Source: Cyclobacteriaceae bacterium (GTDB lineage Bacteria > Bacteroidota > Bacteroidia > Cytophagales > Cyclobacteriaceae). From it: 39,092 bases of DNA. The DNA lies in assembly GCA_026003355.1 (NCBI GenBank), contig BPHC01000003.1:1-39092 (forward strand). Direction: 5' to 3'. The notes under the pieces were generated by a model. The model was given only the letters and a program-made list of their open reading frames with translations, was not told where the DNA came from and made no database searches. Position numbers and translations under genes: made by a program. How positions within the stretch are numbered: the stretch's first letter is position 1; each line of letters opens with the position of its first letter. Of the stretch, positions 1-39,092 are shown piece after piece.

Positions 1-243
1 GGCAGCAATGGTAACGGACGACACTACCAAGACCAAACGGACAGAAAAAACGAGCAGACAATGACACAAGACAAAGATTTAATTTTTGCCCAACACACAT
101 TTTTTTGTTTTTCTGCCACCGCACAAGTGGCACATTTGGTTTTGCCCGACACACAACGCCAACGCTTCGCAAAACCAAAAGAGCCACTTTTTCCCTATCG
201 AACTTAGACAGCGTTTTAAATTTTTAAGTATCTTTACCAGCGA
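1..243. other. Left edge of cassette 1: cassette end and non-coding leader
   Basis: No gene is visible. The first bases (GGCAGCAATGGT) look like positions 4-15 of a cassette left end whose GTT lies just outside the window. They match the reverse complement of the right end at 8563-8577 except at the two positions that differ in most other cassettes here (AA versus TG). The rest is purine/pyrimidine-biased DNA holding the hairpin at 126-188. Assigning the window start to a cassette boundary is inference, because the GTT itself is not in the window. Confidence 0.5.
126..188 (+). repeat. Hairpin family 2, copy 1
   Basis: Arms 126-144 and 170-188 are complementary at 17 of 19 positions. The two mismatches fall in the conserved ACATTTG / CAAAAGAG segment, exactly as in the copies at 8391-8457 and 14011-14070. 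The loop carries a CCCGACACACAACGCC-like run related to the other loops. A short T run follows the 3' arm, so it could act as a terminator, or it could be a recombination or mobile repeat. It lies about 55 nt upstream of the first gene. Confidence 0.65.
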
Positions 244-564
244 ATGAAGTGTTTTTTAATCATATTCAGTGTTTATTTCTTGGCATTATCGCTAATGCCT
301 TGTACTGATGCACTCGGTATGAATGCCCCCAATACTTCAAAAACAGAAATTACTAAAACGCACAATGGCGATGCAGAACATAACGATTTTTGCAGTCCGT
401 TTTGTATTTGTAGTTGTTGTAATACCCCTGTTAATATAACCTTTGATTCGTTTAGCATAAAGGTAAATAAACCTGTCGCAACTTCACTTAAAATACCCGT
501 TTTTAATTTCTTTTTCGCTTCCAATTACTACGGAAGCATTTGGCAACCGCCAAAAATCAGTTAA
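244..564 (+). CDS. DUF6660-like small cysteine-rich exported protein
   Basis: A 106-residue protein with an N-terminal hydrophobic signal segment (about residues 3-20), then a polar stretch with His, Asp and Cys, including the clustered cysteines of CSPFCICSCC (about residues 50-59). Small proteins of this kind (DUF6660) sit directly upstream of heavy-metal RND pump genes in Bacteroidota, and the next gene here is such a pump. The cysteine cluster suggests metal binding in the envelope, but the function is not established. Its stop codon lies inside the 5' arm of the structured spacer at 557-656. The family call rests on layout and cysteine pattern from memory. Confidence 0.6.
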   Translation: MKCFLIIFSVYFLALSLMPCTDALGMNAPNTSKTEITKTHNGDAEHNDFCSPFCICSCCNTPVNITFDSFSIKVNKPVATSLKIPVFNFFFASNYYGSIWQPPKIS

Positions 565-656
565 TGAATTTATGATGTTCTGTAACGCAGAACAAAACAG
601 AATTATTTACGGTGCTTACGCACCGCAAATAATCGTGTATTCATTCATTAAACTGA
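557..656 (+). promoter_or_regulatory. Three-way-junction-like structured spacer before the CusA gene
   Basis: The spacer can fold into a closed three-stem structure. An outer stem pairs 557-569 with 643-656 (13 bp, one bulged base). Inside it lie hairpin GTTCTG/CAGAAC (577-582 with 588-593, loop TAACG) and a longer hairpin, 603-615 with 620-632 (12 of 13 paired, loop TTAC). It covers the stop codon of the upstream gene and ends 9 nt before the CusA start, so it could be an RNA regulator of pump translation, a processing site, or a mobile repeat. The pairing is seen; the role is inference. Confidence 0.5.
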
Positions 657-665
657 TTAAAAATA

Positions 666-3119
666 ATGTTAGATAAAATCATAAAATTTAGTATTCAAAA
701 CAAGCTTGTTATTGGTATAATGACCTTGTTGCTTATCATTTGGGGAGTGTGGAGTGCCACAAAGCTTCCCATTGATGCCGTACCTGATATTACCAACAAT
801 CAGGTTCAGATTATTACCGTTTGTCCTACGCTTGCGGCACAGGAAGTGGAACAGTTGGTGACATTTCCTATTGAACAAAGCATTGCCAACCTGCCCGATT
901 TAGAAGAAACCCGAAGTATTTCACGGTTTGGGCTTTCGGTTATTACGGTTGTATTTGATGATGATGTGGATATATATTTTGCCCGACAGCTTGTCAATGA
1001 AAAACTGAAAGAAGCCGAAGAAAAAATCCCAAAAGGCATTGGCACACCCGAACTTGCACCTGTAAGCACAGGTTTGGGCGAAGTGTACCAATACATCATA
1101 CACCCCAAAAAAGGGAGTGAACATAAATACAATGCCAAAGACTTGCGTACTATGCAGGATTGGATTGTTGCCCGACAGCTAAACGGAACAAAAGGCATAG
1201 CCGAAGTAAACAGTTTTGGTGGCGAACTGAAACAATATGAAGTAGCCGTAAATCCCAACCGCTTAAAGGCAATGGGTGTAAGTGTTACCGATATTTTCAA
1301 TGCTCTTGAAAAGAACAATCAGAATACAGGTGGTGCATACATTGACAAAAAACCAAATGCTTACTTCATTCGGGGTATTGGTTTGGTTACTTCGTTGGAA
1401 GATGTAAAAAACATAGCTGTAAAAAACACTAACGGCAGTATTCCGATTTTTATAAAAGATGTTGCAGAAGTTCGTTTTGGTAATGCGGTTCGCTACGGAG
1501 CATTAACCTACAATGGCGAAGTAGATGCCGTTGGCGGTGTGGTAATGATGCTCAAAGGCGAAAACAGCAACGAAGTAGTAAAACGTATCAAAGAAAAATT
1601 GCCTGTCATTCAGAAATCTTTGCCCGATGATATTGTCATTGAGCCTTATTTGGACAGAACAGATTTAGTTGGCAGAGCAATCAGCACCGTAGAAAAGAAT
1701 TTAATTGAGGGAGCGTTGATTGTCATTTTCGTGTTGGTGCTGTTTTTGGGAAATTTAAGAGCAGGTTTAATTGTGGCTTCCGCTATTCCGTTGTCAATGC
1801 TGTTTGCTTTGGGAATGATGAATGTTTTCGGAGTAAGTGCCAATTTAATGAGTTTAGGAGCTATTGACTTTGGTTTGATTGTGGACGGTGCAGTTATTAT
1901 TGTAGAAGCCACTTTGCACCATTTGGGTTTGCGAAAATCAATGAACAAGCTGACACAGCAGGAAATGGACAACGAAGTTTTTGTGTCCGCTTCCAAAATC
2001 AGAAACAGTGCAGCGTTTGGCGAAATCATTATTTTAATCGTGTACATTCCTATTCTCACATTGGTAGGCGTTGAGGGCAAAATGTTTACACCAATGGCTA
2101 AAACAGTAGGATTTGCCATTTTGGGAGCATTTATTTTGTCGCTTACTTATATACCAATGATGTGTGCTTTGTTTTTGTCAAAAAAAGTTTCACACAAAGA
2201 AACCATTTCAGACAAGATGATGAACTACCTGCAAAGCATTTACCAACCGCTTTTGCAGAAAGCCGTAAAAATAAAATATTGGATTGTTGCTTCGACCGCT
2301 CTACTCTTTGCCTTTTCCCTTTTGCTCTTTAAAAATTTAGGTGGCGAATTTATACCACAATTACAAGAGGGCGATTTTGCGTTTCATTGCATATTGCCAC
2401 AAGGCAGTTCGTTGAGCCAAAGTATTGAAACTTCAATGCAGGCATCAAGAATTATCAAGGAATTTGATGAAGTAAAAATGGTAGTCGGCAAAACAGGGGC
2501 TGCCGAAGTACCTACCGACCCGATGCCACCTGAAGCCACAGATTTAATGGTAATACTTAAACCAAAAAAGGAATGGAAAGAACAGAAAAGCTATAACCAG
2601 CTAGCTGATGAAATCAATGAAGCTTTGGAGGTTATACCGGGTGTATTCTTTGAAAAAAATCAGCCTATACAAATGCGTTTCAACGAATTGATGACAGGGA
2701 TTCGGCAGGATGTGGCGGTTAAGATTTTCGGGGAAAATTTAGACAGTCTTGCCATTTATGCAGATAAGGTAAGTAAGGTTATTCAAACAGTAAACGGAGC
2801 GACTTCGCCACAGGTAGAACGGGTTAGCCGATTGCCACTAATCAATGTAGAATACGATAGAACACGACTTGCCAATTACGGTATCAATGTAGAAGATGTA
2901 AACAATGTAGTAAGCACCGCATTTGCAGGAAAAAGTGCAGGACAGGTTTTTGAAAACGAAAGGCGTTTTGATTTGGTTGTACGGTTAGACAGCACTTACA
3001 GAACCGATATAGACGATGTAAGTAATTTGATGATACCGACCAATACAGGCAATCAAATACCACTATCGCAGGTAGCAACTATCAGCTACAAATTAGGTGC
3101 TCGCACAAATCAGCCGTGA
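666..3119 (+). CDS. CusA/CzcA-type heavy-metal RND pump, N-terminal part (frameshifted)
   Basis: Inner-membrane proton/metal antiporter of the HME-RND family, which exports divalent or monovalent metal ions through a periplasmic adaptor and an outer-membrane channel. TM1 is followed by the usual LPIDAVPDITNNQVQI start of the porter domain. The TM4 motif DFGLIVDGAVIIVE places D401, D407 and E414 almost where CzcA has its proton-relay D402, D408 and E415. The frame ends early at 3119. The next frame continues the family sequence (AQISRESSKRR...), so a single extra base near 3098-3103 breaks the gene. A second break near 3239 leads into the segment at 3290-5035. Intact, this would be one polypeptide of about 1,450 residues fused to TolC. 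It is the first large gene of the metal cassette. Confidence 0.85.
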   Translation: MLDKIIKFSIQNKLVIGIMTLLLIIWGVWSATKLPIDAVPDITNNQVQIITVCPTLAAQEVEQLVTFPIEQSIANLPDLEETRSISRFGLSVITVVFDDDVDIYFARQLVNEKLKEAEEKIPKGIGTPELAPVSTGLGEVYQYIIHPKKGSEHKYNAKDLRTMQDWIVARQLNGTKGIAEVNSFGGELKQYEVAVNPNRLKAMGVSVTDIFNALEKNNQNTGGAYIDKKPNAYFIRGIGLVTSLEDVKNIAVKNTNGSIPIFIKDVAEVRFGNAVRYGALTYNGEVDAVGGVVMMLKGENSNEVVKRIKEKLPVIQKSLPDDIVIEPYLDRTDLVGRAISTVEKNLIEGALIVIFVLVLFLGNLRAGLIVASAIPLSMLFALGMMNVFGVSANLMSLGAIDFGLIVDGAVIIVEATLHHLGLRKSMNKLTQQEMDNEVFVSASKIRNSAAFGEIIILIVYIPILTLVGVEGKMFTPMAKTVGFAILGAFILSLTYIPMMCALFLSKKVSHKETISDKMMNYLQSIYQPLLQKAVKIKYWIVASTALLFAFSLLLFKNLGGEFIPQLQEGDFAFHCILPQGSSLSQSIETSMQASRIIKEFDEVKMVVGKTGAAEVPTDPMPPEATDLMVILKPKKEWKEQKSYNQLADEINEALEVIPGVFFEKNQPIQMRFNELMTGIRQDVAVKIFGENLDSLAIYADKVSKVIQTVNGATSPQVERVSRLPLINVEYDRTRLANYGINVEDVNNVVSTAFAGKSAGQVFENERRFDLVVRLDSTYRTDIDDVSNLMIPTNTGNQIPLSQVATISYKLGARTNQP

Positions 3120-3289
3120 AAGCAGCAAACGCAGAATTGTAATCGGCTTCAATGTATCGGGCAGAGATGTACAAAGTGTGGTTGAAGATATTCAGCAGAA
3201 ATTAAGCGAGCAGATAAAATTGCCCACAGGCTATTACTTTCACTTATGGCGGACAGTTTGAGAATTTACAGAAAGCAAGTAAACGCCTG

Positions 3290-5035
3290 ATGATTGCTGT
3301 TCCTGTTTCGCTGTTTCTCATTTTTTCGTTGCTGTACTTTACATTCCGTTCGGTCAAACAGGCAAGTCTGATTTTTACCGCAATCCCAATGAGTGCCATA
3401 GGTGGCGTGTTTGCGTTGCTGTTGCGTGGTATGCCGTTCAGCATTTCGGCAGGTATCGGCTTTATTGCTTTGTTTGGTGTAGCAGTATTAAACGGAATTG
3501 TCTTAATCGGAACTTTCAACCAATTAGAAAAAGACGGAGTTAAAGACATTTTCAAACGAGTATTTGACGGCACAAAGGAAAGGTTGCGACCTGTACTAAT
3601 GACGGCAACCGTAGCAAGTTTGGGCTTTTTGCCTATGGCATTAAGCACAGGTGCAGGAGCAGAAGTACAAAAACCATTGGCAACCGTTGTTATTGGCGGA
3701 TTGATTACGGCTACTTTCCTTACGCTGTTTGTACTGCCTTTGCTGTATATCATTTTCAATTCAAAAATCAACATCAGAAAAAAAGGAAAAATGAAATCCG
3801 TTACAACCGTAATTGTGTTGTTGCTTTCTGTTTTAAGTTTCAATGCAAATGCTCAAAACAAAAAAATAATTGGTGTAGATGAAGCGATAAACATTGCATT
3901 GCAAAACAACGGAAATATAAAAGCGAAAGATTTTGAAATAAAATCGGCTCAAAGTCTGAAAAGAACATCGGGCGAATTACCGAAATTAGATTTTAATGCA
4001 CAGTTGGGACAATACAACAGTATAAAGTTTGACCAATCTTTTCAAGTAGCACAAACGATACCGTTTCCGACTTTGTTCGGTGCTAAAAAACAACTGATAA
4101 ATGCCGAAGTAAAAGGCAAAGAATTACAAAGTGAAATAACCGTATTGGAGTTAAAAAATCAAGTGCGTACTTATTTCTATCAAATTCAGTATTTGCAGAA
4201 TAATCAAAAGCAGTTGTTGTATTTGGATAGTTTGTACAATGATTTTATCAAAGTGGCAGAACTGCGTTACAAAACAGGCGACACCAAAAAAGTAGAAATC
4301 AGTACAGCACAAGCCAAGCAAGGCGAAATCAATTTATTGCTGAAACAAAATGGAGTTTATCTCAATAATGCTTATCAAAATTTACAGGCATTGATGAATA
4401 CAAAAGAACCGTTTGAAGTTGCCAATGATACAGATTTTAAGCCTTTGCAGGTAAGCACTTTGTTAGACAGCACAGCCATTGCAAACCACCCGACAATTAA
4501 GGCGTTGTATCAAGATATAATCATTGCAGAACAAACAAAAAAGGTAGAGAAAGCACAGGGTTTGCCCGATTTTACGATTGGTTACACTAATCAGTCTTTA
4601 ATAGGTTTTCAAACTATAAACGGACAGGAGCAGTATTTTAATTCGGGCAATCGGTTCAGTTATGTAAGCGTTGGTGTTTCTATTCCTTTGACTTTCGGAG
4701 CTACAAAAGCAAGGATAAAATCTTTGGACTATCAAAAACAAGCCATTGAAGCCAACACCAAGCAACAGCAAATTTTGTTGGAAACACAGTTTCAAAATGC
4801 CATACAGCAGTATCAGCAGGATTTGCAGGAGTTCAATTACTATCAGCAACAAGCCTTGCCTAATGCAAACGATATTGTTTCATCGGCTCAATTAGGTTAT
4901 CGCACAGGCGATATAAGCTATGTGGAGTATTTGTATGCTTTGCAAACGGCAACAGACATTCAGTTGAATTACCTAAAAAGTATTCAGCAGGTCAATCAAT
5001 CGGTCATCAATATTTATTCAATAATCAATCAATAA
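3290..5035 (+). CDS. C-terminal part of the CusA-type pump fused to a TolC/CusC outer-membrane factor
   Basis: The first about 165 residues are the last transmembrane block of the RND pump (for example GIGFIALFGVAVLNGIVLIG, then FVLPLLYIIF). From residue 168 (ATG at 3791) follow a signal-like segment ending in NANAQ and a TolC-type domain with long helices and two repeats (ELRYKTGDTKKVE near the middle, AQLGYRTGDISYVEYLYAL near the end). CusA-TolC fusions are a known arrangement in Bacteroidota. The start at 3290 is only the first possible initiator after the frameshift near 3239; reading back in frame gives family sequence (TYGGQFENLQKASKRL), so the true gene began at 666. Translation of the TolC part from 3791 alone is possible. 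It is followed 6 nt later by the adaptor gene. Confidence 0.85.
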   Translation: MIAVPVSLFLIFSLLYFTFRSVKQASLIFTAIPMSAIGGVFALLLRGMPFSISAGIGFIALFGVAVLNGIVLIGTFNQLEKDGVKDIFKRVFDGTKERLRPVLMTATVASLGFLPMALSTGAGAEVQKPLATVVIGGLITATFLTLFVLPLLYIIFNSKINIRKKGKMKSVTTVIVLLLSVLSFNANAQNKKIIGVDEAINIALQNNGNIKAKDFEIKSAQSLKRTSGELPKLDFNAQLGQYNSIKFDQSFQVAQTIPFPTLFGAKKQLINAEVKGKELQSEITVLELKNQVRTYFYQIQYLQNNQKQLLYLDSLYNDFIKVAELRYKTGDTKKVEISTAQAKQGEINLLLKQNGVYLNNAYQNLQALMNTKEPFEVANDTDFKPLQVSTLLDSTAIANHPTIKALYQDIIIAEQTKKVEKAQGLPDFTIGYTNQSLIGFQTINGQEQYFNSGNRFSYVSVGVSIPLTFGATKARIKSLDYQKQAIEANTKQQQILLETQFQNAIQQYQQDLQEFNYYQQQALPNANDIVSSAQLGYRTGDISYVEYLYALQTATDIQLNYLKSIQQVNQSVINIYSIINQ

Positions 5036-5041
5036 TTCGGT

Positions 5042-6331
5042 ATGAAATTCAATATAAAAAATTCAATCGTTTTTCCTTTGGCACTATGCACTTTGCTTGT
5101 GATAAGCAGTTGCGGTAGCAAAGACAATCATTCGCATAATGACGAAAATACAAAAGAAACAGGTACTTCTGACGGACACAACCACGAAGAAGAAACGCCA
5201 ACCATTGTCACGCTTACACAAGAGCAGATAAAAGCCGTTGGCATCACGTTGGGCAAAGTAGAAAACAAGGAACTCACAGCCACTATAAAGGTAAATGGTA
5301 TGCTTAAAGTTCCAAACAACAACAAAGCAATTGCCACTTCTTTGTATGGTGGAGTTATCAAAACGCTGAATGTGCAAATTGGCGATTATGTAAAGAAAGG
5401 ACAGGTAATTGCTACGATTGCCAATCCGCAGTTTATACAGTTGCAGGAAGAATATTTGACTATTGGCAGTAAAATCACTTTTGCAGAACAGGAAGTACAA
5501 CGCCAAAATGAACTCAATGCAGGAAACGCAGGAGCTTTGAAAAATCTGCAATACGCAACGGCAGAACTCAATACGCTTCGCACCCGAAAAGCATCTTTGC
5601 AACAGCAAATACAGCTAATGGGCATCAATCCAAATTCGGTATCAAACAGCAACTTGAAATCTACATTGGTAGTTACAAGTCCGTTGAATGGAACAATAAG
5701 CAATTTGTTTGCAAAGATTGGCAGTTATGTAGATGTTTCTTCGCCTGTTGCCGAAATCGTAGATAACAGTTCATTGCATTTGGATTTACAAGTGTTTGAA
5801 AAAGATTTACCGCTTTTGAAAATCGGGCAAACCATTCATTTTACCTTAACCAATAATCCTACTAATGAATACGATGCAAAAGTGTTTAGCATTGGTTCAT
5901 CATTTGAAAACGAGAGCAAAACCATTGCCGTGCATTGCACCGTTACAGGAAACAAAATAGGTTTGATTGACGGAATGAACATTACAGGAATTGTGAGTTT
6001 GAGCAATGCCCTAACACCTGCCGTACCCAATGAAGCCATTGTAAACGCAGACGGAAAAGACTACATTTTTGTTGTTACTGATAAAAAAGCGGAAGAACAC
6101 CACGAAGAAGAAAGCGAAGAACACAACCACGAAAGTGAAGACCGTAAACACAGCAATGAAGAAAACGGCAACATCAATTTTGAAAAAATAGAAGTTGTAA
6201 AAGGCGTTTCCAATATGGGCTACACCGCAATAACTTTTGTACAGGACATTCCTGCCAATGCTCAAATTGTAATCAAAGGAGCATTTTTTGTCAATGCCAA
6301 ATTATCTAACACAGGAGGACACAATCATTAA
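5042..6331 (+). CDS. RND periplasmic adaptor lipoprotein (CusB/CzcB family)
   Basis: A 429-residue membrane-fusion protein that links the CusA-type pump to its outer-membrane channel. The N-terminus has a lipobox (VISSC, Cys at about residue 24) followed by a His/Asp/Glu-rich segment (DNHSHND, DGHNHEEE). Then come the barrel/lipoyl halves (GGVIKTLNVQIGDYVKKGQVI and VVTSPLNGTISNLFAKIGSYV) around a helical hairpin. A second His/Glu-rich insert (EEHHEEESEEHNHESED, about residues 350-367) lies near the end, and the C-terminus is GGHNH. The histidine clusters are plausible metal-collecting sites. It lies between pump and ATPase with short gaps, so the genes are probably co-transcribed. The exact metal cannot be read from the sequence. 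Confidence 0.9.
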   Translation: MKFNIKNSIVFPLALCTLLVISSCGSKDNHSHNDENTKETGTSDGHNHEEETPTIVTLTQEQIKAVGITLGKVENKELTATIKVNGMLKVPNNNKAIATSLYGGVIKTLNVQIGDYVKKGQVIATIANPQFIQLQEEYLTIGSKITFAEQEVQRQNELNAGNAGALKNLQYATAELNTLRTRKASLQQQIQLMGINPNSVSNSNLKSTLVVTSPLNGTISNLFAKIGSYVDVSSPVAEIVDNSSLHLDLQVFEKDLPLLKIGQTIHFTLTNNPTNEYDAKVFSIGSSFENESKTIAVHCTVTGNKIGLIDGMNITGIVSLSNALTPAVPNEAIVNADGKDYIFVVTDKKAEEHHEEESEEHNHESEDRKHSNEENGNINFEKIEVVKGVSNMGYTAITFVQDIPANAQIVIKGAFFVNAKLSNTGGHNH

Positions 6332-6343
6332 AAATTAAAAGCA

Positions 6344-8377
6344 ATGATAAATACAGATAAAAATCACAAGCATATTTACAATGTACAAGGTAAGCAGCTT
6401 TGTTGCACACAGGAAGAAAAAATTTACACCAATGCAGGTGCAAAAGAGTTGATAAAAGAAAAGCATCAACACGACCATAGCGATGATGACGGACACGACC
6501 ACAGCCACAGTGATAGCAACCTTTTCAAAGTGTTTTTGCCAAGCATTATTTCATTGGTGCTATTGCTTGTTGCCGTTTATTTAGACAATTTCCTAAAACC
6601 AGAATGGTTTACAGGTTTGGTAAGGATTGTTTGGTATGTGGTGGCTTATATTCCTGTTGGGTTTCCTGTAATCAAAGAAGCCGTTGAAAGCATTGCCAAA
6701 GGCGAGATATTTTCCGAATTTCTGTTGATGAGCATTGCCACAATCGGAGCGTTTGCCATTGGCGAATATCCGGAGGGCGTAGCCGTAATGTTGTTTTATG
6801 CTGTTGGCGAAGTGTTTCAGACATTGGCGGTAAAAAGAGCAAAAGCAAATATCAAATCTTTGCTTGACCAAAGACCCGATGAAGTAACCGTTTTGCGAAA
6901 CAACCAACCCCAAACCGTAAAGGCAGAAAGCGTAAACATTGGCGAAATCATACAATTAAAACCGGGCGAAAAATTGGGATTAGACGGAGTTTTGTTATCC
7001 GAAACAGCATCATTTAACACCGCAGCTTTAACAGGCGAAAGCAAACCCGATACCAAAGCCAAAGGCGAAACAGTTTTGGCAGGAATGATAAACCTAAACA
7101 CCGTTGCACAGATAGAAGTTACCACAGCATACACCGATAGTAAGTTGAGTAAAATTTTAGAATTGGTACAAAATGCCACTTCACAAAAAGCACCGACAGA
7201 ATTATTCATTAGAAAGTTTGCAAAAATATACACACCGATAGTTGTACTGTTAGCTATTCTAATTACAGCATTGCCCTACTTCTTTGTAGAAAATTATGTG
7301 TTCAGCCAATGGTTGTATCGTGCTTTGGTATTCCTTGTTATCTCTTGCCCTTGTGCATTGGTAATAAGTATTCCTTTAGGCTACTTTGGCGGAATTGGGG
7401 CAGCGAGTAAAAATGGAATATTGGTTAAGGGAAGCAACTTTTTGGATGTTCTTGCCAGCATACAAAATGTAGTAATGGATAAGACAGGTACAATGACGGA
7501 GGGCGTATTTAAAGTTCAGGAAGTTGTATTTGACAAGGCATTTGATGAGAAAGAAATTTTAGAAATGGTCAATGCTTTGGAAAGCCATAGTAGCCACCCC
7601 GTAGCAACTGCCATTCAAGAATATGTAGGCGATGTAAACCACAATATCCCATTAGAAAATATAGAGGAAATTGCAGGACACGGACTAAAGGCTAATGTAA
7701 ATGGGAAAGAATTATTGGTAGGGAATTTTAAGCTGATGGATAAATTTTCTATTACTTATGACATAGACCCGAACAGCATTGTCTACACGGTAATCGCAGT
7801 GGCTTATGATAGAAAGTTTGTTGGTTACATTACCATTGCGGACAGCATAAAAGAAGACGCACAGGAAACCATAAATCTATTGCATAAGCTCAATGTTAAA
7901 ACTACTATGCTTAGCGGAGATAAAAGTACGGTTGTAAAGTATGTAGCGGAACAGTTGGGGATAGATAATGCTTTCGGAGATTTATTGCCTGAAGATAAAG
8001 TAAACAGAGTTAAAGAAATCAAAGCCAAAAATGAAACCGTTGCCTTTGTCGGAGACGGTGTAAATGATGCACCTGTTGTAGCGTTAAGTGATGTCGGTAT
8101 TGCAATGGGCGGTTTAGGTAGCGATGCCACCATTGAAACAGCAGACGTAGTAATACAAGACGACAAGCCGAGTAAAATACCTATGGCAATCAATATCGGT
8201 AAACAGACAAAGAAAATTGTTTGGCAAAATATCACATTGGCATTTGTAGTAAAAGGAATTGTTTTAATACTTGGTGCAGGTGGCTTGGCAACAATGTGGG
8301 AAGCCGTTTTTGCCGATGTAGGTGTAGCATTATTGGCAATCTTAAACGCAGTACGAATACAACGAATGAAATTTTGA
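6344..8377 (+). CDS. P1B-type heavy-metal ATPase, zinc/cadmium/lead class
   Basis: An inner-membrane ATP-driven exporter of divalent soft metals (677 residues). The N-terminus lacks a standard CxxC metal-binding domain and instead has a CC pair (residues 20-21) and a His/Asp-rich stretch (HQHDHSDDDGHDHSHSD, residues 41-57). Key motifs are TGES in the actuator domain, C335-P336-C337 in the transport helix, phosphorylated D379 in DKTGTMTEG, the SHP motif of the nucleotide-binding domain, and GDGVNDAP. The last helix carries ADVGVALLAILNAVRI, matching the conserved Asp helix of ZntA-type (P1B-2) pumps, with a Lys in the preceding VVKG helix. This favours Zn/Cd/Pb over copper. It completes the cassette with the RND system: cytoplasm to periplasm here, periplasm to outside by the RND pump. 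Confidence 0.9.
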   Translation: MINTDKNHKHIYNVQGKQLCCTQEEKIYTNAGAKELIKEKHQHDHSDDDGHDHSHSDSNLFKVFLPSIISLVLLLVAVYLDNFLKPEWFTGLVRIVWYVVAYIPVGFPVIKEAVESIAKGEIFSEFLLMSIATIGAFAIGEYPEGVAVMLFYAVGEVFQTLAVKRAKANIKSLLDQRPDEVTVLRNNQPQTVKAESVNIGEIIQLKPGEKLGLDGVLLSETASFNTAALTGESKPDTKAKGETVLAGMINLNTVAQIEVTTAYTDSKLSKILELVQNATSQKAPTELFIRKFAKIYTPIVVLLAILITALPYFFVENYVFSQWLYRALVFLVISCPCALVISIPLGYFGGIGAASKNGILVKGSNFLDVLASIQNVVMDKTGTMTEGVFKVQEVVFDKAFDEKEILEMVNALESHSSHPVATAIQEYVGDVNHNIPLENIEEIAGHGLKANVNGKELLVGNFKLMDKFSITYDIDPNSIVYTVIAVAYDRKFVGYITIADSIKEDAQETINLLHKLNVKTTMLSGDKSTVVKYVAEQLGIDNAFGDLLPEDKVNRVKEIKAKNETVAFVGDGVNDAPVVALSDVGIAMGGLGSDATIETADVVIQDDKPSKIPMAINIGKQTKKIVWQNITLAFVVKGIVLILGAGGLATMWEAVFADVGVALLAILNAVRIQRMKF

Positions 8378-8390
8378 CAAACCAACGCTA

Positions 8391-8457
8391 AAAGCAAGCA
8401 CATTTGCAAACCGCACAAGGCGACACACAAGCCAAAGTTTGCAAAAGAGCTTGCTTT
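8391..8457 (+). repeat. Hairpin family 2, copy 2
   Basis: Arms 8391-8411 and 8437-8457 are complementary at 19 of 21 positions. The two mismatches fall in the same ACATTTG / CAAAAGAG segment as in copies 1 and 3, while the flanking arm bases differ but stay paired. The loop has CCGCACAAGGCGACACACAAGCCAAAG-like content shared with the other copies. A T run follows (8455-8459), so it could terminate transcription 14 nt after the ATPase stop. Confidence 0.7.
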
Positions 8458-8562
8458 TTCCAACGCACGACAGAAAAAACAAAAAAATCTTTCCACGCTT
8501 CGCAAAAAATTAAATCTGCCGACACACCAAACCTGACAGACAAATACGAACGGACGGAAAAA

Positions 8563-8712
8563 ACCACAGCTGCCAACATCGGTTTGGCGTTATGGCGGCT
8601 GACGTGCATAATTTGAGCTTAGTGCTACTATTAAACTTTTGTGCTAAATTTGGGCTGATGTTCCCTGATTGCCGCCACAAACGCCAAGCCGTGAACCGTT
8701 ACCGGCAAGGCT
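8563..8712 (+). repeat. attC-like cassette junction A
   Basis: Right-end box of cassette 1 (8563-8577, ending GCTGCCAAC) and left-end box of cassette 2 (8698-8712, GTTACCGGCAAGGCT) enclose an imperfect palindrome. Its arms are about 8581-8599 and 8671-8690 (GGTTTGGCGTT.ATGGCGGC against its complement, with a bulge and a few mismatches). The boxes are not complementary to each other beyond AAC/GTT. The left box instead matches the right box at 12900-12914 at 13 of 15 positions. This is the logic of integron attC sites. The spacer 8378-8738 holds this site and the hairpin at 8391; no gene is supported. Confidence 0.75.
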
Positions 8713-8738
8713 AAAGAACGAGACAGACAACTAATGAT

Positions 8739-9866
8739 ATGAATCAAAATACAGGACATACAAGACCTACAATAAGACAAGTTCTTCATGATTCACCATG
8801 GACAAACTTTGAAGAACATCTTAACGACCTAAAAGAACGGGTCGACAACTCGGTGAAGAAAACGAATGAACTTAGAATTAGGTACAGGGAGGAATTGATG
8901 AAAACTAACCCTGAACTTGTAAATAAAATAACTCGCCCATCTTCAGACAAATTGGAAGCAGCTAAAAGTCTTTTATTGACAGGTACTGTAGCTGCATCTG
9001 ATGGAACCATATCTCATGTCCCGTTGCTTGGTGGGTCTAAAATCCAAGTTGGCGTTGTCATTGTATTTAACAAAGGAGAAATAGTTGACTATATAACCAA
9101 AATCTTTGAAGCCGAAATAACCCAAGACACAGGAAATGCAATTGATTATTTTCAAAATCTAAGAGGAACTAGAAAAATTTCAAATCTTTTAGCACGGGCA
9201 ATAATGTTATATGGAGAGAGAAGATTGTTACTTGACCACCAAACTGATTGGAGACTAATCCATGGAGAAATTTTACCTCATGAATTAAGAACAGGAGCAG
9301 GTCGACCGCAGGATAATTTACAACCTGCTTTCGATTTGGTATATGAACTATTAGAAAAGAAAAACTTCATTGCTGCAAGTGAGGCTTCTGATGACATTGA
9401 TATTTTGAATGCAGCCATTCTTCTTGAGCCAGGAGAGTACATTGTAATTAAAGACCTTACAAATGTTCTGACACAATTTTTAGATGGTGATGACATTCAG
9501 GCAGGAGCAAACTTTGCTCAACATGACAAACAGCGTTTTAGAGAGTTCATTCAAAGAGTAGGCCCACAAATTTCGATTGTTCTAGTCAAAGCCGGGAATA
9601 AACCATTTCTTTTAGAATGCCATACAGAACAAATTGAGGAAGCAGTTTCACTTTTCCTTGCTGATTCATTATGGACAAGAGGCTTTGAAATTGAAGGTTC
9701 CTCTTTAACTGTTAGAGGCTTCCCATATCATATCGATTTGGCTGACCAAATTGCAAGAACATTAATTAAAGGCTCAGAATTTCAAACCTTTGTTGAAAAT
9801 CGTTTATTTGATATTGGTATCGAAAGTGGATTTTTTGACATTGACCCAAGACAAACAAGAATTTAA
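8739..9866 (+). CDS. NurA-like nuclease domain protein
   Basis: A 375-residue soluble protein with no signal peptide. A helical N-terminal region (residues 20-60) precedes a DG motif in a beta strand (TGTVAASDGTISHVPLLGG, D88-G89) and a following strand (KIQVGVVIVF). Later come a helix with E160-R-R and a second strand, WRLIHGEILP, where NurA proteins usually have an LxDGS-type motif; here it is H175-G176-E177. NurA is a 5'-3' nuclease that works in complex with the HerA hexameric ATPase, and a HerA gene starts 2 nt after this stop. The altered second motif makes this a divergent NurA, or a nuclease of the same fold. The family call rests on the paired HerA and the motif pattern. It probably forms an operon with the next two genes, all within one cassette. 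Confidence 0.6.
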   Translation: MNQNTGHTRPTIRQVLHDSPWTNFEEHLNDLKERVDNSVKKTNELRIRYREELMKTNPELVNKITRPSSDKLEAAKSLLLTGTVAASDGTISHVPLLGGSKIQVGVVIVFNKGEIVDYITKIFEAEITQDTGNAIDYFQNLRGTRKISNLLARAIMLYGERRLLLDHQTDWRLIHGEILPHELRTGAGRPQDNLQPAFDLVYELLEKKNFIAASEASDDIDILNAAILLEPGEYIVIKDLTNVLTQFLDGDDIQAGANFAQHDKQRFREFIQRVGPQISIVLVKAGNKPFLLECHTEQIEEAVSLFLADSLWTRGFEIEGSSLTVRGFPYHIDLADQIARTLIKGSEFQTFVENRLFDIGIESGFFDIDPRQTRI

Positions 9867-9868
9867 CT

Positions 9869-11638
9869 ATGAACAACGAAAAAGTACAAAATCAGGAAGG
9901 CGAAGAAATGGAAAACCAACACGAAACTACCTCGCCAGAAACTAATCAAGAACCTATAGTTGATTCTTCGAGAGAAGAGCAAATTATCAACAGTACCCTC
10001 CTAGACGGAGTGCTAGGTTATATCAACTTTGACGGTGGTAGCGTTGACAATACTACTTCCGGTGCAATGGTTTCAGCCGAAAGAAGAAGGCTTTTCAGGC
10101 GAGATGTATATGTTGGAATAAAGGATAATGAGCAAAATGTAGAATTCCTTGGACGAATTGTCGAAGGTCCATTTCATAGTCCTCATGAAATCGGTTCTGA
10201 TTCTGCAATAACTAGAACTACGGTATTACATCCTGAGAGAACCAAATTTAGACCTTCATATTTTGTATATGGTACTATTGAGGTGCTAGGACAATTAGTA
10301 AATGGAGAGAGACTAATTCCAACCCCCACAAGACCTAGACCTTACAGCGAAATTTTTATCTTTCCACCAGATAGACTGAAAAGTTTGCTTGAAATAGATG
10401 GCGACATCCTAATAGGTCATTTAATGGGATACGAAGAACAAAAGATAGAAGTAAAATCTAATTCTGATAACAAAAATTTTCTCCCTAGAAACGTGGGTAT
10501 TTTCGGGACAGTTGGTTCAGGCAAATCAAACACGACCCAAATGCTAATCGAAGAAGCAACTATCGCAGGTTGGGCGGTAGTTGTTATTGATGTAGAGGGG
10601 GAATATGTTAAAATGAATGAGCCAAATGACAGAATTGACATGAACCATATTCTGCACAATAGTTTTAATCTCCAACCTATGGGAGTGTCTAACTTTAGAA
10701 CCTATGTGCCAAGTTCAGGCGATTCAGAAGCTACTAATCCTCTTAGATTCAAAGTGCCCATTTCACAATTAGAAATGTCAGTAATAGGTGATATAATTGA
10801 TATTTCTGATGCCCAATTTAGAATGTTTGAAACAATAGTGGAAAGAGCTAGCAATACTCGACAACAAAATCAATCAAATAGATTGGGGGCATTAGGTGGC
10901 CAGCAAAGCACTACACATCCAATTCCTTATACTCTTCAAAACCTTATTGATACTTTAAATGACCAAGATTTTCTAAGGAATCTAAACGGTACTGAAAGAA
11001 GTACTGCTTCCGTTCTACGAAGTAAATTATGGAGCTTTGCTAGGTCAGGTATGTTAGATATCAATAGTAATTCAAGAGTGGATTATTTGCCAATTAATGA
11101 ATTACTTGTAGGAGGGAGATTATCGGTTCTTGATGTTGCTGAAACAGATGATAGGAGTAGAAACATTGCAATAGCCTATGTTCTCCAAAGTCTTTTTGAA
11201 AAGGTTATCGAAACACCAGTAGGAGAAATTATACCAGGAACATCAACTCCAAGACCTAAGATATTAGTAGTAATTGAAGAAGTCCACACTTTTGTTTCAA
11301 GGCAGTCAGTTGGAAAAATGAAAGCTGTTCTTGATAATCTTCAAACTATTAGTAGGAGAGGTAGAAAAAGATGGATGTCTTTGGCTTTGGTTTCACAGCA
11401 ACCCGGACACGTACCAGATGAGCTTTTTGAACTAGCGAACACACGTTTCATCCACCAATTAAAATCAGCTTCAAATCTTGCTCCTGTTAAACAGTCGACT
11501 GGTGGAGTTCATGAAGCGCTCTGGACTAATGTGCCTGCACTTGGGCCGGGCCAGTGCTTGCTGACAGGTTCAGTTTTTAAGAATCCTATTTTTGTTAATG
11601 TTCGCCCTGCAAGGTCGAAAAGACTTCTTACAAGCTAA
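9869..11638 (+). CDS. herA: HerA-family DNA-translocating ATPase
   Basis: A 589-residue HerA/FtsK-superfamily ATPase. After an acidic, probably disordered N-terminus comes a barrel-like HAS domain (about residues 45-165, including VEFLGRIVEGPF). Then come Walker A GTVGSGKSN (213-221), the conserved strand VVVIDVEGEY (237-246), Walker B with catalytic Glu (KILVVIEEVH, 464-473), a SRRGRKRWMSLALVSQQP segment (about 495-512) typical of HerA sensor and arginine-finger regions, and ANTRFIHQL. HerA hexamers pump DNA for NurA resection, and in defence systems they partner other effectors such as SIR2 or DUF4297 nucleases. The start overlaps nothing; the gaps to its neighbours are 2 and 3 nt, so the genes are translationally linked. 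HerA identity is strong; the role in defence is inference from the following methyltransferase. Confidence 0.88.
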   Translation: MNNEKVQNQEGEEMENQHETTSPETNQEPIVDSSREEQIINSTLLDGVLGYINFDGGSVDNTTSGAMVSAERRRLFRRDVYVGIKDNEQNVEFLGRIVEGPFHSPHEIGSDSAITRTTVLHPERTKFRPSYFVYGTIEVLGQLVNGERLIPTPTRPRPYSEIFIFPPDRLKSLLEIDGDILIGHLMGYEEQKIEVKSNSDNKNFLPRNVGIFGTVGSGKSNTTQMLIEEATIAGWAVVVIDVEGEYVKMNEPNDRIDMNHILHNSFNLQPMGVSNFRTYVPSSGDSEATNPLRFKVPISQLEMSVIGDIIDISDAQFRMFETIVERASNTRQQNQSNRLGALGGQQSTTHPIPYTLQNLIDTLNDQDFLRNLNGTERSTASVLRSKLWSFARSGMLDINSNSRVDYLPINELLVGGRLSVLDVAETDDRSRNIAIAYVLQSLFEKVIETPVGEIIPGTSTPRPKILVVIEEVHTFVSRQSVGKMKAVLDNLQTISRRGRKRWMSLALVSQQPGHVPDELFELANTRFIHQLKSASNLAPVKQSTGGVHEALWTNVPALGPGQCLLTGSVFKNPIFVNVRPARSKRLLTS

Positions 11639-11641
11639 ATT

Positions 11642-12913
11642 ATGCTGAGAATAAAAAACGTACAACATTTTAATGGAAACATTGAAGTTAACGATTCTTG
11701 GAATTTCCCAGAATCAAAAGAACTACTTATGCATAAAATTCATGCATACCCAGCAAAGTTCCCAGCATTTCTGACTCCTAAAATTGTGTCCTACTTAAAA
11801 GAAAATAGGGCTCAAATAAATTCTATTGGGGATATTTTCTGTGGTTGCGGTACATCTGCTCTTGAATCTAAATTACTTGGTATTGACTACTTAGGATATG
11901 ATATAAATCCAGTAGCAACATTGATTGCCAAAGCTAAGAGTAATGTATACTCAACCAAAAAGATTAAAGAGCTATATGAAGAAATAATTAAAGAATGTAA
12001 TAACGGAAAATTCTTAACTCCAAATAAAATTCTATTTCATGAAAGAATAAGGTATTGGTTTAATGAAGACAATATCGTAAAACTATACCGTTTACAGAAA
12101 GGCATTTACAATGTTTGTCCAGATGGAAAATATAGAGTACTTTTTTTGACTGCCTTTTCCAACATTTTAAAAGCATGCTCTAAATGGCTTACAAAGTCAA
12201 TTAAGCCACAAGTTGACCCCAACAAGATTCCACTTGACCCCTATCTTGCTTTCAAGAGACAGATTCGTTTTATCATTGAAGCGAACGAAGAAATAAAGTG
12301 TATTCAACCTAAGAACTCAATAATTAAGGTCAAAACACAAAATATTCTGAATATTAAACCAAGAAAAAATAAAGTTGACTTAGTAATAACAAGTCCTCCT
12401 TATGTTACATCCTACGAATACGCTGACTTGCACCAACTCTCTACTTTATGGCTTGGATTTGTTGACGATTATAAAGAATTAAGGAAAGGAACAATTGGGA
12501 GCGAATACGCTAAAGCTGAACACGAAACTTTTCTGATTAATAATGAAACAAGCCAAACTATTGTAAAAGAATTATTCAAAGTAGACAAAGGAAAAAGCAA
12601 ATCTGTTACTAAGTATTTTTATGACCTTGATAAAACTGTAGATAAAACTTATTCTCTACTTAATGAAAATGGTTATGCAGCCTTCGTAATTGGAAACACA
12701 AGCTACAAAGGTGTTTATATTGACAATGCAAAAGTGTTGATTGAATCATTCATGAACAAAGGTTTCAAGAATATTGAAGTGACCAAGAGAAAAATTAGTT
12801 CAAAAATCCTGACTCCATACCGCGACAAAACAGGTAAATTTTCAAACAATAAAAAAGGAGAGAAAGTATACAGTCACGAATTTATAATAATAGCAAAAAA
12901 GCCCAGCCGGTAA
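11642..12913 (+). CDS. SAM-dependent DNA methyltransferase (SPPY type, N4-cytosine or N6-adenine)
   Basis: A 423-residue amino-methyltransferase. An N-terminal segment MHKIHAYPAKFPAFL (residues 30-44) is followed by the SAM-binding motif I-like DIFCGCGTSALES (64-76) and GYDINP (85-90). A helical, probably target-recognition, insert follows, then catalytic motif IV SPPY at 251-254 (VITSPPYVTSYEYADLHQ). The C-terminus has NENGYAAFVIGNTSYKG and a final strand, EFIIIAKKP. The SPPY form is most often seen in N4-cytosine enzymes, but adenine specificity cannot be excluded. It starts 3 nt after herA. Next to a HerA-NurA pair it could mark self DNA so that the ATPase-nuclease attacks unmodified DNA. 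The stop codon TAA lies inside the cassette right end GCCGGTAAC at 12906-12914. Confidence 0.85.
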   Translation: MLRIKNVQHFNGNIEVNDSWNFPESKELLMHKIHAYPAKFPAFLTPKIVSYLKENRAQINSIGDIFCGCGTSALESKLLGIDYLGYDINPVATLIAKAKSNVYSTKKIKELYEEIIKECNNGKFLTPNKILFHERIRYWFNEDNIVKLYRLQKGIYNVCPDGKYRVLFLTAFSNILKACSKWLTKSIKPQVDPNKIPLDPYLAFKRQIRFIIEANEEIKCIQPKNSIIKVKTQNILNIKPRKNKVDLVITSPPYVTSYEYADLHQLSTLWLGFVDDYKELRKGTIGSEYAKAEHETFLINNETSQTIVKELFKVDKGKSKSVTKYFYDLDKTVDKTYSLLNENGYAAFVIGNTSYKGVYIDNAKVLIESFMNKGFKNIEVTKRKISSKILTPYRDKTGKFSNNKKGEKVYSHEFIIIAKKPSR

Positions 12914-13046
12914 CATCGTGTATAGCCAATGGCGGGGGAAGTGCGAGTTTGGAATATTCTACCCCGCATCATGGTTCGTCTCGGAGGATACGGACGTAGC
13001 CCGCAAACCGCCACTGGCCATACACGCGACCGTTGCCAGCAATATT
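12900..13046 (+). repeat. attC-like cassette junction B
   Basis: Right end of cassette 2 (12900-12914) and left end of cassette 3 (13032-13046, GTTGCCAGCAATATT). Between them an imperfect palindrome pairs CGTGTAT.GCCA.TGGCGG (about 12917-12934) with CCGCCA.TGGC.ATACACG (13008-13026). It is 123 bp from AAC to GTT. The right box matches the left box of junction A at 13 of 15 positions; the left box matches the right box of junction C at 14 of 15. Confidence 0.8.
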
Positions 13047-13062
13047 AAACAACAGCACAACA

Positions 13063-13836
13063 ATGAAAATTATACTTAGGATTTTATTTATAGCATTACT
13101 TACATTAGCCAATACTGACTTTTCAAATGCACAAACATATACTACAACCTCAAAAAGTTGTGGTAAATGTGGAAAAAGCGTTTCTGCAACCTCAAAAATT
13201 GGTGATAAATGCCCTCATTGTGGAGTAATTTGGGGGCGAGAAAATACCCATACATCTACTTCAACATATTCATCGCCTAATTACCCATCAACTTCTAATT
13301 ATTTGAATGCTCCAAAAACTTCGACAAAAGAAACTAAGACACAAAAGCAAATAAAAGACGAAGATGAAGTAGATAACAGTACAGCATCAAAATCTGAAAC
13401 TGAAATTTGGATTCTAGACAAATTGAGAACAAATACACCTCAAAAGTATTATGACAATGTTGGTTCCATTGATGGTTTTTACCCAATATTGCCATCATCA
13501 GGGTGGTATAATATGAACTATTACTATTCATTTGATACTTATAACCTTATTATTTATTATGAACAGGAGCGAGACAAAAAATTAACCAAATATAAAATTG
13601 TAATACCCATATATGATATCGATAGAGTGTATGATTATAAAGGAGACTTTTGGATAACAACTAAAAAACAAACAATTATTGAATATAATTTGACAGATAA
13701 TACTAAAAGAGTCACAAGTGTATTTACAACCGACTTTAATGTATATTCTGAAACAGATCTTTGCAAAAGATTGCATAAGGCATTTTTGCACCTAAAGAAA
13801 TTTTACAAAAAGCAACCTTCGAATGAGCCCTTTTAA
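13063..13836 (+). CDS. Secreted protein with a zinc-ribbon-like CxxC pair, unknown function
   Basis: ATG at 13063 starts a 257-residue protein. A TTG further upstream would put the start inside the cassette end, so it is rejected. The N-terminal signal peptide (MKIILRILFIALLTLANTD, cleavage likely near FSNAQ) is followed by CGKCGKSV...CPHCGVIWG, two CxxC knuckles that could bind zinc outside the cytoplasm. A Ser/Thr-rich linker (about residues 60-90) leads to a C-terminal half rich in aromatic residues with strands (KLTKYKIVIPIYDIDRVYDY) and no known motif. It is the only gene of cassette 3, a compact single-gene unit typical of cassette arrays. Function is not recognised. Confidence 0.65.
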   Translation: MKIILRILFIALLTLANTDFSNAQTYTTTSKSCGKCGKSVSATSKIGDKCPHCGVIWGRENTHTSTSTYSSPNYPSTSNYLNAPKTSTKETKTQKQIKDEDEVDNSTASKSETEIWILDKLRTNTPQKYYDNVGSIDGFYPILPSSGWYNMNYYYSFDTYNLIIYYEQERDKKLTKYKIVIPIYDIDRVYDYKGDFWITTKKQTIIEYNLTDNTKRVTSVFTTDFNVYSETDLCKRLHKAFLHLKKFYKKQPSNEPF

Positions 13837-13984
13837 AATACTGCTGGCAACATCGTATTGGCAATAGGCGGGCTGAACGGGTTCGTATCAACGGAAGTGC
13901 AAAATTAAACTTTCGTTCTTCGTATCAAGTTCAGTGCTAAAAATCCCGCCCATCGCCAATACGAGGCCCGTTATGCACAATGCC
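13837..13984 (+). repeat. attC-like cassette junction C
   Basis: Right end of cassette 3 (13837-13851) and left end of cassette 4 (13970-13984, GTTATGCACAATGCC). Palindrome arms CGTATTGGC.AT.GGCGGG (about 13854-13872) and CCCGCC.AT.GCCAATACG (about 13946-13964) differ only at a few unpaired bases. The spacer 13837-14150 holds this junction and the hairpin at 14011; no gene is visible in it. Confidence 0.8.
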
Positions 13985-14010
13985 GCGGGACAGATTTCGG
14001 TGCTTCGAAG

Positions 14011-14070
14011 ATTGGCACATTTGCTTGCCGCACATTTCCGCGCGACACCAAAGCAAGCAAAAGAGCCAAT
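14011..14070 (+). repeat. Hairpin family 2, copy 3
   Basis: Arms 14011-14027 and 14054-14070 pair at 15 of 17 positions, with the same two mismatches (ACATTTG opposite CAAAAGAG) as copies 1 and 2. The outer bases (ATTGG/CCAAT) and inner bases (CTTG/CAAG) differ from those copies but remain paired. The loop begins CCGCACATTT and ends near GACACCAAAG, again like the others. It lies just inside the left end of cassette 4. Confidence 0.7.
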
Positions 14071-14150
14071 TAATTAGAGAAAATTTATTAGATTTGGATT
14101 ACAACTTAATACTTGTCTGACATGTCTAAATATGTAAAACAATATTTGTT

Positions 14151-14525
14151 ATGAAGTGGATATCCTATTTTAAAATTGTCTCTATCGGCTTACTTTTCTT
14201 GAGTGGTAGTTGCCAAAAAGACTCAATTATCAAATTGACTGACTGCAACCTTGAAAATATTGTGAAATCAGTTTCCAATGAAAAGGGTACAATTTGGTAC
14301 GATACTCAAGCGCAATCTTATGCTGTATACACTGGTGTTGAGGGCTCATTCGACTCGCAGATTATCGGTTTAATTTGTAACCTCCCCGACACCAGTAAGG
14401 TAGAAGGACTTAAAATTACATTCAGTGGCAATTATTATAATTGCGAAGAATTTACACCACTAATACCGGGACAAGAGTATTTCTACTTGGAACTAACCAA
14501 GATTAGTTCCGATTCAGAAGAATAA
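14151..14525 (+). CDS. Small putative lipoprotein of unknown function
   Basis: A 124-residue protein with a hydrophobic N-terminus and a lipobox-like end (LFLSGSC, Cys at about residue 21), so probably anchored in an envelope membrane. The mature part has paired cysteines (DCNLENIV, LICNLP, YNCEEF) and short strands, with a C-terminal phrase (IPGQEYFYLELTKI) that looks like a small beta domain. No family is recognised. It precedes the protease gene by 29 nt on the same strand, so the two may be co-transcribed, possibly as an inhibitor or accessory factor, which is speculation. Confidence 0.6.
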   Translation: MKWISYFKIVSIGLLFLSGSCQKDSIIKLTDCNLENIVKSVSNEKGTIWYDTQAQSYAVYTGVEGSFDSQIIGLICNLPDTSKVEGLKITFSGNYYNCEEFTPLIPGQEYFYLELTKISSDSEE

Positions 14526-14554
14526 ATCAAAAGAGTTATATAGAATCAAAAAAG

Positions 14555-15709
14555 ATGAATTATATGGAAAAAATCCTACTCACGTTTGTCCTTTGTTTTA
14601 TAGTTAGCTTTACAGGATTAAGTCAACACAACCCTCAAAAGGAAAGTAGTAAAGGGAAAAAGGTCGTATTGTACGATGACTGGCCAGTGACAGTTGAATC
14701 GAATGCTAGTAAGATCAAGTCTTCTGGAGATATCACAATTAACTTTGTTCCCATCGGTACCACATGGGATCATAGGGTTATAACTTTCTTCTTTCAAAAT
14801 GGAACGGATGATATTGCGGGAAACAACGAGCAACAAGCAATAAGGGATGCCTTTGCGTTGTGGTCAGCTCAGACCGATTTATATTTTTTAGAAGTTTGCA
14901 CAGCGGCTAATGCTGATATGGTCTTTTTGTGGGGGGCTTTTAATCATGGTGACGCTGGCCCATTTGATGGAGAGGGTGGAGTCTTAGCTCATACATTAGG
15001 AGGTCCACCCCCAAATTCCTTTGGAGATCAGGCAGGAGACATACACTTTGATGAAAGTGAAACATGGACTTTGGATAATCGCCCTAACAATGAGCAACCC
15101 ATTGACTTAGTTACTGTAGCTGCTCACGAGATTGGCCATGCTCTTGGATTGGATCATACAACTGTATCAGGTTCATTGATGTTATCAAATTATACTGGCT
15201 CTCATCGATTTTTGGGTTCAGATGATATAGCAGGGATTAGAAGTCTATATGGAGTACCTCAAGCAAATATTCCAATAGCGGGTGGAAATATATTATGTAC
15301 GGCAAATTCTAATTATACATTAAATTCTATCCCTGCCAACACTACAGTAACATGGGCTGTTTCTCCGGCAAGCTACTTTGCAACAACCGGTGGTGCTAAT
15401 ACAAACGGGACAGGTGGAACAGCAACAATAAGGGCAGCTTCAAATTTCGCTGGTTCTGCCACATTATCATTTACAATACAAAGTGATTGCAACACTACCG
15501 TGGTTTCAAGGACAATTTGGGTCGGATTCCCGCAAATATCAAATCAAAGAGTAGATGGAAATTCTTATTATGGCCCAACTTATATCTGTCCCGGTAGTCA
15601 TTTGGTGCTGGAAATAAAGTGGCTGGAGGGTTCGATTATGAAGATAATGATTCAAACCCTGATGATACTGGTAATAGTAGCAGTCATGGAACCGCAGTTG
15701 CCGGAATAA
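14555..15709 (+). CDS. Matrixin-like (M10) metalloprotease, C-terminally broken by a junction
   Basis: A secreted zinc protease with signal peptide (about residues 1-23). The catalytic domain carries the metzincin motif HEIGHALGLDH (H191, H195, H201; Glu192), followed by SLMLSNY as a Met-turn and GIRSLYG, typical of matrixins. Residues about 240-345 form a Bacteroidota-type Ig/PKD-like adhesive domain (ILCTANSNYTL...TVTWAVSP...RTIWVGFP). From about 15598 the reading frame leaves this protein. The DNA then encodes subtilisin-family sequence in another frame, so the last about 37 residues are out of frame and not genuine. The real gene would have continued with more domains and a sorting signal. 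It looks like a deletion or recombination joining two secreted protease genes. Confidence 0.75.
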   Translation: MNYMEKILLTFVLCFIVSFTGLSQHNPQKESSKGKKVVLYDDWPVTVESNASKIKSSGDITINFVPIGTTWDHRVITFFFQNGTDDIAGNNEQQAIRDAFALWSAQTDLYFLEVCTAANADMVFLWGAFNHGDAGPFDGEGGVLAHTLGGPPPNSFGDQAGDIHFDESETWTLDNRPNNEQPIDLVTVAAHEIGHALGLDHTTVSGSLMLSNYTGSHRFLGSDDIAGIRSLYGVPQANIPIAGGNILCTANSNYTLNSIPANTTVTWAVSPASYFATTGGANTNGTGGTATIRAASNFAGSATLSFTIQSDCNTTVVSRTIWVGFPQISNQRVDGNSYYGPTYICPGSHLVLEIKWLEGSIMKIMIQTLMILVIVAVMEPQLPE

Positions 15710-17346
15710 TCGGGGCGCAAGCTAATAATGTTTCAGGTGTCGCTGGTATAGCCGGAGGCGATGCCTCAACCGGAAACATAGGTGTACAATTGATCGCTCT
15801 TAGAGTTGGCGAGGATGGTTTCGCTATTGGGAACGTTGTTGAAGCTATTTATGATGCAACTACGTCAGTAAATCAGGGTGGTTTCGGGTGCCACTTATTG
15901 AACTACAGTGGCGGAGGATACACTATTTACAACTCTGTTCGGAAAGCTATCTCTTATGCAGCACACAATGGAGTGATCTTTGTGGCTGCAAAGGGGAACG
16001 ATGACACCACCAATAAGCATTACCCATCTGATTATGCCGATAATCTGGTAATTTCCGTTGGTGCATCTAACGGGTTGGACGAACGAGCCAGTTTTTCGAA
16101 CTATGGAAATAATGTGGATTTTGTAGCCCCAGGCACAACCGACTTACTATTTACTACGAAACGTGTTGAGCAAGATACTTATGGCACATTCAGTGGAACA
16201 TCAGGCGCTGCCCCAGTAGTTACCGGCATAGCTGCACTTTTGAAGTCTGCAAATATTAATCTTCACCGAGATGACATTGAAAACATATTGCAGATTTCCG
16301 CTGATAAAGTAGGCTCGATACCCTACACAAACGGTTATAATGAGCAAATGGGAAACGGTCGTGTGAATGCAGGTCGAGCCTTAGAGTTCCTGCAAGCTCC
16401 TTATATTTTACAACAACACACTACTACGGGTGGCACTTCGCAAAACTTAAGCGGTGATGGCGAGGGGCTTACATTTTTGAATGATGCAGGTAATAGTGGA
16501 CTTGCAGAGGGCTGGTATTACGGCCAAATGTACCAAGTAACTAAAACTGTGAATATTCCTGTATCGATCTGCAACGAAAACTATGTATGGACAAGGACAG
16601 TGGGTGCTACATCTGGTTGGTCAGCCGCCAATCCTAATAACAATTTGGGTTATTCGTTTGTTGTTTCTCAGACATCATCTACAGTCACCCTAAGGACTTT
16701 TGTATACTATATAAAGACTAATTCACTTGGTCAAACGATTAATACGTGGTATCCCACTTCACCACAAAATGCCGTGATGGCATATACGACTCTGACGCAT
16801 TCACCAATTACAATCAGCGGCCCAACCACTGTCTGTACATCAAACAGCACATTTAACATCAATAACATTCAACCTGGAACTTCAATAACATGGAACGTGA
16901 GTTCCAATTTGCAGATTGTATCTGGACAAGGCACCACTTCTGTTATTGTAAAGCAATCATCTTATTATAATTATGGAGCGGGTTGGGTGACAGCAACAAT
17001 AAATGCTTGCGGGACAATGGTAACACTACCTAATTATCAAGTATGGGTGGGTATTCCTAACTCACCAGGAAGTGTGATAGGTAGTACGAGTCCGAATATA
17101 GGGTCAACACAATATTACTATGCAACCTCAGCTGCTTCGGGAGCCTCGAGTCATACTTGGACACTACCATACGAAAATGGCTCATGTACTTATTGCTGGA
17201 GTATTTATTCACAAGGAACACCAACCGCGATATACGCAAATGTGGGGGAAGCTAGTGGATATGTTCAAATAGCCGGTAACAATGTCTGTGGAACCGGAGG
17301 AGCTTCGATATTATATGTGACCCCCAACTGGAAGTGGAGGCTGTGA
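15619..17346 (+). CDS. Subtilisin-family (S8) serine protease, 5'-truncated, frameshifted at the end
   Basis: S8 homology begins at about 15601 (FGAGNKVAGGFDYEDND), right after the junction with the M10 gene, so the N-terminal part with the catalytic Asp is missing. Present are the catalytic His in SSHGTAVAGIIG, the oxyanion Asn in AAKGNDD and the catalytic Ser in FSGTSGAAPVVTG. Repeated Ig-like domains follow (TVCTSNSTFNI...SITWNVSS...), resembling the domain of the upstream M10 protein. The GTG at 15619 is merely the first possible initiator. At the end, one extra C in the C5 run near 17322-17326 shifts the frame; without it the protein would run directly into the T9SS domain at 17396-17662. 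Lacking Asp, it should not be an active protease as it stands. Confidence 0.7.
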   Translation: MAGGFDYEDNDSNPDDTGNSSSHGTAVAGIIGAQANNVSGVAGIAGGDASTGNIGVQLIALRVGEDGFAIGNVVEAIYDATTSVNQGGFGCHLLNYSGGGYTIYNSVRKAISYAAHNGVIFVAAKGNDDTTNKHYPSDYADNLVISVGASNGLDERASFSNYGNNVDFVAPGTTDLLFTTKRVEQDTYGTFSGTSGAAPVVTGIAALLKSANINLHRDDIENILQISADKVGSIPYTNGYNEQMGNGRVNAGRALEFLQAPYILQQHTTTGGTSQNLSGDGEGLTFLNDAGNSGLAEGWYYGQMYQVTKTVNIPVSICNENYVWTRTVGATSGWSAANPNNNLGYSFVVSQTSSTVTLRTFVYYIKTNSLGQTINTWYPTSPQNAVMAYTTLTHSPITISGPTTVCTSNSTFNINNIQPGTSITWNVSSNLQIVSGQGTTSVIVKQSSYYNYGAGWVTATINACGTMVTLPNYQVWVGIPNSPGSVIGSTSPNIGSTQYYYATSAASGASSHTWTLPYENGSCTYCWSIYSQGTPTAIYANVGEASGYVQIAGNNVCGTGGASILYVTPNWKWRL

Positions 17347-17395
17347 CCCTTGTCAACGAAAGAGAAGTGAACCAACAGATTCTGAGGTTGATGAA

Positions 17396-17662
17396 GTGTC
17401 TCTTGAGGAAGATATTTCTGAGGCGATAATAGCCTATCCAAACCCTTCACCAAACACCTTTACAATTCAATTAAATAAAGATATTGACCTTACTAAATCA
17501 CTACATGTTTTCATTTACGATACTAGTGGCCGTCTCATTAAAAGCTATGAAATTGATGAGAGGAAATTTATGATTGACTTGAATGCAAATCCAAAGGGCT
17601 TATATTTCTTGAAGACAACTGTTCCCAATAAAAACTTGAACCTTAAACTTCAGAAGGAATAG
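17396..17662 (+). CDS. T9SS type A sorting domain, the detached C-terminus of the S8 protease
   Basis: An 88-residue segment with the standard C-terminal secretion signal of type IX secretion: AYPNPSPNTFTIQL, then VFIYDTSGRLIKSYE and LNANPKGLYFLKTT. Such domains carry large exoproteins through the T9SS and are attached to the cell surface or released. The coding sequence upstream in this frame (GSGGCDPCQRKRSEPTDSEV) continues back to the S8 gene, so this is not an independent gene but the end of it, separated by a single-base frameshift near 17325. Confidence 0.8.
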   Translation: MSLEEDISEAIIAYPNPSPNTFTIQLNKDIDLTKSLHVFIYDTSGRLIKSYEIDERKFMIDLNANPKGLYFLKTTVPNKNLNLKLQKE

Positions 17663-17676
17663 AAGTTAGTGAAGTC

Positions 17677-17735
17677 GCACACACTTTGGCAGGCCACACA
17701 TTCAGCCCGCCTCCAAAGCCAGTCAAAGAGTGTGC
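17677..17735 (+). repeat. Inverted repeat after the protease genes, possible fourth member of hairpin family 2
   Basis: GCACACACTTTGGCAGGC (17677-17694) pairs with 17718-17735 at 15 of 18 positions. The loop holds CCACACATT and CCTCCAAAG, and the 3' arm contains CAAAGAG, recalling the other hairpins. The match to the family is looser (CTTTG instead of ATTTG). It may be a terminator or the family-2 element at the right side of cassette 4. Confidence 0.4.
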
Positions 17736-17861
17736 TTAATGTAGTGTAAGTGGAGAGAGTGGTTAATGAAAAATGCCCCACCGCACGACTGACTTATGAA
17801 GAGTGGTGTAACATTAACGGGTGACGAAACACACGGCTTCGAATGAAGTGAGGAGAAGGGC

Positions 17862-18050
17862 CCTACTACTGCCAACAACGGCTATTTGCAATTGGGGGGT
17901 TTGGTGTTAAATTGATATTTATGTGTTTCATAATGTAGTTCGGTCACGGGGGACAATTTTACAGCAGGTCGGCTTTAACATTCCGCTGCGCTCCATTTTT
18001 AAAGCCTCCATGCCCGCAACTGCAAATAGCCAAACGTTAGGTGCAACCGT
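17862..18050 (+). repeat. attC-like cassette junction D, long subtype
   Basis: Right-end box 17862-17876 (ending CTGCCAAC) and left-end box 18036-18050 (GTTAGGTGCAACCGT, matching the classic GTTRRRY form). The outer stem pairs CGGCTATTTGCA.TTG.GGG with its complement before ACGTT. The interior has a second stem, GGCTTTAA (17971-17978) with TTAAAGCC (17999-18006), around the loop CATTCCGCTGCGCTCCATTT, shared in form with junction H. The spacer 17663-18281 contains this site, the inverted repeat at 17677 and degenerate copies of site pieces; no gene is supported. Confidence 0.75.
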
Positions 18051-18164
18051 ATCGGACCGACAGTGCTAACATTAACGGGAGTAAAATTAGACACTGAATG
18101 ACTGTCCCCTTTTCGGTTTCATCGACAGACTTTGAGCTAATTTTTAAGTTTCGTGCTTCTATTT

Positions 18165-18184
18165 TAGTTCGGTGTTGGGGGACA
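18165..18184 (+). repeat. Degenerate partial copy of junction D interior
   Basis: TAGTTCGGT-GTT-GGGGGACA here repeats TAGTTCGGT-CAC-GGGGGACA at 17936-17955 (17 of 20 identical). A 13-mer, TAACATTAACGGG, also recurs (17809-17821 and 18067-18079) in the same order. Together they suggest a decayed duplicate of part of a D-type site inside cassette 5. Confidence 0.4.
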
Positions 18185-18281
18185 GTAATTAAGTGCCTTA
18201 CAGACTTTGTTGAAGGCAGGACAAACAGTTCGACACGACAACAACTAACATTTCGGGCAGACAATTTTATAGCTTTACAAA

Positions 18282-18812
18282 ATGGATAAAATAGTAATTT
18301 CAAAAGCAACAATCAACGACATTGACCTGTTACAAAAAATTGGTAGGCAGACCTTTTTAGAAACATTTTCGGCTGGTAACACAGACGAGAATATGCAAAA
18401 ATATCTTGACGAAGCTTTTTCTAAAACCAAATTGACAACAGAACTTGACGACCAAAACGCAGAATTTTATTTTGCCACACTTGACGGCAACGTAATTGGA
18501 TATTTAAAAATAAACTTTGGTCAATCACAGACAGAGTTGCAAGACAACAAAGCCGTTGAAATTGAAAGAATTTATGTACTGAAAGAATATCACGGAAAAG
18601 GGGTTGGACAACTACTTCTCGACAAAGCAATTAAAATCGCAAGACAGAAAAATGCTGACTATATTTGGTTGGGCGTTTGGGAAGAAAATCCAAGAGCAAT
18701 TAACTTCTACAAGAAAAATGGCTTTGTAGAGTTTGACAAACATATTTTCAAATTAGGCAATGACGAGCAGACAGACATTATGATGAAACTAAAACTAAGT
18801 AACAACGAATGA
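18282..18812 (+). CDS. GNAT-family N-acetyltransferase (PaiA-like)
   Basis: A 176-residue cytoplasmic acetyltransferase. It shows the usual GNAT order: N-terminal strand-helix (ISKATINDIDLLQKIGRQTF), the ETFSAGNTDENMQKYL segment seen in PaiA-like polyamine acetyltransferases, the central strand VIGYLKINF, the acetyl-CoA pyrophosphate loop in ERIYVLKEYHGKGVGQLLLD, and motif B ENPRAINFYKKNGFVEF. The substrate could be a polyamine, an antibiotic or a protein N-terminus; the sequence does not decide. It is the sole gene of cassette 5. Single-gene acetyltransferase cassettes are common cargo of integron arrays. The ATG at 18282 is preceded by about 240 nt of non-coding cassette DNA. Confidence 0.85.
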   Translation: MDKIVISKATINDIDLLQKIGRQTFLETFSAGNTDENMQKYLDEAFSKTKLTTELDDQNAEFYFATLDGNVIGYLKINFGQSQTELQDNKAVEIERIYVLKEYHGKGVGQLLLDKAIKIARQKNADYIWLGVWEENPRAINFYKKNGFVEFDKHIFKLGNDEQTDIMMKLKLSNNE

Positions 18813-18817
18813 CAAGA

Positions 18818-18965
18818 ACGGCAGCACCTAACAGCACATTTGCAATAGGCGGGGTTTCGTGCTCCGCAGACAGTTTTGTGGTAGCCGAAAGTTTTGTGCT
18901 CCGAATAAACATTTGTGGTAAAAATCCCGCCCATCGCAAATCTGCAAACCGTTATGGGCAATATT
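18818..18965 (+). repeat. attC-like cassette junction E
   Basis: Right end of cassette 5 (18818-18832, ending GCACCTAAC, a classic RYYYAAC) and left end of cassette 6 (18951-18965, GTTATGGGCAATATT). Arms GCA.ATTTGCAATAGGCGGG (from about 18834) and CCCGCCCATCGCAAAT.TGC (about 18928-18946) form the palindrome. The cassette 5 ends agree at 13 of 15 positions. Confidence 0.8.
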
Positions 18966-19110
18966 GAACAACGAACAGAGGAAAATCAGGCCGCTTAGGC
19001 AAACAGAGAAGTCCTTATAGGTTGAAAATTATTGACCATAGCGGGAGAAGGAAGTGACCCGAACGCTCCCTAAAAAGAAGTAGGGCAAAACTTAAATTCT
19101 TTAAAACAAT

Positions 19111-19965
19111 ATGAAAAAGTTAATCTCATCAATTTTCGCAGTACTTATTTTGGTTTCTTCTTGTAACCAAGAACAAGATTTAAGTCCGGTAAACAATTTC
19201 GAAAAAGAAATATCCTTTCTTACAGAAATGAATAAGAGTGGATTAAATCTGACCGTTTCAAACTTAGGAAAGAATATTACTCCTATTGGTAACAATGAAA
19301 TTACTCTGAATCAAAGACAGTTGGTAAAGGGTATGTTATCTGGTCTTAATGGTCAATACTTCAACGCAGATGAAAAAACCATTATGGATTTTTCAAGCAA
19401 TTATGGTGAGTTAAGACTACCAGACCATTTCGCCAATGCAAGAAAAAATGGCACCGTTGACCTTTCAACATTTGAAATATACAGTGAAGACCAGTTAGCC
19501 TTGGTTCAGCCATTTGTAGATGACCTTTTAAATGAAGAAGATTTAAATGCAACAAAATCTAAAGCAATTTCTTTTCAGCAATCAGTAGTTAGCTCCACTT
19601 TATCTGATGATGAAAAAATACAACTATTAACATTAAGTACCGGAGTGATAAGTTTTGCTGAATTTGTTGAAGATGGAGGTATTGATTTGATTGCTAATGA
19701 ACTTGATATTATATATTCTTCAAATGGTCGTGTACAAGGGTGTAGCGTAAGCTCTCGCAACGTATTGGCAAGTGCAGTAGTTGGATTAGCTGGTGGTGCA
19801 GCAACTGGTGGATACGTTGGTGCGACGGCTGGCACATTTACGGTGCCAATTTTGGGTACAGCAGTTGGTGGAGTTGGTGGAGCTGTTTTTGGTGGAGCTG
19901 CTGGATTTGTTAGTGGACTGATAAGTGGAGTTGCTGCGGAATTGCTTACATCATGTGGAAGATAA
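19111..19965 (+). CDS. Lipoprotein with C-terminal glycine-zipper domain
   Basis: A 284-residue protein with an SPII signal (VLILVSSC, Cys at about residue 18), so membrane-anchored after export. The middle is a soluble helical region (about residues 25-205). The last about 75 residues begin with QGCSVSSRN and switch to a Gly/Ala-rich hydrophobic block with repeated GxxxG spacing (VGLAGGAATGGYVGATAGTF, then VGGVGGAVFGGAAGFVSGL), ending LLTSCGR. Two cysteines bracket the block. Glycine zippers of this type insert into or line membranes and occur in pore-forming and bacteriocin-like proteins. A 64-residue membrane protein starts one nucleotide after the stop. A toxin/immunity pair is possible but unproven; no family is firmly recognised. 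Confidence 0.65.
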   Translation: MKKLISSIFAVLILVSSCNQEQDLSPVNNFEKEISFLTEMNKSGLNLTVSNLGKNITPIGNNEITLNQRQLVKGMLSGLNGQYFNADEKTIMDFSSNYGELRLPDHFANARKNGTVDLSTFEIYSEDQLALVQPFVDDLLNEEDLNATKSKAISFQQSVVSSTLSDDEKIQLLTLSTGVISFAEFVEDGGIDLIANELDIIYSSNGRVQGCSVSSRNVLASAVVGLAGGAATGGYVGATAGTFTVPILGTAVGGVGGAVFGGAAGFVSGLISGVAAELLTSCGR

Positions 19966-19966
19966 T

Positions 19967-20161
19967 ATGGAACTTAAACGAAAAACTAAATTAAGACTTG
20001 CCATTGGCTTTATTTTTCAAGCTTTGCTATTTATGTCCATAGCACCGTTTGGTAGTTTTGACCCTAAGTCAATCGGCTTTTGGGCCTCTTTATTCGGTGC
20101 TGGATTCACCACAATATTGATTTATTTCGCTTTCAAGAAATATGCGAAGTATGAAAAGTAG
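19967..20161 (+). CDS. Small two-helix membrane protein
   Basis: ATG at 19967 begins a 64-residue protein one nucleotide after the previous stop. An alternative upstream start would overlap the neighbour and add a hydrophilic, frame-shadow extension, so the shorter form is preferred. A basic N-terminus (MELKRKTKLR) is followed by two hydrophobic helices (about residues 11-27 and 38-55) and a basic tail (KKYAKYEK), the layout of many bacteriocin immunity proteins and other small membrane proteins. Tight coupling to the glycine-zipper lipoprotein in the same cassette suggests a joint role. The function is not recognised. Confidence 0.6.
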   Translation: MELKRKTKLRLAIGFIFQALLFMSIAPFGSFDPKSIGFWASLFGAGFTTILIYFAFKKYAKYEK

Positions 20162-20345
20162 TGTAGCTAGCAACCAATAGAAATGAATGCGCCCACGATT
20201 CCTTAGAAGAAGAGATTTAATATATCCTTTGGAATTGAGATTGTGGGCGTAATCATTTTATTTGAATTTTTAACAATCAGTTATAAGTAGCTTACATCAT
20301 GATGGAGAATTGACTGAAATTGTCTATTTGAATTTGCCAAGATGA

Positions 20346-20457
20346 AATAAAGCCCATAACACTATATAAGCGTAATGCGGGCTGAACCTGCAAAATTGAC
20401 AGTGAGTTGCTCCGAAATCCCGCACTACGCTTATACTTGACCGTTATGGGCAAGTGT
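20346..20457 (+). repeat. attC-like cassette junction F, short subtype
   Basis: Right end of cassette 6 (20346-20360, ending GCCCATAAC) and left end of cassette 7 (20443-20457, GTTATGGGCAAGTGT). Arms TATAAGCGTA.TGCGGG (about 20365-20381) and CCCGCA.TACGCTTATA (about 20419-20435) enclose a short loop; only 88 bp lie between AAC and GTT. The spacer 20162-20477 otherwise shows no gene. Confidence 0.8.
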
Positions 20458-20477
20458 AAAACGACAGACAACAACGA

Positions 20478-21293
20478 ATGAACACATATCTATTTTTATG
20501 GAACCCTAAAAAGTGGACTTGGACGACACTTGAACAAGACATTGAACAAGTGGACTTGACAGGACGGTGTTCTCAACTTTGGTGTTGTGGCAACACAAAA
20601 TCAATTCAAACGGGTGACAGGATTTTTTTATTAAAAGTTGGAACGGAACCGAAAGGAATTATTGCAGCAGGTTTCGCTACTTCGACACCTTTTTACGAAA
20701 GACATTGGAGCGGAGAAAATAAGGATACATTATACATAGACGTTGACTTTGAAGTTTTGCTAAACCCTGACAAAGAGCCGATCTTGACAGTTGACATTTT
20801 AAAATCAGGAAATTTAGCAAAGCAAAATTGGCGACCAATGGGTTCTGGAAATTCAATTAAACCTGAACTTGTAGACGAACTTGAAGCGGTTTGGTTTGAC
20901 TTCTTGACAACTCAAAAAATAAGACATAACCCATTCATTCCAGCAGACAATGAAATTCAAAAAACATACACCGAAGGAACTCCAAACCAAGTATCAGTAA
21001 CGAAATATGAACGTAACCCATTCGCAAGAAAAAAATGTTTAGAGCATTATGGTTTTACTTGTGTTATTTGCGACTTCAACTTTGAAAAAACATACGGACA
21101 AATAGGAAAAGACTTTATTCACGTTCACCATTTGACACAGGTTGCAACGGTTGGACAGACTTACGAATTTGACCCAGTTAAAGATTTGCGACCTGTTTGC
21201 CCAAACTGTCATTCAATAATTCACAGACAGAGAATACCATTGACAATAGAAGAAGTAAAAAAATTAATTAACGATAATGCTGACAGACAATAG
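20478..21293 (+). CDS. EVE-like/HNH endonuclease, putative modification-dependent restriction enzyme
   Basis: A 271-residue protein with two domains. The N-terminal half (residues 1-140: YLFLWNPKKWTW, GNTKSIQTGDRIFLLKVG, KGIIAAGFATSTPF) has the pattern of EVE/PUA-like modules that read modified bases. The C-terminal half is an HNH nuclease: CVICDFNFEKTYG, the catalytic HVHHL and the second knuckle CPNCHSIIHR, giving a C2...HHH...C2-H arrangement. EVE-HNH fusions are known type IV-like enzymes that cut DNA carrying modified cytosine, such as phage DNA. As the only gene of cassette 7 it is probably a second defence gene in this array. The domain call for the N-terminus is by pattern; the HNH part is firm. 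Confidence 0.82.
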   Translation: MNTYLFLWNPKKWTWTTLEQDIEQVDLTGRCSQLWCCGNTKSIQTGDRIFLLKVGTEPKGIIAAGFATSTPFYERHWSGENKDTLYIDVDFEVLLNPDKEPILTVDILKSGNLAKQNWRPMGSGNSIKPELVDELEAVWFDFLTTQKIRHNPFIPADNEIQKTYTEGTPNQVSVTKYERNPFARKKCLEHYGFTCVICDFNFEKTYGQIGKDFIHVHHLTQVATVGQTYEFDPVKDLRPVCPNCHSIIHRQRIPLTIEEVKKLINDNADRQ

Positions 21294-22308
21294 AACACCA
21301 GCCCATAACATTCGTTTTGCGTCAGGCGGGCTGACGTGCAAACGTGAGGAAAATTCTAATGGCCGAGTTCAAGCAATAGAATGTTTCGAATTTATGATTG
21401 ACTATCCAACTACCATTACTGTTGGAGAGGGTAGTGATGCATATTCGAGCACAACTTGGTATTCAGAATCGTATACTGTGTGTACTACATCAGGAGGTGA
21501 TAGTGGGCCTATCGTATCAGGAGGAGAAAGCATAGGAGGATGTAAATGTGAATCAGCGAAAAATGTCTCGATAATCGATAACGAGCAGATCCAAATTGAT
21601 ATTTGGGAAGATCAGATTGATGACTCCCAGTTAAAACCTTGTTTAAAGACGATATTAACTGATCTCAAAAATATTTCACAAGGTTCCGTTGGGCAAATTA
21701 TTCAAAAATTTTCAGGAAGTCTTCCCGGGTACAACTGGGAACTAAAGGATGGTGTCCTAGCCGGTGGACAAAATGCATTCACAAGTCAGTTTTATAATAG
21801 AACGACAGGAACTGTTACAACTACATTTGATGGAAGTAAATTCACAAGCGCGACCGACCTATCAATAGCAAGAACAATTTTACACGAATCGATACATGCA
21901 TATTTGATTGCCTATTTTAGAGTTGACCCTTTATCTGCAAGAAGCTCTTACCCAGATTTAGTAAATGACTATGCACAACAAGTTTATGGTGGTGATGCTA
22001 ATCAAATCCAACATGGTGAATTTGTAAGAAATTTTGTCAATGATATAGCCATTGCCTTGGAAGAATACGGTAAGAATAAGGGTTACACCCATACAACACA
22101 ATTTTACAAAGACTTAGCTTGGGTAGGTCTTACTCATACTGGTGTGTATGACGCACTAGGCAATCCGATAGAAACTACATGGTTTCAAAGTTCGTTTCCA
22201 AGTGCTACAGATAGAAAGAGGATAGTTGATACAATAACTATTGAACAAACAGGTAAGGATTTTTCGGGAACAATAAAAACTCAAAAAGGCACCAATGCAG
22301 GTTGTTAA
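21277..22308 (+). CDS. 5'-truncated secreted protein with an HExxH metallopeptidase-like motif
   Basis: The open frame starts in the end of the HNH gene and runs through the half attC-like site. Only residues from about 22 on (from about 21340) look like real protein, so the native start and signal peptide are missing. The remaining part begins with an NGRV phrase and a Cys/Gly-rich segment (SGGDSGPIVSGGESIGGCKC). A conserved domain follows with RTILHESIHAYLIAYF (an HExxH zincin-type motif), a downstream HGEFVRNFVNDI that could add ligands, and a C-terminus ending NAGC. Such domains occur at the end of Bacteroidota lipoproteins of unknown role. The next gene overlaps its end by 14 nt. It is probably non-functional, having lost its 5' end when the site was broken. 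Confidence 0.55.
   Translation: MLTDNRTPAHNIRFASGGLTCKREENSNGRVQAIECFEFMIDYPTTITVGEGSDAYSSTTWYSESYTVCTTSGGDSGPIVSGGESIGGCKCESAKNVSIIDNEQIQIDIWEDQIDDSQLKPCLKTILTDLKNISQGSVGQIIQKFSGSLPGYNWELKDGVLAGGQNAFTSQFYNRTTGTVTTTFDGSKFTSATDLSIARTILHESIHAYLIAYFRVDPLSARSSYPDLVNDYAQQVYGGDANQIQHGEFVRNFVNDIAIALEEYGKNKGYTHTTQFYKDLAWVGLTHTGVYDALGNPIETTWFQSSFPSATDRKRIVDTITIEQTGKDFSGTIKTQKGTNAGC
21295..21338 (+). repeat. Half attC-like site G
   Basis: Right end of cassette 7 (21295-21309, ending GCCCATAAC; 13 of 15 match to the left end at 20443-20457) followed by one arm only (TTCGTTTTGCGTCAGGCGGG, then CTGACGTGCAAA). The opposite arm and the GTT box are absent; coding sequence of a truncated gene starts at about 21340. 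It marks a deletion that removed half the site and the front of the next cassette. Confidence 0.7.
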
Positions 22309-22681
22309 GACTACACTTATTACATTGTTACTGTGTACTGCTTGTGCAAGTAAAGGACTATTGGATAAGTCATCAATTGGTGGCAGCTACATTTTAGAAA
22401 TGCACAAATTAAAAGATAATAAAACAATAGTAGCAGGACAATTCTTCCATCTGGAATCAAAATCCGAATCCATACCAGCCTTCATGAATATCAATGGGGT
22501 AATTCACCAAACTGATTCTGGCCGATTTAGTTTTCAGGTTTTACCTGGATCTTATAAAATTCAGGGAGGTTTTATAGGGAAAAAATGGGTTGTGACTCAA
22601 GACATAAATTTGGCACGCGGGGATTCTGTATTTTTAAAGCTTTTTCTAATTGACGACAACCGGCCTCTTTATGAAAAGTAA
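22295..22681 (+). CDS. Small putative lipoprotein
   Basis: A 128-residue protein with a signal peptide ending in a lipobox (LLLCTAC, Cys at about residue 18). The mature part is strand-rich (QVLPGSYKIQGGFIGKKWVV, INLARGDSVFLKLFLI), resembling the transthyretin/carboxypeptidase-regulatory beta fold seen in many Bacteroidota lipoproteins. It overlaps the preceding metallopeptidase-like gene by 14 nt, so the two were co-translated before the front of that gene was lost. No precise family is recognised. Confidence 0.55.
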   Translation: MQVVKTTLITLLLCTACASKGLLDKSSIGGSYILEMHKLKDNKTIVAGQFFHLESKSESIPAFMNINGVIHQTDSGRFSFQVLPGSYKIQGGFIGKKWVVTQDINLARGDSVFLKLFLIDDNRPLYEK

Positions 22682-22686
22682 TTAAA

Positions 22687-22873
22687 AAAACTGTGCACAA
22701 CAAAATGCTTATGCAATAGCGGGGTTTGGTGTAAATTTGTAGCTTTAGTTTTCAAACAACGTTTTGTCACGGTTGACAGTGACGTGTAGGTCGCGCTAAA
22801 CATTCCGCTACGCTCCATTTTTTAGCGCTCCTATTCCCGCCACTGCATAAGCACAAACGTTGGCAGTAATAGG
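22687..22873 (+). repeat. attC-like cassette junction H, long subtype
   Basis: Right box 22687-22701 (ending GTGCACAAC) and left box 22859-22873 (GTTGGCAGTAATAGG). The outer stem pairs TGCTTATGCAATAGCGGG with CCCGCCACTGCATAAGCA. The inner stem GCGCTAAA (22793-22800) with TTTAGCGC (22821-22828) encloses CATTCCGCTACGCTCCATTT, the same loop as in junction D with different but complementary stem bases. The spacer 22682-22990 holds this site and no clear gene. Confidence 0.78.
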
Positions 22874-22990
22874 GCCCGGACAATTTGGTCATCTAACGGA
22901 AGGTAGTTAATAATAAATATCATCATGCGAAATAAAACACTATGCATTGAAAATATTTAATTTGATAATAGGGCTGCATATACAATTCCA

Positions 22991-23296
22991 TTGCTTGTTT
23001 CAACACCCGGGATATTTGAGAATATTTCAAATACCAACGGAAAAGAAGAGAAGTATCTAATTCGTTACAGGCCGGAAAGTCAATGGTTAAAAAATAAACC
23101 TCGCAGACAAGGCTTTAATACTTTTACTGGAACAATTGAAATTGTTGAGCTTGATGGCTCCGTGAGAGTCTCGACTATTTTTAAAGATGGTAAAGCAATA
23201 TCAAGCATCTCAAATCCAAATGGTCGAGTTAATACTTGTACATACTGTAATTTTCAAGGATATTGGGATTTTGAACGGTGCCCTCTTAAACCATAA
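22991..23296 (+). CDS. Probably 5'-truncated protein fragment, unknown function
   Basis: The frame has no ATG. A TTG at 22991 is the first initiator, and a stop lies a few codons upstream of the coherent sequence, so the front is probably lost. The 101 residues include YLIRYRPESQW, the strand pattern TGTIEIVELDGSVRVSTIFKDGKAI, NPNGRV and a final CTYCNFQGYWDFERC with four cysteines. The NGRV phrase before a Cys-rich part also appears at the start of the truncated protein at 21340, suggesting that both derive from related secreted Bacteroidota proteins. It lies in the cassette that starts at 22859. No function is assigned. Confidence 0.4.
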   Translation: MLVSTPGIFENISNTNGKEEKYLIRYRPESQWLKNKPRRQGFNTFTGTIEIVELDGSVRVSTIFKDGKAISSISNPNGRVNTCTYCNFQGYWDFERCPLKP

Positions 23297-23308
23297 ATTA
23301 ATAAAGTT

Positions 23309-23644
23309 ATGATAGGATTTGAATTAACAATTAATAACGTAAAAAAAAGTGCCTCTTTAAATAATGGAATAATCTCAATTATTCTTAACAGAGTAAAACT
23401 TCCAGAAAGAGATGAGATTGATATTAGATTCACTGGACTTGACATGAACACTCAAGAACGTATTGATTGGTTAACAGCCAACATTACTAAGAATGATAAA
23501 GTAATTATTGAGATTAAAGACATTGAGGAGAACTCAACACCTCAAAGTATTAAAAAACAAGATGAGGAGAATCTTATACTGGATGGCAAACTGAGGGCGT
23601 ACAAAGCGCTAAAAAAAGAATTAGAAATCAAAGGACTAATCTGA
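23309..23644 (+). CDS. Hypothetical protein, 111 residues
   Basis: Starts with ATG 12 nt after the previous gene. Small, highly charged soluble protein with no signal peptide: an N-terminal beta part (IGFELTINNVKKSASLNNGI, IDIRFTGLDMNTQERIDWL) and a C-terminal helix rich in Lys and Glu (QDEENLILDGKLRAYKALKK). No motif is recognised. Close spacing suggests co-expression with the fragment before it; an immunity-type role next to a secreted protein is possible but has no direct support. It is the last gene of the cassette region before the transposase remnant. Confidence 0.5.
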   Translation: MIGFELTINNVKKSASLNNGIISIILNRVKLPERDEIDIRFTGLDMNTQERIDWLTANITKNDKVIIEIKDIEENSTPQSIKKQDEENLILDGKLRAYKALKKELEIKGLI

Positions 23645-23655
23645 ACAGCAGAGTG

Positions 23656-23935
23656 CTAAAAATATACATCGGGTATTGGCCAGTTCCTCACAGGCAATGT
23701 CCATTTTTTGGTGATCTCCCGTAAAGCCAGGTACACCGTTTTCATTACAGCCTGGTCGTCAGGGAACGAATCTTTCCAGACTACATAGCGAAGCGCATTT
23801 CGAATTTGATGCACCACACAAATCTGGGTGACCGACTGGGTGAACACACTGGTGATAGCATCGGTAAAACCTTTCAGGTTATCCGTAAGGGGTGAGCATC
23901 TCCCTACGCAGAGGATGTTGTTCTTGATTTTCCAT
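23656..23935 (-). mobile_element. Remnant of an IS256-family (mutator-type) transposase, internally deleted
   Basis: The minus frame encodes LTDNLKGFTDAITSVF, then TQICVVHQIRNALRYVVWKD, the conserved central part of IS256-family DDE transposases. It ends soon after with ITKKWTLPVRNWPIPDVYF, which is compressed compared with complete enzymes. Upstream, in another frame, an ATG at 23935 (MENQEQHPL...) resembles the N-terminus of such proteins but stops at once. The element is therefore an inactive relic with internal deletions and frameshifts, sitting at the edge of the cassette region. Confidence 0.7.
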
Positions 23936-23954
23936 GGTAACTGTGTTTAAAGTT

Positions 23955-24402
23955 AAGTCTTTTATCTTCCTTTTTACTTGGGGGGTACCCAAGAATGAAA
24001 CGTTTCTTCGCTAGATTTCTGATTGTAAATCTGATTTTCTTTTCTAGATTTAAGTTAAGATTACTGTTATTCTTAAAAAGTCGTTGTAGCGTTTGATATA
24101 CGGGGTCATAGGTCGCTGGATTTTTTAATATTTTTAAAATTCTATCACGTAATTTTTTCTGTTGTTTAACTATTTCTTTTTTCTTTTTTTTATAACGTCA
24201 GATGGTTTTGCGTCAGATAAGATAGCAGGAGGTGTTAAGGACTCCCAATTTGGCATCTTGATTTTTCCAATAGTCTCGAGAATAACCTTTTGACGGTTCT
24301 TCTTAAACTCCATTTCAATTTGATTGCCTGTAATTATCTTGTCATGATTTTTATCAATCAAGTCAAGATAGGAAAGACTAATATCTGAACTTCAGATATT
24401 TC
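23955..24402 (-). pseudogene. Broken PIN-like (DUF4935) nuclease gene
   Basis: On the minus strand the segment from about 24402 down reads SSDISLSYLDLIDKNHDKI, then TGNQIEMEFKKNRQKVILE, a pattern like the DUF4935 PIN-like family (resident QxxxEFxxNR). At about 24170-24180 an A-rich run shifts the frame. The other frame continues with KKLRDRILKILKNPATYDPVY and then RFILGYPPSKKEDK, the family's second conserved part. The N-terminal DTN-type acidic motif and the C-terminal catalytic strand are both missing, and the transposase relic begins where the end should be. PIN domains are RNases, often of toxin or defence systems. It is a dead gene; the family call is moderate. Confidence 0.5.
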
Positions 24403-24408
24403 GAAATA
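24380..24408. repeat. Two adjacent palindromes at the accessory/backbone boundary
   Basis: AATATCTGAA-C-TTCAGATATT (24380-24400) is a perfect 10-bp inverted repeat. It overlaps the perfect palindrome TATTTCGAAATA (24397-24408). They lie 28 nt beyond the truA stop and just where the broken PIN gene begins. They could be a truA terminator (no clear T tract), an operator or an insertion end. Confidence 0.4.
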
Positions 24409-24435
24409 CCAGGTGTAGCCCGCAGAAATAAATGT

Positions 24436-25197
24436 TTAGTTCCGTTTGTTTACCCGAAAAACCGAAGACGGATATTTCACCCGAATCAAATACAGCCCCT
24501 GCGCATCGGCATTAGCACCTGCCATTCTGCGATCTTTCTTTTGGATGATTTTTTTAAAATCATCTACCGCCATTTTTCCGGTTCCTACCTCCAGCAAGGT
24601 GCCCACAATGGCGCGCACCATGCCGCGCAGAAAACGGTTGGCCGTAATGGTAAACACCAGTTTATTGCCCTTTTGCTGCCAAAGGGCTTTTTTTACCGTA
24701 CACCTGAAGTGGTGCACATCGGTATGTACCTTGCTGAAGCTGGTAAAGTCGTGTTCGCCCACCAGCACAGCTGCTGCCCGGTTCATGGCGTTTACATCCA
24801 GTGGCCTGTAAAAGGGCGTGGCCAAACCCAAAAGCAGGGGATCTTTTTCGGTGGTAATGCGGTATTCATAAGTCCGTTCGCGGGCGCTGTACCGCGCATG
24901 GGCTGTTGCTTTTACCGGCCGTATGCTGCGTATGGCAATATCGCGTGGCAGAAAGGAGTTAAGCCTTTGTCGCAGCACATCGGTCTGAAAAGCCTTTTCA
25001 ATGTCGCAATGAAAAAACTGCTGCACGCAATGTACGCCCGCATCGGTCCGGCCGCTGGCTACGATTTTTACCGGCATGCGCAGTATCGTACCCAGTGCGT
25101 CTTCCACCACCTCCTGTATGCCGGTGGCGTTGCGCTGACTTTGCCAGCCGGCATAGTTGGTTCCGCAATAGGATATTTCAAAAAAATAACGCGGCAT
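24436..25197 (-). CDS. truA: tRNA pseudouridine(38-40) synthase
   Basis: A 253-residue TruA that converts uridines 38-40 of the tRNA anticodon arm to pseudouridine. The N-terminus MPRYFFEISYCGTNYAGWQSQ is typical. The catalytic Asp is D52 in SGRTDAGVHC. RFLRGMVRAIVGTLLEVGTG is the conserved C-terminal part. I chose the ATG at 25197; an ATG nine codons further up would overlap the thiolase end and adds residues not found in the family. It follows the thiolase gene by 7 nt on the same strand, so the two are probably co-transcribed. It is the first backbone gene after the accessory region, with clearly higher GC. Confidence 0.95.
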   Translation of the reverse strand: MPRYFFEISYCGTNYAGWQSQRNATGIQEVVEDALGTILRMPVKIVASGRTDAGVHCVQQFFHCDIEKAFQTDVLRQRLNSFLPRDIAIRSIRPVKATAHARYSARERTYEYRITTEKDPLLLGLATPFYRPLDVNAMNRAAAVLVGEHDFTSFSKVHTDVHHFRCTVKKALWQQKGNKLVFTITANRFLRGMVRAIVGTLLEVGTGKMAVDDFKKIIQKKDRRMAGANADAQGLYLIRVKYPSSVFRVNKRN

Positions 25198-25204
25198 AAT
25201 GTGC

Positions 25205-26407
25205 TTAGCAGGTTGTGTTTTCATACACCACTGCAGCTCCCTGCCCTACACCTACGCACATGGTGGCTATGCCATATTTTACTTTTCTTCGTTTCATTTC
25301 ATGCAAAAGGGTGGCGGTTATGCGTGCGCCGCTGCAGCCCAGCGGGTGTCCCAGTGCAATGGCGCCCCCGTTAACGTTTACCACTTCGGGGTTCAGATGC
25401 AACTCCTGCATGCAGGCCAGTGCCTGTGCGGCAAAGGCTTCATTCAGCTCAATCAAACCCACCTGGTCCAGGGTTATGCCGGCGCGCTGCAGGGCTTTGC
25501 GCATGGCCGGCACCGGACCAATACCCATCAGGGCCGGCTCCACACCGGCCACAGCCATGGCCACCACACGCGCCAGCGGCTGCTGGTTGTTTTCCCTGAG
25601 CCAGTCCTCGCTAACCACCAGGGTGCAGGCGGCCCCATCGTTAATGCCCGAAGCATTTCCGGCGGTTACGGTTCCTCCTTCCCGGAAGGCGGGCTTCAGT
25701 GCGGCAAGCTTCTCCATGGAGGTCAGGCGTGGATGTTCGTCTTTCTCAACCCACACGGTTTCCCGGCCGTCCTCAACGGGTACGGCAACCAGTTCATCGT
25801 GAAACTTACCGGCCAGGAAAGCCTGATGGTATTTTTGCTGCGACTGCAGCGCAAAGGCATCCTGCTGTTCGCGGCTAATGTGCCAGCGTTCGGCTACGTT
25901 CTCGGCCGTTTCGCCCATGGAATAGGGGTAATGAATTTTCGCCAGCCGGGGATTTACAAACCGCCAGCCAATAGTAGTGTCGTACATTTCGGTTTTACGG
26001 GCAAAGGCCTCGTAGGCTTTGGCCAGCACAAAGGGGGCGCGGCTCATGCTTTCCACGCCGCCGGCTATGTACACACTTCCTTCATTGAGCATCACCCCCC
26101 TTGCTGCATCCATAATGGCCTGCAGGCCCGAGGCGCACAGCCGGTTAACCGTAACCCCGGCTACTTCCAGGGGCAGACCGGCCAGCAGGGCGGCCATGCG
26201 GGCCACGTTGCGGTTGTCTTCGCCACTCTGGTTGGCTGCGCCCAGAATTACGTCTTCCACCTGCCGCGCATCAACAGCCGTATTGCGTTCCATGATTTTT
26301 TTTATCACAAACGCAGCAAGGTCGTCAGGCCGTACCGCTGCAAGCGCCCCCCCGTACTTTCCTACAGGTGTGCGGATAGCGTCAACGATATAAGCTGCCT
26401 GTTTCAT
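25205..26407 (-). CDS. pcaF: Thiolase, 3-oxoadipyl-CoA / acetyl-CoA acyltransferase type
   Basis: A 400-residue thiolase. The active cysteine is C91 in VNRLCASG, His is in GHPLGCSG and the second Cys in CVGVGQG near the C-terminus. VARMAALLAGLP, GGVESMSRAPFV and DTTIGWRFVNP are features of PcaF/PaaJ-like enzymes, which cleave 3-oxoadipyl-CoA to succinyl-CoA and acetyl-CoA in aromatic or phenylacetate breakdown. Without other pca or paa genes nearby, a general acetyl-CoA acyltransferase in fatty-acid or ketone metabolism remains possible; the symbol rests on sequence pattern only. It is divergent from the DUF4293 gene, with 60 nt between the starts. Confidence 0.85.
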   Translation of the reverse strand: MKQAAYIVDAIRTPVGKYGGALAAVRPDDLAAFVIKKIMERNTAVDARQVEDVILGAANQSGEDNRNVARMAALLAGLPLEVAGVTVNRLCASGLQAIMDAARGVMLNEGSVYIAGGVESMSRAPFVLAKAYEAFARKTEMYDTTIGWRFVNPRLAKIHYPYSMGETAENVAERWHISREQQDAFALQSQQKYHQAFLAGKFHDELVAVPVEDGRETVWVEKDEHPRLTSMEKLAALKPAFREGGTVTAGNASGINDGAACTLVVSEDWLRENNQQPLARVVAMAVAGVEPALMGIGPVPAMRKALQRAGITLDQVGLIELNEAFAAQALACMQELHLNPEVVNVNGGAIALGHPLGCSGARITATLLHEMKRRKVKYGIATMCVGVGQGAAVVYENTTC

Positions 26408-26412
26408 TGTTC

Positions 26413-26442
26413 TTGTGTTGGTTTACAGTTTTGTTACTTTTG
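26413..26442 (+). promoter_or_regulatory. Candidate Bacteroidota promoter of the DUF4293 gene
   Basis: TACTTTTG at 26435-26442 fits the TAnnTTTG -7 element of Bacteroidota, with TTG at 26413-26415 as a -33 element 19 nt upstream. The ATG is 25 nt downstream. Confidence 0.45.
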
Positions 26443-26467
26443 CCTTACAAGTTAACCATACCTGCTC

Positions 26468-26908
26468 ATGTGGCAACGCCCGCAAACTTTATTTCTGATT
26501 GTAAGCATCATTGCCCTTCTTATTGCCCTTGTTAAGCCCATCTGGGCACTAAACGCAGATGAGGTACTTACTCCCTTTTACCTGAAGCAGGGCGACAGCT
26601 ACATCTATATGCCCTATGCCGTTACGGCTGCCCTGGCTGTGGCCTCGGTAACCATAGCCATCAGTATTATAAGGCGTTACCAAAACCGCCTTTTGCAGCT
26701 TAAGCTGGGCGCGCTGAATTCGGTAATGCTGGCAGGCTTTATGGTATGTGCCGTGTGGTTTGCCAACAGGCTTATGGAAGGAGGGCGCGGCAAGGTATCG
26801 GTATGGTGGGTGGTGCTGGCAGCTGTGGCTGTACTATCGAACTGGCTGGCCATGAAATTCATTCGCAGAGACGAGCGCATTGTGCGGGAGTCGGACCGTC
26901 TGCGCTAA
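26468..26908 (+). CDS. DUF4293 family membrane protein
   Basis: A 146-residue inner-membrane protein. It opens with MWQRPQTLFLIVSIIALLIAL, the family's typical start. Four hydrophobic helices (about residues 8-28, 49-68, 80-100 and 110-130) are followed by a charged tail (RRDERIVRESDRLR). DUF4293 proteins are almost restricted to Bacteroidota, have no known function and often lie near truA, as here. It has its own likely promoter and lies on the strand opposite to truA/thiolase. Confidence 0.85.
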   Translation: MWQRPQTLFLIVSIIALLIALVKPIWALNADEVLTPFYLKQGDSYIYMPYAVTAALAVASVTIAISIIRRYQNRLLQLKLGALNSVMLAGFMVCAVWFANRLMEGGRGKVSVWWVVLAAVAVLSNWLAMKFIRRDERIVRESDRLR

Positions 26909-26984
26909 CTGTCAGGCTGTCAGTATTTTCTTTCTGGAATATTCTTTGAATACAGTAGACCGTTTCCATTAAACGCCTGCTCGT

Positions 26985-28883
26985 ATGACAACCCTTCAGG
27001 AAAAAGGTACGCTTTCCATCAACACGGAGAACATTTTTCCCATTATCAAAAAATTTTTGTACTCCGACCACGAAATTTTCCTGCGCGAACTGGTTTCGAA
27101 TGCAGTCGATGCCACCCAGAAGCTTAAAAAACTGGCTTCCATGGGTGAATACACCGAAGACCTGGGCGACCTGAAAATTGAGGTGAGCTTCGACAAAAAG
27201 AAAAAAACCATTACCGTATCCGACAAAGGCATAGGCATGACAGCCGATGAGGTGAAAAAGTACATTAACCAGATTGCCTTTTCCGGTGCGGCCGAATTTG
27301 TGGAAAAGTTTAAGGATAAAACCAATGCCAGCGACATCATCGGCAAGTTTGGCCTGGGCTTTTACTCGGCATTTATGGTGGCCGAAAAGGTAGAGCTCAT
27401 CACACGGTCGTATCAGGCCGATGAAACCGGGGCTGTGCGTTGGTCGTGCGATGGTTCTACCGAATTTGAACTGCACCCCGCGGTAAAAAAGCAACGCGGC
27501 ACCGATGTAATACTGCACATAGCAAAAGATGCCGAAGAGTTTCTGGACGAGCACCGGCTGCTGGGCATTCTGGAAAAATACTGCCGGTTTCTGCCCGTGG
27601 AAATTAAATTCGGCACACGCCAGGAAAGCATTGAAGATGGTGCCGATGAGGCCGGTAAAAAAAAGCACAAAACCGTTACCGTTGACCGCATCATCAACAA
27701 CCCCAGGCCGTTGTGGACCCAGTCACCTTCCGACCTGAAAGATGAAGACTACCTGAAATTCTACAAAGAGCTTTATCCCTTAAGCGAAGACCCGCTGTTC
27801 TGGATACACCTTAACGTGGACTTTCCGTTTAACCTCACCGGTATTCTCTACTTCCCGAAAGTAAAAAACGACTTTGAACTGCACCGCAATAAAATACAGC
27901 TGTACTGCCGCCAGGTATTTATTACCGATGAGGTAAAAGACATAGTCCCTGACTTTTTAATGCTTTTGCATGGCGTAATCGATTCGCCCGACATACCGCT
28001 TAATGTGTCGCGCAGCTACCTGCAAAGCGACTCGAACGTAAAGAAAATTAGTCAGCACATTACCAAAAAGGTGGCCGACAAACTGCAGGAGTTGTTTAAA
28101 AAAGAACGCGAATCGTTTGAAAAAAAATGGGATGACATCAGCCTGTTTGTAAAATACGGCATGATTGCCGATGAAAAATTTTACGACCGCGCCAAAGAGT
28201 TTGTACTACTCAAAAACACCGAAGGCAAATACTTTACGCTGGACGAATACCACGACAAGGTAAAGACGGTGCAAACCGATAAAAACAAAAACGTGGTATA
28301 CCTCTACACCACCGATGCCGGCAGGCAGGACAGCTTCATCCAGTCGGCCCGCAGCAAAGGCTATGACGTGCTCATCATGGACGGCATGCTCGATGCCCAT
28401 TTTATCAACACCCTGGAATATAAACTCGATAAGACCCATTGGAAACGCGTTGACAGCGACACGCCCGAAAAACTCATCGCCAAAGACGATCATCCGCAAA
28501 TGGTGCTGTCGGCCGATGAGCAAAACCAGGTCAAATCGGTTTTTGAAAAAGCGGCTGACAAACCCGGCATACAGGTAACGGTCGAAGCCCTTGCCCCCGA
28601 TGAACTGCCGGCAGTAATAACACTTAATGAGTTTGCGCGAAGAATGAAAGATATGGCCCGTGTGGGCGGAGGGGCCTTTCCCTTTGGCACGATGCCCGAC
28701 TCGCTAACCGTGGCCGTTAACGGCAACCACGCACTCATACAACGCATTCTGAAAGCCGAAAACGAAGCGGAAAAAACAAGGCTGGCCCGCCAGGCTATTG
28801 ATCTGGCCCTGCTTTCGCAGCACATGTTAACCGGTACCGACCTTACCGCCTTTATTAAAAGAAGTGTGGATTTTATATCCTGA
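26985..28883 (+). CDS. htpG: Molecular chaperone HtpG (bacterial Hsp90)
   Basis: A 632-residue Hsp90-family chaperone of the cytoplasm; an ATP-driven dimer that helps fold client proteins. The GHKL ATP-binding fold shows FLRELVSNAVDATQKLKKL, DKGIGMTADEV and IGKFGLGFYSAF. The middle domain has LNVSRSYLQSD, and the C-terminal dimerisation domain is present. The length matches Bacteroidota HtpG. The preceding 76 nt hold no clear -7 element. It is followed by a GH32 gene on the same strand with its own likely promoter. Confidence 0.95.
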   Translation: MTTLQEKGTLSINTENIFPIIKKFLYSDHEIFLRELVSNAVDATQKLKKLASMGEYTEDLGDLKIEVSFDKKKKTITVSDKGIGMTADEVKKYINQIAFSGAAEFVEKFKDKTNASDIIGKFGLGFYSAFMVAEKVELITRSYQADETGAVRWSCDGSTEFELHPAVKKQRGTDVILHIAKDAEEFLDEHRLLGILEKYCRFLPVEIKFGTRQESIEDGADEAGKKKHKTVTVDRIINNPRPLWTQSPSDLKDEDYLKFYKELYPLSEDPLFWIHLNVDFPFNLTGILYFPKVKNDFELHRNKIQLYCRQVFITDEVKDIVPDFLMLLHGVIDSPDIPLNVSRSYLQSDSNVKKISQHITKKVADKLQELFKKERESFEKKWDDISLFVKYGMIADEKFYDRAKEFVLLKNTEGKYFTLDEYHDKVKTVQTDKNKNVVYLYTTDAGRQDSFIQSARSKGYDVLIMDGMLDAHFINTLEYKLDKTHWKRVDSDTPEKLIAKDDHPQMVLSADEQNQVKSVFEKAADKPGIQVTVEALAPDELPAVITLNEFARRMKDMARVGGGAFPFGTMPDSLTVAVNGNHALIQRILKAENEAEKTRLARQAIDLALLSQHMLTGTDLTAFIKRSVDFIS

Positions 28884-28924
28884 CCAGCCCGGCGGGTGGG
28901 GTTAAGGGCCCCGGCACCTTTTTG

Positions 28925-28932
28925 TATATTTG
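28925..28932 (+). promoter_or_regulatory. Candidate -7 element of the GH32 gene
   Basis: TATATTTG matches TAnnTTTG exactly, 16 nt before the ATG at 28949. No convincing -33 element is seen. Confidence 0.4.
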
Positions 28933-28948
28933 AAATCAAAACCGCCCG

Positions 28949-30448
28949 ATGACCAGACGCCTGATGATATGGTGCGGCTTTCTGCTGCTGTTGCACCTAG
29001 CCTGCAACAGCCCGGCCCCCGTTACCACCGCCGAAGCACACCGGCCCCGCTTTCACTTTACGCCTCCTTCGGGCTGGATGAACGATCCCAACGGACTGGT
29101 TTACCAGAATGGCGAGTACCACCTGTTTTATCAGCACTATCCCGACAGCACCGTGTGGGGGCCCATGCACTGGGGGCACGCCGTTACACGTGACCTGATT
29201 AACTGGCAACACCTGCCCATAGCCCTCTATCCCGACTCACTGGGGTATATCTTTTCCGGGAGTGCCGTGGCCGACACAGCCAACACATCGGGCCTGAAAC
29301 AGGGCAGCGCCACCCCGCTGGTGGCCCTTTTCACCTACGACAAACAGGGCTTCGAAACGCAGGGCCTGGCCTACAGCACAGACAACGGGCGCACCTGGCA
29401 GAAGTATGATAAAAACCCGGTTATTGGCAATCCGGGCGAAAAAGACTTTCGCGACCCCAAAGTATTTTACCACCAGGCCTCCGGACACTGGATTATGTGT
29501 CTGGCAGTAAAAGATCATATCGAATTTTACCGCTCGCAAAACCTGCTGCAATGGCAAAAGACCGGCTCCTTTGGCAAGACCTACGGAAGCCATGGTGGTG
29601 TATGGGAATGCCCCGACCTGTTTCCGCTAACCAATCCCGAAACCGGTGTTACCAAATGGATTCTGCTGGTAAGCATAAACCCGGGCGGACCCAACGGTGG
29701 CTCTTCTACCCAGTATTTTACCGGCAGCTTTAACGGCACCACATTTACATGCGAAGAAGATACGGCACAGGTGCGCTGGCTGGATTACGGACCGGATAAC
29801 TATGCAGGCGTTACCTGGAACAACGTGCCCGGCAACCGCCGGATATTTTTGGGATGGATGAGCAACTGGAATTACGGACAGGTTGTGCCCACCGCCACTT
29901 GGCGCAGCGCCATGACCGTTCCCCGGGAGCTTACCCTGCAACAGGCAGGTAATAATTGGACAGTAGCCTCACTTCCGGTTAAGGAATTAGAAGCCCTTCG
30001 GCAAAACGAACAACCCATTGCTGCCGGTGAGGAAATGTCCTTCAACGGCCTGGCCGATATGGAAATAACCTTCGACCTCACCACAAATCCCGAAGAAGCC
30101 GGCATGGTGTTTACCAACAACAGCAACGAACAGCTGCGCATAGGTTATGAAAGGGAACACAACCGCCTGTATATCGATCGCTCGCGTGCGGGCAAAGCCG
30201 GTTTTTCCGATCGGTTTATTCCGGTAAGTTATGCACCACGGATTTCCGACAGCACCCGGCTGACCCTGCGCATAGTGCTGGATGTGGCCTCGGCCGAATT
30301 ATTTGCCGACAACGGTCTTACCTGCATGACCTCCGTTTTCTTTCCTTCGGCCACCTTTAACCGGTTTAAAATGTATTACCGCGGAAAAACATCACCATTT
30401 ATTGAAGGAAAATGGTATGCACTTAAGGAAGCCAGGTTCAGTAAATAA
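28949..30448 (+). CDS. Glycoside hydrolase family 32 lipoprotein (levanase/inulinase/invertase type)
   Basis: A 499-residue enzyme that hydrolyses beta-fructosides. The SPII signal ends LLHLAC (Cys19), so it is lipid-anchored in the envelope. The five-bladed propeller carries the three acidic residues of GH32: D46 in WMNDPNG (nucleophile), D169 in FRDPK (transition-state stabiliser) and E220 in WECPDL (acid/base). A C-terminal beta-sandwich follows (about residues 345-499). Exo-levanase, exo-inulinase or sucrase activity cannot be separated by sequence alone. No SusC/SusD pair or fructokinase lies next to it, so it does not form a classical polysaccharide-utilisation locus here. Confidence 0.92.
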   Translation: MTRRLMIWCGFLLLLHLACNSPAPVTTAEAHRPRFHFTPPSGWMNDPNGLVYQNGEYHLFYQHYPDSTVWGPMHWGHAVTRDLINWQHLPIALYPDSLGYIFSGSAVADTANTSGLKQGSATPLVALFTYDKQGFETQGLAYSTDNGRTWQKYDKNPVIGNPGEKDFRDPKVFYHQASGHWIMCLAVKDHIEFYRSQNLLQWQKTGSFGKTYGSHGGVWECPDLFPLTNPETGVTKWILLVSINPGGPNGGSSTQYFTGSFNGTTFTCEEDTAQVRWLDYGPDNYAGVTWNNVPGNRRIFLGWMSNWNYGQVVPTATWRSAMTVPRELTLQQAGNNWTVASLPVKELEALRQNEQPIAAGEEMSFNGLADMEITFDLTTNPEEAGMVFTNNSNEQLRIGYEREHNRLYIDRSRAGKAGFSDRFIPVSYAPRISDSTRLTLRIVLDVASAELFADNGLTCMTSVFFPSATFNRFKMYYRGKTSPFIEGKWYALKEARFSK

Positions 30449-30453
30449 GAATA

Positions 30454-30461
30454 TACTTTTG
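30454..30461 (+). promoter_or_regulatory. Candidate -7 element of the MORN/YwqK-like gene
   Basis: TACTTTTG matches TAnnTTTG, 27 nt before the ATG at 30489 and just after the GH32 stop. Confidence 0.4.
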
Positions 30462-30488
30462 CCGCTGCTTTACCGTTAAAAAGAACGC

Positions 30489-31298
30489 ATGAAATACCCT
30501 GCCACGATAGCGTTGATAGGTGCTGCGTTCACCGCCCTGGCGCAGGTAGAAGAAACTGACAAGCTTTTTACCATCGATACGCCCGCAAGTCTGGATTTTA
30601 TACACGAGCAAGAGCCCCTGCCCGCACCCAAAAAAAAGAAACCCCGGAAAAATGTGTTCTACGGAGTAAAAACACGTAAAGGCTTTGTGCGCAAGGGCGT
30701 TGGCGAGCGTGTTACCTACGAACTGTTTCACTACCTGAAAGTGCCCGAAACCCCCAAAACCCTGGTGCGCGATATTTATTACTACGACTTTGCCCGAAGG
30801 GAAATTGTACGCACCTCACGCTTCGACCCGAAACGTGGCGTGCTGGTTCATGGACCCTATCAGAAAATACAACAGGGTGTTCTTATTGAAAGCGGCATAT
30901 TTTACAAAGGCCTGAAGCACGGGCGGTGGATGCGCTATTCGCGCGACAGTGTGCTGCTGGACAAGGAAAAATATTTTATGGGCTGGCCCAAAGAGTCGCT
31001 TATAAGCTACTGGGACCCTGCCGAACGGAAAAAACCCAAGGAAATTATCCCCATTGAATACGGCCAGCGTGAAGGCAACTACTATTTGTTTCATGAAAAC
31101 GGACGTACTGCCGTTACCGGCGAATACAAATGGAATGAAAAGATAGGCGACTGGTACGAATACTATCCCAACGGAAACCGCAAGCGCGTCATCGCCTACC
31201 CGAAAGAGCCCTTCCAGAAAAACTTCCGGCCCTACATTAAAACCGAGTGGAACGAGCGCGGACAGGAAATTTATAGAAGTAACCGCACCAATAGTTAA
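30489..31298 (+). CDS. Exported protein with MORN/YwqK-like repeats
   Basis: A 269-residue protein with a short signal-like N-terminus (MKYPATIALIGAAFTALAQ). After a basic KKKKPRKN stretch, the second half has several repeats of the form G.F..G...G.W..Y (ESGIFYKGLKHGRWMRY, REGNYYLFHENGRTAVTGEY, KIGDWYEYYPNGN), the MORN-type pattern of YwqK-like proteins. Such repeats form stacked beta hairpins; their function in Bacteroidota exported proteins is unknown. It follows GH32 by 40 nt with its own likely promoter. After its stop comes the IS debris at 31324-31558. Confidence 0.65.
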   Translation: MKYPATIALIGAAFTALAQVEETDKLFTIDTPASLDFIHEQEPLPAPKKKKPRKNVFYGVKTRKGFVRKGVGERVTYELFHYLKVPETPKTLVRDIYYYDFARREIVRTSRFDPKRGVLVHGPYQKIQQGVLIESGIFYKGLKHGRWMRYSRDSVLLDKEKYFMGWPKESLISYWDPAERKKPKEIIPIEYGQREGNYYLFHENGRTAVTGEYKWNEKIGDWYEYYPNGNRKRVIAYPKEPFQKNFRPYIKTEWNERGQEIYRSNRTNS

Positions 31299-31323
31299 CT
31301 TTATAGCAAAAACCTTAAGTGGC

Positions 31324-31413
31324 CGTCCGGCACAAGATCAGCACCAGGTATTGAACGGAATCCTATGGAAATGCCGAACAGGTGCGCAATGGAGCGAGCC
31401 ATATGACCCCATA
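31324..31413 (+). mobile_element. Fragment of an IS5-type (DUF4096) transposase
   Basis: The plus frame from 31327 reads PAQDQHQVLNGILWKCRTGAQW, then SEPYDP, the conserved N-terminal part of IS5-group transposases (NAILWxLRTGAxWRDLP). No start, DDE domain or inverted repeats remain. A relic of about 30 codons. Confidence 0.6.
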
Positions 31414-31558
31414 AACTCCGGTTGCTTCACCACTTGTTCCAAAATATATTCAACGGATTGTTTAACGGCCTGGCCTTTTGCGGGCAGCTTCTTTTCATAG
31501 TAAAACCTGCCTGTGGAACAGTTCAGGATTTTACACGCCTTCGCACTTCTTACCAGGT
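31412..31558 (-). mobile_element. Fragment of an IS3-type transposase (OrfB start)
   Basis: The minus frame reads LVRSAKACKILNCSTGRFYYE, then KKLPAKGQAVKQSVEYILEQ, resembling the beginning of IS3-family OrfB (CxxLGxSRSxYYY...). It abuts the IS5-type fragment, so two relics of different families meet head on. Together they fill the 31299-31681 spacer, which otherwise has no gene. Confidence 0.5.
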
Positions 31559-31681
31559 GATGCGGAAACCGAAAGCTTAAGGGTTTTATTTACTTTAGCG
31601 GCAGCCGGTAATTTATTACCCAAAATCCGCTTTCGGCAAGCCGTAAACCGGTAAGTTTGTGCCCTGTACGGCAATACCACA

Positions 31682-33456
31682 ATGGAAAAAGAACAGGTAA
31701 GCAGTGGTAACATCATTGACTGGCGCGTTATTAAACGGTTAATGGAATTTGTGCGGCCCTATCGTGGCCACTTTTACATACTGGTGTTCATTACCCTGGC
31801 CGTAGGTGTGCTGTCGCCTCTGCGGCCCTATCTTATCCAGTTTACGCTCGATAACCCGGTGGCACAGGGCGATTATGCCGGCATGGTTCGCATGATTGCC
31901 CTGCTCATCGCCCTGCTGTTGCTGCAAACGGCCATGCAGTACGTGCACACCTACCTGTCGGGATGGATGGGCCAACAGATTATTCGCGATATACGCACCC
32001 GGCTGTATCGCCATCTGGTGTACCTTAAACTCCGTTTTTTTGACAAAACACCCATAGGCAGGCTGGTAACACGCACCATAAGCGATGTGGAAACCCTTGC
32101 CGATGTTTTCAGCGAAGGCCTGGCTGCACTGGTTAGCGACCTGCTGCAGCTTGCCTTTATACTGGCTTTTATGTTTTATCAGGACTGGCGCCTTACGCTT
32201 ATAAGCCTGGCCACCCTGCCGTTGCTGCTCATTGCCACCTATATTTTCAAGGAGAAGATAAAAGTTGCTTTCAATGATGTACGCAATGCAGTGGCCAACC
32301 TCAACACCTTTGTACAGGAGCACATTACCGGCATGAGCATCGTGCAGATTTTTGCCAGCGAAAAGCGCGAGTATGAAAAATTCAAAGCCATAAACGATGA
32401 ACACCGCCAGGCCAACCTGCGATCGGTGCTGTATTATTCAGCATTTACTTTCCCGTAGCCGAAATTATTTCGGCCGCGGGCATTGGCCTGCTGGTGTGGT
32501 ACGGGGCGCGCGGTGCCCTGCATTTCGAAGAAACCGGTATTACAGTGGGAAAGCTCATTGCTTTCATAATGTATATTCAAATGTTCTTCCGTCCCATTCG
32601 CATGATTGCCGATCGGTATAACACCCTGCAAATGGGCGTTGTGAGCACCTCCCGTATCATCAATTTGCTGGACGACCGCACCTATGTTCAGCAGGAAGGT
32701 ACTTACGTGCCCGATGCAGTGCGGGGTAAGGTGGCCTTCAGGAATGTTTGGTTTGCCTATAACGATGAGCAATATGTACTGAAAGATATTTCGTTTGAAA
32801 TAAAACCAGGCGAAACCGTAGCCTTTGTGGGGGCTACCGGTGCCGGCAAGTCAAGCATCATTAACCTGTTAAGTGGCTTCTACGATTTTCAGAAAGGGTG
32901 CATTGAAATTGATGATCGAGACATCAGAGATTTTAACCTTGGCGCCCTGCGCAGAAACATCGGGGTGGTGCTGCAGGATGTGTTCCTCTTTTCCGACACC
33001 ATCTTCAGCAACATTACGCTGGGCAACCCCGATGTTACGGAAGACATGGTTTGGCATGCCATCGACCTGGTGGGAGCGCGGGGTTTTATAGAACGGTTAC
33101 CCGGAGGCCTGCAGTATAACGTGATGGAACGGGGCGCCACCCTTTCGGTAGGTCAACGCCAGCTCATTTCCTTTATCCGGGCCATGGTGTACGATCCCGG
33201 CATTCTGGTGCTGGACGAGGCCACCTCATCGGTGGACCACGAAACAGAAGAAATGATTCAGCAGGCCATTAATAAGATGATGTACGGGCGCACGGCCATC
33301 GTCATTGCACACCGCCTCAGCACCATTCAACGTGCCCACCGAATCATGGTACTGGACCATGGGGAAATCCGCGAAAGCGGCACCCACGAAACCCTGTTGC
33401 AGCAAAATGGCTTGTACGCCCAACTCTACCAAATGCAGTATAAATATGCGGTATAA
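31682..33456 (+). pseudogene. ABC exporter half (ABC_membrane plus ATPase), broken by a frameshift at about 32440
   Basis: One gene in two frames: 31682-32458 gives the first 258 residues (transmembrane helices and coupling segment), and the other frame continues without loss (YFPVAEIISAAGIGLLVWYG) to 33456. The break lies near 32440-32450, where one base is missing or two are extra. The ATPase has Walker A GATGAGKSS, signature LSVGQRQ (LSGGQ altered), Walker B ILVLDEATSSVD with catalytic Glu, and a switch His in IVIAHRLST. The altered signature together with an intact Glu is the pattern of one half of heterodimeric exporters (LmrD/TM288 type); the gene at 34238-36022 has the complementary pattern. 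If the frameshift is real the exporter is dead; it may be a sequencing error. Confidence 0.8.
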
Positions 33457-33490
33457 CCGGCGGGAGACAAACGGGTTTCTTTCAATAGCT

Positions 33491-33498
33491 TATATTTG
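33491..33498 (+). promoter_or_regulatory. Candidate -7 element close to the beta-barrel gene start
   Basis: TATATTTG matches TAnnTTTG but ends only 5 nt before the ATG at 33504, so transcription from it would give an almost leaderless mRNA. Tentative. Confidence 0.3.
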
Positions 33499-33503
33499 CT
33501 GTA

Positions 33504-34226
33504 ATGCGATTGATCCTCAGCCTTGCCATAACCCTTATGCCGGCCATGCTGCTGGCCCAGAAACCCAGGGTTCACCACGGTGGCCGTACGGTTCATCAGC
33601 GCAGCAACCATAACTATAACGTAATTAAAATAAACCGGGCCAAAGCGCGTATTGTATGCCCGGTGTTTGAAGATTCGGGATATCCTTATCAGGGTATTGG
33701 CTTTAAACTGGGCGATCCGTTTGCCTTTACCTACAAGTTTTACGCCAGCAAGCATTTTTCATTTGGCCTGGACTTCGGCCGGTCGGCCAGTGGCCTGTAC
33801 AGCCGTTACTATCGCGAAAAATTCCCGGATTACACCGAGCCGGATACTTTGGGTCCCGGGCAAAGCGTGGAGTATCTTACGCATACGGTTAAAGCAGACT
33901 GGGTGGGCGAAATACGGGCGCTGTATCATATTAAACTGGATAAGATAAGTCCCGGCCTGCAACTGTACATTGGCCCGGGCTGGGAGGTGCGCAGCCTGGC
34001 GCTAACCTATAATTACTTTGTTAATGACGGCCCGCTGGAAAACAAAATCGAAGAAACAGATGCCAAACGGTTTACCTATGGCATACAGGGTACCATTGGC
34101 ATAGAGTACTCGTACTTTCGTTTGCCCATGTCGGCCTTTATGGAGTTGGATGTGTACAACGACCTGTTGAAAGATCCCGGATACAGACGTGTGCAGGGCG
34201 GGGTGGGTATCCGGTACGTTTTTTAG
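33504..34226 (+). CDS. Outer-membrane beta-barrel-like exported protein
   Basis: A 240-residue protein with a clear signal peptide (MRLILSLAITLMPAMLLAQ). The mature part alternates aromatic and polar residues in strands (DPFAFTYKFYASKHFSFGLDF, LQLYIGPGWEVRSLALTY, RRVQGGVGIRYVF) and ends on an aromatic Phe, a hallmark of small Bacteroidota outer-membrane barrels. It lies between the two ABC exporter halves: after the first on the same strand and convergent with the second. It may be an envelope partner of the exporter, but the link is only positional. Family not recognised. Confidence 0.65.
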   Translation: MRLILSLAITLMPAMLLAQKPRVHHGGRTVHQRSNHNYNVIKINRAKARIVCPVFEDSGYPYQGIGFKLGDPFAFTYKFYASKHFSFGLDFGRSASGLYSRYYREKFPDYTEPDTLGPGQSVEYLTHTVKADWVGEIRALYHIKLDKISPGLQLYIGPGWEVRSLALTYNYFVNDGPLENKIEETDAKRFTYGIQGTIGIEYSYFRLPMSAFMELDVYNDLLKDPGYRRVQGGVGIRYVF

Positions 34227-34237
34227 GAGCCTTTTAA

Positions 34238-36022
34238 TTAATCCGGGCTGCTTTCCTTTTCCAGGCTTACCTGTTTCTCATATAGTTCGCGGTAAAATCC
34301 GTCCTTCTGCATCAGCTCTTCGTGTGTGCCTTCTTCCGCCATACGGCCATCAACCAGTACAATAATTTTATTGGCCAGCTTGGCCGATGAAACCCGGTGC
34401 GAAATAATAATGGTGGTACGTCCCTGCATAATGCGCCTCAGGTTGTTCAGTATGTTGTGCTCGGTTTTGGTATCTACGGCCGAGAGGGCATCGTCCAGAA
34501 TAAGGATGCGCGGCTCATGAACAATTGCACGGGCTATGGATACCCGCTGCTTCTGTCCGCCCGACAGGGTAATGCCCCGTTCGCCAATGCGCGTGTCGAA
34601 GCCCTGCGGAAAGCGTTGGATATTATGCAGCACATCGGCATCGCGGGCTGCCTGTTCAATCTGTTCGCGGGTTAACTCATGAGTACCCCCGAAGGCGATG
34701 TTGTTGTAAATGGTATCGCTGAAAAGAAATACATCCTGCGGCACGTAGCCAATCTGGCTGCGCAGGCAGGTTAAATCGTATTGCTGAATGGGAATATCAT
34801 CAATGCGCACTTCTCCTTTCGTAACATCGTACATGCGGGTTACAAGGTTGGCAATAGTGCTTTTGCCCGATCCGGTCGTGCCGATAATGGCCAGCGACTG
34901 CCCCGGCTCAACCGTAAAAGAAATTTTTTTCAGGGCCTCTATGCCCGTGTCGGGATACACAAAACCAACTTTATCGAAAGTTACTTTGCCGGTTATGCTG
35001 CGTACCAGCCCCTTTTCTGTGCGTACTTCGGGAACCGTTTTGAGAAATTCATTTATCCGTTTCTGGCTGGCCTCGGCTCGCTGCACCAGGCTGGAGGTGT
35101 AGCCCAGCGAGGTAACAGGCCAGGTAAGCAGGTTTACGTAAATTATAAATTCGGCTATGTGCCCTATGGTGAGGTTGCCGGCAATTACCTCTGCGCTCCC
35201 GGCATATACAACCAACAGCGTGCTAAGCCCGATAAGTGCGGTGATAAGCGGGAAAAACAGCGCCTGTATGCGCGTAAGCTTAAGCGATTGCTGCCTGTAA
35301 TGCTCGCTGGCCCTTCCAAAGCCGTTTACCGAATCTTCTTCGCGGTGAAAAGCCTTGAGTACCCGTATGCCGCTGAAAGCCTCCTGTACAAATGTAGAAA
35401 GCTGCGACTGGCTGCGCTGAATGCGCTCCGACCGCCTTTCTATGCTGTTATTAACCCAGTAAATGCTCAGCGACAGGAGGGGTAGCGGAATAAGCGCGTA
35501 CAGCGTTAGCTTTGTGCTTATGGCAAACATAACCGGTATAAGAATTACAAACAAGGTGATAAGCTGAAGCCCGTACATAATGGCCGGCCCCAGATACATC
35601 CTTACCCGGCTTACATCTTCCGATATGCGGTTCATTAAATCACCGGTGTTGTTTCTGCGGTAAAACGCGAGCGACAACTGCTGGTAATGGGCAAAAATCT
35701 CGTTCTTCAGGTCGAACTCAATATGGCGCGACATAACAATAAGCGTTTGCCGCACCAGGTAAAGAAAAAAACCACGCAACACCGCCATTACCAGAATAAG
35801 AACCGTTAATAGGGTGAGGCTCCGGTAAAAAGAAGCAGTTGCACCTGCATCGGCAAGTTGCTGCAATTGCCCGATTTTCTCCACCACCAGGTCAATGGCC
35901 TGCCGCACCAGCTGGGCCGGAAAAATCTGAAACAGGTTGGATATAATAACAAAAACCGTTCCCCACAGCAGCAGCCTGCGGTATTTGCGCAGATATTTAT
36001 TTAAGTATTTCAGCTCCTTCAT
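34238..36022 (-). CDS. ABC exporter half (ABC_membrane plus ATPase), intact
   Basis: A 594-residue exporter half. I chose the ATG at 36022 (MKELKYLNKYLRKYRRL); the earlier initiator is a TTG that adds six unlikely residues. A six-helix membrane domain is followed by an ATPase with Walker A GTTGSGKST, an intact signature LSGGQKQR, and Walker B ILILDDALSAVD, in which the catalytic Glu is replaced by Asp; the switch His is in IIISHRVSS. An Asp at this place with a good signature marks the degenerate-site subunit of heterodimeric multidrug or lipid exporters (LmrC/TM287 type). Its partner would be the gene at 31682-33456. The substrate is unknown. The region 36023-36116 upstream has no clear promoter. 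Confidence 0.88.
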   Translation of the reverse strand: MKELKYLNKYLRKYRRLLLWGTVFVIISNLFQIFPAQLVRQAIDLVVEKIGQLQQLADAGATASFYRSLTLLTVLILVMAVLRGFFLYLVRQTLIVMSRHIEFDLKNEIFAHYQQLSLAFYRRNNTGDLMNRISEDVSRVRMYLGPAIMYGLQLITLFVILIPVMFAISTKLTLYALIPLPLLSLSIYWVNNSIERRSERIQRSQSQLSTFVQEAFSGIRVLKAFHREEDSVNGFGRASEHYRQQSLKLTRIQALFFPLITALIGLSTLLVVYAGSAEVIAGNLTIGHIAEFIIYVNLLTWPVTSLGYTSSLVQRAEASQKRINEFLKTVPEVRTEKGLVRSITGKVTFDKVGFVYPDTGIEALKKISFTVEPGQSLAIIGTTGSGKSTIANLVTRMYDVTKGEVRIDDIPIQQYDLTCLRSQIGYVPQDVFLFSDTIYNNIAFGGTHELTREQIEQAARDADVLHNIQRFPQGFDTRIGERGITLSGGQKQRVSIARAIVHEPRILILDDALSAVDTKTEHNILNNLRRIMQGRTTIIISHRVSSAKLANKIIVLVDGRMAEEGTHEELMQKDGFYRELYEKQVSLEKESSPD

Positions 36023-36116
36023 GCAGGAAAATTTGGCCAATGCCTTTTAAAACGAAATAAAAAGCACAAAGTTCTTGCAAACGTTTTAGAAGCATGGAAA
36101 AACTAATGTAAGCCCT

Positions 36117-36124
36117 TACCTTTG
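36117..36124 (+). promoter_or_regulatory. Candidate -7 element of the leucine-dehydrogenase-type gene
   Basis: TACCTTTG matches TAnnTTTG, 30 nt before the chosen ATG at 36155. It also argues against the TTG start at 36122, which would lie inside the promoter. Confidence 0.45.
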
Positions 36125-36154
36125 TGCCGGCTCCGGCCGCAAATTAATGCATTC

Positions 36155-37252
36155 ATGGAAGTAAGCGAATTAAAGAAATCCGAAACCGGACTGTTCGGTG
36201 CGCTGGCGCAGCTGGGGCATGAACAGGTGGTGTTCTGCTATGACGAACCCACAGGTCTGAAAGCCATTATCGGCATCCATAACACTGCGCTGGGCCCGGC
36301 CCTGGGTGGCACCCGCATGTGGAACTACGCAACCGAACAGGAAGCGCTTACCGACGTGCTGCGCCTTTCGCGGGGCATGACCTTCAAGGCAGCCATTACA
36401 GGCCTGAATCTGGGAGGCGGAAAAGCGGTAATTATTGGCGATGCCAAAACCCAGAAAACCGAAGCCTTTCTGCGCAGATTCGGCAAATTCATTAACAGTC
36501 TGGGCGGCAAATACATTACCGCAGAAGATGTAAACATGAAAACGGCCGACATGGAGTACATAGCCATGGAAACGCGATATGTTACCGGCCTGCCCGAAAC
36601 CATGGGCGGTGGCGGTGACCCTTCGCCCGTTACAGCCTACGGCACCTATCTGGGCATTAAGGCCTCGGCAAAAAAAGTATTTGGCAACGACAGCCTGGCC
36701 AACCGAAAAATTGCCGTGCAGGGCGTAGGCCAGGTGGGCATGCACCTGGTCGAGTACCTGGTAAAAGAAAATGCACAGGTGTTTATTACCGATATATCGG
36801 ACGAGAAAGTAAAAGACCTTACCTCCAGGTTCAGGGTAACACCGGTAAACCAGGAAGCTATATACGACCTGGACGTGGATGTCTATGCCCCCTGCGCATT
36901 GGGCGCCACGCTTAACGATATCACCATACCCCGCTTAAAGTGCAGTATAGTGGCCGGAGCTGCCAACAACCAGCTGAAAGACGAAATACGCCACGGATAC
37001 ATGCTGCAGGACCGGGGCATTACCTATGCACCCGATTTTCTGATCAATGCCGGTGGGTTAATAAACGTGTACAACGAATACCTGGGGCATTACAACCGCA
37101 AACGGGTATTTGAACAGGCCGAAAGAATATTCGACACCTGCCTGAACATACTCAACATGGCCTCGCGCGAAAAAATCAGCGCCCAGGAGGCCGCCATTAA
37201 AATGGCCGAATCCAGAATTGAAGAAGTAGGCCGGGTAAGAATACCACGATAA
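36155..37252 (+). CDS. Leu/Val/Phe/Glu dehydrogenase (leucine-dehydrogenase type)
   Basis: A 365-residue NAD-dependent amino-acid dehydrogenase. It oxidatively deaminates branched-chain (or related) amino acids to 2-oxo acids. N-terminal catalytic domain: IHNTALGPALGGTRMW, then K78 (RGMTFKAA) and K90 (GLNLGGGKAVII), matching the substrate and catalytic lysines of leucine dehydrogenase. The C-terminal Rossmann domain has GVGQVGMHLVEYL and VFITDISD, where the Asp suits NAD. The ATG at 36155 gives the usual N-terminus. A strong terminator follows at 37279. The next gene, nusB, starts 98 nt later. Substrate preference (Leu versus Phe/Glu) is not certain. Confidence 0.9.
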   Translation: MEVSELKKSETGLFGALAQLGHEQVVFCYDEPTGLKAIIGIHNTALGPALGGTRMWNYATEQEALTDVLRLSRGMTFKAAITGLNLGGGKAVIIGDAKTQKTEAFLRRFGKFINSLGGKYITAEDVNMKTADMEYIAMETRYVTGLPETMGGGGDPSPVTAYGTYLGIKASAKKVFGNDSLANRKIAVQGVGQVGMHLVEYLVKENAQVFITDISDEKVKDLTSRFRVTPVNQEAIYDLDVDVYAPCALGATLNDITIPRLKCSIVAGAANNQLKDEIRHGYMLQDRGITYAPDFLINAGGLINVYNEYLGHYNRKRVFEQAERIFDTCLNILNMASREKISAQEAAIKMAESRIEEVGRVRIPR

Positions 37253-37278
37253 CGTTTTTCTTAAATTAACTGCATACC

Positions 37279-37309
37279 GAAGCGGGGTTTTTGCTCCGCT
37301 TCTTTTTTT
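37279..37309 (+). terminator. Rho-independent terminator after the dehydrogenase gene
   Basis: The stem GAAGCGG (37279-37285) pairs with CCGCTTC (37296-37302), loop of 10 nt, followed by seven T (37303-37309). It lies 26 nt after the stop at 37252. Confidence 0.8.
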
Positions 37310-37326
37310 ACCTCATCCCAACACCG

Positions 37327-37334
37327 TATTTTTG
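37327..37334 (+). promoter_or_regulatory. Candidate -7 element of nusB
   Basis: TATTTTTG matches TAnnTTTG, 16 nt before the nusB ATG and 17 nt after the T tract of the terminator. Confidence 0.4.
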
Positions 37335-37350
37335 AGTCTTCGTTCAAAAC

Positions 37351-38478
37351 ATGCTCAACAGGCGGAATCTCAGAATAAAGGTTATGCAAAGCCTTTTTGC
37401 CTTTCACCAGGGCCGCGATGCTAACTATATGCTTGCGCTTGACGCCATCAGCCAGAAATTCTCGCCCGACCTCAATGCCATGGTGCAACCCGACCGCCGC
37501 CAGCTGGAAGCAGACAGAAAACAGGCCACAGCCCTGTTTGAGCAGGTATTTGCAGGCCACCAGGCTCCGCAACACGATAATCCGGAAATAGCCCGCGCTG
37601 TAGAAGAAGCGCTGCGGGCTTACCACCAGGCCGTGCAAAAAGACTTTGCCTGGTTTAAAACCAACCTGGTGAGCGAAGTGCAAAGACTGGACGATCTGTA
37701 CCTGTCGGTGCTGGCCCTGGCCCTGGCCCTGGCCGATGCAGCCGCGCTGGACAAAAAAATAGACCACCGCAATTTTACCACTAACCCCTGGATAGGAGCG
37801 CTAAGAAAAACAGAAGCCGTAAACCTTATGTTAAACCGGGCCTGGTCGGGCAGGCAGGCCGACATCCGCCGCTGGGTGCGCGATGTGCTGAAAGCCGATG
37901 CCACCTATATGAACTACCTGGACCGCAGGGAACTTACCGCAGACGATCAGAAAAAAATGATGCTCCATGTATTCAGGAAACTGATATTGGGCAAAACCCT
38001 GATTAGCGAATACTTCGAGTCGGAAATTTTGCGCTGGGCCGAAGACTGCGAAATCATTAAAGGCATGGTGGAAAAAACCATCAAGGCATGGCAACCCGGA
38101 AACGCCGAACCCCTTAAACTCCACGCCCTGTCGTTAAACTGGGACGAAGACCGGGAGTTTATTGAAAAACTGTTCGAAGGCGCTGCCTTCCTGCCCGATC
38201 AATACCGCAGTCGCATTGCAGCCAACACCCGAAACTGGGAGGTAGAACGCCTGCCCCTTACCGACCAGGTAATTCTGGAAATGGCTGTTACCGAAATGGT
38301 AAATTTCTCCTCCATACCCGTAAAAGTTACCATTAACGAATACATTGAACTGGCCAAAAGCTACAGCACACCTAAAAGCCGCCAGTTTATTAACGGCATC
38401 TTAGACGCGCTGGCCCGCCAACTGGCAGAAGCCGGCCATATAAAAAAGAGCGGCCGCGGACTAATAGACAATAAATAG
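37351..38478 (+). CDS. nusB: Transcription antitermination factor NusB, long Bacteroidota form
   Basis: A 375-residue protein, more than twice the length of E. coli NusB. It starts with MLNRRNLRIKVMQSLFAF, an RNA-binding arginine-rich start typical of NusB, and ends with the conserved domain VILEMAVTEMVNFSSIPVKV, then YIELAKSYSTPKSRQFINGIL. The middle about 200 residues are the extension seen in Bacteroidota. NusB binds boxA RNA with NusE (S10) for rRNA antitermination. The codons around 37711-37734 form four CTGGCC hexamers, giving an Ala/Leu run (LALALALA) in the extension. The dehydrogenase, nusB, YtxH and DUF1573 genes all face the same way. Confidence 0.9.
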   Translation: MLNRRNLRIKVMQSLFAFHQGRDANYMLALDAISQKFSPDLNAMVQPDRRQLEADRKQATALFEQVFAGHQAPQHDNPEIARAVEEALRAYHQAVQKDFAWFKTNLVSEVQRLDDLYLSVLALALALADAAALDKKIDHRNFTTNPWIGALRKTEAVNLMLNRAWSGRQADIRRWVRDVLKADATYMNYLDRRELTADDQKKMMLHVFRKLILGKTLISEYFESEILRWAEDCEIIKGMVEKTIKAWQPGNAEPLKLHALSLNWDEDREFIEKLFEGAAFLPDQYRSRIAANTRNWEVERLPLTDQVILEMAVTEMVNFSSIPVKVTINEYIELAKSYSTPKSRQFINGILDALARQLAEAGHIKKSGRGLIDNK

Positions 38479-38501
38479 ACTTAAAAACCCGGCAGATTTG
38501 G

Positions 38502-38509
38502 TATTTTTG
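38502..38509 (+). promoter_or_regulatory. Candidate -7 element of the YtxH gene
   Basis: TATTTTTG matches TAnnTTTG, 35 nt before the ATG at 38545. Confidence 0.4.
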
Positions 38510-38544
38510 TTGCCGCCTTTCACCGGGCCAAAATACCATAAGCT

Positions 38545-38856
38545 ATGGGCAAAAAACGCGGAAACCTGTTACTCGCCTTTCTGGCAGGTGCTGCCACGGG
38601 CGCCATATTAGGCATACTCTATGCCCCCGATAAGGGTGTAAACACCCGCCAGAAACTCTCATTCCAGCTGGAAAAATACCGCAACATGCTGCAGGACTTT
38701 CTTAACGACCTCATGGAGGGCAAAGAAAATCCGCTGGTATCCAGTGCCCGCTCAGAAGGCCAGCGCGTGGTAGACGATGCCCGCGAAAAAGCCGAACGCC
38801 TGCTGGAAGACGTAGATGAACTTTTAGGAAAAATTAAAGGTAGTAAGGAGAAATAA
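38545..38856 (+). CDS. YtxH domain protein
   Basis: A 103-residue protein. The N-terminal membrane segment (GNLLLAFLAGAATGAILGILYAP) carries the glycine-rich GAxxGAxxGxLYAPxxG pattern of YtxH (DUF948-like general stress) proteins. A long charged helix follows (EKYRNMLQDFLNDLMEGKE... RVVDDAREKAERLLEDVDEL), a coiled coil. The role is unknown; family members are small membrane-anchored proteins linked to stress in Gram-positives. It lies between nusB and the DUF1573 lipoprotein, 12 nt before the latter, so the two are probably co-transcribed. Confidence 0.88.
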   Translation: MGKKRGNLLLAFLAGAATGAILGILYAPDKGVNTRQKLSFQLEKYRNMLQDFLNDLMEGKENPLVSSARSEGQRVVDDAREKAERLLEDVDELLGKIKGSKEK

Positions 38857-38868
38857 AACCTGCATTTT

Positions 38869-39092
38869 ATGAAGACCAAGTGGATTACCCTGTTGTTGAT
38901 TCTGGCCTTTGCCGTAGCCTGCAAAGACAAGGAGGCAGAAAAGAAAATAGCTGCACTGGAAGCCCGACTGGCCCAGCTGGAAGGCAATAAAAACAACAAT
39001 GCCCCCAAAACCTTCAATGGCGATGGACAGGACGTTGTTTCTGTAGGGCAGGAACAAAAACCCGAAGGCCCGCTCCCGGCCTTTTCGTTCGA
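38869..39092 (+). CDS. DUF1573 lipoprotein, N-terminal part (runs off the window)
   Basis: ATG at 38869 starts an SPII signal (MKTKWITLLLILAFAVAC, Cys18), then a short coiled coil (KEAEKKIAALEARLAQLEG), a disordered linker and LPAFSF at the window edge, where DUF1573 proteins typically begin their EExxHDFG domain. The frame is open to the end (74 codons). DUF1573 proteins are Bacteroidota envelope lipoproteins of unknown role, often near yajC after nusB. The DUF assignment is inferred from layout and this N-terminus, because the domain itself lies outside the window. Confidence 0.65.
   Translation, partial: MKTKWITLLLILAFAVACKDKEAEKKIAALEARLAQLEGNKNNNAPKTFNGDGQDVVSVGQEQKPEGPLPAFSF

Follow-up and report, generated by a model that had tools for sequence, protein, structure and literature searches.

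The window analysed here, a stretch of 39,092 nucleotides (bases 1-39092 of contig C3), carries an array of gene cassettes separated by hairpin sites. Its likely builder is an integron-like tyrosine recombinase without the I2 insert of IntI, which would have added the cassettes singly, with predicted action at G^TT in the sites and at an attI. Seven such sites (A-F and H), all in a single orientation, lie between positions 8568 and 22868, well beyond chance expectation. A first reading of the letters alone (the sequence-only reading) had described integron-like gene cassettes here and suggested a lineage-specific cassette system; both ideas are strongly supported by the matching of cassette ends, the linkage of the sites to integrase genes and the signs of precise exchange.

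The seven junctions of that reading were confirmed by their coordinates (Table 1) and by a simple ungapped scanner for AAC, a stem and CGTT. On the + strand of the window it recovered six of the seven sites with scores of 33-37; on the - strand it gave nothing beyond an echo of site D (score 30) and a single call scoring 22, and the top score in three shuffles of the window (+ strand) was 22. Site A, which has one bulge, was missed by the ungapped search. Across the seven sites a 21-pair stem was 94.5% paired, with 14 covarying pairs, compared to 35-45% pairing in slid controls and 0-1 of 500 shuffles as high, in columns placed by hand, a choice that favours the structure. Over the first 16 stem positions, five of the sites align gap-free, and a single gap is present in A and in D. 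Site E has 95.8% identity over 120 nt with a site in Pedobacter sp. UBA4863 (locus L114). An Rfam search gave zero matches. A covariance model (R1), of the kind that had been proposed as a check, retrieved two of the seven window sites in the source genome, one of them incompletely, and matched 5 of 58 relatives. R1 is poor on sites with long loops, and for this reason we used our own scanner. The “half site G” of the sequence-only reading, on the other hand, did not survive as a junction. Its palindrome sits inside the leader of cassette D-E, and a 236-nt match spanning it lies at another place in the array of a relative, together with three weaker ones of 40-44 nt; because the match recurs at other places of that array, we read “G” as a probable 5' leader element of cassettes.

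Since GTT and AAC are demanded by the scanner (AAC and CGTT were fixed elements of every site drawn), their presence is no test of the boxes. Agreement between the two ends of a unit was counted at a site threshold of 27, with window site A added by hand. In the window, a unit's opening box complements its closing box at 6-7 of 7 nt in four of six consecutive pairs, the unmatched ones being C-D and F-H. Such a match was found in 41 of 55 consecutive pairs from 38 loci (14 unmatched overall) and in 17 of 21 pairs from five further array stretches, while in the controls 6 of 93 pairs taken within one site matched, as did 2.5% of 8,316 drawn at random. Read from their sequence, the window sites are cassette junctions. 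It was also correctly noticed that most boxes depart from the GTTRRRY of IntI integrons: by eye, one of the seven window sites fits it (D only), and once related loci are added the count is 7 of 93 right boxes (9 of 93 left boxes fit the inverse RYYYAAC), whereas 84 of 93 right boxes are GTTR(T/G). One could imagine that the palindromes are REP-like or terminator repeats among ordinary chromosomal genes, as they are intergenic and a second palindrome family occurs in the same region. We consider this extremely improbable in view of the matching unit ends, the one orientation in the window, the placement downstream of one recombinase and the precise homology of cassettes across bacterial families.

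Table 1. Features of the window (positions on the whole stretch; AAC and predicted crossover GTT are given for each candidate site).
Feature	Position	Strand	Remarks
First unit, left end off contig	1..8697	+	Pfam ACR_tran, OEP, HlyD_D23, E1-E2_ATPase
First unit genes: split RND/outer-membrane efflux	666-3119, 3290-5035	+	Pfam
First unit gene: membrane fusion protein	5042-6331	+	Pfam
First unit gene: P-type ATPase	6344-8377	+	Pfam
Candidate recombination site A	8568..8707	+	AAC 8575, GTT 8698
Cassette A-B	8698..13031	+	NurA-like (weak match), HerA helicase, DNA methyltransferase; end boxes 6/7
Candidate recombination site B	12905..13041	+	AAC 12912, GTT 13032
Cassette B-C	13032..13969	+	267-aa gene without Pfam match; end boxes 7/7
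Candidate recombination site C	13842..13979	+	AAC 13849, GTT 13970
Unit C-D	13970..18035	+	M10 and S8 peptidases, Por secretion tail; end boxes 1/7
Candidate recombination site D	17867..18045	+	AAC 17874, GTT 18036
Cassette D-E	18036..18950	+	GNAT acetyltransferase 18282-18812
“Half site G” palindrome	18089..18198	.	within D-E cassette leader; matched elsewhere in L205 array
Candidate recombination site E	18823..18960	+	AAC 18830, GTT 18951
Cassette E-F	18951..20442	+	gene without Pfam match 19111-19965; end boxes 6/7
Candidate recombination site F	20351..20452	+	AAC 20358, GTT 20443
Unit F-H (fused)	20443..22858	+	HNH gene and 5'-truncated cassette copy from 21338; end boxes 4/7
Candidate recombination site H	22692..22868	+	AAC 22699, GTT 22859
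Last unit, no site found at end	22859..23650	+	two small genes without Pfam match
Mutator-family transposase remnant, after last unit	about 23650-23900	-	

Two of the units can be followed outside the window. Positions 18035-18954, that is cassette D-E, have a homologous counterpart (75.5%) among the cassettes of G039, a genome from another bacterial family; the homology ends within 3 nt of both predicted crossovers, and the paired end boxes of the two cassettes differ together. Positions 21338-22862 have 98.3% identity over 1,532 nt with an attI-proximal cassette at C5:171 kb, the similarity ending at the crossover; the cassette truncated in F-H has matching ends at this other genomic place. 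Unit C-D opens with a leader also found on cassettes of locus L040 and is probably a fusion of cassettes. The mismatched ends of C-D and F-H and the transposase remnant at the right end might suggest a fossil, formerly mobile and now frozen. This is quite unlikely, judging by the 98.3% copy beside another attI of the same genome and by the integrase reading frames, which are open with the catalytic residues present. As to the cargo, the window holds a defence-like operon (cassette A-B), efflux genes and peptidases, and some units are multi-gene; among 59 genomes searched, the HerA gene was matched at E<=1e-60 in the source genome only.

The sequence-only reading had seen no integrase. Indeed, no integrase match was found inside the window, but this is an effect of the contig edge: the array reaches the contig start (window base 1) and runs past it, so that no integrase was visible to that reader, and there are matches on C5 and C9. 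The end of C5 and the start of C3 are the sole contig edges of this genome (95.4% complete) at which a convincing array was found. From this we infer that the window array is the continuation of an array on C5 that has the integrase at C5:239318-240136 at its head. Sequence overlap between the C5 end and the C3 start is absent, and the last box on C5 and the left box of site A do not match. Two other contig starts (L191 and L202, site score 29) were set aside, their boxes being non-matching. The label of CALIN, also offered for the window, shares with our array the lack of an integrase on the same stretch. It is not the best fit, because the genome itself has three integron-integrase-like tyrosine recombinases (on C5 and C9), related and I2-less, near the same kind of site and heading such arrays elsewhere.

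A search for an IntI-like recombinase beside such arrays had been recommended, and it was productive beyond these three, as their relatives occur across Bacteroidota. At a threshold of 29, the best 80 of at least 582 relatives (the named loci) yielded sites at 31 loci, in every case following the integrase and running in its direction; after shuffling, 0 of 80 had any. XerC/XerD loci had 0 hairpin sites in 111 kb. Where at least 1.5 kb of downstream DNA was available, 30 of 38 loci had sites on the strand of the integrase (threshold 26, symmetric scoring) and eight had none detected; the exceptions at this threshold were four sites called upstream and one on the opposite strand. Five of nine same-genus integrase loci (L029-L037, 3.5 kb each) have a site. 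As far as tested, the palindromes do not behave as lone repeats and cluster downstream of the integrases at these loci, and the same genes and junctions are not fixed at one locus, the same-genus array stretches compared sharing no cassette of 300 nt or longer. An attI-like matching GTT box lies within 300 nt past the integrase stop at 25 of 34 loci (3.4% of 1,700 control draws; threshold 27), in 24 of these 25 at 40-138 nt; it was absent from that interval in the other 9 of 34. In the integrase at C5:170 kb the box is about 80 nt past the stop, and at another locus of the source genome (L025) it is just upstream of the integrase, which is divergent. Short palindromes were seen by eye in several attI regions.

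These integrases match the IntI profile TIGR02249 in two blocks flanking the absent insert, below the cut-off, and their KDR-to-HxLRH spacing is 64-69 residues vs. 107-109 in the IntI measured. By sequence comparison, the integrases of the source genome are devoid of the IntI-specific I2 insert and are members of a sister clade of IntI. In the tree, IntI and the I2-less clade group together with support 100/98 and the I2-less clade with 99/85, leaving XerC, XerD and XerA outside; in a larger quick tree (145 rows) support for the I2-less clade is 51 only. The former was built from 90 of those 145 rows and four PDB sequences, comprising all rows from the source genome, from the genus and with sites (threshold 29), a third of the remaining I2-less rows, 16 of 26 IntI and about half of the XerC/XerD. 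According to passages of one paper, I2 is necessary for cassette capture and is in no protein other than IntI (PMC7790495), and the IntI rule of IntegronFinder, in the part of its description used here, demands a match to the IntI-specific domain profile (PMC9668308). That rule would skip these integrases, as the domain is missing. The stated need for I2 in capture is a point against an I2-less system.

Could the array be a conventional CALIN all the same, its attC sites being divergent and its cassettes having been moved in by a classical IntI with I2, one absent from the assembly or located elsewhere? The genome is not fully complete, and among 395 genomes sampled 105 exceed the cut-off for classical IntI, which occurs in other classes of the phylum. 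However, TIGR02249 scored above cut-off in none of 17 genomes of the genus, including three in a single contig (G001, G004 and G014) whose integrase loci carry sites. Of 107 genomes with a classical IntI match at E<=1e-60, one is of the same class, the share of that class in the sample being unspecified. With an I2-less integrase near the sites and a matching attI, this option appears very unlikely.

For the I2-less recombinase itself, we propose that it would join each cassette to a matching attI by the G^TT of the hairpin site. The cassette, as a free circle, would fold its site, and recombination would take place by the R box only with a double-stranded attI; the new cassette would land beside the integrase and later ones would push earlier ones outward. 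The substrate would be the folded bottom strand, which we infer from the stem mismatches, as these more often give a G.T pair there than on the top strand (175 bottom-G.T vs. 52 top-G.T, p = 9e-17; 165 vs. 101 with gaps allowed). The gap-permissive scan, at a threshold of 32, gave 80 sites (and three upstream) vs. 7 in shuffled sequence; a low-threshold version (mismatch bias 265 vs. 150) was dropped for its many shuffled matches (127 vs. 45). Some bulge was present in 47 of the 80 sites (7 matches in shuffled sequence), the control with classical attC sites near true IntI genes yielding only 1 site, and a one-nucleotide bulge resembling an extrahelical base recurs at locus L051. Bulge-free stems are thus not the rule. 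The other alternative is that the I2-less integrase moves double-stranded cassettes as Xer proteins do, the palindrome being merely two inverted binding arms. The helix that docks extrahelical bases is indeed missing from the enzyme, the attI regions have their short palindromes, and XerA is among the closest solved structures; XerA, XerC and XerD are dimer recombinases with the same fold and likewise without I2. However, covariation of the stem pairs extends over about 18 bp, the stem is conserved although the loops are variable, mismatches tend to allow bottom-strand pairing and exchange appears to occur at the R box only. We regard the double-stranded mode as unlikely.

As the system seems to work like an integron and its integrase fails the IntI domain test, we propose a second, mostly “reverse”, class of I2-less integrons. 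More tentative, at slightly less than even odds, is the wider idea that this class spans Bacteroidota, captures cassettes through single-stranded hairpins and has an integrase that never had I2, so that capture would predate the insert. I2 would then be a refinement of the IntI branch and not the invention that made integrons possible, suggesting that the machinery for collecting genes is simpler, or of greater age, than has been believed. With arrays and attI found in an I2-less sister clade, the origin of integrons becomes open to direct test. The clade would also represent a gene-exchange system so far overlooked, and perhaps a large one: among the scored protein clusters listed, at least 7,978 of 8,000 match one such integrase at E <= 1e-60, a count by sequence match alone in which not all need belong to the I2-less clade. 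In the PMC literature searched, including the relevant parts of PMC2426708, PMC8618304 and PMC11551772, we found no description of I2-less integrons, and for the integron-like simple tyrosine recombinases the sections consulted of PMC8138268 describe no cassette arrays or attI. As summarized in part of a 2022 survey, only In0 had been known in Bacteroidetes before, the survey then adding one complete integron, from Salinibacter (PMC9024848).

In its general plan the system resembles the IntI integrons (class 1, the Vibrio superintegron and chromosomal ones), with an integrase beside attI, cassettes each ending in a hairpin site, a predicted GTT crossover, complementary cassette ends and an enzyme of the sister clade. 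It differs in the integrase, which lacks their I2 and usually precedes the array in the same orientation. Integrases codirectional with the cassettes are also found in the “reverse” integrons of Treponema type, whose integrases have the IntI domain. Differences extend to the sites, 59 of 82 of which measure 119-124 nt from AAC to GTT, and to the cassettes, which range from 0.4 to 5.2 kb in length and have between 0 and 4 called genes.

The sequence-only reading had described seven palindromic junctions between units of one direction, and these were borne out. A scanner that asked for AAC, a stem and CGTT, and nothing else, found six of the seven with scores of 33–37 (the best of three shuffled versions of the window reached 22), and the seventh, site A, has one bulge. 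With the columns placed by hand, 14 of the 21 stem pairs are altered on both sides among the seven window sites, and 94.5% of the stem cells are paired vs. 35–45% in slid controls. In the wider set of sites, stem mismatches are biased, with 175 pairing as G.T on the bottom strand vs. 52 that would do so on the top strand (p = 9e-17), and 165 to 101 in a scan that allowed gaps. This bias would indirectly indicate the bottom strand, the one that integrons use. Some gap occurred in 47 of the 80 sites of the gap-permissive scan, within the first 16 positions (one gap) in two of the seven window sites, and a gap recurs in the sites of one integrase locus (L051), so a lack of extrahelical bases may not be the rule for these sites.

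The array had also been described as integron-like and without an integrase in view. The integron-like character stands, and in the genome (2.76 Mb in 15 contigs, 95.4% complete) three integrase-like genes lie near sites of the same kind on the contigs C5 and C9 (see table). TIGR02249 (integron integrase) matches them in two blocks, skipping the middle. The spacing from KDR to HxLRH is 64–69 residues in all measured integrases that lack I2, the insert specific to IntI, vs. 107–109 in the true IntI proteins measured, and in the comparison with solved structures residues 183–242 of VchIntIA (60 residues) align opposite only 17. An AlphaFold model (pLDDT 85.6, pTM 0.60), which among solved folds comes closest to XerA and VchIntIA, has no helix at the position of I2. 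Residues 1–75 of the L006 model form an additional N-terminal alpha/beta domain, which all aligned integrases without I2 share apart from the C9 type.

Integrases of the genome and second palindrome family of the window
Feature	Location	Context	Character
I2-less integrase	C5:170307-171119	near same-kind site	TIGR02249 two-block match
I2-less integrase	C9:12322-13140	near same-kind site	TIGR02249 two-block match
I2-less integrase	C5:239318-240136	near same-kind site	TIGR02249 two-block match
Second palindrome family GCACATTTG...CAAAAGAGC	window 125-189, 8390-8458, 14011-14070		two conserved mismatches

The C9 locus has the classical layout: integrase and array diverge, and an attI-like box ca. 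70 bp upstream of the likely start codon matches the box of the first site at 7/7. At both C5 loci the integrase is codirectional with the sites, and the attI-like boxes (also 7/7) lie about 80 and 120 nt downstream of its stop. A hairpin site of the same orientation also stands upstream of the C5:239 kb integrase (L026 13305–13423), so cassettes may precede this gene.

In a circular integron cassette both ends are joined within one site, and therefore the opening box of a unit should complement its own closing box and not its junction partner. Consecutive boxes in the window score 6, 7, 1, 6, 6, and 4 of 7. Over 93 sites from 38 loci, a match of 6 or 7 was reached by 41 of 55 consecutive pairs, vs. 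6 of 93 for boxes of the same site and 2.5% of 8,316 pairs that combined boxes of separate loci; in five further array stretches it was reached by 17 of 21. The end-box pattern predicted for integron cassettes is thus the one found in these units. Two window units fail, C-D and F-H. The latter is read as a fusion, since it holds a 5′-truncated copy (98.3% identity over 1,532 nt) of the attI-adjoining cassette at C5:171 kb, where the full cassette carries the same box at either end.

From a scan of named genomes with 582 relatives, the best 80 were surveyed. At the strict threshold 31 of these 80 loci carry sites, all downstream and on the integrase strand, and shuffled versions of the 80 gave none. 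Symmetric scoring placed 82 sites downstream on the same strand, one downstream on the other and four upstream; by this scoring, sites were present in 30 of the 38 loci whose downstream sequence measures 1.5 kb or longer. Among the 80, 25 contigs stop within 500 nt. An attI-like box comes after the integrase at 25 of 34 loci, the control rate being 3.4%, and the XerC/XerD loci yielded zero sites in 111 kb. An I2-less integrase occurs at E ≤ 1e-30 in 10 of the 17 genomes of the genus and a classical IntI above the cut-off in none; this cut-off was exceeded in 105 of 395 genomes of a phylum sample, only one of the same class. A locus of Halonatronum (Bacillota) has an I2-less integrase, two copies of a perfect palindrome at its attI, and one downstream site.

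In a tree computed with the I2 columns removed, the 59 I2-less integrases group in a single clade (99/85) whose sister group is the 17 IntI (100/100); the node joining both has 100/98, and the two are separate from XerA, XerC and XerD. A larger quick tree agreed, but support for the I2-less clade was only 51, and for this reason IntI may have arisen from within it. The array system would work like an integron, and each anatomical part is present somewhere in the genome. Unlike a canonical integron, however, it lacks the defining IntI domain and its boxes fail GTTRRRY, and because of these two differences we have not filed it as one. The description that suits it best is that of a separate class of integrons, without I2 and mostly of reverse orientation, of which no account was found in the PMC articles searched.

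The array stretches compared between different genomes of the genus share no cassette of at least 300 nt. The closest relatives of the D-E acetyltransferase cassette (18036–18950) are outside the genus: protein identity is 82% in G039, which belongs to a different family of the same order, 74% in G041, and at most 60% in 16 genomes of the genus. The G039 homologue sits in a different array (L205) with its own I2-less integrase, and the DNA similarity spans 18035–18954, ending at the predicted crossovers 18036 and 18951. The end boxes have changed in concert, AGGTGC at both ends in the window and ACCGGC in G039. In G041, where no site turned up, the similarity barely exceeds the gene. Site E has a counterpart in a Pedobacter genome, with 95.8% identity over 120 nt, and the HerA gene of cassette A-B was absent from 58 relatives searched at E ≤ 1e-60. 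A leader element at the 5′ end of a cassette (window 18029–18255), which could be a promoter or a regulatory hairpin carried along, is matched a second time at another place of the L205 array, over 236 nt (72.9%), and three times more weakly over 40–44 nt. On a contig binned as Micrarchaeota (L098), the DNA that comes after an I2-less integrase shares 69% identity over 1.9 kb with one of the cassettes of our genome (L026), which may be a binning error or a cross-domain transfer.

The window begins at base 1 of its contig, C3, and so lacks the left part of the array. The contig edges examined comprised 5 kb at each of 14 other starts and 14 ends, plus the end of C5; convincing arrays reach only the start of C3 and the end of C5, and the site orientation is compatible with C5 running into C3. 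The two edges do not overlap and their boxes do not match, so that a join would need at least one missing piece. We infer that C5 leads into C3 and that both belong to one array.

The exact pattern of the second palindrome family, GCACATTTG...CAAAAGAGC, occurs three times in the genome, always inside the window, and one copy of the family lies within a leader of ca. 100 nt common to units of another array locus (L040). An RND efflux gene (window 666–5035) is split, its first frame ending at 3119 and the remainder, fused to an outer-membrane channel domain, starting at 3290. A remnant of a Mutator-family transposase (window 23650–23900) borders the array on the right.
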